Shown: positions 1 through 64,000 of the stretch, piece by piece
Position numbering within the stretch: the first letter of the stretch is position 1
Layout of the letters: each line of letters opens with the position of its first letter
Assembly (NCBI GenBank): GCA_008729055.1
Contig: SDUX01000005.1
Span: forward strand, 2,935,018-2,999,017
DNA length: 64,000 nt
Origin: Pyropia haitanensis
Lineage: Eukaryota; Rhodophyta; Bangiophyceae; Bangiales; Bangiaceae
Reading direction: 5' to 3'
The notes under the pieces: model-generated
Database searches by the model: none
The model's input: only the letters and a program-made list of their open reading frames with translations
What the model was told of the DNA's origin: nothing
Position numbers and translations under genes: made by a program

Positions 1-747
1 TGTCTGGGTGATCTCCGGGTTAAACTGCTCGGTGATCAGTTGGACCGCCTCAGAAAACGTGACGACGCAGCCGTGTACGTGCTCGTCGTAGAAGCGCTTG
101 GCCTCCCCGGCGAGCATAAGAAACATCAGCTCCAGACGCTGCTCCTGGGTAGCACCGAGACATCGGGTCAGCTGCTGGTAGGTGGCGACGTGCTCATGGA
201 AGGCCTCGCCATCCAAACCCGAGAACTTCTTGGAATCATCTCGGTAGCGGGAGTTAAGCTGGTGGCAAAGGGCGCGAGTCGTCGGGGCGCCGTAGTCTCC
301 GCCAGCCGGGTTGGCGGCTACCGCGGCGGCGGCGGCGGCGGGGGCAGGGCGCCGTGCGCGTAGGACCGCCTTGGCGAGCTCGTTCGCCAGATTCTTGTCG
401 TCCTGATCCTCGTACAGGTACTCAGCGACGATGTGGAGCACGCGCCGAGAGGGGTGCTGTCCCATCGGAACGCCGCGGTTGACTAACCAGTTGCGCAGAT
501 CCCTGTAGAGCGTTGGCATGGCCAGGAGCTCATCATGGAAAAGGACCTCGGGCGGGAGCGCGTCCACGACCATCTCCTGCACCTCTTTGCCGGTGGTGGT
601 CGGCGTGATATCCTCCTCAATGCGACGAATGGTCACAACGAAGCCGCGCTGGGCGACGGTCAGGTCAGCCAAGCTGACGTTGGGGAGGAACATGCGCTGT
701 GGTAGCGGGGGAATCGCTGGCGGGAGAGAAGGGGCGTCGTCCGGCAT
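1..747 (-). CDS. LTR-retrotransposon Gag-like protein (partial, runs off window)
   Basis: An uninterrupted minus-strand frame runs from an ATG at 747 through base 1 (about 249 residues) without a stop, so the gene continues beyond the window. The first residues are MPDDAPSLPP; a second in-frame Met lies at 693. The C-terminal part seen here contains KKFSGLDGEAFHEHVATYQQ, then a helical stretch with LMFLMLAGEAKRFYDEHV and FSEAVQLITEQFN. This is the layout of the capsid-like helical domain of retrotransposon Gag (an FSG start, an L-x-GEA-x-x-Y/F middle and an F-x-E/QAxxxL end). Its role would be to form the virus-like particle of an LTR element. An Ala/Pro-rich linker separates an N-terminal segment from this domain. 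No protease or reverse transcriptase is visible, and no LTR was recognised on the upstream side. Assignment to Ty1/copia or Ty3 is not possible from this fragment. Confidence 0.6.
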   Translation of the reverse strand, partial: MPDDAPSLPPAIPPLPQRMFLPNVSLADLTVAQRGFVVTIRRIEEDITPTTTGKEVQEMVVDALPPEVLFHDELLAMPTLYRDLRNWLVNRGVPMGQHPSRRVLHIVAEYLYEDQDDKNLANELAKAVLRARRPAPAAAAAAVAANPAGGDYGAPTTRALCHQLNSRYRDDSKKFSGLDGEAFHEHVATYQQLTRCLGATQEQRLELMFLMLAGEAKRFYDEHVHGCVVTFSEAVQLITEQFNPEITQT

Positions 748-3700
748 GGTGCTGCACAAGTCGGCACAGACACTACCGGAGGACCGATGGGGCAAACGTC
801 AAGTCGGACGTTAGCCCGGAGAATCCTGTCAGGAGCACCGCGGTACCCAGGTGCCGTCAAGTGCCGTATCCGACAGGGAAGAAAAGTGACAGGTCCGTAC
901 AACCACCGTGGCAAAAGCCCGATAGCAGTTGAATTCGCGAATGTAGACGCTATGGGTCAGATCCGTGGTCTTGCGCACGGGGTCGATTCGGCCGTTCCCC
1001 GTGTCTGCGTGCGTGAAGCGCCGTCGAGCGTGCGTTCACCAAACAAGCAGAAGTTCATACGAGTGACGAAGACAAGACGACCGAACAGGAGCGGGCCGAC
1101 CGCCTGCGGCGGAGCGCCGGACCGCCCTAAAGACCGCACCCCTCTCCACACACTGGCCCCCCCCCCCCCTCTCGCGCGCGCCCGTGCGGTCGCGCGCCGA
1201 TGCCCGTCTGCGGTACCGCAGAGCGGTTGGCATGAGGCCCGACACTGTCGCGAGAGGAGCCATCCGCCGGGTGCCACGGGGCGTCCGGGTACCGGACGTC
1301 CCCATGTCGCTCGGCCCATCGAGGGGACTGTCACCCCCAGTGGCCGACCACACCAGCGGTCATCCCGCTCGCCCAGCGCGGATGTCACCCATATCTCCCG
1401 GCGCGGTCACCGCCCGGAATGTGACGGTCGTCACTACCGCAGGTTTCACAGTCGAGGGGAAGCGCGGGACGACGGCTGCAGCCGAGCGGACCCGCGTCGC
1501 CCCTCACGTCCCCTCGGAAACGGCTGCCGGGGGGGTGGAGGTGCGCCGGCCAGTGGTGTGGAGTCCCCGGCCGCCCTCCCCCTCCCCGCCTCCTCTCTGG
1601 GAGGACAAAGAAGCAGCGCGTGGCGATGGGGGGGTCGGTCCCGTGGCGGGCCCACCGCCTCCCCCCCCCCCCCCCACCACCACCCGCCGCCGCTCCCGCC
1701 CTCGACCAGTCAGTCTGTCCTCTCCGCGCGCGGCCGCACGCAAAAAAAAGAAACAGGGGTGCGGCGCGCCCCTGGTTCTGGCCGGCCGCGACCATCGTCG
1801 TGGGGAGGTTCAAATGGACAAGTTGGGTGGCGGCCGAGACCCGCCGACGCGTCCAACGTTTGGGCTCAACGCTGGCAGAGCGCCCGCCCGCGCTGTTCAT
1901 CGGTGGCCCTGCCTAGGGCACACCCGCGCGGGGGGGGGGAGAGGGAGAGCGGAGTGGGGAGCGAGGGAGGGGCACCCTCGTGGGACTATCGTCGCTAGCC
2001 AGCCGTTGAAAGGCATGGCTCCCGTGGTTACTTTTTGGGGGGGGGGGGGGCGAGGTGCACACGCAAAGCCGGGTTCGAGCCGCGATGGTGGCCCGGTAAG
2101 GCGGACCCCAGGGCGCCCCTTCTGTGCTCTGGGTGCACGTGCGACAACCCACAAAGATTCTCTGACGAGGGAAGGGGGGGCGGGGCGGCACGCGTGGGAA
2201 CCCAGAAGCGCCTACCAGCACTGTCCCTCCCCCCCCCCTATTGGCCACTGGCGGGGGGTGACGAGCGCTCTGGCCACCGGTGGGGGCTTGAGCCCAGCTG
2301 GCGGTCGCTTTCAGCTCCCTCCGTCAGCCACCGTCCGTTTGCCACTGGGAGTTCCAGCCGGCGTCGCACCCTCGCGGACCACGTTTGTTCAGACCGCAAC
2401 CCCCGTGGAGAGCAGCCGCTCGTGGCCGGCGTCGTGGTGCGAGCCCTGGTCAGTCTCCACCTGACACGCCCGCGGCCGCGGGGTCGACGCGAGCAGACCG
2501 GGTCACACCAATGGGAAGGAGCACGCGACAGTAGTGGGGGGAGGGGGCTACTGCCCAAGCTTCCCCCACCGGCGGGCCCGGCGCTGGGTGAGCGTGTTGT
2601 GGCACCTCTGAGGGGCGAGTACAGGGTTAGTGTCAGCCTGTGCCGGCAACCGCGTGACAGTGGTGGGGGTGGTCTTTAGCACGTGATCACCCGTCACAGA
2701 CGTAGCGGCTGCGGTCCTGGTACATGAGGCACAGTACCGTCACTCTGCGTGTCCAACAAAGACAGGCAGGCACAACACAACTCCTGAATTAGAAACGCAC
2801 TAAACAGTACAGATGACGTCGGGTGGCGGCCGCGACGACGCCTGCGGCGCTTCTTTCGCGACCCTCTGCTATATCAACCGCCACTTGTCTTCAGTCGTAG
2901 GCTCTACAGGACATGACGCAGGCTCACAAAGAGCCGCCGTGGGATCAAATGGGAGGGGGAGGGAACCTGCGCTCGCCTCCGATGCCCCTCGTAGCCAGTG
3001 CGGAAGTGATAGAGAGAACGCAGTGAGAGGCAGTAATGCTCACACGCACTGCCGGCAAAACTACAAGCCAACCACCCACAGACTGGCGCCGCGCCAGTGC
3101 GGCCGGCACCGACGGGAGGGGGTGCATGTCAAAACTACCTCGCCCTGTTTGTCGGCAGACTGCAACAGGTCCCCTTCTTGTACCTAGGCTACAAACGTCC
3201 CGATCACGGCCGAGAGAAGGGGTGGGAGTGTGGCGGTGGTGGCAGCAGCCACCGGCGGCGGCGCCACGGCTGTCGCTTCCACTGAAGCTGCTGGTGGCAG
3301 CGGCGGCAGCTTGTACGGGCAAGGCGGTCGTGGCAGTGCCTCGTTCCGGCCGCGTTCCGACCGCGTTCCGGCCGCGTTCCGGCCGCGTTCCGGCCGCGTT
3401 CGGCCGGGGTGGGCGGCGAGTGGGGTAGGGCGGTCGTGGCAGTGCCGCGTGCAGCCGCGGACGCGCTGCTGCGACGGCGCACGGACGGGCCGGCGGCAGG
3501 CGAGAAGGGAGGGGCTATGGGCACTGGCCGGGGTAGGGGGAGGTGCTCGTGAACGATGACATCGCCAACACGTACGTCGTCGCCCGCTAATTTAGGATGA
3601 CGGTGCAGGCATCGCAATGGCACATCTTCGAATGATTTCTCTGCTTGTTGTTCGCTGTGCTTCAATCATACATTATTGAACAGGGTGACTTTCTTGGGAG

Positions 3701-4085
3701 ACAAGCAAAGTATTTGACTCGTTCCATGTCAGTCCACTCGGGTCAGCTCTCAGATTTCAGGCGTGGCGGTCGTGGAAGCACGATATTGCAGGTCAGGTGC
3801 ACCAAGCGGGGCCCTGGTTCGGCGCGATTTCGTGCCGAAGTCATGCTGGCAACTGCTACCACAGCGTCCACGCCTGCGCCAGAGTGAGGCCAAGGAGCGG
3901 AGACTATCGGTTCTCACGGGCCATGCTCGGTACTGCATGCCCCCCCCCTCCTCACTTCTTTTTCCTGTCCCGCGCTCCTGCTCGTTTGTCCCATCATCTC
4001 AGGCCACCGCGGCCGGGCTCCCGCGTCGAGTCAATGCAGCCGACCACCTGCCGGTTCCGTCGACGACTGCGCGCTGTTCTTCCAC
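748..4085. other. Gene-poor GC-rich interval
   Basis: I see no convincing gene here. The long open frames on both strands overlap each other, are rich in Arg, Pro and Gly, and carry no recognisable domain. The part next to the Gag start may hold the 5' leader and LTR of that retroelement, but I could not identify a matching LTR pair or primer-binding site. Base composition falls towards ordinary values around 2690-3200 and 3590-3760. Confidence 0.5.
3342..3407. repeat. 11-bp tandem repeat, about six units
   Basis: The unit CGTTCCGGCCG is repeated head to tail, with one unit carrying an A in place of a G. It lies in the gene-free interval upstream of the CCA-adding enzyme. No function is apparent. 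Confidence 0.85.
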
Positions 4086-6239
4086 ATGTCTCCCAGCGTG
4101 GGGCCTGCCTTTGTCGGCGGCTTCCCGCTGCCAGCTGGTGCGACTTTGGGTGCCCTGGATGCCCTCGCCGCGACATGGGGAGGCGGCGCCTCTGCCCGCC
4201 GCGCCGGGCTGACCGCTACGCTGTTTATCTGCCGGAGCACTGCACAGCGTCGCGGGAACGCGGGCTCCCTCACATTGTCGCCGACCACCAGGGGGATGGC
4301 CTCCCCCTCAACTTCGGCGTCAGGCAAACCGCCGCCGCCTTCGGGCTCGTCCTCGACGCGGCCTGGGCGACTCGGCGGTCCCGTCGTGCCGGCTGACCCC
4401 CCCCCACCGGGATGGGTGGCCCTCCGGACGGGCCGCGGACCGACGCGGGAGGCCGTGCCACTGACGCTGACAGAGCAGGAGCGGGCGCTCTTTGCCACGC
4501 TGCGCCGCTTTGTCGCCGCGCAGGGGCTGCCTACCACCCTCCGCGTGGCCGGCGGGTGGGTGCGAGACAAGCTGCTGGGCGGCCCCATGGCGCGGGTGGA
4601 CATCGACTTGGCGGTCGATGCCCCCAGCGGCACGGCCTTTGCCAAGCGCCTCCGCTCGTGGCTGCGGGGGGAGGGGGACGGGGCGCGCGCCGCGGGGGGC
4701 GGCCGCGCCGCGCGGGTAGGCGTCATCCAGCGCTGCCCGGCGCGGGCCAAGCACCTCGAGACGGCGCGCCTGTCGGTGTTTGGATTGACGCTCGACGTGG
4801 TCAGCCTCCGCACCGAGGCGTACGCAGCCGGCTCCCGCATCCCCGCTGTGGCCGGCGGCACCCCCCGGGAGGACGCCTTCCGCCGCGACCTGACCATCAA
4901 CGCCCTCTTTTACAATGTCACCGAGCGGACGGTGGAAGACTGGACGGGCCGCGGCGTGGCGGACCTCCGCCGCCGGCTCGTCCGCACGCCCCTGCCACCG
5001 CGGACGACGCTGCTGGACGACCCGCTGCGCGCGCTCCGGGCGGTGCGCTTTGCCGCACGGCTGCACTTTGACGTCGACGCCGCGCTCGCCGCCGCGGCGC
5101 GCGACCCGGGTGTGCAGCGGGCGTTTGCAGCGAAAATCTCGCGGGAGCGCGTCGCGGCTGAGCTCGACGCCATCCTCACCGCCCCGTCGGCAGTGCGCGG
5201 GGTGGGGCTGCTCGCGCAGCTGGGGCTGCTGCCCCTAGTCTTGCCGTCAGCGGTGGCAGCTGCCGACGAGGCGGGCGGCGGCCAGTCAGCGGGGGGCGAG
5301 GTGGTGGTTGGCGCGGACCACGGGTCCCGTGCGGTGACCGCCGCGTCGGCGGGCGCCGCCGCCACCGCCGCCACGGGCGCGCTCGCGTCGCTCGAGGCGC
5401 TGCGGCTGGCGAACTTTGGCGGTTTGGCGGCGGCGGGCGCCGCGTTCTCCCCCGAGGAGGTCCGCCTTGCCCGCTACGCGGCGCTGACGCTCCCGCTGGC
5501 CCGCCGCGCCGCGGTGGCCGCCTCTGGCGGGGACACCCCCTCCCGCACACGCGCCGCCACTGGGCGGGAGCGGCGACTGCCGTCTGCCATCGCCGCGGCG
5601 CTGCGCGAGGAGCTGCGGATGGCCTCGCGCGACGTTGCCGCGGTCGTGCGCGTCCACGAGGCGGCCGCCGCGTTCCGCGCGCTCGCCACGGCTGCCCATC
5701 CACCGGCGGCGCTCTTCCGGCCGGCCGACCGGCTGGGCACCGACATGGACCCCCAGACACCCGCACGAGCGCCCCCCCCCCCCCCGGCCGGCGACGCGGC
5801 CGAGCGCCTGGCGCTGGGCCTCGCCACCCGCGCCGCGGGCCCCCACTGGCGGGTGTCGCTGCTAACCGCCGCCGTCGGGGACCTGCCGCCCGGCGGGGCG
5901 GCGGCCAACGTCCTCGACGGCGACTACACGCCCGGCGCGGCGCTCGCCGCGGGCGCCGCCACAGACCGCCTGGTGCGTGCGTACGGGCGGTTGGCGCGAC
6001 GCATCCGCGACGCGGGCGTCGCCGACGCCGCGGCCGTGCGGCCGCTGCTCGACGGCAGAGCCGTGGCGGCGGTGTTGCCGCGGCTGCGGCGGGGGCCCCT
6101 TGTGGGGGAGATCCTCGAGCAGCAGGTGCGGTGGCGGCTGGCGCACCCGACGCTGTCGGCTGACACCTGCGCCGAGTGGATCGTCGCAGAGTATGGGCAC
6201 GCTCACGAGGAGGGGGCTGGGGCGGAGACCGGCAGGTAG
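4086..6239 (+). CDS. CCA-adding tRNA nucleotidyltransferase (class II)
   Basis: The protein adds or repairs the 3' CCA end of tRNAs. The 717-residue frame contains the class II nucleotidyltransferase head: the glycine-rich motif AGGWVRDKLLG at about 155-165, the metal-binding D172-I-D174 pair, then RRDLTINAL at about 266-274 and an RALRAVRFAARL helix near 315, which is the ribose/NTP-binding region of poly(A) polymerase/CCA enzymes. The roughly 140 residues before the catalytic head are rich in Ser, Thr, Pro and Ala and look like an organelle-targeting leader; an internal Met at 4299 could give a shorter isoform. Multi-compartment targeting of one CCA enzyme is known in eukaryotes; here it is inference. 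The C-terminal half is enlarged by Ala/Gly-rich insertions at about 390-430 and 555-575. It converges with the linker gene, 332 bases apart. Confidence 0.92.
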   Translation: MSPSVGPAFVGGFPLPAGATLGALDALAATWGGGASARRAGLTATLFICRSTAQRRGNAGSLTLSPTTRGMASPSTSASGKPPPPSGSSSTRPGRLGGPVVPADPPPPGWVALRTGRGPTREAVPLTLTEQERALFATLRRFVAAQGLPTTLRVAGGWVRDKLLGGPMARVDIDLAVDAPSGTAFAKRLRSWLRGEGDGARAAGGGRAARVGVIQRCPARAKHLETARLSVFGLTLDVVSLRTEAYAAGSRIPAVAGGTPREDAFRRDLTINALFYNVTERTVEDWTGRGVADLRRRLVRTPLPPRTTLLDDPLRALRAVRFAARLHFDVDAALAAAARDPGVQRAFAAKISRERVAAELDAILTAPSAVRGVGLLAQLGLLPLVLPSAVAAADEAGGGQSAGGEVVVGADHGSRAVTAASAGAAATAATGALASLEALRLANFGGLAAAGAAFSPEEVRLARYAALTLPLARRAAVAASGGDTPSRTRAATGRERRLPSAIAAALREELRMASRDVAAVVRVHEAAAAFRALATAAHPPAALFRPADRLGTDMDPQTPARAPPPPPAGDAAERLALGLATRAAGPHWRVSLLTAAVGDLPPGGAAANVLDGDYTPGAALAAGAATDRLVRAYGRLARRIRDAGVADAAAVRPLLDGRAVAAVLPRLRRGPLVGEILEQQVRWRLAHPTLSADTCAEWIVAEYGHAHEEGAGAETGR

Positions 6240-6571
6240 CGGGATGGGGGCGACGCTAAGGCGCAGCCCATCCTCGCGACCGCGGCAAGATGTTGGCGGG
6301 GGCGTCCCTGTGGGGTTTGCCGCGTCGGCAGGGGACAGCGACTGCCAACCCCATCATGCAAGCACAATGAACAACAACGCGGGAGGACGAGCGGAATGGA
6401 AAAGAAAAAACTTTGTGTCCGTGGCACGGATGAGGCAGCGACAGGCCCGCGCGCCCTCCCTCATGAAGAGCCACCGCCGGCACGCTGGCGCGCGCTGACG
6501 CAAAAAAGGGGGCGCCGCAGAAAAGGACAAAACAACGGCAACAGAAAGAAGGTGAGCAACCCTACGACACC
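6240..6571. other. Intergenic region between convergent genes
   Basis: This short spacer holds the 3' ends of the CCA-adding enzyme and linker genes. It contains A-rich stretches near 6396-6416 and 6500-6560 that could serve 3' processing on either strand. No other feature is seen. Confidence 0.5.
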
Positions 6572-8044
6572 TTACACCTTCTGGCTGAGGTTGGACGGGA
6601 TGGACGTGGACACGTTCTCCAGCGACACGCGAATATAGCCGCCCTGCCCGTTCCTGGGCAGCTTGAGCTCAATCATCGGCGCCTTGTCCCACACTTTCCG
6701 CGCACCGCCCGTGTAGTTCTTGGCCATCAGCGAGCCGTACTTGAGCACCGCCGCCGCCTCCTCCGCCTCCTCGTCCGACACGCCCAGGCGCACCTTCATC
6801 ACGTCTTGGTAGACGTTGGACTCGGCGTAGTAGTTGGGGAAGTACTTGCCATACTTGGCCGTCCACGCCTTGCTCTCGCTCTGCATCGCCGCGCCCGACC
6901 AAAACGCGTCACGGGGGAGGGAGCGCGCCAGCCCCGCCGCCTCACGCGCGGCGTTCTCGCCCACCCACGCGTCGGGAAGGCCCGCCGCGACGGCCGCCGC
7001 GGTCACGCCGCTCGCCTCGTCAATGGCCGGGAACACCGCGGCGGTGGACAGGGACTTGTCAGACGCGCACGCCGGGCCCGACAGGACGGCCAGCCGGTTC
7101 ATCTCGTTGTTGGTCTCGTGGCCGCCGCGGAAGTTGACCGCCGGCACCCGCGTCTCGCCATACAGCGAGTCGTACTCGGCGCTGTCCACCAGCGAGTTGA
7201 TGGCCGCCTTGTAGCCCTCCTGCTGCAGCACCGCCATCGTGGCCGCATACTCGGCCTGCGAGCGCGGCGCGCGGCCGAGAATGTTCTTGTACGACAGCTC
7301 CACAAAGCGCATGGGCGTGACCGGCTCGAAAAAGCGCGTGCGGTACGCGTCCGACTGGGCCACCGCACGCACAAACTCCTTGGCGTTGCCCGTGTAGGTA
7401 AAGCACGACTCGGAGTAGGCAAGCGCCTCCCGCTCGCTCTCCATCAGGTGCGCATTGCCAAGCACATTCTTGTACACCGCACGCGTCGCGATGGCCGCCT
7501 GCTCCGGGTCCATCTCGCCGTGCGTCCACACCGTCTCGGCGGTGTAGGGGTTCATGTTGCGGAACGTGCCCTGGTCATTCACCCGCTCGTTGGCGTGCTT
7601 CTTCACGCCCGTCGTCGCCACCCGCACGTCAAACGGCGTCGACGACTGCCCCGCCGCGGCGCGCGCAAAGTGGTACCGCGCGGACGCCGGGTTGTAAAAC
7701 TTGACATTCGTGGGGATGCCCTTGACGTCCCCCTTGGGCAGCGGCGTCACCCGCTTGCCGCCGACCGACACGGCGGCGGGCTCCGCCTTGGGCAGCTGCA
7801 CCGTCACCTTCTTGCCCGCCTGCTTGGCCGCCGCCGCCGCGCCGTTGGCCTTGGCCGGCGCGCCCTTCTTGCCGGGAAAGGAGGGCAGCTTGGGCAGCCG
7901 GTTGAGCGCCACGGGGATGGTGCGCCCGCCGCGCGGGCGGGGCGCACCGCCCGCCGGCGTCACCGACTCGCCACACACCGCCGCGCGGCGGGCCGACGAC
8001 AGGGCGGCGGGGGACGCGGCCGAAGCCGGCACAAAGGCGGCCAT
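6572..8044 (-). CDS. Phycobilisome linker polypeptide, nuclear-encoded
   Basis: This protein would attach phycobiliprotein discs within the phycobilisome rods on the stromal face of the thylakoid. It holds one phycobilisome linker domain at about residues 185-305: AVYKNVLGNAHL, a helix ending EFVRAVAQSDAYRTRFFEP, RFVELSYKNILGRAPRSQAE, and INSLVDSAEYDSLYGE. Linker domains of cyanobacteria and red algae share this Y-x-x-I/V-LGR and S-x-E-Y pattern. I start at the Met at 8044 because MAAFVPASAASPAAL has the look of a red-algal plastid transit peptide; an upstream in-frame Met at 8077 would add 11 residues. A basic, Lys/Ala/Pro-rich segment joins the transit peptide to the domain, and about 190 residues follow it, ending in a conserved-looking segment around ELKLPRNGQGGYIRV. 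I cannot say which rod position or biliprotein it serves. It is the strongest lineage marker in the window. Confidence 0.9.
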   Translation of the reverse strand: MAAFVPASAASPAALSSARRAAVCGESVTPAGGAPRPRGGRTIPVALNRLPKLPSFPGKKGAPAKANGAAAAAKQAGKKVTVQLPKAEPAAVSVGGKRVTPLPKGDVKGIPTNVKFYNPASARYHFARAAAGQSSTPFDVRVATTGVKKHANERVNDQGTFRNMNPYTAETVWTHGEMDPEQAAIATRAVYKNVLGNAHLMESEREALAYSESCFTYTGNAKEFVRAVAQSDAYRTRFFEPVTPMRFVELSYKNILGRAPRSQAEYAATMAVLQQEGYKAAINSLVDSAEYDSLYGETRVPAVNFRGGHETNNEMNRLAVLSGPACASDKSLSTAAVFPAIDEASGVTAAAVAAGLPDAWVGENAAREAAGLARSLPRDAFWSGAAMQSESKAWTAKYGKYFPNYYAESNVYQDVMKVRLGVSDEEAEEAAAVLKYGSLMAKNYTGGARKVWDKAPMIELKLPRNGQGGYIRVSLENVSTSIPSNLSQKV

Positions 8045-8609
8045 GGCGGCCACAGACGGGGCACGCCGCACCCACACCGGCAGAGCGAAAAGAAGGAGAG
8101 GGGGAAGAAAGGAGAGGAGCGGGGCTGCGGTGAACGAAAGAAAAAAAGGCGCGCTGAAGGGGGGGGGGCGTGGTTGGGTGCGAGGGGGAGGAAGGGAGGC
8201 GGCACGGATGGCAGGTCGAGCAGCGGCGTGGGAGGTGGCGGCTGGTCAATCGGCGAGCACAACGGGACCGACAGTCGCCGCGGGTCGGCGGGGCGGCGGG
8301 ATACCGTCCGGCGTGGGGCGGCGGCACGCTGGGAATGGCGGCTGCTCGCGAGTGTCCCACTCCGCTGCCCCACAGACGCGGCCGGCCTGCCGGCAGCCCG
8401 TCCTCGAGGGTGTTGGGGGGGCGCGAAGGGGGATCCGGCGCCGGTTGAGCCCCCGATCGGGTGCGGCCGCTGTGTGGTTCAAACGCTGGCGTGACGGTGG
8501 AGGTGCGCGCCGAGATTGGGAGGTCACGGTGCAGGCTACTTTTCGCCGCTCCGAGCGGCTCGGCGCTGGAAGCGTGGGGGGGGGGGATTCAGCGAGTCGG
8601 TGACGAGAG
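8045..8609. other. Upstream region of the linker gene
   Basis: This GC-rich interval lies between the linker start and the left flank of element A. It should hold the linker promoter (reading leftwards) but I recognise no clear core element. Open frames here are compositional. Confidence 0.4.
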
Positions 8610-8619
8610 CGGGGTCACC
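8610..8619. repeat. Left target-site duplication of element A
   Basis: The 10 bases CGGGGTCACC abut the left terminal repeat. An identical 10-mer abuts the right terminal repeat at 30352-30361. Flanking bases differ on both outer sides, so the duplication is 10 bp. Confidence 0.88.
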
Positions 8620-8672
8620 GTAAAGGAATCGGGTGCAACAGGTATCACACGCAAATTTATGTGAACCCTGGC
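8620..8672 (+). repeat. Left terminal inverted repeat of element A
   Basis: It matches the reverse complement of 30299-30351 in two fixed blocks, AGGAAT and CAGGTATCACAC, plus TGTGAACCCTG further in. About 19 of the first 31 positions are identical. Confidence 0.85.
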
Positions 8673-8685
8673 GTGAACTCTCTTG

Positions 8686-8840
8686 GACCAATCAGATGAG
8701 CTAGGTCTGCTTCACGGCCGCTAGGGCCGTCACCAGACAATGAGCCCCAGACACCGTCCAAACGCCTCCAAACGAGCGTCAATGAGACACCGAAGTCGCT
8801 GACACTGCGTGTCAAACAGACAGACATGTGTCAGACACGG
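8686..8840 (+). promoter_or_regulatory. Subterminal CCAAT motif and CAGACA cluster of element A
   Basis: GACCAATCA at 8686-8694 is followed by five CAGACA motifs between about 8733 and 8838. Element B carries the same CCAAT motif and five CAGACA motifs at the same distance from its left end. By analogy with other DNA transposons these could be transposase-binding repeats beside a transposase promoter; that role is inference. Confidence 0.5.
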
Positions 8841-9103
8841 TACCCGGGCCCTGGCCCGAACACCAGATGCGATCGGCGTCGTGGCCACCTGTCGTCCTGC
8901 CGACCGCCGTCACCGTCCCCCGCCCGCCGTCACGTCCCATCCGGGGGGCGGTCGATGTGCTGCTCGCTGCGGACGGGGCTCACCAGGGACTCGCGGCGCC
9001 TCTGGCAGCCCACGATCCCTGCTTGAAGCCGCCAGGTTTCCACGGTGTCTCCCACCCCACGTGCCGACACGACGACGGCGACGGCGGCGCGGATTATTTG
9101 GGA

Positions 9104-10490
9104 GCGGGCGCAGGGGGGGGCGCGTTCCGGGCGGCTGGCGCGCTGCTGGTTGTCGGGGCTTTCCCGCTCGCGCTCTGGGCGCCTGGGGCTGCGTGGTGCG
9201 CGCTGGGGTCGTCGAGCGCGTCTGCGCCGCTCGGGTGGCGGGCGGCGGCGGCGACGGCGGCAGCGGGGTGGTTCTTTTTGACCGGGGGCAGGGGGGGGCG
9301 GGTCGCGGGCGGCTGGCCCGCTGCTGGTGGTCGGGGCTTTCCCGCCTGCGCTCCGGGCGCCTGGGGCTGCGTGGTGCGCGCTGGGGTCGTCGAGCGCGTC
9401 TGCGCCGCTCGGGTGGCGGGCAGCGGCGGCGACGGCGGCAGCGGGGCGGTTTGTTTTTGACCGGGGGCAGGGGGGGGCGGGTTGCAGGCGGCCGGCCCGC
9501 TGCTGGCGGTCGGGGCTTTCGCGCTTGCGATCTGGGCGCCTGGGGCTGCGTGGTGCGCGCTGGGGTCGTCGAGCGCGTCTGCGCCGCTCGGGTGGCGGGC
9601 GGCGGCGGCGACGGCGGCAGCGGGGTGGTTCTTTTTGACCGGGGGCAGGGGGGGGCGGGTCGCGGGCGGCTGGCCCGCTGCTGGTGGTCGGGGCTTTCCC
9701 GCCTGCGCTCCGGGCGCCTGGGGCTGCGTGGTGCGCGCTGGGGTCGTCGAGCGCGTCTGCGCCGCTCGGGTGGCGGGCAGCGGCGGCGACGGCGGCAGCG
9801 GGGCGGTTTGTTTTTGAGCGGGGGCAGGGGGGGGCGGGTTGCAGGCGGCCGGCCCGCTGCTGGCGGTCGGGGCTTTCGCGCTTGCGATCTGGGCGCCTGG
9901 GGCTGCGTGGTGCGCGCTGGGGTCGTCGAGCGCGTCTGCGCCGCTCGGGTGGCGGGCGGCGGCGGCGACGGCGGCAGCGGGGTGGTTCTTTTTGACCGGG
10001 GGCAGGGGGGGGCGGGTCGCGGGCGGCTGGCCCGCTGCTGGTGGTCGGGGCTTTCCCGCCTGCGCTCCGGGCGCCTGGGGCTGCGTGGTGCGCGCTGGGG
10101 TCGTCGAGCGCGTCTGCGCCGCTCGGGTGGCGGGCGGCGGCGGCGACGGCGGCAGCGGGGTGGTTCTTTTTGACCGGGGGCAGGGGGGGGCGGGTCGCGG
10201 GCGGCTGGCCCGCTGCTGGTGGTCGGGGCTTTCCCGCCTGCGCTCTGGGCGCCTGGGGCTGCGTGGTGCGCGCTGGGGTCGTCGAGCGCGTCTGCGCCGC
10301 TCGGGTGGCGGGCAGCGGCGGCGACGGCGGCAGCGGGGCGGTTTGTTTTGAGCGGGGGCAGGGGGGGGCGGGTTGCGGGCGGCTGGCCCGCTGCTGGTGG
10401 TCGGGGCTTTCGCGCTTGCGCTCTGGGCGCCTGGGGCTGCGTGATGCGCGTTGGGGTCGTCAAGCGCGTCTGCGAAGAGCGCGCAGCGGT
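9104..10490 (+). repeat. Subterminal tandem array, about 7.8 units of 178-179 bp
   Basis: The block beginning GCCTGGGGCTGCGTGGTGCG recurs near 9180, 9358, 9538, 9716, 9895, 10073, 10252 and 10430. Units alternate between two variants, one with GGTGGTTCTTTTTGACC and one with GGCGGTTTGTTTTTGA, in the order A B A B A A B, so part of the array has a 357-bp higher-order period. The final unit is truncated and diverged. Because 357 is divisible by three, open frames run across it on both strands; I regard these as an artefact of the repeat. Confidence 0.93.
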
Positions 10491-10590
10491 TGTATCGGCG
10501 CTACGACGGACCAGCGCCGGACGCAGGTGTTGCGTGTGGTGACCGCCGCTGCGGTGTGTTGATTCATGAGCAACGCAACTGGGCAGCGTC

Positions 10591-13500
10591 ATGTGCGATG
10601 AGCTCGAAGAGAGACCTGTGTTCCCGGCACCTGTGCGCTTCCCTTTTGCGGGTACAATGCGCCAGGCTCGTGCCACTGTTGCTGGGCTGTCCTCTCGTCC
10701 ACCTGATGGCGGCATCGGAGCCGTGTTGGTTACAGGCGAGACGCCCGGTTCCAGGTTTCGTCCGGTCGGCGCTGGTGTGTCCGAGCGGCTCGCAGCGCTT
10801 CCGCAACCCGACGATCCGATCAACCCTGGTTGCGAAGATGAAGACGAGCAGCGCCGTCGTCAAGCGGCGCGGCTGCTGCGACGCGAGCAGAGGCGCGGTG
10901 GGGGGCCACCTGCTGTTGATATCAACAATGACGACAGCGACTCCGCCACCCCTGTCCCTGTGTCGCAACCCGCTCCCACGCGTCGCCCGCCTACGAAGAT
11001 CAGGGTGGAGCATCTCATCCAAGACGTGTTGGTGCCGTGCGTGCGGCGCGTCTGTGGTTTACCAACGTCGGAGGCTCTTCGTAGTCGTCTTGTCTCCGTT
11101 TCGGCGGACATCGTTGGCCACGATGAGTCGTCGTCTCGCGCCATCCTGCTGCGTACTGGGTCGAGCAAGCGGGACACCGCTATCATGTGGGTGTCGCATC
11201 GGGGAGGCTTGCTGTGCTCCTGCCTAGCTGGAACGCACAACGCGCTCTTTTTGTCTACCTCCTCTCGGAGCATGGACTGCTTCCACTCTTGCGCTCTGCG
11301 GACTTCCCTGGACACGGCGGGCGTTGGCATCGACTTGTTTCGGTCCCGGATGCGGCTCTGCGACGACCCCGCGCCGTTTGCTCGCAGCGTGTCGTTTGGG
11401 GCATCGTTGGTGTGGACCGTGCTCTACCGATCGGTCTTCTCCCTCGTCTCCTTCACGACTGCAAACACGGCGACCTGTATTGCACCTGCGTGCCGACGCT
11501 TCCGCTCAAGATGTGGGCACGTCCTGGCAGCGCGTGCGCATTGCAAGCGTCTTGGCATCTCTGGGCATGGCGCGGCACCGCCGGGAGCAGCTGCCGAAAA
11601 GCTCGACGAGAAGAAGGCGGCCACCCAAGGTCGCCGAGCACGCTTCCTCTCCCACGAGGAGGAGGACGAGGGCGTAGAGCAGCTGCCGCTGAGCACGATG
11701 CGAGGAGTGCACGAGACGGAAGTGAGCAAGCTTAGCAAGAGGCAGGCGCGTAACATGCTCCCCTGCCATGTGGAGGTGCGCGAGGGAGAGGTGTGGGCGC
11801 GCACGGCTGATTGGTGTCACATCTACGAACAGCGCAAGGCGGCCGACGACATCGGCAAGGCCACCGAACTAGCGACTCATAGCGCCATTGGCGCGTCGAT
11901 GGAGCGTTGGGGCCTAGTACGTGATTTGGACGAGGTGCTCGTCGAAGCGGCCTGTGGCAGCTGCGGCCTGAAGCGCGGCGCGGAGCATTTGATCAAGAAG
12001 GAAGCCGGCCTTCTCTGCACTCACCATCCGACGGCACCCGCCGTGAAGGTACGGCTGCGGTCTGCGCGTCTCTTTTCGCACCGATCCCTCAACGTCTCTT
12101 CTTTGCAAGCATAGGCTTGCAGCTTCTGACACGTGCACGACTCTCTTTAGCTGTATGGCGTCCTGGACGTGGGCTGCCCTCCTCTGATTTGCGTGCAGGT
12201 GACCGTCGGGAGCTGGACCTGTACCCGGGAGACGTGCGGATGCGTGGTCGAATACGACGGCAATGCGGACGCCCTCTTCAGCCTGCGACGTAAGAACAAG
12301 AAGGGGCAGTGGCTGGTGTTTACCAGGGGCATCATTGAGAAGCTGGTATCTTTTTTAGTCTCTGCGCGGTCGACCTACACGGCCGCTACGCGGCACCTTT
12401 CTTCCGACGTGCGGTCGTTCCGTCTGCGGCGGCAAGACGTGGTGAAGCTGGGGACGGCCGCCATCCGCACTTTCGCTGTGCCGCCGGAGACGGCTCGCTG
12501 TCCGACGTGCGGGCCCAACCCCGAGTTCGTCGTCATCGATGGCCAAGCTCTGGGATGCAGTGATCCGGACGATGTCAACCCGATCCGCCCGTCCGTGAAC
12601 TGCCCGGTGCTCGACATCCCCGCCCCTATGCTGTGTGTACTTCCCGATGCCCCGCTGCGCGCTGCCATCGACAAGGTGCTACGAGGCACCACGCCCTTGA
12701 CAGCTACCCAAGAGCGTCTACTGCGCGACTGGGCGAGCCAGGTCCGCCCAGTGGGACGGCACTCGCCTGCCGCGGCTGGCGCCTACGTGTTCTTCCGTTT
12801 TTTCCCCCTCGGGGACGATCCTACTGGCAGAGCTGCTGGGAAAGATTCTGAACGCGTTGGAGCAGACGCCGACCGAGGTGATGATGCTGAGGTTGCCGAC
12901 GATGTTGGGGGTGATGAAGCCGCGCTGCGCAAGAAGGGCCAGCACGAGAGAGTACTGGAGGACGCCGTGCGTGAAGACGACGATGGCAACCTGGTGCTGG
13001 GCGGCAAGGGGCGCGCGCCGAAGAAGCCAGCAGAGACGTGGCGCGACCGGAAGGGGCTCTGCGCGCCCAACTTCAATGAGTTCCCTCGCGAAGATGACGG
13101 CTTGTGGATCTGCGTCCGCCCGTTCCTGCAGGCGTTTTTGACGGAAGGGCTCACGGGCATGTTCCAGAGCCACGACGAGCGAGCGGTGCGTCTTTTTGCA
13201 AACACCCTACGGCTTGGTAGCGGGAGCGCGTGGCGCGAGATGACGGAGGCGGTCGACGGGGTTGGCTTCGTAGCCAGCTTCATCGGGTGTGTGGGCGACA
13301 GCCTGGAGGCCGACCGGCGGCTGCGGCTCGCCGTCGGGGAGCTCCTCCTGCGCGCTGTAGACGTGGAGCAGTACGCCGACAAGGAGTTTGAGAAGGAGGC
13401 TAATAAGCAGTCGACCAAGGACCGGGGCTGGCGCAATGCGGAGTACTGCGCGCGGTGGAACAAGCGCCCCACGCCCGCGGACTACAAGAAGTGGAGGACT

Positions 13501-15585
13501 GAGCAGGAGGAGCTTGGCGACGTCAGCGAAGACGACCCGCTCGTCTGCTTTGAGCACTTCCCCAGCCTCCCACGCGTGCGGCCGGGAATCCGGGACTCGG
13601 AGGCGGAGACGCGGCGGGTGGGATACAAGGGGAAGGACAAGCACGTCGCCGATGTGGAGGGCGACGGTGACGCCTGCAACAAGGCCTTCTCAATCAAGGC
13701 TGGCCTGTCGCAGGGCGTCTTTAACGTGGTTTGTCCGCACGTGATCACCCTGGGCTTCCGCTGCATGTTCCGCGCGGAGAGCGTTGGTGAGGCGCTGTCT
13801 GTGGTGCTCGAGCGCTTCCCTAAGCTCCCGAGCGTCATTTTTTATGACGTAGCATGCAAGATGGACAAGAACGCGCTGCGTCGGGTGCGCCCTATCCTCC
13901 GTTGTGGCTGTGTGCGATGCATCCTGGACCGACCGCACTCGATCACCCACACGTGCTCGCCCATCTACATGCCAGACGAAAGTTTGGGCAAGACGGCCGG
14001 AGTCACGACGCAGGCCGCAGAGGTGGCACACTCCATCGCCGTCGGCAACCGAACGAGTCTCGCCTACATGCACCCTACGACGTACATGACCCATCGTATC
14101 ATACAAGTCGCCTTCCAGAACGTCCGCAAGCTGAACCGACTATTCTCGGGCAACCCCAAGAGTGAGAACGACCACGTGCCGCTGTCTTCTTTCTTCCACT
14201 CCCGCATTGCCGGCGGGTGCGCTCGCGGCTCCGCGTGTACCTGCTCGGCGGACAAGCGCGTCGAGGCGACGCAGGCTACCACGGAACCGCCGGTCGCAGA
14301 ACCGACTGAGCAGGGCGGCCAATGGGTTGATGGTCCTGCCGACGCTGTACCTGACGTCATTAAGGAATTGCAGCCGACTCAGCCCACTCAGCTGCAAGGC
14401 CCAGCGCCCCATCGTGGCAGCCACAACGAGGTAGCCTGCGCTGTGGCTGCCGACAGCGCCGGTCAAGACAACCGCGCAGTGCCCGCAACAGCGGCTCCGG
14501 GAGCGCGCCACGACTGCACCCACGAAGGCATTGAGGCGCTAGAGCAAGGCCGGCGCACGCGCGCTGCTGATGGAGACGCTGGCGAGAGCAGCAGCCGCGA
14601 CGGCAGCCGCACTTCCGAACCAGAAGCGGAGGAAATTACGGACGACACCGACGTGGACGAGCGCCGCGACCCGGGGCTAGCCGAGAGGAGCAACCCTCCT
14701 GAAATGGACTGCTCGGCGCTGTGGGAGGACGCCGAGGCTCAACAGGGCGCCGGCAGCAAGCATGTAGAGTGGGTGAGCACGCAGGCCCTCACCCCGGAGC
14801 AGGAGCAGTTCGTCGCCAACCTGACGGCTGGCCGTGACGGCGCATGTGCCGTACGACCACGCAACAAGGCCAACATTGTATTGCTTGTGGCCGACTTTTG
14901 GCGTCTTCATGGGGAGCGGTGGCTGAACGGCGAGTTGATGAACTCCTTCATTGCTTTGATCAACGCTCGGGACTCGCAGCGTGCTTCCTCGTCGCAGCTG
15001 GACCGCGTAGGGCATCCCGGCGCGGACGCTCTTACCACCCCAAGGACCCGCATGTTTGGAACCTACTTCTTCTCCCGCCTCGTGCCCATGGTTGGGGCCT
15101 ACGACTACGATGGCGTACGCCGGTGGGGCGCCGGGCTGCAGCTGGACCTGGCCGCCGTGGACATCATCCTCATCCCGATCAACCAACGTGGCAACCACTG
15201 GACCCTTGTGGAGGTCAACGTGCAGGACCAGTACTTCAGATACTACGACCCTTTTGGAGTCACCGACGACGGTGGCTACGTCAACGCTGTGCGGCGGTGG
15301 CTGGTAGACGAGCTGCGGTCGACGCTGGGGGAGAGCGCTGTGCTTGAGTGGAGCGTTGACGAGTGGCAGGTGCCGGAGGACGCGGACCTTCCTCGGCAAG
15401 CTGACGGCGGCAGCTGCGGCGTGTTTGTGTTGATTGCAGCGTTGTACCTGTCTGAAGGGAAGGCGCTGACGTTTTCGCAGGGCGACGTCGACGTGCTCCG
15501 GCAGCGCATTGCCATTGCGCTCTACCTTGACGAGCTGTATAGTGTTTCCCCGGCGGTTGCTCCTGCTTTGGGCGCGGATGCATGA
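10591..15585 (+). CDS. KDZ/Zisupton-like transposase with SWIM-like finger and Ulp1 protease domain
   Basis: This is the likely transposase of element A. I propose two exons, 10591-12048 and 12199-15585, joined across a 150-base phase-0 intron (AAG/GTACGG donor, TGCAG/GTG acceptor), giving about 1614 residues. Exon 1 has a SWIM-like finger, CSC...CFH, near 11215-11290. The splice restores a cysteine cluster (WTCTRETCGC) followed by EYDGNADALF, as in KDZ proteins. The RNase H-like core has GDACNKAFS (13670-13690), a CPH...LGF segment, IFYDVACK (13837-13860), DRPHSITHTC and AAEVAHS (about 14020); acidic residues there are the candidate D-D-E. A low-complexity acidic linker leads to a C48 protease domain with H1486, D1503, Q1553 and C1559 (GGSCGVFV). 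Zisupton and related elements are known to carry Ulp1-type domains. The frame around 11300-11560 is less certain, and part of exon 1 could be misassigned. Confidence 0.75.
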
Positions 15586-15686
15586 GCAGTGGCTAGCACG
15601 CGTCGCTGGCAACGGGGGGGCTGTTGACTTTGAAAGATAGGGCTTGTTACAATGGGGCGACAGAGAGTGTGATCGGCACAGTGACG

Positions 15687-16620
15687 CGAGATGCAGTGTT
15701 TTTTGTTGAGCTGGTTTGCGCATATTGCTAGCCTCTATGTGTGACCGCATGTGCAACAGGGTTGGCCTGGTCGCTGGTTTTGTTGCGTGTACTTCACATG
15801 CTCCAGAGGCCCGCCGTGCGTCCTTTCTTCTCGGTACAGAGTGCATCCAGCGGAGCGCCTGTTTTTGAATGCTGCGCACATTTCAAACGACAACCATACC
15901 GGGCATGCTACTTCAAAACTGTGCGGGCATGACAGCGATGCAACTCTAGCCGCAAGCTAAATGCATGCACTTTAGCTGCCGTCATTATGTGGACCACTGG
16001 GTGTGGTTGTGTGGTCGAGCACAGCGGTGCGTCAGCCAGGTCGACCGCAGCTCCTGTATGTCCACCATAGCGGCACTTGTGGAGTAGCGTTCGCCACTGA
16101 AAGAAACTAGGGTCCGAAGTGGAGTTGAGGACATGGCCGCGCTTCCTGGTCCCCCATGCATGTGTCCGCTGGAGTCCGTCTCCAGTGAGTAGCAGTAGCT
16201 TCCGCCTGTCTCAGAAAGCGAGTCAGCACAATGCGCTGAGACTCGTGCCGCTGCATTGGAAACTCTGGTGGTCACACCCGTCAGCAAAAGAACTGCCAGT
16301 ACGCTCGAGAAGCAGTGAGCGCGGGTACGAGCGGTGGGTGTTAGGGCGGTAGCCGCGGAGACGTAGAGCGGATGCCGCCGCAGGGTCGTGCAGGTCCGCG
16401 ACGACAGGCTGCACCACACGCTGCATCAGTCGTTGCCACCACTGGTGGCCGTTCCGCAGGTGTGGGAGACCACAATCCGCCAGGATGGCTGCGGCGCCGG
16501 CGTCGACCGTGAGCCGCGGGTGCACACGCCGTCCGCTGGCGGCAGGCGGTGCCACTCGTGGCACTCTTCCATCGCTCTGCACCACCACGGCTGCGTGCCC
16601 GATTCGAATGCCACCAGAGA
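15687..16620 (+). repeat. Inverted arm 1 inside element A
   Basis: This segment matches the reverse complement of 22338-23452 over most of its length, with visible substitutions and indels, by eye about 75-90% identity depending on the part. The match is closest at 15687-15935 and 16455-16620. Its inner end abuts the duplicated core at the sequence AGCTGAAAAAGAG. Confidence 0.8.
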
Positions 16621-16986
16621 GACAGCTGAAAAAGAGACTAAACCGGTCTGCTGTTCTGCTCAGGTTATACGGAGACTTGTCACGCAGGGCATGCCTACAT
16701 ATCTCACACTGCTGCACGACACTGTCGTACTTTCCAGCCAGTGCATATGTTTTTGTTGCAAAAGGCTTCGACAAAGACCGCCGCCCTCTATACCAGTGTG
16801 TCGCAACTTGCACTCAACGGAGCATTGTTAGGCCTGAGAAGGCACAGCGTCGGCGGTCGTAGCCAGCTGCTGGTTCTGGTCGACTGTACACCGCCCATGC
16901 GAGGTGCTATTTTCCAAAAAGACAGCGATGTTCGCGAACGAAGCCGAGGCCAGCCGGTTCAGAGCGTACGGCATACTACCCATGTG
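16223..16986 (-). CDS. Unknown element A protein (orfX), copy 1, frame-disturbed
   Basis: I do not recognise this protein. A minus-strand start (MHMGSMPYALNRLASASFAN) lies at about 16986. The frame is broken near 16840 by a small indel relative to the second copy, then continues through ATHWYRGR, QCEICRHALRDKSPYN and into arm 1 with GHAAVVVQSDGRVPRV, AAILADCGLP, MQRVVQPVVADLHDPA and a stop at 16223. The arm 2 sequence encodes a recognisably similar polypeptide on the opposite strand (GHAAVVVQSDGRVPRV, AAAILANCGLP, LQRVVQ, YPRSL, CDHKSFQ). Conservation at protein level despite DNA indels argues for a real coding past. The gene is divergent from the helicase, whose start is about 470 bases away. 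No transmembrane segment or catalytic motif is evident; the C-x-x-C pair in QCEICRHAL is the only possible metal-binding feature. Confidence 0.4.
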
Positions 16987-17457
16987 CACGGCGGCTAGCC
17001 CGTAGGCGTGCCGAGGAACAGCCGCCCCAGCTAAAGTCGGATGGAATTAAGGCCCGCTGGTGATTAGCAGTGTGTACTTACTCGGCTTGTGGCACCCTGG
17101 TATGATAAAATTCTGACGCCTAAAATTATGAACAAACGGACACTGCCGCACGACCCGCCATCCCGCACTTTTCGAGCCCGCCTGAATGGAACGTGGCCCC
17201 TCACGAGACCGGTTGTCCACTGTACCGACCCATCTCAAGACGTGGGCATATCGAGCCTTGACGCTTGTCTCGGACGGTTATACTGCAGGGTCGGTCCCGT
17301 GCCCTCCTCCTCCCGCCTCTCTCCTCCTCCCACCTACATCCCTTTGCTGCTTTCGAACCCCTCCTCCCCGCACTCTTTTCATCTCTTTGCCAGTGTTGTT
17401 CGGAGCGCCCATTTCGGTGATCTGTATCCTGGTCGGCTGCCGCGACCGTTTCACGGG

Positions 17458-20379
17458 ATGGGTTCGCGACCCAAGTCTGACTCGGCTGCCCCGGCAGGCA
17501 CCGGCTACATCGGCTTCATCTCGGCCCATGCCTCCATCATCCACGCTGCGTCTGACGTGGACAGCATCGCTGACCGGCTGTTGGAGTCTGTCAGAGGTCA
17601 CTGCTTTGCGACCCAGTGCTTTTCGTTGCAAGCTGACGCGGTCTGCTGGTTGACGGACCCCTGGCGTGCGGCGGCGCTGATTGACGGAGACAAGGGCATC
17701 GCGACGAGCTCATCGGTCGGCTGTGGGCCCGAGCTGACGTGGTTGGCAACGTTGACGATGTCTTCCCGGTCGTGCGTGCAGCTCGACCGTGCGGGCGTGA
17801 GGTTGGCGCTGTCACTGATCGCCAACCCTGCCGTCGGCACCTGTGTCATCGGACGCTTCTATACAGACCAAGAAGCGTGGTCCTGGCTGGGCAGCGACAT
17901 CGCGCGCTCGCTGCTGGACGTCGTTGACGCCGCCGCTCCTGCTGATGGCCTCTCAGTAGGTGGTGACATTCAGGCGGATCCCCTCTCTGCCGGAGGAGCC
18001 CCAGTCGCACCCCTTCAAGAACCCGACGCAGCTGTGGAGGCACGTGCTCCTGTCGTCTCCAACCTCGACACGCATGTACATGTCGGGGACCTGGGAAGCC
18101 TGCCTGGCGTTTCCTGGGCGTCCGCGACTTCCACTACCCCGGCCGCTGTTTGTGGTGCGCGTCAGGCTCCGACCGCACGGGGCACGACCACACGGCTCTC
18201 CCACAGCCGTCACACGAGCACTGGCGACGTACCTTGGCGGAGGACTTTCCGTGCTGAGGCAACCAGGGGCAAAAGTGGACGAGTGGAAGGCTGGGCAGCT
18301 GTTGACGGCAGCTCTCCGGCCGTCGGGAGCTTGACATTTCGTCCCCTGCGCAAGCGTGTTGTTTCGTCGCTGTACGGACTCGATGCGTTTATGGGCAGTG
18401 ACAATGTGAGCACGCCGGTCGTTCGTTCATTGCCTGTGACGCCGGGGTCGCCCACTTTGGCGTCTCCGACTGCTTCAGCTGAGCTGTCTTCCTCGGGGCG
18501 CAAGCGCTCAAGGCCTCATCCCACCGTTGGCGACGAGCCGTCTGGTCTTTTGAATCCTCGCTTTAGCGCGAAGGAGCCGTACCACGGCATATTGAGCATG
18601 GCGGAGATCAAGAAGTCGATGGCCCATTCCCGCGCTGTTTGGGAGCAGCAGGACCTGCTCGACGCGTGCGCGAAGGCGGACACGGCAAGACAATCGGGAT
18701 CCGCGGCACCTGCGAACGCGTCGGCTGGCGTGATGACTGCAGGGCCATTGTCGTCTTCCAAGGTCATGCGTGGGGGCACTTGCGTTGTCGATCATCTCTC
18801 GGCCAAGTCCCACACCACCGCGCCGACTGGTACATCCTCGGTAGTGCCCTCCTGTGCGTCATCTCTTGCTGTGACGGCTGTGACACCTGCCCAGGCGTCC
18901 CCCGCGGAGACTCCTCAGTGCAGCTTGAACGATGCGAGCAGCCCCGACGTGGACGGAGTCGTCAGCGAGCCCCGGGCCATCGGCCGGCTAGCTGCCAACG
19001 GCGATTGGGACGGCGTGTGCGCGAAGCTCTGGGCTCGCCGCAGGAGTGCTCTTGTGTCGGGTGGTCCGGGGACGGGCAAGTCGACGCTGTTGAAGCGCTT
19101 TCACGCGTTTATGTCTGCTCGACTTGGCGCGGGCGCTGTTGTTGTCGTCGCCCGACAGGCACTGCGGCTAAGACAGCAGGTGGAATGACCTGCCACTCTT
19201 TCTTCGGGTTTGAGAGGGGGTACGATGCCGCCGGAGCGGACCCTGCCGCGGAGGCCGCACGTCTTTTGCGGACCGCACGGTTCGGTCCCATCAAGAAGCG
19301 GCTGTTGCGGACCCGCGTCGTGCTTCTGGACGAGATTTCCTTGGTCAGCGCGGAGAAGCTGGACGTCATGTATGAGCTCATGGTGCATGCGCGCCCGGCG
19401 TCGTCCCCGGCGGTTTTATGGTTCCTGTTCGGGGACTTCTTGCAGCTCATGCCAGTGGAGGGCACTGTTGCATTCAAGGCCAAGTGCTGGCCCGCCTTTA
19501 TAGGCAACAACTTTTTGGAGCTGTCGGTTGTGCACCGGCAGGAAGAGCCGGACCTGGTCCAAGCCGTGCAAGATGTTCGCGTCGGCGTCTGCTCCCCCAC
19601 TGTTCTCGCCGTGATGAAGGAGCGGCAGGTTGGTGGCCGGGAGTACGAGGCCGTGCAAGACAAGGTGCTGCACCTGATGCCGCGCCTGGAGGACGTTACC
19701 TCTCACAATCGGTCGTGCCTTTCCGGCTGGGCGGCGAGGACGGGGTGAGGACTTCAATGGCAACCGACTCCACACGTCTGGACCCCAACCGGGACCCGAA
19801 CCTGCACATCGATGTGGCGGTGATGGTGACGGCGGCGACAAAAAGAGCTGCATTGGTGGATTGCGTAGCTCCTCCTTCAGTCTCCCACTCGCTGCATGCT
19901 CGCGTCATGCTTTTGGACAACCGTCGGCGCGTGCTGGGTCTCTGCCACGGCAGCGTGGGCACGATCACGTCGTACCTACCGTGCGGCACACCTGTCGTGC
20001 GGTTCGAAAACAACCCCCTTCCCCTTGGTGTGTGCGTGCAAGGCCTGGGAGTGCACGACGCTGGCGACACGTGGATAGAGGTGGAGTGCCCAGCGGTTGA
20101 CTTCACGGCACGCATCCTGTCGAAGCCCCGGCATGCTTGCGGTGCGCACGCAAGTGCCCTTCGTGCTGGGTTGGGCCGCCACCGTGCACATGTCACAAAG
20201 CCTGACTTTGTCTGAGGTGGTGGTTGATCTGGCCAGGGCGTTTGGGCCTGGGATGGTTCTCTCGGCTATGAGGCCGCGTTTGCAAGAAGCAGAACCTGTA
20301 CGTGAAGTCATTTTGTCCTTCCCGCGTGTACGCTGCTCCACTTGCTCTTGAGATGTATCGCACGTGGGATCGGTTGTAG
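17458..20379 (+). pseudogene. Pif1-type helicase, copy 1 (frameshifted)
   Basis: This is the first copy of the helicase described at 24039-27206. From the Met at 17458 (MGSRPKSDSAAP) the frame is open through the Walker A motif and ends at 19188, because one C is missing from a short C run near 19150 relative to copy 2. Further single-base differences near 19720, 20128 and 20271 move the frame again before the shared stop at 20377-20379. Its N-terminal frame is, however, continuous with the conserved body, whereas copy 2 has an extra C there (about 24325). The two copies thus carry complementary single-base differences, which suggests sequencing or assembly error more than decay. An alternative upstream Met at 17089 exists but the added residues look non-coding. 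Confidence 0.8.
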
Positions 20380-20485
20380 CGTTAGAGTTACTATTGTTCA
20401 AGACTTGAGTCACACCATGTCACTCGCCACCGATCGGCGTCTTCCATGCCGTCGCGCGCTCAACCGGCCGTATGCCATGCTTATA

Positions 20486-21838
20486 TTACTCTTCATTGCT
20501 ACAAAGTGATGGTTGTACAGCATCAGACACGCGCGCGCTACGGTCAAAGTTGTCCACGTCCATATAAGCATTGTCCATCAGTTGCTTGTCCGCGCCCCGC
20601 TCTTTTGCTTCACCCGTTGCCGGCCGTCCCTTCGTCTACGTTGGCATGTTCCTGAATAGGGTGAGAGGGGGCAGAAGCAGGGAACACTGCAACTAGCGGC
20701 CCAGGAGGACCGTGATTTCCACCGGCCGAAGATGCTCCAGTGCCACCTGTCAACGCCAAGGAGTCTCGTGCCGCCGCTGGCCCGTGCTCCACCGCAGCCG
20801 GGGATAACGCGCCAGCAGTCGACACACTGGCAGAGCCGACTGCCGAAGAGGCATGTACATGCGTCGGCATCGATGCAGTGACCGCGTTTTTAGCCGGCAA
20901 TGGAGCCGATGCCTGCATGTCGACCTCGTCAAGCGGGAGCACTTGCATAAAGCGAGCGCGCTTGGCGTCAGGCGGCGCCTCAGTCGCAGACGAGGATGGG
21001 GGAAGAGAGGATTGTACGGCAGCAGCAAGAGCCGAGGCGCTTAAGGGCAGCGCCTCAGCACCGGGACGGCCCGCACGTAGACTGGAAGCGCGCCGCACTC
21101 TCATTCGGTGGGCCCTTCTGTCTGCCGCTGCTGCCGCAGCCTCGACGGCAAGTTGGGTGTCCATATCGGCGTACTGCTTCTCCATTTCCGCATCTCTTGC
21201 CAACGTGCCACTTTCTGGCTCGTTAGGGGGGCTCCGGGTGGATGACGTGGGAGGACGTGGCGCTTCCGTGCTTAAGAGCAGCCCTGCTGCAAGAAACTCG
21301 TGACGCGTTGCCTTCGTCGGTGAAGCCGCCAACTGGTACTTGGACGCGCGGCCAGTAGAAGCAAGCCCCTGCAGAAGGGCGCCGTAGCCGTGCTCTTTGG
21401 TCGCCAAAAGCAACATGCATGCGACGACAACCGTCATGCGTAGCTTCTTCTTACCAAACAGTCTGATGACCGTTTCTGCTGGGGGAAGCGTGCTCTTGAG
21501 GAAGTAGCGCGACTGGCACTGCATCTGCTCGACGATGGGGTTCACGGCGTCCATATTTACCAGCAACACCAGCGAGAAGTGAGCGCTCGCCGAGTGGGGT
21601 TGGCCACGGACGCCACCGTGCCTAGCTCAGGAAGGCAGTCGCTGGAGCCCTGTCTTGCCACCCACATGGGCCACCACAAGTCCGTCAAGTCGTGCACGTC
21701 CGTCCAGTCGGTCCTCGGCCGCCCATTCTTCGTCTTTTCGTTGAACTTGAAGCCTTCTTGACGCCGCTGCGCACTAAGCACAGCAGGCTGTTCCGCGAGC
21801 CAGATTGACGTAAAACATGCGATGGCGTCCGTCCGCTC
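20486..21838 (-). pseudogene. Unknown 763-residue-type protein, copy 1 (5' part lost in the gap)
   Basis: This minus-strand copy matches the C-terminal part of the gene at 27313-29604. It shares the stop position (20486-20488) but carries single-base differences near 20620 and 21570 that break the frame. The remaining 5' part, including the start, falls in the assembly gap or is absent. Beyond the gap the sequence is inverted arm 2, not the rest of this gene. Confidence 0.8.
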
Positions 21839-22337
21839 NNNNNNNNNNNNNNNNNNNNNNNNNNNNNNNNNNNNNNNNNNNNNNNNNNNNNNNNNNNNNN
21901 NNNNNNNNNNNNNNNNNNNNNNNNNNNNNNNNNNNNNNNNNNNNNNNNNNNNNNNNNNNNNNNNNNNNNNNNNNNNNNNNNNNNNNNNNNNNNNNNNNNN
22001 NNNNNNNNNNNNNNNNNNNNNNNNNNNNNNNNNNNNNNNNNNNNNNNNNNNNNNNNNNNNNNNNNNNNNNNNNNNNNNNNNNNNNNNNNNNNNNNNNNNN
22101 NNNNNNNNNNNNNNNNNNNNNNNNNNNNNNNNNNNNNNNNNNNNNNNNNNNNNNNNNNNNNNNNNNNNNNNNNNNNNNNNNNNNNNNNNNNNNNNNNNNN
22201 NNNNNNNNNNNNNNNNNNNNNNNNNNNNNNNNNNNNNNNNNNNNNNNNNNNNNNNNNNNNNNNNNNNNNNNNNNNNNNNNNNNNNNNNNNNNNNNNNNNN
22301 NNNNNNNNNNNNNNNNNNNNNNNNNNNNNNNNNNNNN
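21839..22337. other. Assembly gap (499 N)
   Basis: Unknown bases interrupt element A between core copy 1 and inverted arm 2. The true length and content cannot be judged. Open frames reported across it are meaningless. Confidence 1.
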
Positions 22338-23452
22338 GTCCTCTCTGGTGGCATGTTCGAATACGGGCACGCAGCCGTGGTGGTGCAGAGCGATGGAAGA
22401 GTGCCACGAGTGGCAACGCCTGACCGCCAGCGGACGGCGGTGTGCAGAACCCTGCGGCTCACGGGTCGACGCGGCGCCGCAGCCATCCTGGCGAATTGTG
22501 GTCTCCCCACACCCTGCGGAACAGCGGCCACGCAGTTGTGGCACAACGACTGGATTTGCAGCGTGTGGTGCAGCTGTCGTCGCGGACACTGCACGACCCT
22601 GCGGACGATACCGCTCTATCCGTCTCCACGCTGAGCGACCGTCCCTATACCAACGCGCCACTCGCCTCGTACCCGCGCTCACTGGCTTCTCGGCGTGACT
22701 GGGGCAGTTCTTTTCTGGCGACCCGGTGTGACCACAAGAGTTTCCAGATTCCTGCACTCCCGCGCACGAGTCTCACGCACTATGCTTGCTGACCTCGCTT
22801 TCCGTGAGAACGCTACGAATTCTGAGCTGCTACTCCTCAGCTCGGAGGACACGGACCTCCAGCGGACACGAGATGCTGGGGGGACCCAGGAAAGCGCGCC
22901 ATGTCCTCACATATCGCCTTCGGACCCTAGTTATTCTGTCTCGAGCTTTGGCGGCAACACCCACGTACTCACAAGTGCGCTATGGTGGACATACAGGAGC
23001 TAGCGGTGGTCGAACCTGGCTGGAACGTCGAGCACGCGTGGTGCGTCGACCCCACGACAACCAGACACCTCGTGGTCCATCATGAATCGACGCAGCTAAG
23101 TGCCTATCGCTCATTCTAGGCATTGCCGCCCGCTAGAGATTGCAATCGCTGTCATGCCCGCACAGTTTTGAAAGTAGCATGCCCGGTATGGTTTGTCGTT
23201 TGAGAAGTTGCGCAGCATGTCAACAAAACCAGGCGCTCCACGCTGAGTATGCACTCCGTAGTACCGAGAGAACCGCGCACGAGGCAACGCCAGCGGTCTG
23301 CGGCGCCATCACGGCAGGCATGCACGTACACAACAGGACCAGCGACCGGCGCAACCCTGTTGCACATGCACGAGTCACACAATAGACGGCTAGCAATATT
23401 CCGACAGCAGAACCCAGCTCAACAAAAAAGGCACTCGCTGGGCATCTCGCCT
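22338..23452 (-). repeat. Inverted arm 2 inside element A
   Basis: This is a diverged, inverted copy of 15687-16620. Its outer end (homologous to 15687) abuts core copy 2 at 23453, whereas in arm 1 the opposite end abuts the core. The arm is therefore flipped relative to the core between the two copies. Its plus strand encodes pieces of the orfX-like polypeptide in shifting frames. Confidence 0.8.
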
Positions 23453-23488
23453 AGCTGAAAAAGAGACTAAACCGGTCTGCTGTTCTGC

Positions 23489-23818
23489 TCAGGTTATACG
23501 GAGACTTGTCACGCAGGGCATGCCTACATATCTCACACTGCTGCACGACACTGTCGTACTTTTCCAGCCAGTGCATATGTTTTTGTTGCAAAAGGCTTCG
23601 ACAAAGACCGCCCGCCCTCTATACCAGTGTGTCGCAACTTGCACCAACGGAGCATTGTTAGGCCTGAGAAGGCACAGCGTCGGCGTCGTAGCCAGCTGCT
23701 GGTTCTGGTCGACTGTACACCGCCCATGCGAGGTGCTATTTTCCAAAAAGACAGCGATGTTCGCGAACGAAGCCGAGGCCAGCCGGTTCAGAGCGTACGG
23801 CATACTACCCATGTGCAC
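23489..23818 (-). pseudogene. orfX N-terminal part, copy 2 (cut by the flipped arm)
   Basis: This frame begins MHMGSMPYALNRLASASFAN and reads further than copy 1, through LCLLRPNNAPLVQVATHWYR and CNKNICTGWK, to a stop at 23489. The rest of the gene, which in copy 1 lies in arm 1, is missing in this orientation because arm 2 is inverted. Copy 2 therefore cannot encode the full protein. Confidence 0.45.
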
Positions 23819-24038
23819 GGCGGCTAGCCCGTAGGCGTGCCGAGGAACAGCCGCCCAGCTAAAGTCGGATGGAATTAAGGCCCGCTGGTGATTAGCAGTG
23901 TGTACTTACTCGGCTTGTGGCACCCTGGTATGATAAAATTCTGACGCCTAAAATTATGAACAAACGGACACTGCCGCACGACCGCCATCCCGCACTTTTC
24001 GAGCCCGCCTGAATGGAACGTGCCCCTCACGAGACCGG

Positions 24039-27000
24039 TTGTCCACTGTACCGACCCATCTCAAGACGTGGGCATATCGAGCCTTGACGCTTGTCTCGGA
24101 CGGTTATACTGCAGGGTCGGTCCCGTGCCCTCCTCCTCCCGCCTCTCTCCTCCTCCCACCTACATCCCTTTGCTGCTTTCGAACCCCTCCTCCCCGCACT
24201 CTTTTCATCTCTTTGCCAGTGTTGTTCGGAGCGCCCATTTCGGTGATCTGTATCCTGGTCGGCTGCCGCGACCGTTTCACGGGATGGGTTCGCGACCCAA
24301 GTCTGACTCGGCTGCCCCGGCAGGCCACCGGCTACATCGGCTTCATCTCGGCCCATGCCTCCATCATCCACGCTGCGTCTGACGTGGACAGCATCGCTGA
24401 CCGGCTGTTGGAGTCTGTCAGAGGTCACTGCTTTGCGACCCAGTGCTTTTCGTTGCAAGCTGACGCGGTCTGCTGGTTGACGGACCCCTGGCGTGCGGCG
24501 GCGCTGATTGACGGAGACAAGGGCATCGCGACGAGCTCATCGGTCGGCTGTGGGCCCGAGCTGACGTGGTTGGCAACGTTGACGATGTCTTCCCGGTCGT
24601 GCGTGCAGCTCGACCGTGCGGGCGTGAGGTTGGCGCTGTCACTGATCGCCAACCCTGCCGTCGGCACCTGTGTCATCGGACGCTTCTATACAGACCAAGA
24701 AGCGTGGTCCTGGCTGGGCAGCGACATCGCGCGCTCGCTGCTGGACGTCGTTGACGCCGCCGCTCCTGCTGATGGCCTCTCAGTAGGTGGTGACATTCAG
24801 GCGGATCCCCTCTCTGCCGGAGGAGCCCCAGTCGCACCCCTTCAAGAACCCGACGCAGCTGTGGAGGCACGTGCTCCTGTCGTCTCCAACCTCGACACGC
24901 ATGTACATGTCGGGGACCTGGGAAGCCTGCCTGGCGTTTCCTGGGCGTCCGCGACTTCCACTACCCCGGCCGCTGTTTGTGGTGCGCGTCAGGCTCCGAC
25001 CGCACGGGGCACGACCACACGGCTCTCCCACAGCCGTCACACGAGCACTGGCGACGTACCTTGGCGGAGGACTTTCCGTGCTGAGGCAACCAGGGGCAAA
25101 AGTGGACGAGTGGAAGGCTGGGCAGCTGTTGACGGCAGCTCTCCGGCCGTCGGGAGCTTGACATTTCGTCCCCTGCGCAAGCGTGTTGTTTCGTCGCTGT
25201 ACGGACTCGATGCGTTTATGGGCAGTGACAATGTGAGCACGCCGGTCGTTCGTTCATTGCCTGTGACGCCGGGGTCGCCCACTTTGGCGTCTCCGACTGC
25301 TTCAGCTGAGCTGTCTTCCTCGGGGCGCAAGCGCTCAAGGCCTCATCCCACCGTTGGCGACGAGCCGTCTGGTCTTTTGAATCCTCGCTTTAGCGCGAAG
25401 GAGCCGTACCACGGCATATTGAGCATGGCGGAGATCAAGAAGTCGATGGCCCATTCCCGCGCTGTTTGGGAGCAGCAGGACCTGCTCGACGCGTGCGCGA
25501 AGGCGGACACGGCAAGACAATCGGGATCCGCGGCACCTGCGAACGCGTCGGCTGGCGTGATGACTGCAGGGCCATTGTCGTCTTCCAAGGTCATGCGTGG
25601 GGGCACTTGCGTTGTCGATCATCTCTCGGCCAAGTCCCACACCACCGCGCCGACTGGTACATCCTCGGTAGTGCCCTCCTGTGCGTCATCTCTTGCTGTG
25701 ACGGCTGTGACACCTGCCCAGGCGTCCCCCGCGGAGACTCCTCAGTGCAGCTTGAACGATGCGAGCAGCCCCGACGTGGACGGAGTCGTCAGCGAGCCCC
25801 GGGCCATCGGCCGGCTAGCTGCCAACGGCGATTGGGACGGCGTGTGCGCGAAGCTCTGGGCTCGCCGCAGGAGTGCTCTTGTGTCGGGTGGTCCGGGGAC
25901 GGGCAAGTCGACGCTGTTGAAGCGCTTTCACGCGTTTATGTCTGCTCGACTTGGCGCGGGCGCTGTTGTTGTCGTCGCCCCGACAGGCACTGCGGCTAAG
26001 ACAGCAGGTGGAATGACCTGCCACTCTTTCTTCGGGTTTGAGAGGGGGTACGATGCCGCCGGAGCGGACCCTGCCGCGGAGGCCGCACGTCTTTTGCGGA
26101 CCGCACGGTTCGGTCCCATCAAGAAGCGGCTGTTGCGGACCCGCGTCGTGCTTCTGGACGAGATTTCCTTGGTCAGCGCGGAGAAGCTGGACGTCATGTA
26201 TGAGCTCATGGTGCATGCGCGCCCGGCGTCGTCCCCGGCGGTTTTATGGTTCCTGTTCGGGGACTTCTTGCAGCTCATGCCAGTGGAGGGCACTGTTGCA
26301 TTCAAGGCCAAGTGCTGGCCCGCCTTTATAGGCAACAACTTTTTGGAGCTGTCGGTTGTGCACCGGCAGGAAGAGCCGGACCTGGTCCAAGCCGTGCAAG
26401 ATGTTCGCGTCGGCGTCTGCTCCCCCACTGTTCTCGCCGTGATGAAGGAGCGGCAGGTTGGTGGCCGGGAGTACGAGGCCGTGCAAGACAAGGTGCTGCA
26501 CCTGATGCCGCGCCTGGAGGACGTTACCTCTCACAATCGGTCGTGCCTTTTCCGGCTGGGCGGCGAGGACGGGGTGAGGACTTCAATGGCAACCGACTCC
26601 ACACGTCTGGACCCCAACCGGGACCCGAACCTGCACATCGATGTGGCGGTGATGGTGACGGCGGCGACAAAAAGAGCTGCATTGGTGGATTGCGTAGCTC
26701 CTCCTTCAGTCTCCCACTCGCTGCATGCTCGCGTCATGCTTTTGGACAACCGTCGGCGCGTGCTGGGTCTCTGCCACGGCAGCGTGGGCACGATCACGTC
26801 GTACCTACCGTGCGGCACACCTGTCGTGCGGTTCGAAAACAACCCCCTTCCCCTTGGTGTGTGCGTGCAAGGCCTGGGAGTGCACGACGCTGGCGACACG
26901 TGGATAGAGGTGGAGTGCCCAGCGGTTGACTTCACGGCACGCATCCTGTCGAAGCCCGGCATGCTTGCGGTGCGCACGCAAGTGCCCTTCGTGCTGGGTT

Positions 27001-27206
27001 GGGCCGCCACCGTGCACATGTCACAAAGCCTGACTTTGTCTGAGGTGGTGGTTGATCTGGCCAGGGCGTTTGGGCCTGGGATGGTTCTCTCGGCTATGAG
27101 CCGCGTTTGCAAGAAGCAGAACCTGTACGTGAAGTCATTTTGTCCTTCCCGCGTGTACGCTGCTCCACTTGCTCTTGAGATGTATCGCACGTGGGATCGG
27201 TTGTAG
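24039..27206 (+). CDS. Pif1-type superfamily 1 helicase, copy 2
   Basis: A 5'-to-3' DNA helicase of the Pif1/RecD group is predicted. In the 1055-residue frame the motor motifs are in order: Walker A SGGPGTGKST (617-625), motif Ia APTGTAAKTAGG then T-x-HSFFGF, Walker B VVLLDE (D707, E708), motif III FGDFLQLMPV (about 740-749), a motif near ELSVVHRQ (about 770), and motif VI ATVHMSQSLTLSEVVVDL (about 987-1005). The usual motif VI reads H-K-S-Q-G, so M and S are substitutions here. About 600 residues of low-complexity, Ser/Ala/Pro-rich sequence precede the motor. The first part of the frame may be shifted, since an extra C near 24325 separates it from the better start, equivalent to 24284. The gene converges with the 763-residue gene, 106 bases apart. 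No Rep/HUH nuclease is present, so this is not a Helitron. I infer a role in the replication or repair steps of transposition. Confidence 0.85.
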   Translation: MSTVPTHLKTWAYRALTLVSDGYTAGSVPCPPPPASLLLPPTSLCCFRTPPPRTLFISLPVLFGAPISVICILVGCRDRFTGWVRDPSLTRLPRQATGYIGFISAHASIIHAASDVDSIADRLLESVRGHCFATQCFSLQADAVCWLTDPWRAAALIDGDKGIATSSSVGCGPELTWLATLTMSSRSCVQLDRAGVRLALSLIANPAVGTCVIGRFYTDQEAWSWLGSDIARSLLDVVDAAAPADGLSVGGDIQADPLSAGGAPVAPLQEPDAAVEARAPVVSNLDTHVHVGDLGSLPGVSWASATSTTPAAVCGARQAPTARGTTTRLSHSRHTSTGDVPWRRTFRAEATRGKSGRVEGWAAVDGSSPAVGSLTFRPLRKRVVSSLYGLDAFMGSDNVSTPVVRSLPVTPGSPTLASPTASAELSSSGRKRSRPHPTVGDEPSGLLNPRFSAKEPYHGILSMAEIKKSMAHSRAVWEQQDLLDACAKADTARQSGSAAPANASAGVMTAGPLSSSKVMRGGTCVVDHLSAKSHTTAPTGTSSVVPSCASSLAVTAVTPAQASPAETPQCSLNDASSPDVDGVVSEPRAIGRLAANGDWDGVCAKLWARRRSALVSGGPGTGKSTLLKRFHAFMSARLGAGAVVVVAPTGTAAKTAGGMTCHSFFGFERGYDAAGADPAAEAARLLRTARFGPIKKRLLRTRVVLLDEISLVSAEKLDVMYELMVHARPASSPAVLWFLFGDFLQLMPVEGTVAFKAKCWPAFIGNNFLELSVVHRQEEPDLVQAVQDVRVGVCSPTVLAVMKERQVGGREYEAVQDKVLHLMPRLEDVTSHNRSCLFRLGGEDGVRTSMATDSTRLDPNRDPNLHIDVAVMVTAATKRAALVDCVAPPSVSHSLHARVMLLDNRRRVLGLCHGSVGTITSYLPCGTPVVRFENNPLPLGVCVQGLGVHDAGDTWIEVECPAVDFTARILSKPGMLAVRTQVPFVLGWAATVHMSQSLTLSEVVVDLARAFGPGMVLSAMSRVCKKQNLYVKSFCPSRVYAAPLALEMYRTWDRL

Positions 27207-27312
27207 CGTTAGAGTTACTATTGTTCAAGACTTGAGTCACACCATGTCACTCGCCACCGATCGGCGTCTTCCATGCCGTCGCGCGCTCAACCGGCCGTAT
27301 GCCATGCTTATA

Positions 27313-29604
27313 TTACTCTTCATTGCTACAAAGTGATGGTTGTACAGCATCAGACACGCGCGCGCTACGGTCAAAGTTGTCCACGTCCATATAAGCATTG
27401 TCCATCAGTTGCTTGTCCGCGCCCCGCTCTTTTGCTTCACCGTTGCCGGCCGTCCCTTCGTCTACGTTGGCATGTTCCTGAATAGGGTGAGAGGGGGCAG
27501 AAGCAGGGAACACTGCAACTAGCGGCCCAGGAGGACCGTGATTTCCACCGGCCGAAGATGCTCCAGTGCCACCTGTCAACGCCAAGGAGTCTCGTGCCGC
27601 CGCTGGCCCGTGCTCCACCGCAGCCGGGGATAACGCGCCAGCAGTCGACACACTGGCAGAGCCGACTGCCGAAGAGGCATGTACATGCGTCGGCATCGAT
27701 GCAGTGACCGCGTTTTTAGCCGGCAATGGAGCCGATGCCTGCATGTCGACCTCGTCAAGCGGGAGCACTTGCATAAAGCGAGCGCGCTTGGCGTCAGGCG
27801 GCGCCTCAGTCGCAGACGAGGATGGGGGAAGAGAGGATTGTACGGCAGCAGCAAGAGCCGAGGCGCTTAAGGGCAGCGCCTCAGCACCGGGACGGCCCGC
27901 ACGTAGACTGGAAGCGCGCCGCACTCTCATTCGGTGGGCCCTTCTGTCTGCCGCTGCTGCCGCAGCCTCGACGGCAAGTTGGGTGTCCATATCGGCGTAC
28001 TGCTTCTCCATTTCCGCATCTCTTGCCAACGTGCCACTTTCTGGCTCGTTAGGGGGGCTCCGGGTGGATGACGTGGGAGGACGTGGCGCTTCCGTGCTTA
28101 AGAGCAGCCCTGCTGCAAGAAACTCGTGACGCGTTGCCTTCGTCGGTGAAGCCGCCAACTGGTACTTGGACGCGCGGCCAGTAGAAGCAAGCCCCTGCAG
28201 AAGGGCGCCGTAGCCGTGCTCTTTGGTCGCCAAAAGCAACATGCATGCGACGACAACCGTCATGCGTAGCTTCTTCTTACCAAACAGTCTGATGACCGTT
28301 TCTGCTGGGGGAAGCGTGCTCTTGAGGAAGTAGCGCGACTGGCACTGCATCTGCTCGACGATGGGGTTCACGGCGTCCATATTTACCAGCAAACACCAGC
28401 GAGAAGTGAGCGCTCGCCGAGTGGGGTTGGCCACGGACGCCACCGTGCCTAGCTCAGGAAGGCAGTCGCTGGAGCCCTGTCTTGCCACCCACATGGGCCA
28501 CCACAAGTCCGTCAAGTCGTGCACGTCCGTCCAGTCGGTCCTCGGCCGCCCATTCTTCGTCTTTTCGTTGAACTTGAAGCCTTCTTGACGCCGCTTGCGC
28601 ACTAAGCACAGCAGGCTGTCCGCGAGCAGATGACGTAAAACATCGATGGCGTCCGTCCGCTCCAAAACGGTACGAAGCACAAAGGAGACGCACTCGACAG
28701 CGTCCGGTGTGGGCACCACAGTGGGCTGTTCGTCGTGTACATTCTTGACGAGACCACGTCCATCACCATCGTCCAATCCCCTTTCAGAAGCATCTTGCTC
28801 GTCGTCACTCACCTTGGCAGTGACTCGGCTGGCTATCACCATGCCGCCACGTGGAACTTGCGCGTCCACCATGCCGCGTCCTGCAGCGCCGGAGGTACCA
28901 GGTGGCGGGGTCGGTGGCAGATCAGCGCCTTGGCTCTGGTTCGCGACCACGGTGCCGCTGTCAGGCGGATCTCGGCCCGCTTCTCCGTTGCCGTCTCCTG
29001 CGCTTTCACGTACAGGAGCCCCGCGCGTCGAGAGCACCGCCCCGCCAACTGGAATACTTTCCCCTTCAGCCGTGGCAGCAGGCGTTGTGCAGTCAGGCGC
29101 CGCACCATTAACATCAGGACCACGAGCGCCAACACCCTTGCCAGCAGCAGCCGTCGTGTCCCCGCGTGGATGTCCATCGCCACGTTCCCGTCCTGATGAG
29201 GCGTTGTCCTGGTTGAGCGCGAGCGCGTTGATGCCGGCCAGAGCATCGACCTGCTTGTGGCGGTACGCAAAGGAGAGGCCAATGTTGACAATTCGCTGCG
29301 CGTGCGCGTCGTGGTCAGTGAAGAAGCCCAGACGGTCAACGACACGAATCCAGCAGTGCGTTGGGATGTCCATCGGGTTGTCCGTCGTTTGCAGCCGGCT
29401 GATTGCCGAGTGGAAAGCCGCGCCATGCGGCTCCAGGTACTTGTCCAACTTGGCAGCCGTCCTGTACAGGTCACGTAGCAAAGGAGCCAAAAACGACACC
29501 ACCTCCCCGTCGACAATGCCGAGGGACTCGAGGAACAGGACGTACTCCTTAAGCTGCGCGTTGTCAGCCAAGCTAGGCATGGTACGCACGCAGCGACTAG
29601 ACAC
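27313..29604 (-). CDS. Unknown element A protein (763 residues)
   Basis: I do not recognise a family. From MSSRCVRTMPSLADN (a second Met at 29580 may be the true start) the protein has a helical N-terminal region of about 120 residues (YVLFLESLGIVDGEVVSFL, PTHCWIRVVDRLGFF), then a low-complexity acidic and Pro/Ala-rich linker. A central block follows with FNEKTKNGRPRTDWTDVHDL, LWWPMW and a basic hydrophobic segment LFGKKKLRMTVVVACMLLLA. The C-terminal third is disordered and has Arg-rich stretches such as RRAHRMRVRR and DAKRARF that could be nuclear localisation signals. A splice acceptor-like TTTTTCAG lies just upstream at about 29792 on this strand, so further 5' exons are possible. Element B keeps a fragment that may match the N-terminus. 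Conservation between the two core copies is uninformative because they are nearly identical. Confidence 0.6.
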   Translation of the reverse strand: MSSRCVRTMPSLADNAQLKEYVLFLESLGIVDGEVVSFLAPLLRDLYRTAAKLDKYLEPHGAAFHSAISRLQTTDNPMDIPTHCWIRVVDRLGFFTDHDAHAQRIVNIGLSFAYRHKQVDALAGINALALNQDNASSGRERGDGHPRGDTTAAAGKGVGARGPDVNGAAPDCTTPAATAEGESIPVGGAVLSTRGAPVRESAGDGNGEAGRDPPDSGTVVANQSQGADLPPTPPPGTSGAAGRGMVDAQVPRGGMVIASRVTAKVSDDEQDASERGLDDGDGRGLVKNVHDEQPTVVPTPDAVECVSFVLRTVLERTDAIDVLRHLLADSLLCLVRKRRQEGFKFNEKTKNGRPRTDWTDVHDLTDLWWPMWVARQGSSDCLPELGTVASVANPTRRALTSRWCLLVNMDAVNPIVEQMQCQSRYFLKSTLPPAETVIRLFGKKKLRMTVVVACMLLLATKEHGYGALLQGLASTGRASKYQLAASPTKATRHEFLAAGLLLSTEAPRPPTSSTRSPPNEPESGTLARDAEMEKQYADMDTQLAVEAAAAAADRRAHRMRVRRASSLRAGRPGAEALPLSASALAAAVQSSLPPSSSATEAPPDAKRARFMQVLPLDEVDMQASAPLPAKNAVTASMPTHVHASSAVGSASVSTAGALSPAAVEHGPAAARDSLALTGGTGASSAGGNHGPPGPLVAVFPASAPSHPIQEHANVDEGTAGNGEAKERGADKQLMDNAYMDVDNFDRSARVSDAVQPSLCSNEE

Positions 29605-30224
29605 GGCACGGTGGAGCAGCAGTCAAACACGACGCGGCAAACGAGACGAGTACGCAGATGCAAAACCGCAGGTAGACCATTGTCAGCACCTCGCTGCCGC
29701 GCACCGAATGGCACGGGCACCCTTAGAAGCACGAAGGGTTCCAACTAGAATACCGAGGGCGAGCCACGTTTCCTCGACAAAGGGCACGTACAGCTGAAAA
29801 AGAAAGACAGGGAAGAGACATACCGCGCGGCAAGCGCCTTGTCAGGCTCGTGCTTCAAGTCGCGTCACACAGCCAGGAACGACAGGAAGTCGTTGAGGAG
29901 AAGTCCAGGAGAAAAAAGCAACCGGGGGGAGGGAGGGCGGGAAGTACGCAGGGTGAGAGTGTGCTGCGGAAGCGGCGACAGAAGGGGTGGACGAGGCGGT
30001 GGTCGGCGCGGTCATGAGTGCCACGCCATTGCACAAGGTGGGCGGGCGCAAGGACGGTGGCGGCGGCGTAGCGGGCCCCAATCTCCGAGAATGACATGGA
30101 GTCGTACACGATTGAAGTGCATCCAGACACACAGTCAAGGATGAAGCGTCCGACGCTGTCAAGGATGAACAGCAAAGCGGCCCGGGAGATCTATTCACGA
30201 GCAGGCCGCGTGGTGCCACGCGAT
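29605..30224. other. Right subterminal region of element A
   Basis: No intact gene is visible. On the minus strand a stretch at about 30105-29980 reads SMSFSEIGARYAAATVLAP, and one at about 29790-29690 reads LYVPFVEETWLALG; both have weak counterparts at the matching place in element B (QMDFALCRISCAAF and YVPLAPY). They may be upstream exons of the 763-residue gene. Confidence 0.3.
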
Positions 30225-30291
30225 TGGTCAACCCCCCCCCCGCACGCCCCCCCCCCGCCCCCCCCACCCCCCCCCCCACCCCCCCCCCCAG
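30225..30291. repeat. Poly-C tract next to the right TIR of element A
   Basis: About 67 bases are almost all C on the plus strand, with a few A and G interruptions. Element B has a comparable C tract in the same place. G-quadruplex or i-motif formation is possible but not shown. Confidence 0.9.
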
Positions 30292-30298
30292 GTATCAC

Positions 30299-30351
30299 GG
30301 AGCAGGGTTCACACACATTCGTGTGATACCTGATCTGGTAAATTCCTAACT
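30299..30351 (-). repeat. Right terminal inverted repeat of element A
   Basis: Read on the minus strand from 30351, AGGAAT occupies bases 5-10 and CAGGTATCACAC bases 20-31, the same spacing as on the left. TGTGAACCCTG follows. An additional GGTATCAC lies at the inner edge, so the segment can also fold as a hairpin. Confidence 0.85.
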
Positions 30352-30361
30352 CGGGGTCACC
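30352..30361. repeat. Right target-site duplication of element A
   Basis: CGGGGTCACC, identical to 8610-8619, directly outside the right terminal repeat. Confidence 0.88.
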
Positions 30362-30380
30362 CCTCCTCGTCCCGACGGCG

Positions 30381-31155
30381 CAGTGGTGTCAAACCCGCGA
30401 ACGTCGGGCCATCGTGCCGCGGCGTGCACAGTCCCTGACGGGGCCTGTGAGAGGGGGGGGGACCAACCCCGAGTGCACGCCGCGTGCGTCGATGGCACGA
30501 AATTTTGCACTCTGTGCACAGATTATTGCACGCAGTGCACGCTGGAGCGCACGCCTTGGCACGCAGCAGTGCACGGACGGTTCGTGTTGCCAGATTATTT
30601 ACTACGGCCCAATTCAACAAGTGTGGGTGGCCTGTGTACTGTGCTGGACCATAAGGCAAGGTCATTGGCGCTATCCTCGAAACCGTCACCGTCCGGCGGA
30701 ATTAGGATGGATTTCTGAGAGTGAGGGCGTGCTTTGGGACAGCCCAACTACTGCCAATTGGGTTGTTTCGGGAATAGATCTGGGCCCGGCGTGCATCGGA
30801 GTGCACTGCTCCTTGCAAAGGCGTGCGCTCCACTGCGCATGGCCCGTGCCATCGCATGGCACGCAAAGCACAAAAACGTGCATCGTGTTGACGTCAGAGC
30901 GACTGAGGACGACGAGCATGGATTCCGATGACATACTGCAGGACGTGCTCATGCTCCAGTGCTCCCGTACGGCGGCTGGGAAAAAAAAGTGCTCCGGAAC
31001 TCATGCCTCAAAAGTGTACGGCGCCGTGCGTCGGCGTGCCAAAAAACCGTGGTCTGAGACCCCTTGGAGTGAGGTTTTCACGCCGTTGCACGGCCGATTG
31101 CACGCCCAGAGGGCGAAAATTTGATCCGCGGACGTTCGCGGGTTTGACACCACTG
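30381..31155. mobile_element. hAT-like non-autonomous element (MITE), 775 bp
   Basis: Perfect 25-bp terminal inverted repeats lie at 30381-30405 and 31131-31155, beginning CAGTGGTGTCAAACC, a terminus style typical of hAT transposons. The ends carry many TGCAC motifs on both strands (for example 30474, 30506, 30516, 30536, 31087, 31109), resembling hAT subterminal transposase-binding repeats. The flanking octamers (CGACGGCG and CGCGGGGG) agree at only five of eight positions, so a clean 8-bp duplication is not visible. No transposase is encoded. It sits 19 bases outside the right target duplication of element A. Confidence 0.75.
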
Positions 31156-31400
31156 CGCGGGGGGAGGAAGGGGACCACGACGACGGGCACGAGGGTGGCA
31201 GCCGCGGCGGCCGCGGCGGCCACGGCGGCGGCGCGATCGCTCGATTGTGGCCCGGGCGGCGGCATCCCGCCGCCGCTGTGCCGGCACGGCCGGCGCTGCC
31301 AAGGCGTCTCCTTCCCCCTGCGTCCTTCCACCCCCCCAGAAGCACCTCCGCCCCCACTAGCTGCCGGAGGGCCGCTGAGGCGGGTGCGTCGCTTGCCGCG

Positions 31401-33011
31401 TCACGTCCCGCGGCGCTGTAGTGGACGTGCTTGTCGACCGACCCCCAGCGGCGCCCGAGGGGCGGACAGGCTGTCGGGCATTTCATCTCCCCCGCACCAG
31501 TAGGGGAACCGGATGGCGCCAGGGGCAAGCGGGCAGGCCACGCCTCTCGCTGCATGACAAAAGGTAGGCGCCCTGGGGTTGTCAGCTGGCGGCCCATGGC
31601 GCGCGAGCGGGCGCAGCCCAGACCGGCGGATAGTCGACCCACGGCGGGCACGTGTACACACTCCCTTGTTCGAGGCAATGCAAAAGTAGGAGTAGAACGC
31701 GGCGCTCCCCACCCCCCCGCTACCGGCGGCGGCGGCGCCAGCCTCACGCCCCGCCCCCCCCCCCCCCCCCGTTCCCACCCGGTTGGCGCCAAACCCCCCT
31801 CCCGCGGCGGCCGGCCACCTTCCCCCCCCCTCTGTCCCCCACCCCTCCCGCCCCTCCATCGACAGCCGCCGCCGCAGCAGCCGGCCGTGAGTGGCGACGA
31901 GTGCCCCCCGACGGGCGGCCACGTCGCCCGCGAGGGCGCCCAGCCGCTCCGACGCATCGGCGAGGACGGCGAGCTCGTTTTGGACAACGAGAGGCGCCTT
32001 TGGGTGCACCCGCCGCCGGCCGCGCCGGTGCGGTGGGCGGCTGCCGGCGAGCGCCGCCCGCACCGACGCGAGGCGGCTCGCGAGCGCCGCGTCGACCGAC
32101 GCGTCGGGAGCCGACTCGTAGCCGCCGGCATCGGCGTCGGGAGTGGCAGCGGCGGCGATGGCGGCGACCGTGGCGGCGGCGGCCGCCGCCGCCGCCGCTG
32201 CCGGCAGCGGCGCCGCGGCCGCCGCGCGGGCCGCAATCGGGATAAAAGGGGTCGTCTCGAGCGGCGCGTGTGCGGCCGCCAGTAGCGGCAGCGGCAGCGG
32301 CAGCTGCACCGGCGGCAGCCGTGGCACCGCGTCGACCGGCGGCGACGCGTCCGCCACCCCCCCCCCGGGTGCCATCACCGAGGCCACCGCATGCCCGCCG
32401 CCATCGACGGCCATGGCCGCGGCGGGCGCCTCCGCGTCCGACATCATCTCCACGTCCATTGCGTGGCTCGTCGACACCGCGCCTGCCCACTCGCGCTCCA
32501 TCCGTGACCGCACCTCGCCGTCGACCGCCGCGGCGGCGACGGTGCCACCACCGCCACCGCCGCCGTCCCCCTTCCCGTGGTGCCACTCGGCCAGAGGGTC
32601 CCAGGTGGAGCTCCCCGCCGCCCCCGTGCTGCTGCACGACGACGTCGTCTCGGCGGTAAAGATGGGGGTGTGTGTGCTGCACACGGGACGCAGGACGGAC
32701 GCGACCACCTTTACGGAGGCTGGCGTGGCCGCCGTGCTGGGTCCCAGCGGGAACGCAGGCGACGGTGTCACGGCGGCGGCACCCCCCGCGGGGATGCAAC
32801 CCGCGCCGACGCTGGCATCACCCCCGCCACCGCCGGCCGTGACGGTGATAGTGGTGGCCCCTTCCGCCGTGACGCCGACCGCAGCAGAGGGGGCAGCGTC
32901 GCGGGCACCCCCGCTAGCAGAGAGGGCGACGAGCCGGGCCTCCTCTTGCAGCGGCGCAAACGTGACGTGGACGAGGCCCCCATCCGCCGCGGTGGTGCGG
33001 AGGAAGCACAT
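31401..33011 (-). CDS. Hypothetical Ala-rich protein with a short helical segment
   Basis: I do not recognise a family. The minus-strand frame starts at an ATG with good context (GTGCCACCATG at 33011) and reads MCFLRTTAADGGLVHVTFAP. Coding character is suggested by composition that differs from random GC frames: VCSTHTPIFTAETTSSC, STWDPLAEWHHGKG, an acidic SHAMDVEMMSDAE, and a helical, possibly coiled-coil stretch LAVLADASERLGALAGDVAA at about residue 350. After about residue 380 (near 31850) the frame becomes Gly/Arg-rich and looks non-coding, so the true C-terminus, or a splice site, is probably before that. Upstream exons may exist beyond 33011. Real protein or compositional frame cannot be settled here. 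Confidence 0.35.
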   Translation of the reverse strand: MCFLRTTAADGGLVHVTFAPLQEEARLVALSASGGARDAAPSAAVGVTAEGATTITVTAGGGGGDASVGAGCIPAGGAAAVTPSPAFPLGPSTAATPASVKVVASVLRPVCSTHTPIFTAETTSSCSSTGAAGSSTWDPLAEWHHGKGDGGGGGGGTVAAAAVDGEVRSRMEREWAGAVSTSHAMDVEMMSDAEAPAAAMAVDGGGHAVASVMAPGGGVADASPPVDAVPRLPPVQLPLPLPLLAAAHAPLETTPFIPIAARAAAAAPLPAAAAAAAAAATVAAIAAAATPDADAGGYESAPDASVDAALASRLASVRAALAGSRPPHRRGRRRVHPKAPLVVQNELAVLADASERLGALAGDVAARRGALVATHGRLLRRRLSMEGREGWGTEGGGRWPAAAGGGFGANRVGTGGGGGAGREAGAAAAGSGGVGSAAFYSYFCIASNKGVCTRARRGSTIRRSGLRPLARHGPPADNPRAPTFCHAARGVACPLAPGAIRFPYWCGGDEMPDSLSAPRAPLGVGRQARPLQRRGT

Positions 33012-33870
33012 GGTGGCACCGTGGGGGCGGCGACCGCAACAGCGGGAGCAGGGACGGCTTCGCGAACAACGTGTGGCGAGCGCCCACGGCCGCGGCGGGC
33101 TCCTTGTCGCTCAAAGTGGTATCGCGGCGACCGTCGCGTTCCTCCCCAGAGGGACGACAAGCGTGGCGCTTGATGGGCGCCGTCGCCCTCTCGGGGGACC
33201 CGCGTGCGCGGCGCCGCTCGTGGCCACCGTGATCGGGCGAAAAGGGGCAAACGCCGAGCACAACCCGGCGAGGTGGGCGCGGCGCGGGGGGACTGCACCC
33301 ACCGGCGGACACCCTCCGGTTGTACCGCCTTGTTCGCGGCGGGCCCACAGCACCGACGCGCCGTAGGGGACGCCTACCCGCCCACGCGGCGGCTGCTCTT
33401 GCAAGGCACGTCGTCCCGCGCGACTCGCCGTGTGCGGGTGGGCCCGCCGCGTGCTTGCGGGCTGCACCACCGTCCACGGCGTCGAGGGAGCCCCCGGCCG
33501 GGTCGTCTCTCCCCCGTCGTGTGTGGCGCAAGGCGCGCTTTGGGAGCTGGCCAGCAGCCCAGCGTGTGGGGCAAAGGGGCGGCACGCGGCGGCGCGCGAA
33601 ACCGCGGGCGGCCGCTGTTGCGGGAGGGGGGCGCGGGGGAGGGTGGGGGGAAGTCGTCATGCGCGGCTGTTTGGGCGGGGAGGCACCGGAGCGCCCCGTG
33701 GCGTGCCGCGGGCGGATGAGCCTCGACGGGATGACCCGATGCGCCTTGCTCGGGGGCATAAGGCGACAGCCAATGGAGAGCCTAGCTGGGGAAGACAGCG
33801 CCCACCACTGTTCGAAAAGGTGCTGGCAGGGCGGTTTTGTGCGTCGCTCGTGGCGCGCTGTCCCTTTTTA
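33012..33870. other. Gene-free interval
   Basis: GC-rich sequence with overlapping Arg/Pro/Gly frames and no recognisable gene. The last 100 bases before 33871 have lower GC. Nothing else is seen. Confidence 0.4.
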
Positions 33871-35138
33871 TCCGTCTGACACCAGTTTTTCACAACTCGG
33901 GTATGAGAGAAGGATGCGAGGACGTTTTTTTCTCCAAAAAAATATGAGCGGACTCCGTAGCTCCTCACGAGGCCGGGCGTTTTTTCCGTTTCTCAAGGCG
34001 CGGAGCGCTTCTTTTTTGAAAAAGGTACCCTCCTTTGGGAGGTGACACTAGTTTTTCACAACTCGAGATCTGTACCAGGACAGGCCCCAGAGCGCGATAA
34101 TGCAAAGAAATCCCGAAAAAACTTGATTGTATTTACGTGCCTGGGCCCGCATCCCGCGGTCATCGACCAATGAGCACGCAGAGATCGTGCCTCGGACAAG
34201 TCGGACCCGGGTAGTCTCTTGACAGATCTCAGAGCACGGTGTGCGGACCGTCCCATCGCCACCGGGCGGTCATCCATGCCACCGCTGCTCCATCGGGGGG
34301 TCCGCAGCACACGTCGGCTCGCAGCGGGGGAGGTGGGGGGGTCACCCAGATCAACTTGAGGGGCCGGGGGGGGGGCGTTCGAGCGGGTGGGGGGGGGCGG
34401 AGCGGGCGGCGGGGGGGGGTCCGAGCCGGCAGGACCGCTGCCAGGGGGAGGGGGATGGGGCGCCCCGACCAGACAGGGCCGCTGCCGGTGGAGGAGGAGA
34501 TGTGGAGTCCTCACCAGGTATGTCCGCAGTCAGGGGAGGGAGGGGATACGGTGCGCAGGCCGCAAAGGGAAGGAAAGTGGGGTAAGCTGGGGCAAGCGGG
34601 CTTCTTGTGGCGCGACACCCCCCCATCCTCGGAACCGCACATGCGCTTCTGCAGCGTTCAAAGGCAGACGAATGGGTAGAGGAGGCGTCTGTGTCCCGGT
34701 GGTGTGCTAGAAGAGGGTATAGTGTCTACAGGAGGGGAAGAAACCTCGTAGCCTCTCGAGCGCCGGCTGTACGCCGCGCCGAGGAGCGCTGGGCTCGCCC
34801 ATCAATCAGCCAGAAGTAGCGTCAGGCCAGGTACTTGAATTCTAATTCCCTCCGGGAAGCCGCACCTTTTTCTACGCGGCGCGACATTGCGCGCCCGGAG
34901 GCCCGCCTTGTTGGGGTCTCTCTACACCGCTGGAGAGCCCTTGAGTTGGCGCGTCAAGCAGTGTGACTCACCGTTTGCCTACGCCTCGACTTGTATTTTT
35001 GGCGCGAGTCGATAGACGACTGGGGCACGATCTCGACTAGCGTTTTTGTCAGTTTTTCTATGTAAACACTGTGGGAATCCCACAGATGGGAAGTTGTGAA
35101 AAACTGGTGCCACTTGTGAAAAACTGGTGTCAGACGGA
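33871..35138. mobile_element. TIR element with TA flanks (Tc1/mariner-like), 1268 bp
   Basis: Perfect 25-bp inverted repeats lie at 33871-33895 and 35114-35138, with outer sequence TCCGTCTGACACCAG. Both are flanked by TA (33869-33870 and 35139-35140), as expected for a Tc1/mariner-type target. The inner part of the repeat, AGTTTTTCACAA, recurs inside the left end (34049-34060) and the right end (35095-35106), so each end has two tandem half-sites. No transposase was recognised inside; the interior includes a G-rich block at 34320-34470. It is probably non-autonomous. The family is inferred from the TA flanks only. Confidence 0.65.
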
Positions 35139-35140
35139 TA

Positions 35141-35331
35141 CTTTCTGGTGGATGGAACGGGGCTACCCCACTTCACCGTCCACTCCTGGCCGAATGTGCG
35201 CCTGTCGGTGGCGGCCGGCGCAACCTCGGACGGAATCGTGGCGTGCCTTGTGAGGAGCGAGGGCCCCGCCGCAGGGCCGCGTGCCACGCCAGGCTGCCAC
35301 GGGCTACCCCTCTGCTGGAGACACGGCACTG
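35141..35331. other. Spacer between two mobile elements
   Basis: About 190 bases separate the TA-flanked element from the left target duplication of element B. No feature seen. Confidence 0.4.
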
Positions 35332-35341
35332 CCAGTAGGGC
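35332..35341. repeat. Left target-site duplication of element B
   Basis: CCAGTAGGGC immediately outside the left terminal repeat, repeated exactly at 37562-37571. Confidence 0.88.
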
Positions 35342-35406
35342 GTGAAGGAATCGCGAGAAACAGCTCTCACAGAAAATTTAGTGAACACTGCCTGTGAACG
35401 CTATCT

Positions 35407-35548
35407 GACCAATCAAAAGGCATGTAGAACACCCCCGTCAGAGGACGTGAGCGTGCCCCTATTTCAGACATCCCACCGTCTGGCACCGACATGTCACCCA
35501 GACAGACACACCTGAGCCCAGACCAGACACAGCAAGGTCCCAGACATC
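35407..35548 (+). promoter_or_regulatory. Subterminal CCAAT motif and CAGACA cluster of element B
   Basis: GACCAATCA at 35407-35415 is followed by five CAGACA motifs between about 35464 and 35547. Position and order mirror 8686-8840 in element A. Confidence 0.5.
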
Positions 35549-35639
35549 AAGAACTCGTGAGTCACCAGATCGGCCCGCTGGACAATATCTGCGCACAAGC
35601 TCCGTCATCTGACGTGTGAGTACTCGTCTCGGAGCCAAT

Positions 35640-36235
35640 AGCGCCGCCGTACGTGGCAGCAGAACCAGAGCGGAAGGCGCCGAGCGCCACCCCTGGAGGG
35701 CCGCTGCGGGGGGGGCCCCGGTGCCGCTGGCGCTGGGGCCGCGCCCCCCCCCCCGCCACCGCGCTTTCTGGGGGGCCCGGCCGCCACCGCCCGATCTGGC
35801 GCGGTATTCGGCGGCCATTTGATATTTGTATTTACACGCCACCGGCGGCGTGGCTGGCCGCGATTCCGCCGCCCCCCCGCCCGGGGGGGTCGCTGGGGGG
35901 GGGGTGCCGGTTCCGCTGGCGCTGGCGCCGCGCCCCCCCCCCGCCACCGCCCTTCCTGGGGGGGCCCGGCCGCCACCGCCCGATCTGGCGCGGTATTCGG
36001 CGGCCATTTGATATTTGTATTTACACGCCACCGGCGGCATGGCTGGCCGCGATTCCGCCGCCCCCCCGCCCGGGGGGGTCGCTGGGGGGGGGGTGCCGGT
36101 TCCGCTGGCGCTGGCGCCGCGCCTGCCCCCCCCCGCTACCGCGCTTCCTGGGGGGGCCTCGCCACCACCGCCCGATCTGGCGCAGTAACTGGCGGCCATG
36201 TGGCACTTGTCATAATCACGCGTCATTGCCATCGA
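35640..36235 (+). repeat. Subterminal tandem array of element B, about three 189-bp units
   Basis: GATATTTGTATTTACACGCC recurs at 35821 and 36010, with a degenerate third copy near 36199. Each unit has a GC-rich body and a short AT-rich end. The long minus-strand frame across it (Gly/Pro/Arg repeats) follows from the 189-bp period being divisible by three. Confidence 0.88.
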
Positions 36236-36421
36236 CATGTATGCCGTCCTGTGCTGCTGTCGGTGGTGGGCTCCTGCTTCGTCCAGTGTTGCCCGTTGCA
36301 CGTCGTTTTCTCGCTTTTTTCACGTCGTGTTCGTCCCCTTGCTGGCGGCGGGTATGTGTGCGGCGGCTACGCTCGTTGATGTCTTCCAACTTGTACTGTG
36401 TTGCCTGTTGATCGCGGCGGC

Positions 36422-36853
36422 ATGGACGCTGACGCGGAGATCGGGGAGCGGACGGACGCGGCGCCGTTGTTTCATGAACCTGTCTCGTTCAACGTCGGGG
36501 CCTGCGCCCTGCCTGTGCGAGCAGCTTCGCGCGCCCGTCATATCGCGCCACTGGTTGGGCTTGGGTCGGTGGTCCAGTCTGGAGGATATGGCCTTGGCTG
36601 TATGCCGGCCATTCCCGGGTGGGATGGGAGCGCGCAGCACGTCTCTTCTGCTGCGACCCGGCCAGCTGGCGGTGCGGTGGAGGACATCCTTCCCGCGGCT
36701 AAGAGGGTGCGGCGGCCGTCAGGGGGCACTTGCCACTCGACGAAGCACTGGAAACGGCACGCCGCACGCGCCGCGAAAGCACGCCGGAAAAGCGAAAGAC
36801 CACAGGCAACATGCCACACGTCTTCAAGCACCTCCCTGCCACGCGATACATAG
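36422..36853 (+). CDS. Short frame in element B, possible transposase N-terminus remnant
   Basis: The 143-residue frame starts MDADAEIGERTDAAPLFHEP and has no recognisable domain. Its place, just right of the tandem array, matches the transposase start of element A, whose first residues are MCDELEERPVFPAPVRFPF. The resemblance is weak (E-E-R, then P-V-x-F, then an Ala/Arg-rich helix). A basic end (KRVRRPSGG, KHWKRHAARAAKARRKSER) follows. I treat it as a candidate relic, not an established homologue. Confidence 0.35.
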   Translation: MDADAEIGERTDAAPLFHEPVSFNVGACALPVRAASRARHIAPLVGLGSVVQSGGYGLGCMPAIPGWDGSAQHVSSAATRPAGGAVEDILPAAKRVRRPSGGTCHSTKHWKRHAARAAKARRKSERPQATCHTSSSTSLPRDT

Positions 36854-37176
36854 GCTCCCTCGCAAAGCCACGAAACAACGTCGTCGAGGGAGATCGCGAC
36901 GAGAGAGCTGCTGCCCACACAAGCGATAGTCGCCACGCATTCCGGCCCAGCAGCATGAGAGTACGGCGCAAGAGGTACGTACCAAAAACGAGAAAGAGCG
37001 CCGACACGGCGTGCACGTCGTACGCCACGTGAACGAGACGCTGTCGGCGAGGGCAAGTGCGAAGGTGCTGCATGCCGACTCCAGCGAAGGCGGCGCAGGA
37101 GATGCGGCACAATGCGAAGTCCATTTGCGCGCGCATTCCAGATCCCTGCTGGACGCTTCACTGTGTATCGTGTCAT
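36838..37176 (-). CDS. Short leftward frame in element B, possible relic of the 763-residue gene
   Basis: The minus-strand frame from 37176 contains YVPLAPYSHAAGPECVATIA and LDDVVSWLCEGAYVSRGREV. The second segment resembles the N-terminus of the 763-residue protein of element A (VDGEVVSFLAPLLRDLYR), and an adjacent frame contains QMDFALCRISCAAF, which resembles an upstream segment in A. Position and strand agree with that gene. Several frames are involved, so splicing or decay is likely. Confidence 0.3.
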
Positions 37177-37339
37177 TGACTGCCATACAGGCTCGAGACC
37201 GGAGGAGGTTTCGTCTGTACGTCAGCGACGTAGGCTCGAGATCTGGTGCTGAATCATGAACCTTGCCAAGCTCTGAAAGATTCTGGCGCAGAGCAGACAA
37301 ATCATGAAATCGCGGCCGAGAAAATCGCTGCGTTGGTGA

Positions 37340-37500
37340 CTTCGGCGCATGCCGGCCGGCCGGGCGGCCGGGCGGCGGGCGCGCCGGCCGGGGGGGCCGG
37401 GGGCGGCGGCGGCGGGCCCGCGCGCGCGGCCCCCCCCCCCCCCCCGGGCGGGCGGGCGGCGGGCGAGCGAAGCGAGCCCGCCCCCCCCCCCCCCCCCCGC
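37340..37500. repeat. GC-only and poly-C tract next to the right TIR of element B
   Basis: Blocks of CCGGCCGGGCGG followed by two long C runs (37429-37445 and 37480-37498) end at the terminal repeat. This parallels 30225-30291 in element A. Confidence 0.88.
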
Positions 37501-37530
37501 AGGTTCCGCACGCAGGTTTCACATCAAATT

Positions 37531-37561
37531 GTGTGAGAGCTGATCTGCACTTTTCCTGTCT
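37531..37561 (-). repeat. Right terminal inverted repeat of element B
   Basis: Read from 37561 on the minus strand, AGGAA is at bases 5-9 and CAGCTCTCACAC at bases 20-31, matching the left end at 35342-35372. Confidence 0.85.
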
Positions 37562-37571
37562 CCAGTAGGGC
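37562..37571. repeat. Right target-site duplication of element B
   Basis: CCAGTAGGGC, identical to 35332-35341. Confidence 0.88.
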
Positions 37572-38349
37572 GAGGTACAGCTTAACCGCCGCCCGGTTGG
37601 TCGGGCCGTTGGCAGGGGACGCGATGCGCGAATAAAGCGCCAGACGCGCGCCTGCCCCAGGGTTGTGCGGGCGGGTCTTCCCCATCCGGCCGGCCCGGCG
37701 CGCGGGGGCCCCGCCGCACACATCGAGATTTTCCTTACTGCATCTTCCCGAGTTGCGCCGAGCTTACGCTGCGGACTCGAAAGTGCAGGCGGGACTCTCA
37801 CCAAAGTGGCACGCACCTCGGGAAGATCAACACGCGCGGTTCTTCAGCGTTGGCGGTTTTTGGTCGTGGGTGCCTGCGTGAGCGGATTGCCCGCCTCCCG
37901 CGCCGTGTGCGCGTACTCGACGGCACCCGCCGTCGCCGCTGTCCGCATCGACCGGCGCCGTGCCGCAGGCGCCGTCGCCGCCGTCCTCCCACGCCTCTGC
38001 CCGCCACTGATGGATCCACCACCCGTCGGCCGTGCCGCCGCTGCCACTGCCACGTCCCTGGCCCCGCCGCTCACGCCGTGGCCGCGTCGACGCCGGCACG
38101 CCGGCATCGGCCCGCCGCCGCCCGCGGCGTCCCGGCCTGTGTTTGCCACGCCGCAGCTCATCGACGCCCTCTGATATCCTTCCCCCTCTTATCCAAGCTC
38201 CTGCTTGCCCCCCCCTTTTTTTTTTTCTTTTAACCGCCTCCTGTATCGTGATTCGTCAGTCACCCTCCTTTCTCTTCCTTTCGCGCGCCCTCCTTTTTTT
38301 CTTCTTGTGCTGCTCCCCGCCAACGCGGGCGTGACGGCGGTCGGCGACC
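37572..38349. other. Upstream region of the GT61 gene
   Basis: No gene recognised. It includes a T-rich stretch at 38214-38230 and pyrimidine-rich sequence at 38260-38315 just before the GT61 start, a plausible promoter or leader setting. Confidence 0.4.
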
Positions 38350-38463
38350 ATGGCGCTGTTGCCAGGCCTGCCGCCCCCCCCCTCGGCCCTGCTGCCCGCC
38401 CGCCTCCGCCGCGCGTGGCGTTCCGTGGTGACGGCCGCGCGGGCAGGTCGGCGGCGGGGGCGA

Positions 38464-38499
<36 letters not shown>

Positions 38500-40066
38500 A
38501 CGCTGGGTGGCGGCAGCGCCACCGGCGGGTGCTGCGTCGCGGTTCTCGTCAGCGGGCTGCTCGCCACGTCGGTGGCGTTGCTGGTGGTGGTGCTGGCTGG
38601 CTGGCGGGGTGGGGGTGGGGGGGACACCGCCGCCGCTGCCGCCGCGGCCCGCGTTGGCGCTGCCGGCCGGCCGGGCGCGACGGGTGGCGGCGGCGGTGGC
38701 GGCGGCGGCAACAAGGGTGCGCCCGCCGCGACGGGATCACACTCCGGCGCGGCCGGCCGCCTGGCCTCGTGGGCGGCGTCAGTGGTGGCGGCGACTGGGG
38801 CGGGGACCCCCCGCCCCCGCGTGCTCCAGCCGTGGGAGATCCCCATCCCCCCGTGGCGGTCCACCACCGACGGCACCACCTTTGACGCTGGCCCCGGGGG
38901 GGTCGGCGAGGAGCGGTGCTACCTGATTGGCGCCACCTCCGGCAGCGTTGGCGGCGGCGGCGGCGGCGGCGGCACTGGCGGCGCCGCGGGCGGCGACGGC
39001 GACGATGGCCCCGACGCGTACTGGGCGATCAACTCGCGCGCGCTGTGCGTGGTTGGCCCCGTGTGCTTTGGCGGCGGCCACCTGGAGCGGGTCGTCACGT
39101 TTACCCGCTCCGTCTCGTGCCACGCGGTCGACGCGACGGGCGCGGCGGTGGCGCCGCCGCCGGGCGGCGGCGGCGGCAGCGCTCCGCCGCTCGCCAACCC
39201 CGCCGCGTGCGCCAAGCTCCGCGCCCGCCGCGTCACGTCCATGTTTGGCCACGCCGCCGTCGCGCAGGACGCGGCGGCGTGGTTTGCCGCCGCCGCCGCG
39301 GCGCACCCGCCCGGCGGGCCGCGGGAGCACACGTTCCGGTGGCACGACGGCCTGGCGGTCATCGCGCCCAAGTACGAGTACACGTCCAACATTTGCCATT
39401 TCGGCCGCGCGTGGCAGTTTGGCCTCCACGTGCTGCGGCATCTCGGCGCGTACGTGCACCCAGAGGGGCCCGACAGCCGGCGGATGGCCGCGCTCGCCGC
39501 CGCGGCCATACGGGACAGCGAGTATGGGGCACGCCGGGGGGGGGGAGCGGGGCGGCGACTGCCACCGTGCGGCAGGCGGCCCAGCCGGGTGTGGCATCTG
39601 GGGGTGGTGCCGCCGCCGATGGTACCGATGACGACGGGGCGGCCGTGGACGAGGATCCGGCCGAGGAGCCCAGCACGTACGACGCGGCGCCGCCGGTCCC
39701 CCCCCAGAGGTGGAGCTCCGCTTCCGTTCTGGCCTGCAGTGGGCGGGCGCGTGGAAGCAGGGCCTGCGGGAGGCGACGCTCGGCGCCATCTCTGCCGAGG
39801 CGGGCACCTCCGTCCGCTACGGCAAGGTGCGGCGGGACCCGCGGTCACACTACCAGTGCTTCCGGCGGGCGGTACTCCTCGGCGCCGAGGGCGCCGTCGA
39901 CGCGTTCCAGTTCCTCAACGACACGCCCGTGGTGACCGCCGCGGAGCTCGCCGCCGACGCGCACGTGCCGCGGGTGCCCCGCGAGGCGCTCGCCTTTCGC
40001 GAGACGGTGTACCGCTACGCGCGGCTGCCGTCGCAGCTGGCCGACGGCAGCGAGCTGCGGGTGCAC

Positions 40067-40098
<32 letters not shown>

Positions 40099-40720
40099 AG
40101 CCGCTGACGGCGGCGGCGCGGCCGACGTGATCCGGCTGGCGCTGCCCCCTCGGCGCATCTCCTACTTGCTTCGGTCGCCCGGCTCCCGCCGCCGCCTCAA
40201 CGTGTTTGGTGAGCGCGCCCTGCGGTCGATGCTCATCCGCCTGTCGGCCGAGTACGGCTGGAACTACACGACGACGTCGTTTTCGGGGTCCCAGCGTCTC
40301 GCCGCGCAGGTCGCGGCGGTCCGCCAGACGGGAGTGGCGGTGGGCGTCCACGGGGCCAACCTGGTCAACGCGCAGTTTCTGCCCGCGGGCGGCGCCCTCT
40401 TTGAGCTCTTCCCCTTTCGCTACGTCCGCTTCTACTACATGGCCGGCGGCAACGCGGGCCTGCGCTACTCGTACCACGCCGCGGCGGCGGGGGTGGAGCG
40501 CGACTGCGCGATGGACAGCTGGTGCTTCCTCCACTACCGCGAGTCCGTGCTGCAGCTGCAGCCGGCCGACATGGTCGCCGTCGAGGCGCGCCTGCGGGCG
40601 GCGATGGAGTGGGTGGAGCGTCTGTGGCAGGCTTTTCCCGACGGCTGGGCGACGCTGTCGGGGCGGGGGGCAGATTACCACTTTCCGCCGCTACCGCCGT
40701 ACCGGCGGCCGGCTTCCTGA
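38350..40720 (+). CDS. GT61-family glycosyltransferase, type II membrane protein
   Basis: The product is a Golgi/ER glycosyltransferase of the GT61 (DUF563) group, which transfers sugars such as xylose or GlcNAc to glycans. A cytosolic tail with a Gly run is followed by a hydrophobic anchor at about residues 60-84 (CCVAVLVSGLLATSVALLVV). The luminal domain contains YEYTSNICHFGRAWQFGLHV, a conserved GT61 signature, and later GVHGANLVNAQFLPAGGALF with ELFPF, the most conserved block of the family. These two blocks lie in different frames. The frame moves twice: at the G run 39537-39547 and at the C run near 39704-39711, each time as if one base were missing. The stretch between reads well as an acidic linker (DDDGAAVDEDPAEEPSTYD). 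I treat this as one intact gene with two assembly errors. An intron is less likely because the linker is coding-like. The acceptor and donor sugars cannot be predicted. Confidence 0.87.
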
Positions 40721-41476
40721 AGCGTCGGGTGGGGGGTCAGCCCGCCCCGGCCGGCGCCCACGAGGACAGGGGAGAGGGCGCCATGCCAAGGGCGTTCGTG
40801 TGGCGCCCTCCTCGCTGGTGGTCGCCGCCTCTGTCGCTGCCGCACCCGCCGCCGAGGGTGCGTCATCCCCTAGCACTGGGGAGTGACGTTGACGCGTCAC
40901 TGTGCGCCGCCACCGACAGGGGGGCACCCACCTGGTGCGCGGCGACACGCCCCCCCGTGAGGGGCGCGTCGGGCAGACGCGCGCTACGCTCCCCCCCCCT
41001 CCCCCGCCCCCGCATGTGTCTCTTTGCCGGGTGTGGACGACTCGAGGAGCACGGCCGTCGCCCGACAGCCGCACCACAGGCGCTTGTCGGTGTCGTGCGC
41101 ACGGCAATTGGGGGAGCGTGCGTCGCGGGGGGGCGTCCCGCGGGGGGGCGGCGTCCCTCGGGGCGGGGCGGAAGGGGAGAGAGGGTGCGTAGCGTGACAG
41201 TAGCATGCCGGCGGGCAAGGCTGGAGAATCGGGGAGCGGGGGGGCGACCGTTGCGGGGCGCGGTGCAGCACGTAGGGTCGGGGAAGCACACGTTGTGGGG
41301 GAGGGGTTGTGGCGAGGAGGGCGGCGACGCGGCGCAGCGGTGGCCGGTGCCCAGCGCGCTTTGAGCCACGCGTCGTCTCCTGCTGTGCCACCGCGGTGCC
41401 ATTGCGTACGCGTGGGCGTCTGTGGTGGTCGGCGTGGAAGCCGTTCCTCTGGGGCCCGCTTCGATGCCAACGGCTG
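40721..41476. other. Intergenic region
   Basis: No gene recognised between the convergent GT61 and Cys-rich genes. It contains runs of C and G and Arg-rich frames on both strands. Confidence 0.4.
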
Positions 41477-41887
41477 TCAACGTCGTCTCGTGGCTCGCGC
41501 ACCGCGCGTTCCGCCCCTCAGTGCGGCCCGGCACTCGCCGGGCGCGGCGCACGGGCGGAGCGCGTCGAGCGCGTCGGCCGGCAGCGGTGCGCACACGCCC
41601 GCCGTGGGGGGGGGGAGGCGCACGCCGCAGGCGCCGACGGGGGGGGGGGCGGGGGGGAAGGCGCCCTGGCCGAGGACGCACGTGTCGCCGCGGCCACACG
41701 GGACGGCGGCGCGGCCAAAGCAGCCGCCGTTGGCGGAGGGGCCAGTGGCAGGGGTCCCCGCCGCCGCCGCCGTCGAACCGGTCGGCGCCGCCGTGACGGA
41801 GGCGGCGGCGACCGCCGCCGTCACCGCGGCGGCCGCGACGGCCGCGGCGACGAGGCAGACGGCGCCGCGGTGAAGCGGGAAGAGCAT
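41477..41887 (-). CDS. Small Cys-rich secreted protein, paralogue 1
   Basis: The frame from the Met at 41887 begins MLFPLHRGAVCLVAAAVAAA, a typical signal peptide with a hydrophobic core, followed by an Ala/Thr-rich stretch. The mature part reads GGCFGRAAVPCGRGDTCVLG, then a Pro-rich loop, then TAGVCAPLPADALDALRPCA and GEC: six cysteines in a compact arrangement suggesting disulfides. It is 136 residues long and ends in an Arg-rich tail that is absent from paralogue 2, so the end may be frameshifted. Paralogue 2 lies at 53277-53879 in the opposite orientation. The function is unknown. The C-x6-PC-x4-C pattern recalls small extracellular Cys-rich modules, but I cannot name the family. Confidence 0.6.
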   Translation of the reverse strand: MLFPLHRGAVCLVAAAVAAAAVTAAVAAASVTAAPTGSTAAAAGTPATGPSANGGCFGRAAVPCGRGDTCVLGQGAFPPAPPPVGACGVRLPPPTAGVCAPLPADALDALRPCAAPGECRAALRGGTRGARATRRR

Positions 41888-43472
41888 GACAGCATGTACA
41901 GGTGCCGGTGGGCTTGACATGGGGACAGGGCAGGGAAGACAAAGCAGGGGATGGGGGGGGGCGAGGACAACCAACAGGCGCTCGAGTCGCGGCCCCCTCG
42001 GATCGGGTCTACGGGACAGCAAGGGGCACGGGGGGGGAGAGTGGGCAAGGATAGCCGGTCGAGGCGGGTGCACCACCCACGAGGGGCGGTGGCCCTCACG
42101 AAACAACTGGCGCCGACTGCCGGCGCCCGGGCGCGGCTGCCTGATGCGGTGAAGGCGTTCCCTTCTTAAGGAGCAGAGGCCGGTGGGACCGGCCGGCTGG
42201 CACGACACGGCGTGCGAGCGGGTCGTCTTCCTTTGGTGCCCCCCCCTCTCCCCTCCTCATACCTCCCGGCGGCGTGAGGCACGCCGGCTGCCGCCGCGGT
42301 GGCCAGCTCCTCATAAGCGCGCCGCGGGGTCTCGACTACACGGGTATCCGCATCCGAGCTGCGCCGGGAAGGCGGCCGGATTGGGGCGACGGTGGCGGCG
42401 GGCACCCCCACCCGAACCTCCTCCGCCTTCCCCCCCTGACCATCTGCCGCCGCACCCGCCACTCCCCCTCTCGCCCCGCAGCCGGCACGGTGGCGGCGCT
42501 AGCGGCGGTGGGGGTGGCGTCGGCAGCGATGCGAGGGGGGAGTGTGGCCCACCGCCGCAGCGGCCACCCCGCCCCCCCACCTCTCTAGCCCGGCAGCCGG
42601 GATGGCGGCGAGGGTGGGGGTGGCCACACAAGTCGTGGCGGTGGGGGTGGGGCAGCGGCTGTGGCGTGTGCCCGGGCGGCAACCCCCCCCGCCCCCCTAC
42701 CCCCCCCACCTGCCTTGAGCGGTCCCGCGCCACCCCCACCCCCGGCGCCCGCTACTCCCTGCACACCCGCCCCGCTGCTCGCACGGCGACGGTGGGGGCG
42801 GCCGCAGCGGCAGCGGCGGCGACGGAGGCGTCGACGGCGGTGGTCGCGGCGGTCGCAGCATCGACGACGGTGGCGGCGGTGGCGTTGACGGCGGCGGTCG
42901 CGGCGGTCGCTGCATCGGCGACGGTGGCGGCGGTGGCTTTACCGGCGGCGGCGGCGGCGGCGGCGGCGGCGTCAACGGGCGCCGCGGCCGCTGCTCCCCC
43001 ACCGCCCCCACCGCCGCGTGCGGCCGGTGTGGCGTGGGTGGGTGGCGCGCAGGGGGCCGGCGCGCGTCCGGCGGCGCGGCGCGCGGGGAGGGGGGGCCAC
43101 AGCGGGGCGGGGTTGCCGCCCCGCTGGCGCCCTGCCGCCGCCGCCACCACCGCCGACGCGGCGGTGGCGGGCCGTTGCGCGACGTTGCGTCGCGCCGCCG
43201 CAGCCGCCGCCGCCGTGCGGCACACGCCCCGACGGCGCAGTGGATAGGAGAGATGGGAAGGAGGGGAGGGGGTTCCGGTCTGAGCGGCCACCCGCACCCC
43301 CCCAACCCCCCTTCTCCCCCAGCACACCCACCCCCTCCGCCCCAAAAACGGGCATGCCGAGACGGCGCAACGGCTGCCGCTGCACCCACCCGGCACCCCA
43401 GAAGTGCCTGCCCCCCCTCCTCATCCCTACCCAGGCCGCCCATTCCCCTCACCCCCATCCCAGCGGCACGCA
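41888..43472. other. Spacer of the left duplication member
   Basis: No convincing gene. Contains the 54-bp repeat listed separately and G/C-run-rich sequence homologous in part to 52114-53276. Confidence 0.4.
42843..42960. repeat. 54-bp tandem repeat, two units
   Basis: The block starting GTCGCGGCGGTCGC at 42843 recurs at 42897 with a few substitutions. The period is a multiple of three, giving an 18-residue Ala/Val repeat in one frame, but no gene context supports translation. Confidence 0.7.
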
Positions 43473-45981
<2,509 letters not shown>

Positions 45982-47621
45982 ATGCCGTTCCGCCTTGCCC
46001 ACATCAGCGACGTGCACGTGTCGGCGCCGTCGTCGACGCCCTCGCCCGCGTCGACGAGCTTCTTCAAGCACGTCGCCACCAACAAGCGTCTCCTCGGCTG
46101 GCTCACCCTCCGCACCGCCCGCGGCGCCGACGCGTACCCGCCAGAGGTGTTTGCCGCGGCGCTGGCCGACATGTGGGCCGTCGCGCCTTCCACCCCCGGC
46201 GCCGCCGGTGGGGGGGGCGGGGAATGGGCGGGCGTCCACCACACGGTGCTAACGGGGGACGTCACTAACCTGTCGCTCGTCGCCGAGTTTGCCGCCGCCC
46301 GCGCGCTTGTGGACGCTGCGTTCTTTGCGCGCGTGGACGCGGCGTCGGCGGTGGCCGCGGCGGGGGGCAGGGGGGTGTCGCCCGCCGCCGGCGACAGTGG
46401 CGACAGTGGTGATAGCGGCGGCGTCGGGGACGATGACGACGGCGGCGGCGGCGGTGGTGGCGGGGCGGTCGCGCCGCTGTCGTCGCTCCTGTCGGTCATC
46501 CCCGGCAACCACGACGCGTACCTCCCCCGCACCGTCACGTCGAGCCTATTTGCCAAGTACTTTGGCGACGTGGCGTCGCCCGACATGCACTTTGGGCGGT
46601 TCGCAACGGCGGGGACCGGGCGGCACCGGCGGCATCGGCACCGGCGGCAGTCGCCCCACCGGCACCGACCCGACACCGCACCGCCGCATCAGCGGGGGGG
46701 GGGGAGGCGCCGCTACCGCCGCCCCTGGCGGTCGCGCCGCCCCCCGACGTGACGGCGGTGGTGCAGTCGCCGCCGCCAGTGGCGCAGGCCAATGGCGGCC
46801 CGCCGAGCCCTGCGGCTGGTGCCGAGGCGCCGGCCGCCGTGACGGCTGTCACGGCGACCGCGAAGGCAACTGTCGCTGCTGCTGCGGCCGCTGCGGCGGC
46901 GGCGATGGCGGCAGCGTCCCCCGTTGGCGTCCCCGCGGCGGTCGTCTCCCCCTCCTCCCCCGGCGTGCGCCCCCCCCCCGACTATGTGAACCCCCCCCCC
47001 GGCACGCTTCCGAGCCCGTCAGAGGACGAGGACCGGCTGCCGCGGGAGGCGGGCTTCCCCTACGTCAAGCTCCTCGGCGCCAACAAGTCCATCGCGCTGG
47101 TGTGCCTCAACTCGGGCGTCGCAACGTCCGCATTTGAGTCGTGCGGCACCGTTGGCGCCGCACAGGCCGCCGCGGCCGACGCAGCGATCGCCGCGGCCGT
47201 CGACGCGGGCGCCCGCTTCCTCATTGTCGCCGTCCACCACCCGCCGCGGGTGTGCCACGGGGCGTGGAAGGAGGCGAACCGGGGCCTCGGCGACATTTGG
47301 CGCGTCACGCGGCTGTGCGCGCGGTGGGGGGTGGGCCTCGCGCTGCACGGGCACAACCACGTGCCGTACCGCGGGTGGATGGACGGCTCGCCGGCGACGC
47401 TGGTCGTGGACGCGGGCAGCGGCACGTACGTTGGGGGGGGGGCGGACGTTATGGCCCGCTACAACGTGTACGACATTGACGACGAGGGGGGGGGGGGGCT
47501 GCTCGGGATTTCCGCCCGGGTGTGGGACCCGGTCGTGGGGGGGTTTATGACGCTGCCGCTGGATATCCCGCCACGGCCGGGGGGGGGCTGCGAGGTGGGG
47601 GTGGGGGGCGACGGCGGCTGA
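45982..47621 (+). CDS. Calcineurin-like metallophosphoesterase
   Basis: This is a two-metal phosphoesterase of the class that includes bacterial cyclic-AMP phosphodiesterase CpdA. The start ATG has good context (GCCACCATG). All five metal-binding blocks are present in order: D10-x-H12 in AHISDVHV, GD in LTGDVTN near residue 93, GNHD in VIPGNHDAY near 175, the H in VAVHHPPRVCHG, and H-x-H in LALHGHNHVPYRG. The first three blocks are in one frame and the last two in another; the change occurs within about 46600-46702, most simply at the G run 46693-46702 as one missing base. The region between is Pro/Ala/Gly-rich and includes an acidic DDDDGGGG patch, so an inserted low-complexity loop separates the halves of the domain. 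No signal peptide is evident, suggesting a cytosolic enzyme. The substrate could be a cyclic nucleotide, lipid or other phosphodiester; the sequence does not decide. Confidence 0.85.
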
Positions 47622-48469
47622 TGCGGCTGGCGGGGGGTCCGCGTGCGCAGTACGGGAGCCGTCTGGAGCCCCGTTCTAGGGGGTTGCCCGGGTTCAAAGC
47701 GCGCTGTCGTTGTGGACGTCGTGGCTGTGGGTGGCCCGCGGGATGTCACCGCCGTTGCCACTGGGCGCCGCGTGCGCGGTGCGTGGCACAGCCGGCGCAT
47801 CGGCCGGGCCTCGACAGTTGGCAGCCGCGTCGCTCCTCGAGGGGGTGGTATGAGGCAGCCCGTGCACCGGCCGGGCCGCGATGGCTGGCAGCTGCGTCAT
47901 TTCCCGTGTGGATGGCGCCCGCAGCACACGACCGCCGCAGCCCATCTGCACGTGCCGCGTGGGAGGGGCGCAGAGGGGCGTAGGCAGTCTCGGAACAGGG
48001 TTGAACCCGCCCTCTCGGCACACCGCGGGCGCGGAAAAACCGCCAGGTGTGCCTCGCGTACAACGGAAAAATAAAGGAATGGCTTCGACGCGCCCGCCGG
48101 CGTACGCCAAGCCACACGCGGGTGCGCACAACGCGCTCCCAAGCGCAAACACGCTGGGAGCCATTGACGCGCCGAGCCCCGCGGCGCACGCCGTCCCATC
48201 ACGTGGACCACGGCGCCACGGCGCTCTGCGACGTGCGGACCACCACCACATCACCCATCGCACGCCACTGGTCACCGTCGCGCCGCAACGGCACCACCCA
48301 CACCAGCACTCCACCACTTTCAACCTCCACCCCGCCTGTCACCTAGCTCCCACCTCGAACCCCTCGTCAGCGCCTCCTCAAACCCCGCGTCCCCCCCTCC
48401 TCGCCCCCAGCACCTGGCACGCCCACCCCACCCCCCCCCCTTTCCCTCACGCCGCCCCAAGCCGCCACA
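47622..48469. other. Intergenic region between convergent genes
   Basis: No gene recognised. AAAAATAAAGG at 48066-48076 is a possible polyadenylation signal for the phosphoesterase gene. Confidence 0.4.
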
Positions 48470-49363
48470 CTATGCCGACGGACCGGCTGCCCCCCCGCCC
48501 CCCCCCCCACCTGATGCCGCCCCGTACTGCTTGAGGAGCCGCGCGAGCCCCCCCTCCTCGGCTAGCGTCGCGCGGCTCACATCCTCCTCTTTCCACCCGC
48601 CGTCGACGACAAAAATGCGGCGGGGCACCATCGCGTTGGGCAGCCGCCGCTGCGCGTGCATCATCAGCGCCGACTCGGACACGTTGGCCGCCGCCACCCC
48701 CGGCGCCACCGAGACCACACAGTACACCTCGTACCCATACTTGACGTCGGGGCAGCCAAACGCGCGGGCCTTGCCGACCAGCGAGGACAGGCGCATGGCG
48801 CGCTCCACGTCGTCCAGCGCGACGGTGACGGTCTTGACGAGCACGTCGCCCTCGTCATTCCCCTCCCACCCGGCGGGCGTGATGGCCCGCACCGCCGGCG
48901 GCGCGGGCAGCGCCGGCGGCGTCGCCGCCGACGACGCGTCGGCAATGAGCGACCGCGGCAGCGTCGCGGCGGGCGCCGACGTGATCGCCGCGGCCTGCGC
49001 GACCGACGCGGACGCGAGCGCCTCGGCCTGCAGGCGGAGCGCACGGGAGCGCTCGGCCGCGCGCGCCGCCGCGGCGGTCGCCGCCTCAATCCCCTCCATG
49101 TTGAGCTGCATCAGCACGGGCGGCGGCACCGCCGCGGCGGCCGCCGATGAGGTCGCCGCCGCGGTCGCCGCGGCGGTCGCGGCGGCGGCGGCGCGCGCCT
49201 CGGCGGCTGCGCGGGCGGCCTCGGCGGTGGTCAGCCGCGCGCGCGCGGCGGCGACCGCGGCGGACCGCTCCGACGCGACCGCCGTCGACAGCGACGCCTG
49301 GTCCGCCTCGACCGCCGACAGGCGGGAGAGGATCTTGCCGACGCTCGCCTCCGACGACGCCAT
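48470..49363 (-). CDS. Coiled-coil protein with AMP-binding C-terminal-like domain
   Basis: The frame from the Met at 49363 encodes 297 residues: MASSEASVGKILSRLSAVEA, then a long Ala/Glu/Arg helix (about 10-110) suited to a coiled coil, an Ala/Pro linker, and a compact domain at about 165-275. That domain reads LDDVERAMRLSSLVGKARAF, GCPDVKYGYEVYCVVSVAPG, LMMHAQRRLPNAMVPRRIFV and VDG. This matches the C-terminal lid domain of acyl-CoA synthetases and related adenylating enzymes (E-x-x-L, then GxPDxxxGxxVxAxVV, then R-L-x-x-x-x-VP-x-x-I/F-x-x-VD). The large N-terminal adenylation domain is absent, so the protein is not a complete synthetase. It shares a 1.17-kb divergent upstream region with the methionine aminopeptidase 2 gene. 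It may be structural or regulatory; function unknown. Confidence 0.65.
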   Translation of the reverse strand: MASSEASVGKILSRLSAVEADQASLSTAVASERSAAVAAARARLTTAEAARAAAEARAAAAATAAATAAATSSAAAAAVPPPVLMQLNMEGIEAATAAAARAAERSRALRLQAEALASASVAQAAAITSAPAATLPRSLIADASSAATPPALPAPPAVRAITPAGWEGNDEGDVLVKTVTVALDDVERAMRLSSLVGKARAFGCPDVKYGYEVYCVVSVAPGVAAANVSESALMMHAQRRLPNAMVPRRIFVVDGGWKEEDVSRATLAEEGGLARLLKQYGAASGGGGGGGAAGPSA

Positions 49364-50529
49364 GGCGGTGGTCGCCAGCGTGACGGGGGGGGGAACGGGT
49401 ACGCGGAGGGAGGGGAGGGGAGGGGTGGGGTAGGGGGCGAAGGACGAGGGCGAGGACAGGAGAAGAGGCCGCGGCGGCAATAGAGGCGTGACGCAAGGGC
49501 GCGGCGGCGGCAATGGTGAGCAAACAGCCACACGCCGCGCGGGCAGGGGGGGGGGGGGGGGAGTGCCGACGGGGGCGGCGACGGCCGCGCGGCCCGCCCA
49601 CACCCGCCGCTGCCGGTGGGGCGCGCGCCCACGCACGGCAGCGGTGGGGCCAATGGGGGTGGCGACGACGCGCGCTCCCACGTGGCCGGAGCACCAGCAC
49701 GCGCAGGTAGTTTGGGGCGGTGGCGGGGGGCCCGCGGGGGGAGGGGGGGGACGAAGAGGGGGAGGAGAGGGAGGGGGTTGGTGGCGGTGGGCCCGCCGCG
49801 CCGCGTCGGCGTACACTCGCGGCCAGCGGCGTGGCGGGAGGCGACTGGCGTGCGGGCAGGCGGGGAACGCGGGGGCGGGAGGCGAGCTGCTCCGTGAGGG
49901 CGGGGGGGCGCGGGGGGGGGGGGCGGGGTGGGGGACGCGGCGGACGGCGCAGCGCGAACCGCGGGCGCCCGCCGCAGTGGCGGGAAGGGCCGGGGGGGGG
50001 GGAAGCGCCGCGGCTCGCGTGGCTGTCGCCGTCACCGCCTCGCCGACCGCGTGGCGCTGCAGGTGACGCTTGGTCCCCGCCCCCGCGCCGGCGCGCGCGA
50101 CGCCGCGGCAACGCCGTGCGGCGCGCGCGTGCCACGTGCGCGTTCTGCGGAGCTGGCAGCAGCGTGACATTCCACACCAAATACACAATACACTCACCTT
50201 GTACACTTACACTTCGCATGGACAGTCCACCCTGTCGATAAAGTACAAAAAAGAATTCAAAGTACTGGTAAACAACCGTGGCCAAAAAGAGGGTTTTCCC
50301 AATGCTTTCACTCAGTTACGAACGTTGATCCGCCCGCCGTCGAGCCACCGCAGGCTCACCGCGAGTGCCTGCCTCCCTCTTCCGTTGCCCGCCTCCGCCG
50401 CGGCGGTGACCACCGCACGGCCTGACGACCTCGGCCGTGCCGGCGGCGCCACGCCGCCGCCTACGACGCGCGGCGACGCGTGCCTCCCCCCCTTGCTCGC
50501 CACCGCCTGCCTACGTCCCACCTTTGACC
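49364..50529. other. Divergent promoter region
   Basis: This region lies between the starts of the coiled-coil gene (leftwards) and the methionine aminopeptidase 2 gene (rightwards). It is GC- and G-run-rich except for an AT-richer island at about 50160-50330 containing CGATAAAGTACAAAAAAG, which stands out from its surroundings. No defined core element is recognised. Confidence 0.4.
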
Positions 50530-51624
50530 ATGGATGCCAAGGTGGCTGGGGGTACCGCCGCCTTGCTGCCGCGGACGGGCGGGGTCAAGAAGCGCCGTGC
50601 GGCGGCGGCCGCCCGCCCCGTCGGCCGGCCCGCCGGCCGGCCACCGCCGCCAGCCCCATCCCCAGCCGCTGCCGCGGCACCCGTACCCGCTCGCCCGGAC
50701 TCCGCCGTCGGTGCATTGGCCACCCCTCTCCCTGCCGTCGCGCCCACTGCCGCGACCGCTGCTGCTGCCGCCGCCACCACCGCCGCCTCCGCCGCTGCCG
50801 CCGCCGCCGCCGCCGCCGCCGCCGCACCCGCTGCCGTGGACGTGGCGGCGGGTACCCCCCCCACGGACCAGACCCTTCCCGTCGGCGCCCCCCTCGACGG
50901 CCCCCCCCCCCCCACGGACGCGTTCCCGCCCGTGGTCCCCTTGCGCGTCCTCTACGCCGGCACGCCCTTCCCCGCCGGCGAGCTCCTCGCCTACACCGAC
51001 GCGAACGCGTACCGCACGGCCGACGCGGAGCTGGCCGAGCGGGACCGGCTGTCGTCCCCCCGCCTGGAGCGGCTGCGCCACGCGGCCGAGGCGCACCGGC
51101 GGGTGCGCGCGGCGATGGCGCCCCACATCCGCCCCGGCGTGACGACGCTGTCCATCGTGGAGCGCCTCGAGGCGCTGACGCGCGCGCACCTTGGCGCCGA
51201 TGACCTGCGGGGCGGCTGCGCCTTCCCGACGGGCGTCTCCCTCAACGAGGTTGCCGCGCACGATACGCCCAACCCGGGGGACCCGCCGCGGGTGCTGACG
51301 CCCCGGGATGTGGTCAAGGTGGACTTTGGCACCCACGTGGCGGGGCGGATTATCGACAGCGCGTGGACGGTGGGGGGGGGACCCGCCGCCGCGCCGCTCC
51401 TCGCCGCCGTCCGCGAGGCGACCGACGCGGGCGTCGCCGCCGCGGGCATTGACGTGCGGCTGGCAGACGTTGGCGCCGCCATCCAAGAGGTGATGGAGGC
51501 GGCCGAGGTGGACACCCCCGCGGGGCCCGTGCGCGTGCGGAGCGTGCGGAACTTGGGCGGCCACAGCATCGGGCCGTACCGGATTCACGGCGGCAAGGTC
51601 GTGCCGGGCGTGCGCGGTGGCGGC

Positions 51625-51655
<31 letters not shown>

Positions 51656-52113
51656 CGTACGGCCGCCGCCGCCGCCGGCGTGACGTGATGGAGGAGGGGG
51701 AGGTGTACGCGATCGAGACGTTTGGCTCGACGGGGCGCGGGGTGGTGGCCGAGCGCCCCGCGGCCACGACCAGCCACTTTATGCGCGCGTCGGCGGCGGA
51801 CGCGGCGGCCGCGCGGGCGCGGTCGCGGTCGCGGTCGCGGTCGTGGCCGCCGCCGCCGCCGTCGGCGGCGGCGGCGGCGCTGCTGGCAACGATCGACGCG
51901 CGGCACGGGCGGCTCGCGTTTTGTCGGCGGTGGCTCGACCGGGCGGGCGCGGCGGGCCACGGCGCGGCGCTGGCGGAGCTCGTCGCCGCGGGCACCATTG
52001 CGCCGTACCCGCCGCTGGCCGACGTGGCCGGCTCCCTCACCGCCCAGTTTGAGCACACGCTCGTCCTGCGGCCGTGTGTGAAGGAGGTGCTGTCGCGGGG
52101 GGACGACTATTGA
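50530..52113 (+). CDS. METAP2: Methionine aminopeptidase 2
   Basis: The enzyme removes the initiator methionine from nascent cytosolic proteins. The 527-residue frame starts at MDAKVAGGTAALLPRTGG, with a basic KKRR patch and a long Ala-rich stretch in place of the Lys-rich N-terminal region of animal MetAP2. The catalytic half is very well conserved: GCAFPTGVSLNEVAAHDTPN, VVKVDFGTHVAGRIIDSAWT, NLGGHSIGPYRIHGGK, AIETFGSTGRGVV and [20 protein letters not shown]. The substrate histidine and the five metal ligands of the family are all present as H244, D265, D276, H345, E396 and E508. The protein ends in the family terminus RGDDY. An unusual insertion of about 18 residues, mostly glycine and arginine, lies after GGKVVPGV, and a second Arg/Ser, Pro and Ala insertion follows HFMRAS. 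Both are in loops of the known fold. A C-terminal remnant of the same gene is at 43473-44070. Confidence 0.96.
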
Positions 52114-52519
52114 CCGCCGCTGGGGGGGGGGGGGGGCGGCGGGGAGCGGGGGGGGGGGGTGGAGGGGGATTGGCGGGCGGGTGGCGTGCGGGGAGGGAGG
52201 TTGGGGGGCAGGGCGTGGCCCACGCGGCGAGTGGGTGCGGCGGCGGCGGCCGGTGCGCCGTCTTGGCGTGTGCGTCTTTTTTTTGGGGGGGGGGCGAGGG
52301 AGGGGTTGGGTTGGTGATGTGGGGGGGGGGGGGCGGGGGCCTTGGCCGCTCAAACCCAAACCGCCCCATCCCCCACGCTGTGCGCTTGGCCAGGCCGCCG
52401 TCGGCGGTGCCCGCCGCGCGGCACCGGCGGCAGCGGCCCGACGCGACGGCCCGTCGTGGGCCGCCGCGGCCATGGCCGCCGCCGCCGCCGCCCCCCGCCG
52501 TCCTGCCGGTGCGGCGAGC

Positions 52520-52579
<60 letters not shown>

Positions 52580-52875
52580 GGCCACGCCCCCCCGCGCCGC
52601 GCGCGCGTCACGGCGGCGGCCGTCGGCAGGGCGGCCACCCGCACCGCCGCGGCGGCGGCGACGGGGCGAGCGGCGGTTGGGCGTGAGCGGGGGGGCAGGC
52701 GGGTTGCAGGGCGTTGGCGGACGGTGGGGAGGGCGGGGGGGGGGGGGGGAGGGGGGGGGGGGGGGGGGGGTGGCAGGGACGGGGAGGGGTGGCAGGGACG
52801 GGGGTGACCCCCTTCCGGCGGCCGCCCCCAATCCGGCCCGTCCGCGCGCCCGCGTGCAGGCGGGGTGCTCATGAA

Positions 52876-52907
<32 letters not shown>

Positions 52908-53276
52908 CGTCGCGCCTGCCGCCGCCGGGAGGCAGGCGGGGAGGAGGCGGGTACGCCCGCCGGGTCGTGGCGGCCGGGGGTCCCCCCCCCCTCCCCCCCC
53001 CCCCCCCCCCGCCACTGGCGCGTGTGCCCCACCACCCCGGTCGGCCGCGCCCGCGCGGCGGCGGTCGACGACTGCGGGTTTAAGCGCGCCGCGCCGCGGC
53101 GGCGGCGGGCCGGCGCGAGCCACCCCGCGGCGGTCCCGTCGCGCCACCCCCCGCTGTCGCGACGCCCCGGTCCGTGGTGGCCGCTACGAGCGGGCGGTGG
53201 TGTTGGGCGGCTCCCCCCTGCCCCTGCCGCGGTCGCCGACACCTACCCCCCCCCCCCGGCGGCTGGACGGGCTGCC
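52114..53276. other. GC-rich spacer
   Basis: No gene recognised. Very long G runs (52731-52770) and GGC-type triplet runs (52520-52575 and 52875-52910) dominate; all open frames here look compositional. Confidence 0.45.
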
Positions 53277-53879
53277 ATGGCCCCGCGCGCCCGCCGCGGC
53301 GCCGCCCGCCTCGCCGCCGCGGCGGTCGTGGCCACGGCGGGGACGGCGGCGGTCGCCGCCGCCGCCGTCACGGCGGCGCCGACCGCCGCGGCGGCCGCGG
53401 CGGGGACGCGTGCGGCGGTCCCCCCCGGCGGCGGCGGCTGCTTTGGCCGCGCCGCCGTCCCGTGTGGCCGCGGCGACACGTGCGTCCTCGGGCGGGGCGC
53501 GTACCCCCCCGGCCGCCCCCCCGTCGGCGGCGGCGGCGGCGGTCGGCTCCCCCCCCCCACGGTGGGCGTGTGCACGCCGCTGCCGGCCGCCACGCTCGGC
53601 GCGCTCCGCCCGTGCGCCGCGGCGGGCGGGTGCCCCCCCCCCGCGGCGGCGGCGGCGGCAGCCGCTGTGGCGGCCGCCGCGGCGGCGGCGGGCGTGCCGC
53701 CCCGCACGGGCCGCACCCTCTACTGTACGACCGACGACGGGGCGGTGACGACGTGCGGCGCGGCGGCGGCGTGGGCGGCGGAGCTGGCCGCCGCGGCGGC
53801 CGACGCGCGCCGCGCCGCGCCGCGGGTGGTGGTGGACCCGGCGCGCCCGCACACGGTCATCCTCGACCTGCCGCTGTGA
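53277..53879 (+). CDS. Small Cys-rich secreted protein, paralogue 2
   Basis: The 200-residue frame starts at ATG 53277 (context GCTGCCATG) with MAPRARRGAARLAAAAVVAT, a short basic end and hydrophobic core typical of a signal peptide. The mature part has GGGCFGRAAVPCGRGDTCVL, a Pro/Gly-rich loop, TVGVCTPLPAATLGALRPCA and GGC, the same six-cysteine pattern as paralogue 1. It then continues with an Ala-rich stretch and a distinct C-terminus, TGRTLYCTTDDGAVTTCGAA and ARPHTVILDLPL, with two further cysteines. Paralogue 1 lacks that last part. Secretion to the wall or an endomembrane compartment is inferred; the function is unknown. Confidence 0.65.
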   Translation: MAPRARRGAARLAAAAVVATAGTAAVAAAAVTAAPTAAAAAAGTRAAVPPGGGGCFGRAAVPCGRGDTCVLGRGAYPPGRPPVGGGGGGRLPPPTVGVCTPLPAATLGALRPCAAAGGCPPPAAAAAAAAVAAAAAAAGVPPRTGRTLYCTTDDGAVTTCGAAAAWAAELAAAAADARRAAPRVVVDPARPHTVILDLPL

Positions 53880-53946
53880 GGTGGCGGGCGGCGCGACGGC
53901 GGCCGCGGGGGGGAGCGGCGGACCGCTGCCGGCGGGGGGGGGGGTG

Positions 53947-53984
<38 letters not shown>

Positions 53985-55037
53985 TGCGTGGACCCGGTTT
54001 GGCGGTGGGGCGGCGGGCGGGCTGCCGCCCGCTCGCGCCGCCGCACGACTGTTGGTAGCGCTGACGCGGGTGGAGGGGGGCGGGTGTCGGGGACGGGTAC
54101 CTCTTGGGGCGGGCGGCGCCGACGGCGGCGGCGGTGCGGAGGGGGGGCGGCCGCGGGGAGCGGCGGGCAGCCAAGCGAGGCGGCCGCGCCGACGGCAGGC
54201 GCACGACCCAAGCAGCGCCCACGCCGCTACGCACCACACGGAAAAAACAGCCATTGCCCTCTCCCCAGCGTGCCGTCCGCCGCACCGCCGCGACTGCCGT
54301 CGCCGTCGACGGCCGCGCCAGTGCCAGGCCGTCGGCGGCGGCGGCGGTCGCCGCCGGCGGCACCCCCAGACCGCAGCGTCCGCGTCGGCGGGGGGGGGAG
54401 CGGCCGCGGCGCGGCGCCGCGGCCGACGGCGACCCGCGGCCGCGGCCGCCGCGCGCGGGACCGCGGGCGCGCACCACCCCCCCCCCCCGGCCCAGACGCG
54501 CCGCGGGCGGCCGCCGCCGCGGCCACGCCGCGGCGGTCGCCGCCACTGGGGATCGATACCCCGCCGCCGCGAAACGCGGCCCGCGCCACAGGCGCGGCGG
54601 CGGCGGCAACGCCACGGGCGGCACCACCCCTCCCGCAGCACCGCCGCGCCCGTCCACAATGGCCGCCGTCGTCTGCTGCCACGCCGACGGCACCCGCGCG
54701 GCGGCGTGGACGCGGCGGCGGCAATGGCCGGCAGGCGCCGCCCGCCGCCGCCGCCCCCTCCCCCTCCCCCCCCCCCCCCCCCCCCGCGGGATGGCGCGCA
54801 CAGCACACGCCCCAGCCGGGGACGGCAGACGGGGGGCGCCCGTGCAGGCGCGCACCGCCGCGTCGACGGCCAGCCACACCGCCAGTGCCGCGGGGGGGCG
54901 GACGCGCGTGGGGGGGGGGACGCCCCGCCTGGCCCGCCGCGTGCGCCGCCGTGATGGGCGGCGCGGGGGGGGGGGGGGGGGCGCCCCGCCGCGCCGCCGC
55001 CCGCCGCGCCGACGCCGCCGCCGCCGCCGCCGCGGCG

Positions 55038-55068
<31 letters not shown>

Positions 55069-55662
55069 GCGGCCGCCGCCGCCGGCCGTGGCGGCATCCC
55101 CGCCCGCCGTGGGCGCTGGCGTGGCCACTGCCGCCGCCGCCGCCGCCGCGACCGCCGGCATCCCCACACCCCTCCCACACGTCGGGGGGCGGGTCCGTTG
55201 GGCGTGCGCCACGCCCTCGGCCACCCCCGCCGCCGCCGCCGCCGCCCGCCGCCGCCGCCGCCCGCCGCCGCCCGCCGCGGTGGTGCCCGCCGTCACGCGG
55301 CGGTATTCCCCGTGCTTTTTTTGGGGGGGACGGCAACGTGGCGTCTGCTGTTGGAACGCGTCGAGCGGAATCCCAATCTCGCGGACCCCGCGGTCGGCGG
55401 CAGGCGCCGGCCGCCGTCAACGTTGGGTCTGCTCGCGCCGCCACCGCCGCCGCCACGCCGGGCGAGTGCGAGCCGTCCCCCCCCCCCCCCCCGCCCCGTC
55501 GCGCCCCGCTCTTGCCGCCCATCCCCCTGCCGCGCTTGTCGTCAACGTCGTCGTCGGTGGCTGCGTGGCCGACGGCGTCGGTCACCGGGTTGCACCGCCC
55601 CCCCACCCCCCCCCCCCCCCCCCCCCCCCGCCCACCCGCGCTCCTTCTCGCCTGCGTCGGCC
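53880..55662. other. Gene-free GC-rich interval
   Basis: This 1.8-kb stretch is almost pure G and C with GCC/GGC triplet runs (55010-55090) and C runs. The very long frames on both strands that cover it have no domain and overlap one another. I see nothing reliable. It is the upstream region of the next gene. Confidence 0.45.
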
Positions 55663-57129
55663 ATGGCGCCACCGCCCGCGGCGGCGGCGGCTACCGCCGC
55701 CACCGCCGCGGCGCTTGCCCCCCCCGCGGCGGCGTTTGCCCCCCCCGCGGCGGCGTTTGCCCCCCCCGCCGGCGGCGGGCGGGCCGCCGCCCGCCTGCAC
55801 CGCCCGTCGGCGGCGGCGGCGCTCGGCCGCGGCCGCCGCGGCCGCCGCGGCGGCCGCCCCACCCCCCTCACCGCCGCCGCCACGCCCGCCGACGGCCGCC
55901 GCCGCGGCGGCCGCCGCCGCGACGGCCGCCGCGTCGACGGAGTGGACGCGGGCGGCGCGGGGACGCCTGCTGGCGCGCCCTCCCCCTCCCCCTCCCCCCT
56001 TGGCACCACCCCGACCCGCCGGCGCGTGCTGCAGCAAACCGCCGCCGCCGCCGCCGCCGCCGTGGCGGCGGCGGCGGCGGCGGCGGGCGTCCCCCCCCCC
56101 CCCCGGCGGCGGCGGCCCCCCTGCCATCGCCCACCCTCCCCTCCCCCGGCTCCCTCCGCTCCTCCCTCGCCTCTGCCGCGTCGGCGGTGCCCGGCGCGGG
56201 CCCGCCCGACGTCTACTACCCCGACTTTTTCGCCGGCGACTGGGAGCTGAGCCGGGAGCCCTTCTCCGTCGAGTCCCCCACCGTCGAGGCCGCCGCCGCG
56301 GCGGGGCGGCCCGCCCCGCCCGCGCTCGTCGCCGCGCGCGCGCGGGCGTCGCGGCGGCTCGGCGTCACCATCCTCTACCCCGTCCGCTTTATCCGCCACC
56401 GCGGCCACGTTGTCGCGGACCGTGGCTACAACGCGGTGGGGCGGGAGGCGGCGGAGCGGACGCTGGTGGGCATTGAGGCGGCGGAGGGGGGGTCCCCGCT
56501 GTCGCTCGGCGGCCTGCGGGGGATGGGGGGGGTCGGGGGGGGGGGGGGGGGGGGGGGGGGCTCCTCGGCGGCAGCGCCGCCGCCGACGTGGCCGCCGCGG
56601 GCGGCCGCGCGCGGCGGGTGCGGGCGGCGAGTGCCGGCCGCGACGGCCTGTCCGCGTCGTGGTCGGCAGACAACCCCAACACGCTGACGCTGAGCGCGGC
56701 GGGCGGGAGCACGCGCGAGGAAAAAGTGACCAAGCGCAGCTACGTGGACGAGCCGGGCGGCTACGGCACCTTTGTCAGCAGCGAGTACACGCGCATCGCG
56801 CGGCTGGACGACGTGACCGACGAGCCGGGCCTGGGCATTGGCGCGGGCAGCGTCGGCCGCGCGGTGCGCATCGAGGCGGTGCGGCGAGTGGTCAAGTGGG
56901 CGGTGTCAGAGGTGGCGCTCGAGCGGCGGCCGTCGTCGGCGCTCGACGCGGACGGGGGGGGGTTCCTGGGGGGGGGGGGGGGGACATGGTGCCCATCCCC
57001 AACGTCATTGACGCGCTTGAGATGGAGTCGACGTACCCGACCGAGACGCTCGACGCGAACCCGCTGCCGCTGCTCGTCGTCAAGTACCGGGTGTTCCTGT
57101 CGCGGCCGAATCCGCTGCGCCTCAAGTGA
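55663..57129 (+). CDS. Predicted thylakoid-lumen protein, DUF6816-like
   Basis: The frame from ATG 55663 (GGCCATGGCG) begins with an Ala/Pro-rich plastid transit-like leader. A twin-arginine segment follows: PTRRRVLQQTAAAAAAAVAA, with a hydrophobic run and an Ala-Ala-Gly end, as in Tat-type lumen signals. The mature part has DVYYPDFFAGDWELSREPFS, LYPVRFIRHRGHVVADRGYN, SADNPNTLTLSAAGG, FVSSEYTRIARL and PLLVVKYRVFLSRP. This order (FxGxW start, RF-I turn, V-x-DR-x-N, NPN, SSE, Y-x-x-x-L/F-x-RP end) resembles the plant and algal DUF6816 family. The pieces occupy successive frames that change at the C run near 56088-56104, the G run at 56521-56561 and the G run at 56954-56985, each as if one base were missing. 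I therefore read it as one gene with three assembly errors. The molecular role of the family is not known to me. Confidence 0.68.
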
Positions 57130-57362
57130 GGGGACAGCGGATAAAGGGGGAGGGGGGGGGGGGGTGGGGCGGTAGGGCGGTGTGCTGGCCGGGCAGATCC
57201 CCCCTGGGCCATCACGTTCGCTCCGGCGCGCTGGTCGCGTCGGCGTCGGCGGTAGTGCCCCGCTGGGCCGGCGTGCTGCGGCGACGGCGCGGCGCCCCCC
57301 GACACGCCCCCCCGGGCGGTGGGGCGCTGCGCCACGCGCGGCTGCCCTCCGCGGCGGCGGCC

Positions 57363-57393
<31 letters not shown>

Positions 57394-58166
57394 GCGTGGC
57401 GGCTGTGGCGCGTGGGTGAGGCGGGTGGACAGGCGGGGCGGCGCGCCCGGCGGCGCGCCCGCAGGCGCTCGCGGCCCCGCTGGGTGGCGCCTCGGCGAGG
57501 TGGCGGGGGGGGGGGGGACGGCCGGCCGGTCGGTCCGGCGCGCCGCCGCCGGGCGCGGGCCCGGCAAGGCGGCGCGCCCGCGTGTTGGGCGCGCGCCGCG
57601 GGCGGGCGGGGGTAAGATGCGGTCACACTGGCGGCACGGCCGCGGCGGGCGGCGGGGCGACAGGGCCGGCCGTGCGTCCCTGCTTGTGGCATCGAGCGCC
57701 GGGGGGTAGGGCGGGAGGGTGGGGTGGCACAGCATACATCCTGTGTGGCCATCCAGGGGAGAGGGGTGGCGTCGCGTCGCGGCGCCCGGGGCGGCCGCGC
57801 ACGGCGGCGGCGCGGCGGCAGCAGGCAGCGGGTGGCCAACAAGAGCGATATAAACTTAGCGCGCGCGAAAACCAGACGGGACGGCGCCACGGAGATGGGG
57901 AGGGTGCGGCGACGGGCGCCGTGGCAGCCGAGGGGCGGCCGGGCGCCCCCTTCCACAAGAGAAAAAGAAGAAGGGCGCCGCACGCGGGGCGCTCAAAAAA
58001 AAAAAAGTAGAAAAAGAGATGGAGGGAAAAAAAAGGCGTGGCGGGACACGTCCACGTCAAGACCCCACCGCGCTCCCCCCCCCCCCTCCCCCCCCCTCCC
58101 ACCCAAATGTCCGTGTCAGCCGCCGCCGTGGCGGCCGTCGTCACAGCCTCTGCATACCGCCGCAGC
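57130..58166. other. Intergenic region between convergent genes
   Basis: No gene recognised. GATATAAACTTAG at 57847-57859 and an A run at 57993-58005 interrupt otherwise GC-rich sequence and may belong to 3' processing signals. Confidence 0.4.
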
Positions 58167-61100
58167 TCAATCGGACAGCGTCGCCTGTGGCGGTGGCGGC
58201 GCCGCCGTCGTCGACGCGGGGCCCCGGTGACACTCGCGCGGCGGGCGGCTGGCGTCTGCTGCGGGTGGTGGCGACGCGGGTGCCGCCGCCGCGGCCGGCG
58301 GTGCGGCCGCGGCCGCGGCCGCCGCCGCGGCGTCGGCCGCGGCAGCCGCGTCGTCGCCCCCAGCGGCCGCGTCTGGAACGTCCGCGGCAGCGGCGGGCGG
58401 CGGGCCCACCGTGCCCACCACCGCGGCCGCGGCGAGCGCAAGCGGCGGCTGCACCGGCGGCGGGGCGGGCACGCCCACGTCGGCCGCATCGAGCGGCGGC
58501 GGCGGCGTGATGGCGGCGCCCGGCACGGGCGGCCACGGCGTGCCCGGGTCAATGGGCGGGAAGCCCAGCCGCGCGTCACCGCCCGACACTTCGCCGCCGC
58601 CGTCGTCGACGCCGCCGCCGCCGTCGTCGCCACTGTCGTCGCTGCCGCCGCCGCCACTGACGTCACCATCCGCGGCGGCGCCGTCCATGGCCACGCCGCC
58701 TTCGCCCTCATCGTCGGCATACGCGTCTGGCGTGCTGTACGCGCTGTTGTCGTCGCTGTCCACGTCCTCGTCGCTGTCAATCGCCAGATGCGCCACGGTG
58801 CCACTGACGCCCCCCACCGGGGTGGCCTCCTCCTCGTCCTCGGCCAGCAGGTCCGACGCGTTCACCCCCGACTGGGACATGAGACGCGCCGCAAACCGGT
58901 TGATGTGCACTGCATTGTCGGGCAGCGTCAAGCTGTGGATAACTTCGTTCATGTCAAACAGCGGGGTCGCCTCCTCGTACAGGTCCTCGTCCTCCTCCCC
59001 TTCACTTCGGTTCGCGTCCGACCCGTCGGGGCGCTCCCCGCACAGAGCTTTTTGTTGCACACGAAGCGCCGCGCCGACACCGCCGCCACCGTCCATCAGC
59101 TCCTTGACCGCCGCCACGTCCGACGGCGCAAGGCCCGCCTCCGCAAACCGATCATCGGCCGCGTCGCTGCCACCAACAGCGGGAGAGCCCGCCGCCAGCT
59201 TGTCCGTAAACGTAGCGAGCGCCACAAAGAGCTGAATCAAGTGCCCCATGTAGCCGGGGCGGAACGACGCCACCCCTCCCGCCGCACGCAGCGCCTCAGC
59301 GTTGGCGTTGTTAGACGTCGACGCAGTGGGCGGACTCGGTGTGGCCGCCGTACCGGCAAAAGACTCCCCGTCGGGTCCCGCCGCAGCACCCTGTCCGCCT
59401 CCGTCATCAACAGTGTCCGTCGCCGAGGCGTCGGCCGCACCGAGAGAGTCACCGCCTCCAGCATCGACATCCATGGCCTCCCCTCTGAGAGGTGGCGTCG
59501 ATGCCAAAGCGGAACGTCCCTCTTCCTTCATGGCCGTGTCTGCGTCCGCCGTTGACGCGGCGGCGTCCGCTTCAGCTTCCGCCACAGGTGCATCCAAAGG
59601 CTTCTCGCCAGTCGCGCTCATCGTGCCAGGACTTCCCCCGTCATCCCCACCGGATGACGAGCCCGACTGCCCGGCAGGCCGGCTGGCGGCCTCCCCTGAC
59701 GTCCACGTTGTAATCAGCCACGGCACAAAGCCGCCTGCAAACAGCGCGCGGTGCGCATACGGTCGCCCCGTGGACAGCAATGCCACCACCGCGTCCGTCA
59801 CCGTCGTGTGCAGCATCGATGACCACTGGTGCGTGGCGAACCGCCGCAGTAGCAAGGCGGGCACGCCCTCGCTCACAAGCGCGTCCACCGCCTCTTCGCC
59901 GCCGAGCGCAAACAGCGCACACAGCAGCTCAATCACCATCAAGCGGGTCATACCCAGCGGTGGCGGCGGCGGCGGCGGTGCCGTCGTCGCCTCCGTCACG
60001 CCCGACGGTGGGTCGTCGGTCAGCGCGCTATCCTCATCCACGACCAATGCCATGAGCGCGGGGAGGCGGGCGATCAGGACCGCTTCCACGGCGACGGTCG
60101 AGACCAGGCGTGGGGGTGGCGGCAGCAATGCCGCCGGCGGATCACCGGCCAAGTTGGTGTCGCCCGACGCGGCCACCGGCGTCACGGTCGCATCAACGGC
60201 GGTGGGTGCAGCGGCCGCGCTCTCGTCCGTCGCTGCCGGCGCATCGTCGCCAAAGGCGGCACCCCCCCCCCAGACCCGGTCCCATCCCAGTCAAACAGGT
60301 CATCATCATCCGAGCCCTCCGCCGCGGCCGGGCTCTCCTCTGCTGCCGGCGCCACCGGCACGTTGGCTGGCGTCGTCAGCAGTCGACCCAGCGTGTCCAG
60401 CGCAATGTGCAGCGCGCCCGTGTGGCCCGCCGACGCCGCAGACAGCCCCGCGTCCAGCAGCTGGCCACAAAGATCCCCACGGCCAAAGACGTTGAGGGGG
60501 TCCGGGATAGCCACACCGGACGCGCGCAGCTGCAGCAGCTCCCGCGACAGATCGAGCAGCGTCACGGCCGCGTTGGAGAGCGTCGCTTCGCGGACGCGCC
60601 GGTCGTCGGGGCCCTCGACGGGCCGACCACCCGCCCCGCAGTGGGCACCCGGTCCGCCACTGCCGCCGCCACCACCACCACCACCGCCGATGCGCGTTGC
60701 CGAGGCAGTGGGCGTGCCCGCCGGCACCGCCTGCTCGGCAATGACACCCACAAGGCGGCCGAGCACGTCCGCCCGCGCCAGCAGCTGCAGCGCTGCCGTC
60801 GGCACCGTCGACGCGGCGACCGGCGCGCTCGTCGACGCGTCTGGCGTCAGGCAGAGCCCCCCCCAGCCGGCGGTGTTCGTGTCGAGGCTGTCAAACGCGG
60901 GCGGCGGTGGCGGCGGCGGCGGCGGCGGGTCGAGCAGCCGCACCAGCAGGTCCGCGACGGGCGCGAGCGCCAGCTGCCGCAGCAGAGAGGTGACCAGGTC
61001 CGGTCGCATCCGCGATGCCAGGTGCGCAAGCACCACCGTCGAGCGGGAGCGCAGCAGCGCGCCGACCACCTTGACCACGTACGTCGCGCGCATCGTCTCC

Positions 61101-62472
61101 ATCCGCCCGGCGGGTGCGGTGTCGAGCGCGGAGAGGACGCTGTAGAGGGGCTCTGGCGAGCGCGTCATGGCGTCTTGGATGCGCGGCACGTCCGCGCACA
61201 ACACCTCGGACGCCACAAAGGGGTACTTGTAGAGGCGCTTGTCGGGCGTGTTGGCGGTGCCCAGGGGTGGACACTCGGGGGGGGCGGGTGACAGTGGCTC
61301 TTCAGGCCATTGCGTGCATAAGGATATCAGCTCCTGGATCGGGTGGGGCGGAAGCAGGACGCAGGGAGCGCAACGTGAGAAGAACAGCAACAGTGATCAA
61401 GAGAGACCGGCGTGCACACCGCAAAAGGACATAGATGCAGCCGGTCAGAAAATCGGACCGAGCGGGAACACGAGAAACACGCCAGAGCAGCCCCCTCACC
61501 CAACCACCGCGCACGGCTCGTCAAAAATGCCCCGTCGATCGCCTCGTCGACGCGCACTGCCTCGTCCCTCACACCCCTCCCCCGGGCTCACCGCCGCAGC
61601 CGCTCGGAAGCCACATCGCCCACACGCGCGGTGTGAAACACACCAAGGCGGGCCTCGCGCACCACCCTTCCTCCTACCACCCCGGAACCCGCATGCGCCA
61701 GCTCCCTCACTCATGTCCCCATCACCACAGCGCCCACCTCACAAAGCTTGACACCCTCCACCCCACCGCACCCCCCGACCCCCTCCAGCTCCGCCCACAT
61801 ACACGCGCCCACACCCACCCACCCACCCACCCACCCACCCACCCCCCGACCCACTCTCGCCCCCAAACCCCTCCTCCACACCTCCCCCCAAAAAACATAC
61901 CCGCAGGTTGTCTGGCCGACACAAGTAGTCCACGAGCCGTCGGTTGTCGGCGCGGCACTCTGGCAGCACGCCGTCATCGTCGAGGAGGTCCCACAGGCTG
62001 GGCGCGGCGACCGCGTGCGGCGCGGCTGCCGCCTTGGCCCCCGGTGAGAGGTCCTCCTCGTCCGTGACCACCACGCTGCCGCGGCCGCGCACGCCCCCGC
62101 CGCCGCGCCCACCCTCCTCATCGCTGCTGTCCGAGCGGTCGCCGCCCGCGGCGGCGGCAGCGCCCACGTCCAAGCTGCCGCCGCCGCCGCCCCGCCCCCC
62201 CCCTGCAATGGGGTCAACGTCCAACCCCCCCTCCCCCACCCCCCCCTCCGCGCCCTGACCGCCGCCGCCGCCGCCGCCGCTGCCCACCGAGGCGGGGCGG
62301 CCGCCCCCCCCCCCCCCCCGGCGGCGCCCCTCGCCCCCGCCCCCACGCCCCCCCCCGCCCCCCGCCGGCGGCCGTCGCCGCCAATGTCAATCGCGCTCGC
62401 CTCGGACGCCTCCACACGGTCCAGCAGCCCGTTGATCGTCGACCCGTGGGGGAACGCCATGCCCAGCAGCAT
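58167..62472 (-). CDS. SAPS-domain protein, regulatory subunit of PP6-type phosphatase
   Basis: SAPS proteins (yeast Sap4/155/185/190, human PPP6R) bind the catalytic subunit of Sit4/PP6 phosphatase and direct its substrates. Exon 1 starts near MLLGMAFPHGSTINGLLDRV (62472; alternatives at 62562 and 62460) and ends at 61901 with LWDLLDDDGVLPECRADNRR and LVDYLCRPDNLR. A 567-base phase-0 intron (GTATGT...CCAG, 61900-61334) follows, then exon 2 with ELISLCTQWPEE, KYPFVASEVLCADVPRIQDA, TYVVKVVGALL and LLRQLALAPVADLLVRLLD, the SAPS signature. Later helical repeats (LMVIELLCALFALGG, YMGHLIQLFVALATF) and an acidic C-terminal region (SDEDVDSDDNSAY) complete the protein, which stops at 58167. The frame changes at the G run opposite 60260-60271 and within exon 1 (about 62215-62330), both as one missing base. 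About 1240 residues are predicted. The acidic, low-complexity tail is typical of the family. Confidence 0.85.
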
Positions 62473-64000
62473 CGCCCCACCCCGCGCGCCGCCGCCACCG
62501 CCGCCGCCGCCGCGGCCGGCCGGCAGCGTCACCACCCCCCGACCCGGGCGGCTGACAACCACAGTGGCGGGGGGGTCTTTTTGGTCCCCACCCGTCGCCC
62601 ACCACTCTCACTCTCTGCCCACCCCCCCCCCCCCCCCCCCCCCCCCACCCGCTCTCTCTCTCCACTACCCTTACTCCCCCCCCCCCCTCTGCCAGTGCCC
62701 ACGTCAGGCAACAGCCACGGCGTGCACGCAGATGCCACCCACAAGGATAGCCGGGAAACGTGCCACGGACGGCGGCGGCGGTGGTGGTAGGCGCGGCCAG
62801 TGGAGCACGCTGGAAAGGGTGAGGCGGCCGCGGGGGGAGGAGAGGCGAGAGGGGGGAGAGGGGGCGGGAAGGGCAGGGCGGATGGGACGAGGAGGAGAGA
62901 AAAAGGAGGACGAGGACGCCGCAGGTGGAAGCGCGCGCGCCGCACACGGGCTCGCGGTGCTGCGGATGGGCGCCCCCCCGGCCCGCCGCGCCGCGTCACG
63001 CCGCGGCCAGCCGCCCCACTCGCCGCCACGTCGGCGGCGGCGACGGGGCCGGGCGCGTCGCTCTCACCCCCTCCCCCTCCCCCCCGCGGCCGCTGCCCGG
63101 GCGCGCGCGCGCGCGTGCACGCGCGCGGCGGTGCGCGGCGGGGGCGGCGGAGCAGTGGGGCGGCGTCGGCGCGCGCGGGCCGCCGCGGCGGCTGCGGCGG
63201 TGGCAACGGCGGTGGCGGCGGCGGCGGCGGTAGCGGCGGCGGCGGCGGCGGAGGCAGACGGAGAGGCGGCGGCGGCAGCGGTGGCGGCGGCGGCGGCGGC
63301 GGCGACTGCGCGCTCGTGACGGGGACGCGGCCGGCGGCGCGGGGGTGGGGGGGGGGGGAGGGGGGGGTGGCGGCGGCCACGTCACCACCACCCTACCGGC
63401 CAAAGGGGCGGGCGGGTCGGGTGGCGGCGGCGCGCCGGCGCGGGCGGCAGCGTCGGACCCGCGGCGCGCGGCCGCGAAACGGGCACAGCCGCTACCGCGG
63501 CAGCGGGCGGCGCGGCGGTGGAGGGAAGCGGCGACGGACGGCGGGGCGGGCGGGGGAGGGGGGGGGGGCGGGGGTGCGCCGCGGCCGCGCGCCGCCACGC
63601 CACCACACACCGGCCGCGCCCCGCCGCCAGTCCGCCGCGGTTTGCCTGCAGGCTGAGGGGGGGGGGGGTCCGCCGCGGGGGGGGGGGGGGGGGGGGACCA
63701 CCGCGGCGCGCTGCGTGCAAGCAGAGACAAGAGGGCGGGGCGGCGGCCGGGGGCCGGGCGGGCGCGGGGGGGGGCGGCGGGCCAGCGCATGGGGAGGCGA
63801 GCGGACCCCACGGGCGGGTGTCTTTTTTTCTCTTTTCTTTGGTGGGGGGACGGTCCACGCCGGCCGGGCCGACTGTCTACCCCGTAGCGTGCCCCGTGTG
63901 TTTTTCGATGCTTGTGTCAGGCGTGTCCACGTTTCGAGGACGGCCTCGTGGCGGTAGCGCCGCGCGTCGACCCGCTTTTCAGCCGCGAACGCGCCAGCAA
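62473..64000. other. Upstream region of the SAPS gene and window end
   Basis: Contains C runs (62620-62646), GGC triplet runs (63190-63305) and G runs (63344-63370 and 63659-63696). Frames on both strands are Gly/Arg/Pro-rich and show no domain. The last 150 bases have more normal composition but no gene could be identified. Confidence 0.4.

Follow-up and report, generated by a model that had tools for sequence, protein, structure and literature searches.

In the window analysed here (64,000 nucleotides of Pyropia haitanensis, contig SDUX01000005.1), element A is best read as a KDZ-related transposon flanked by an 8-bp target duplication, likely moving by cut-and-paste and about 14.9 kb long. 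It encodes a transposase that carries an Ulp1 protease domain at its C-terminus, together with a Pif1-family helicase and a conserved protein of unknown function. The probability of this reading is put at roughly 0.85. It is built on the ends, the direct repeats of four elements, the protein domains, and a gene order that is kept in a divergent relative on C7. The features of element A and of its short relative, element B, are listed by window coordinates, with the strand in brackets where there is one.

8611-8618, left target-site duplication of element A, GGGGTCAC, identical to 30353-30360, boundary taken from the C7 and C11 copies
8619-8700 (+), left end of element A, CGTAAAGGAAT..CAGGTATCACAC..TGTGAA..CCAATCA, with CCAATCA at base 70
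9073-10474 (+), G-rich tandem array, 7.7 copies of a 178-bp unit
10591-12048 (+), predicted transposase exon 1, the Cys-containing N-terminal part, 41% identity over 386 aa with the C7 relative
12049-12198 (+), predicted 150-nt GT-AG intron with a GTACG donor and a CAG acceptor, both also in C7
12199-15585 (+), predicted exon 2, KDZ-related core and Ulp1 (Peptidase_C48) domain
16624-21838 (+), likely assembly duplicate of 23453-28667, 5.2 kb, with the helicase frame broken
21839-22337, assembly gap of 499 N
22341-23429 (-), inverted stretch that copies 15707-16629 with much noise, 157 gap openings at 79.6% identity
24039-27206 (+), Pif1-family helicase, 1055 aa, Walker A motif GGPGTGKS at residue 617
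27313-29604 (-), conserved accessory protein, 763 aa
30232-30352 (-), right end of element A, GAGTTAGGAAT..CAGGTATCACAC, then poly-G from base 64
30353-30360, right target-site duplication of element A, GGGGTCAC, identical to 8611-8618
35333-37570 (+), element B (35341-37562) with its 8-bp duplication CAGTAGGG, a short and presumably non-autonomous relative

Both ends of element A carry AGGAAT and, nine bases further, CAGGTATCACAC at equal spacing. This arrangement had been reported in a preliminary description of the window, which judged a chance coincidence very unlikely, and the sequence bears the arrangement out. From base composition alone, ends with these 19 specified bases should turn up 5e-8 times in the window. 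The genome of the organism (52.9 Mb, 136 contigs) was searched with the end pattern, and at up to three mismatches it gave five matches, two in A, two in the C11 copy and one, with three mismatches, at a C7 end. A looser pattern gave ten matches with at most one mismatch. Eight of them combine into inverted pairs, one each for A, B, C7 and C11; the remaining two, each with one mismatch, are unpaired. The same pattern read backward, used as a control, had no match in this genome.

The size of the duplication follows from where the element ends. The decamer CGGGGTCACC stands at 8610-8619 and 30352-30361, on both sides of element A, and had been taken for a perfect 10-bp target duplication. In C11, C7 and element B the termini lie one base further out than that boundary. 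Both C7 ends are bordered by CGTCACCG, an 8-bp repeat that sets the termini as GAGATAGGAAT and CGTGAAGGAAT; the C11 repeat, GGGTTCGGC, is 9 bp long and sets them at the same bases, and the repeat of element B is CAGTAGGG, 8 bp, at 35333-35340 and 37563-37570. By the termini that C7 and C11 define, element A spans 8619-30352 and its duplication is the 8-bp GGGGTCAC. A single terminus rule (CGT.../...CTC) gives duplications of 8 bp in A, B and C7 and of 9 bp in C11; for 8 bases to agree at one given place, p is about 5e-5. The ninth base of C11 falls within a G homopolymer where the sequence is poorly polished, and a sequencing indel may account for it. The transposon has matched ends and is flanked by a perfect duplication, as first described, with the duplication 8 rather than 10 bp long.

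A distinct family with a genuine 10-bp, or variable 8-10 bp, duplication is an unlikely alternative reading of the same bases. If the element is taken to run from GTRAAGG to ..CT, then A (CGGGGTCACC) and B (CCAGTAGGGC) do show 10 identical bases, that is, one more on each side; at this boundary, however, C7 agrees in only 8 of 10 positions, its two mismatches lying at the outer edges, and a match in C11 requires a shift by one base. Moreover, a C precedes GTRAAGG in all four left ends and a G precedes AG in all four right ends, and such constant outer bases are expected of terminal bases, which argues against the 10-bp boundary. Under the 8-bp reading the coincidence of the extra agreeing bases in A and B has a probability of about 0.7%, which counts against that reading but is not enough to overturn it. 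With three elements at 8 bp, one at 9 bp and a KDZ-related transposase, the proposal of a new 10-bp transposon family loses its support. Duplications of 9-11 bp are found in MULE/MuDR elements; this candidate was rejected, with no MULE transposase domain among the Pfam matches of the scanned ORFs and homologues.

An empty site was sought in the same genome with the two flanks of element A joined, and none was found among the 40 of 44 candidates that were scored; apart from the window's own two halves, matches in this set cross the junction by 8 bases at most. On its right side the joined query matches a dispersed repeat, R1 (window 30378-31158), which starts 17 bp to the right of the duplication. 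R1 is a MITE-like repeat of 781 bp with perfect 28-bp terminal inverted repeats, and besides the window copy there are at least some 32 near-full-length copies at 82-100% identity.

Element A had been described as complete at 21.7 kb, a length that is not reliable. The interior holds the 499-N gap, a near-identical direct duplicate of 5.2 kb and a noisy inverted stretch, and neither C11 nor C7 has the duplication; the assembled length is therefore likely inflated, by an assembly error of about 6.8 kb. Removal of the suspect stretch leaves 14,905 bp. BLAST aligns the two direct copies, 16624-21838 and 23453-28667, without a mismatch but with 19 gap openings; the MAFFT alignment has 3 mismatches and 19 gap runs, 15 of the 19 in homopolymers. 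The inverted stretch is 166 bases longer than its source and, from its look, is likely the uncorrected end of a long read. The C11 copy at 4059255-4072827 is contiguous, free of N and without the duplicated part; it has 13,573 bases where A minus the duplicated part has 13,553, with 44 mismatches and 19 gap runs.

That the 6.8-kb duplication is real, a rearrangement particular to the C6 copy that would make the element truly 21.7 kb long, is very improbable. Its presence in the assembly speaks for it, but the two copies differ almost solely by indels, mostly in homopolymers, they are joined by the gap and the insertion-rich inverted stretch, and both C11 4059255-4072827 and C7 hold one copy only. 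C11 is itself interrupted by a 499-N gap, and it contains C6 flank sequence in a place where it does not belong. Between its two copies of the element lies a noisy copy of the C6 left flank, with 605 gap openings, that runs into a stretch equal to C6 2927154-2932971 (100% as rounded), and C11 itself thus appears to be misassembled. The stretch C11:4073325-4091152 is probably this misplaced flank copy; it is noisy in part and near-identical in part where tested, and it ends at the 499-N gap. The case shows that an assembly gap can inflate a giant element.

The transposase is predicted to be spliced from two exons into a protein of about 1,614 aa, and in the homologues P0054 and P0070 the part that corresponds to exon 1 is continuous with the KDZ part. 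The ORF at 12169-15585 matches Peptidase_C48 with 78.2 bits and KDZ with 18.3 bits, the latter below the Pfam cut-off of 26.6. An alignment of 40 members was made from 38 of at least 85 homologues together with the window and C7 proteins; the homologue searches scored only the candidates that share most words, and their counts are lower bounds. The Pfam KDZ model (PF18758) is matched at E<=0.01 by 39 of the 40 members (best 6.8e-8) and Peptidase_C48 by 31, and a precomputed KDZ domain is annotated in 11 of the 85 homologues. Judged by these relatives the transposase of element A is KDZ-related, with the window protein itself under the KDZ cut-off. Residues D501, D560 and E618 are invariant in all 40 sequences, and we would guess that they form the DDE triad; the AlphaFold model has low confidence in the catalytic core. 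KDZ transposases are marked by a DDE triad in an RNase H-like fold and by a CxC cysteine cluster N-terminal to the core. For the CxC4 model the scores are 20.1 bits (P0070) and 24.0 bits (P0084), each under its cut-off of 26.9, and there is no match in the window ORF. Viral contigs scanned with the transposase alignment gave no relative.

The second gene encodes a helicase that matches PIF1 in the PDB (E=2.3e-26) and whose Pfam matches are to AAA and PIF1 models only. The Helitron helicase is likewise of Pif1 type, and in Helitrons it accompanies an HUH/Rep domain, target duplications being absent. The ends of element A, unlike these, are paired and adjoin a target duplication. The Helitron reading was rejected: the helicase ORF has no Helitron domain (Pfam, E<=0.01), and duplications are present.

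In the same genome, six of the 15 other helicase places listed have a transposase match within 10 kb, at distances of 5.1-9.8 kb (binomial 7e-8); if the near-identical C2 and C9 places are counted once, there are five such places (2.7e-6). Among these, the C4 place at 2.14 Mb depends on two weak matches of about 31 bits. For this count, 55 transposase rows were reduced by hand to 35 places and 32 helicase rows to 15, after removal of second pieces of one place and of the window and C11 copies; the genome search scored the best candidates only, and its counts are lower bounds. The family at C2:2063953 and C9:412892 is a different one, in which the transposase and helicase matches are 9.8 kb apart. 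Its two copies are 99.8-99.9% alike over the compared parts, the flanks differ at the one end reached, and that end is placed at a shared break near ATGTAGTATCCAGGAATC.

The third gene, on the opposite strand, has at least 16 homologous proteins, one of them near-identical, with two conserved blocks at about residues 20-125 and 290-480. Pfam offers no family for the protein at E<=1, and the PDB no matching fold at E<=0.001 (mean pLDDT of the model 50). Among the genome matches listed (seven rows), its domain occurs only in A, the C11 copies of A, C7 and one weaker C11 place.

The helicase and the opposite-strand gene might instead be captured passengers without a part in transposition, a real possibility if the less probable one. 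Their order and orientation relative to the transposase vary among families, KDZ elements elsewhere carry varied extra genes (PMC12477816, from excerpts), and nine of the 15 other helicase places have no transposase match nearby. Against this, helicase and transposase matches occur together at the five other places counted above, and the frames are open in A and in C7. In addition, the longest contig is given as 14,458 bp for one helicase homologue and for one accessory homologue, and as 14,256 bp for one transposase homologue and for one accessory homologue, which suggests, but does not prove, a shared contig in each case. The recurrent combination of transposase-Ulp1, Pif1 helicase and conserved partner is an addition to the poorly studied KDZ group.

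Comparison with known systems draws on excerpts of the papers cited. Target duplications are 8 bp in Zisupton and Dileera and 7 bp in Kyakuja (PMC12730594), and element A resembles the first two in this respect; the 8-bp size of the Zisupton/Dileera type was found in three of the four two-ended elements, the fourth having 9 bp. Zisupton and Kyakuja elements have been reported from Chlamydomonas and its relatives (PMC8226300). Giant KDZ elements of algae reach 30.3 kb in Ectocarpus and 31.7 kb in Chlamydomonas, where transposition was seen (PMC12477816). Like them, element A has a transposase of more than 1,100 aa, a very large size and extra genes; unlike them, it has a Pif1-family helicase and a conserved opposite-strand protein. 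A search of the open-access literature, a scope with two central papers (on Chlamydomonas, and Iyer 2014) outside it, found no Pif1 helicase inside a KDZ element, and the excerpts of PMC7473861 and PMC7599744 describe none outside their helicase passages; the combination may still have been described in print. The excerpted text of PMC6431247, on giant transposons, does not name KDZ or Zisupton.

Helicases are known from other transposons. Academ elements carry helicase domains (PMC6416283), Helitrons combine a helicase gene with an HUH nuclease (PMC12730594), and KolobokH is a DDE transposon with a RecQ helicase (PMC9587614). Element A, a presumed DDE transposon with a helicase, is similar to KolobokH in this combination, but it belongs to another superfamily and its helicase is Pif1, whereas that of KolobokH is RecQ and lies downstream of the transposase domain; in a rhodophyte Kolobok the helicase is on the opposite strand (PMC9587614).

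The ends of A, B and C7 share further structure. By eye, CCAATCA is at base 69-70 in the three left ends, and five of the six ends read TCACA..TGTGA, the left end of B having TCACA..AGTGA. The right ends have a poly-G tract whose first base is number 64 in A, 65 in B and 63 in C7, and a further run follows at 112, 118 and 116, respectively; the three left ends lack G or C runs of at least 8 in their first 300 bases. Runs of G or C of at least 11 occur in control stretches at 1.2 per kb (53 in 43.3 kb), so the fixed spacing is unlikely to be due to chance, with the caveat that the families are related.

From the ends, the repeats and the domain, the DDE transposase would act by cut-and-paste with 8-bp staggered cuts, and it may recognise the subterminal palindrome TCACA-N-TGTGA and the AGGAAT box. 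The Ulp1 domain likely acts on SUMO-like tags and could remove them from the transposase or from host proteins. The helicase might serve to open DNA when the element is excised, in strand transfer or in repair, perhaps at the right-end poly-G tract, which raises the questions of whether the element needs a helicase of its own and whether the G-tract is its substrate. A further proposal, which we regard as doubtful, is that there is a helicase-equipped KDZ branch in which transposase, Pif1-type helicase and partner form one machine acting on the right-end G-tract, 63-65 bases in. If this is true, the element would depend on its own helicase to unwind G-quadruplexes whenever it is excised or copied.

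Element B is 2,222 bp long and has internal tandem repeats of about 189 bp; it shares with A about 75 bases at one end and about 86 at the other. Among the genome matches listed there is no full second copy of it. Element B is presumably a non-autonomous short relative, and the transposase of A may move such elements in trans. The C7 relative, at 3.644-3.669 Mb, is about 24.7 kb long and divergent from A, and has the same order of left end, array (171-bp unit), transposase, helicase, opposite-strand ORF and right end. Nested in its tandem array, at C7:3659779-3668502, is an LTR-retrotransposon-like insert of 8.7 kb with identical 523-bp LTRs.
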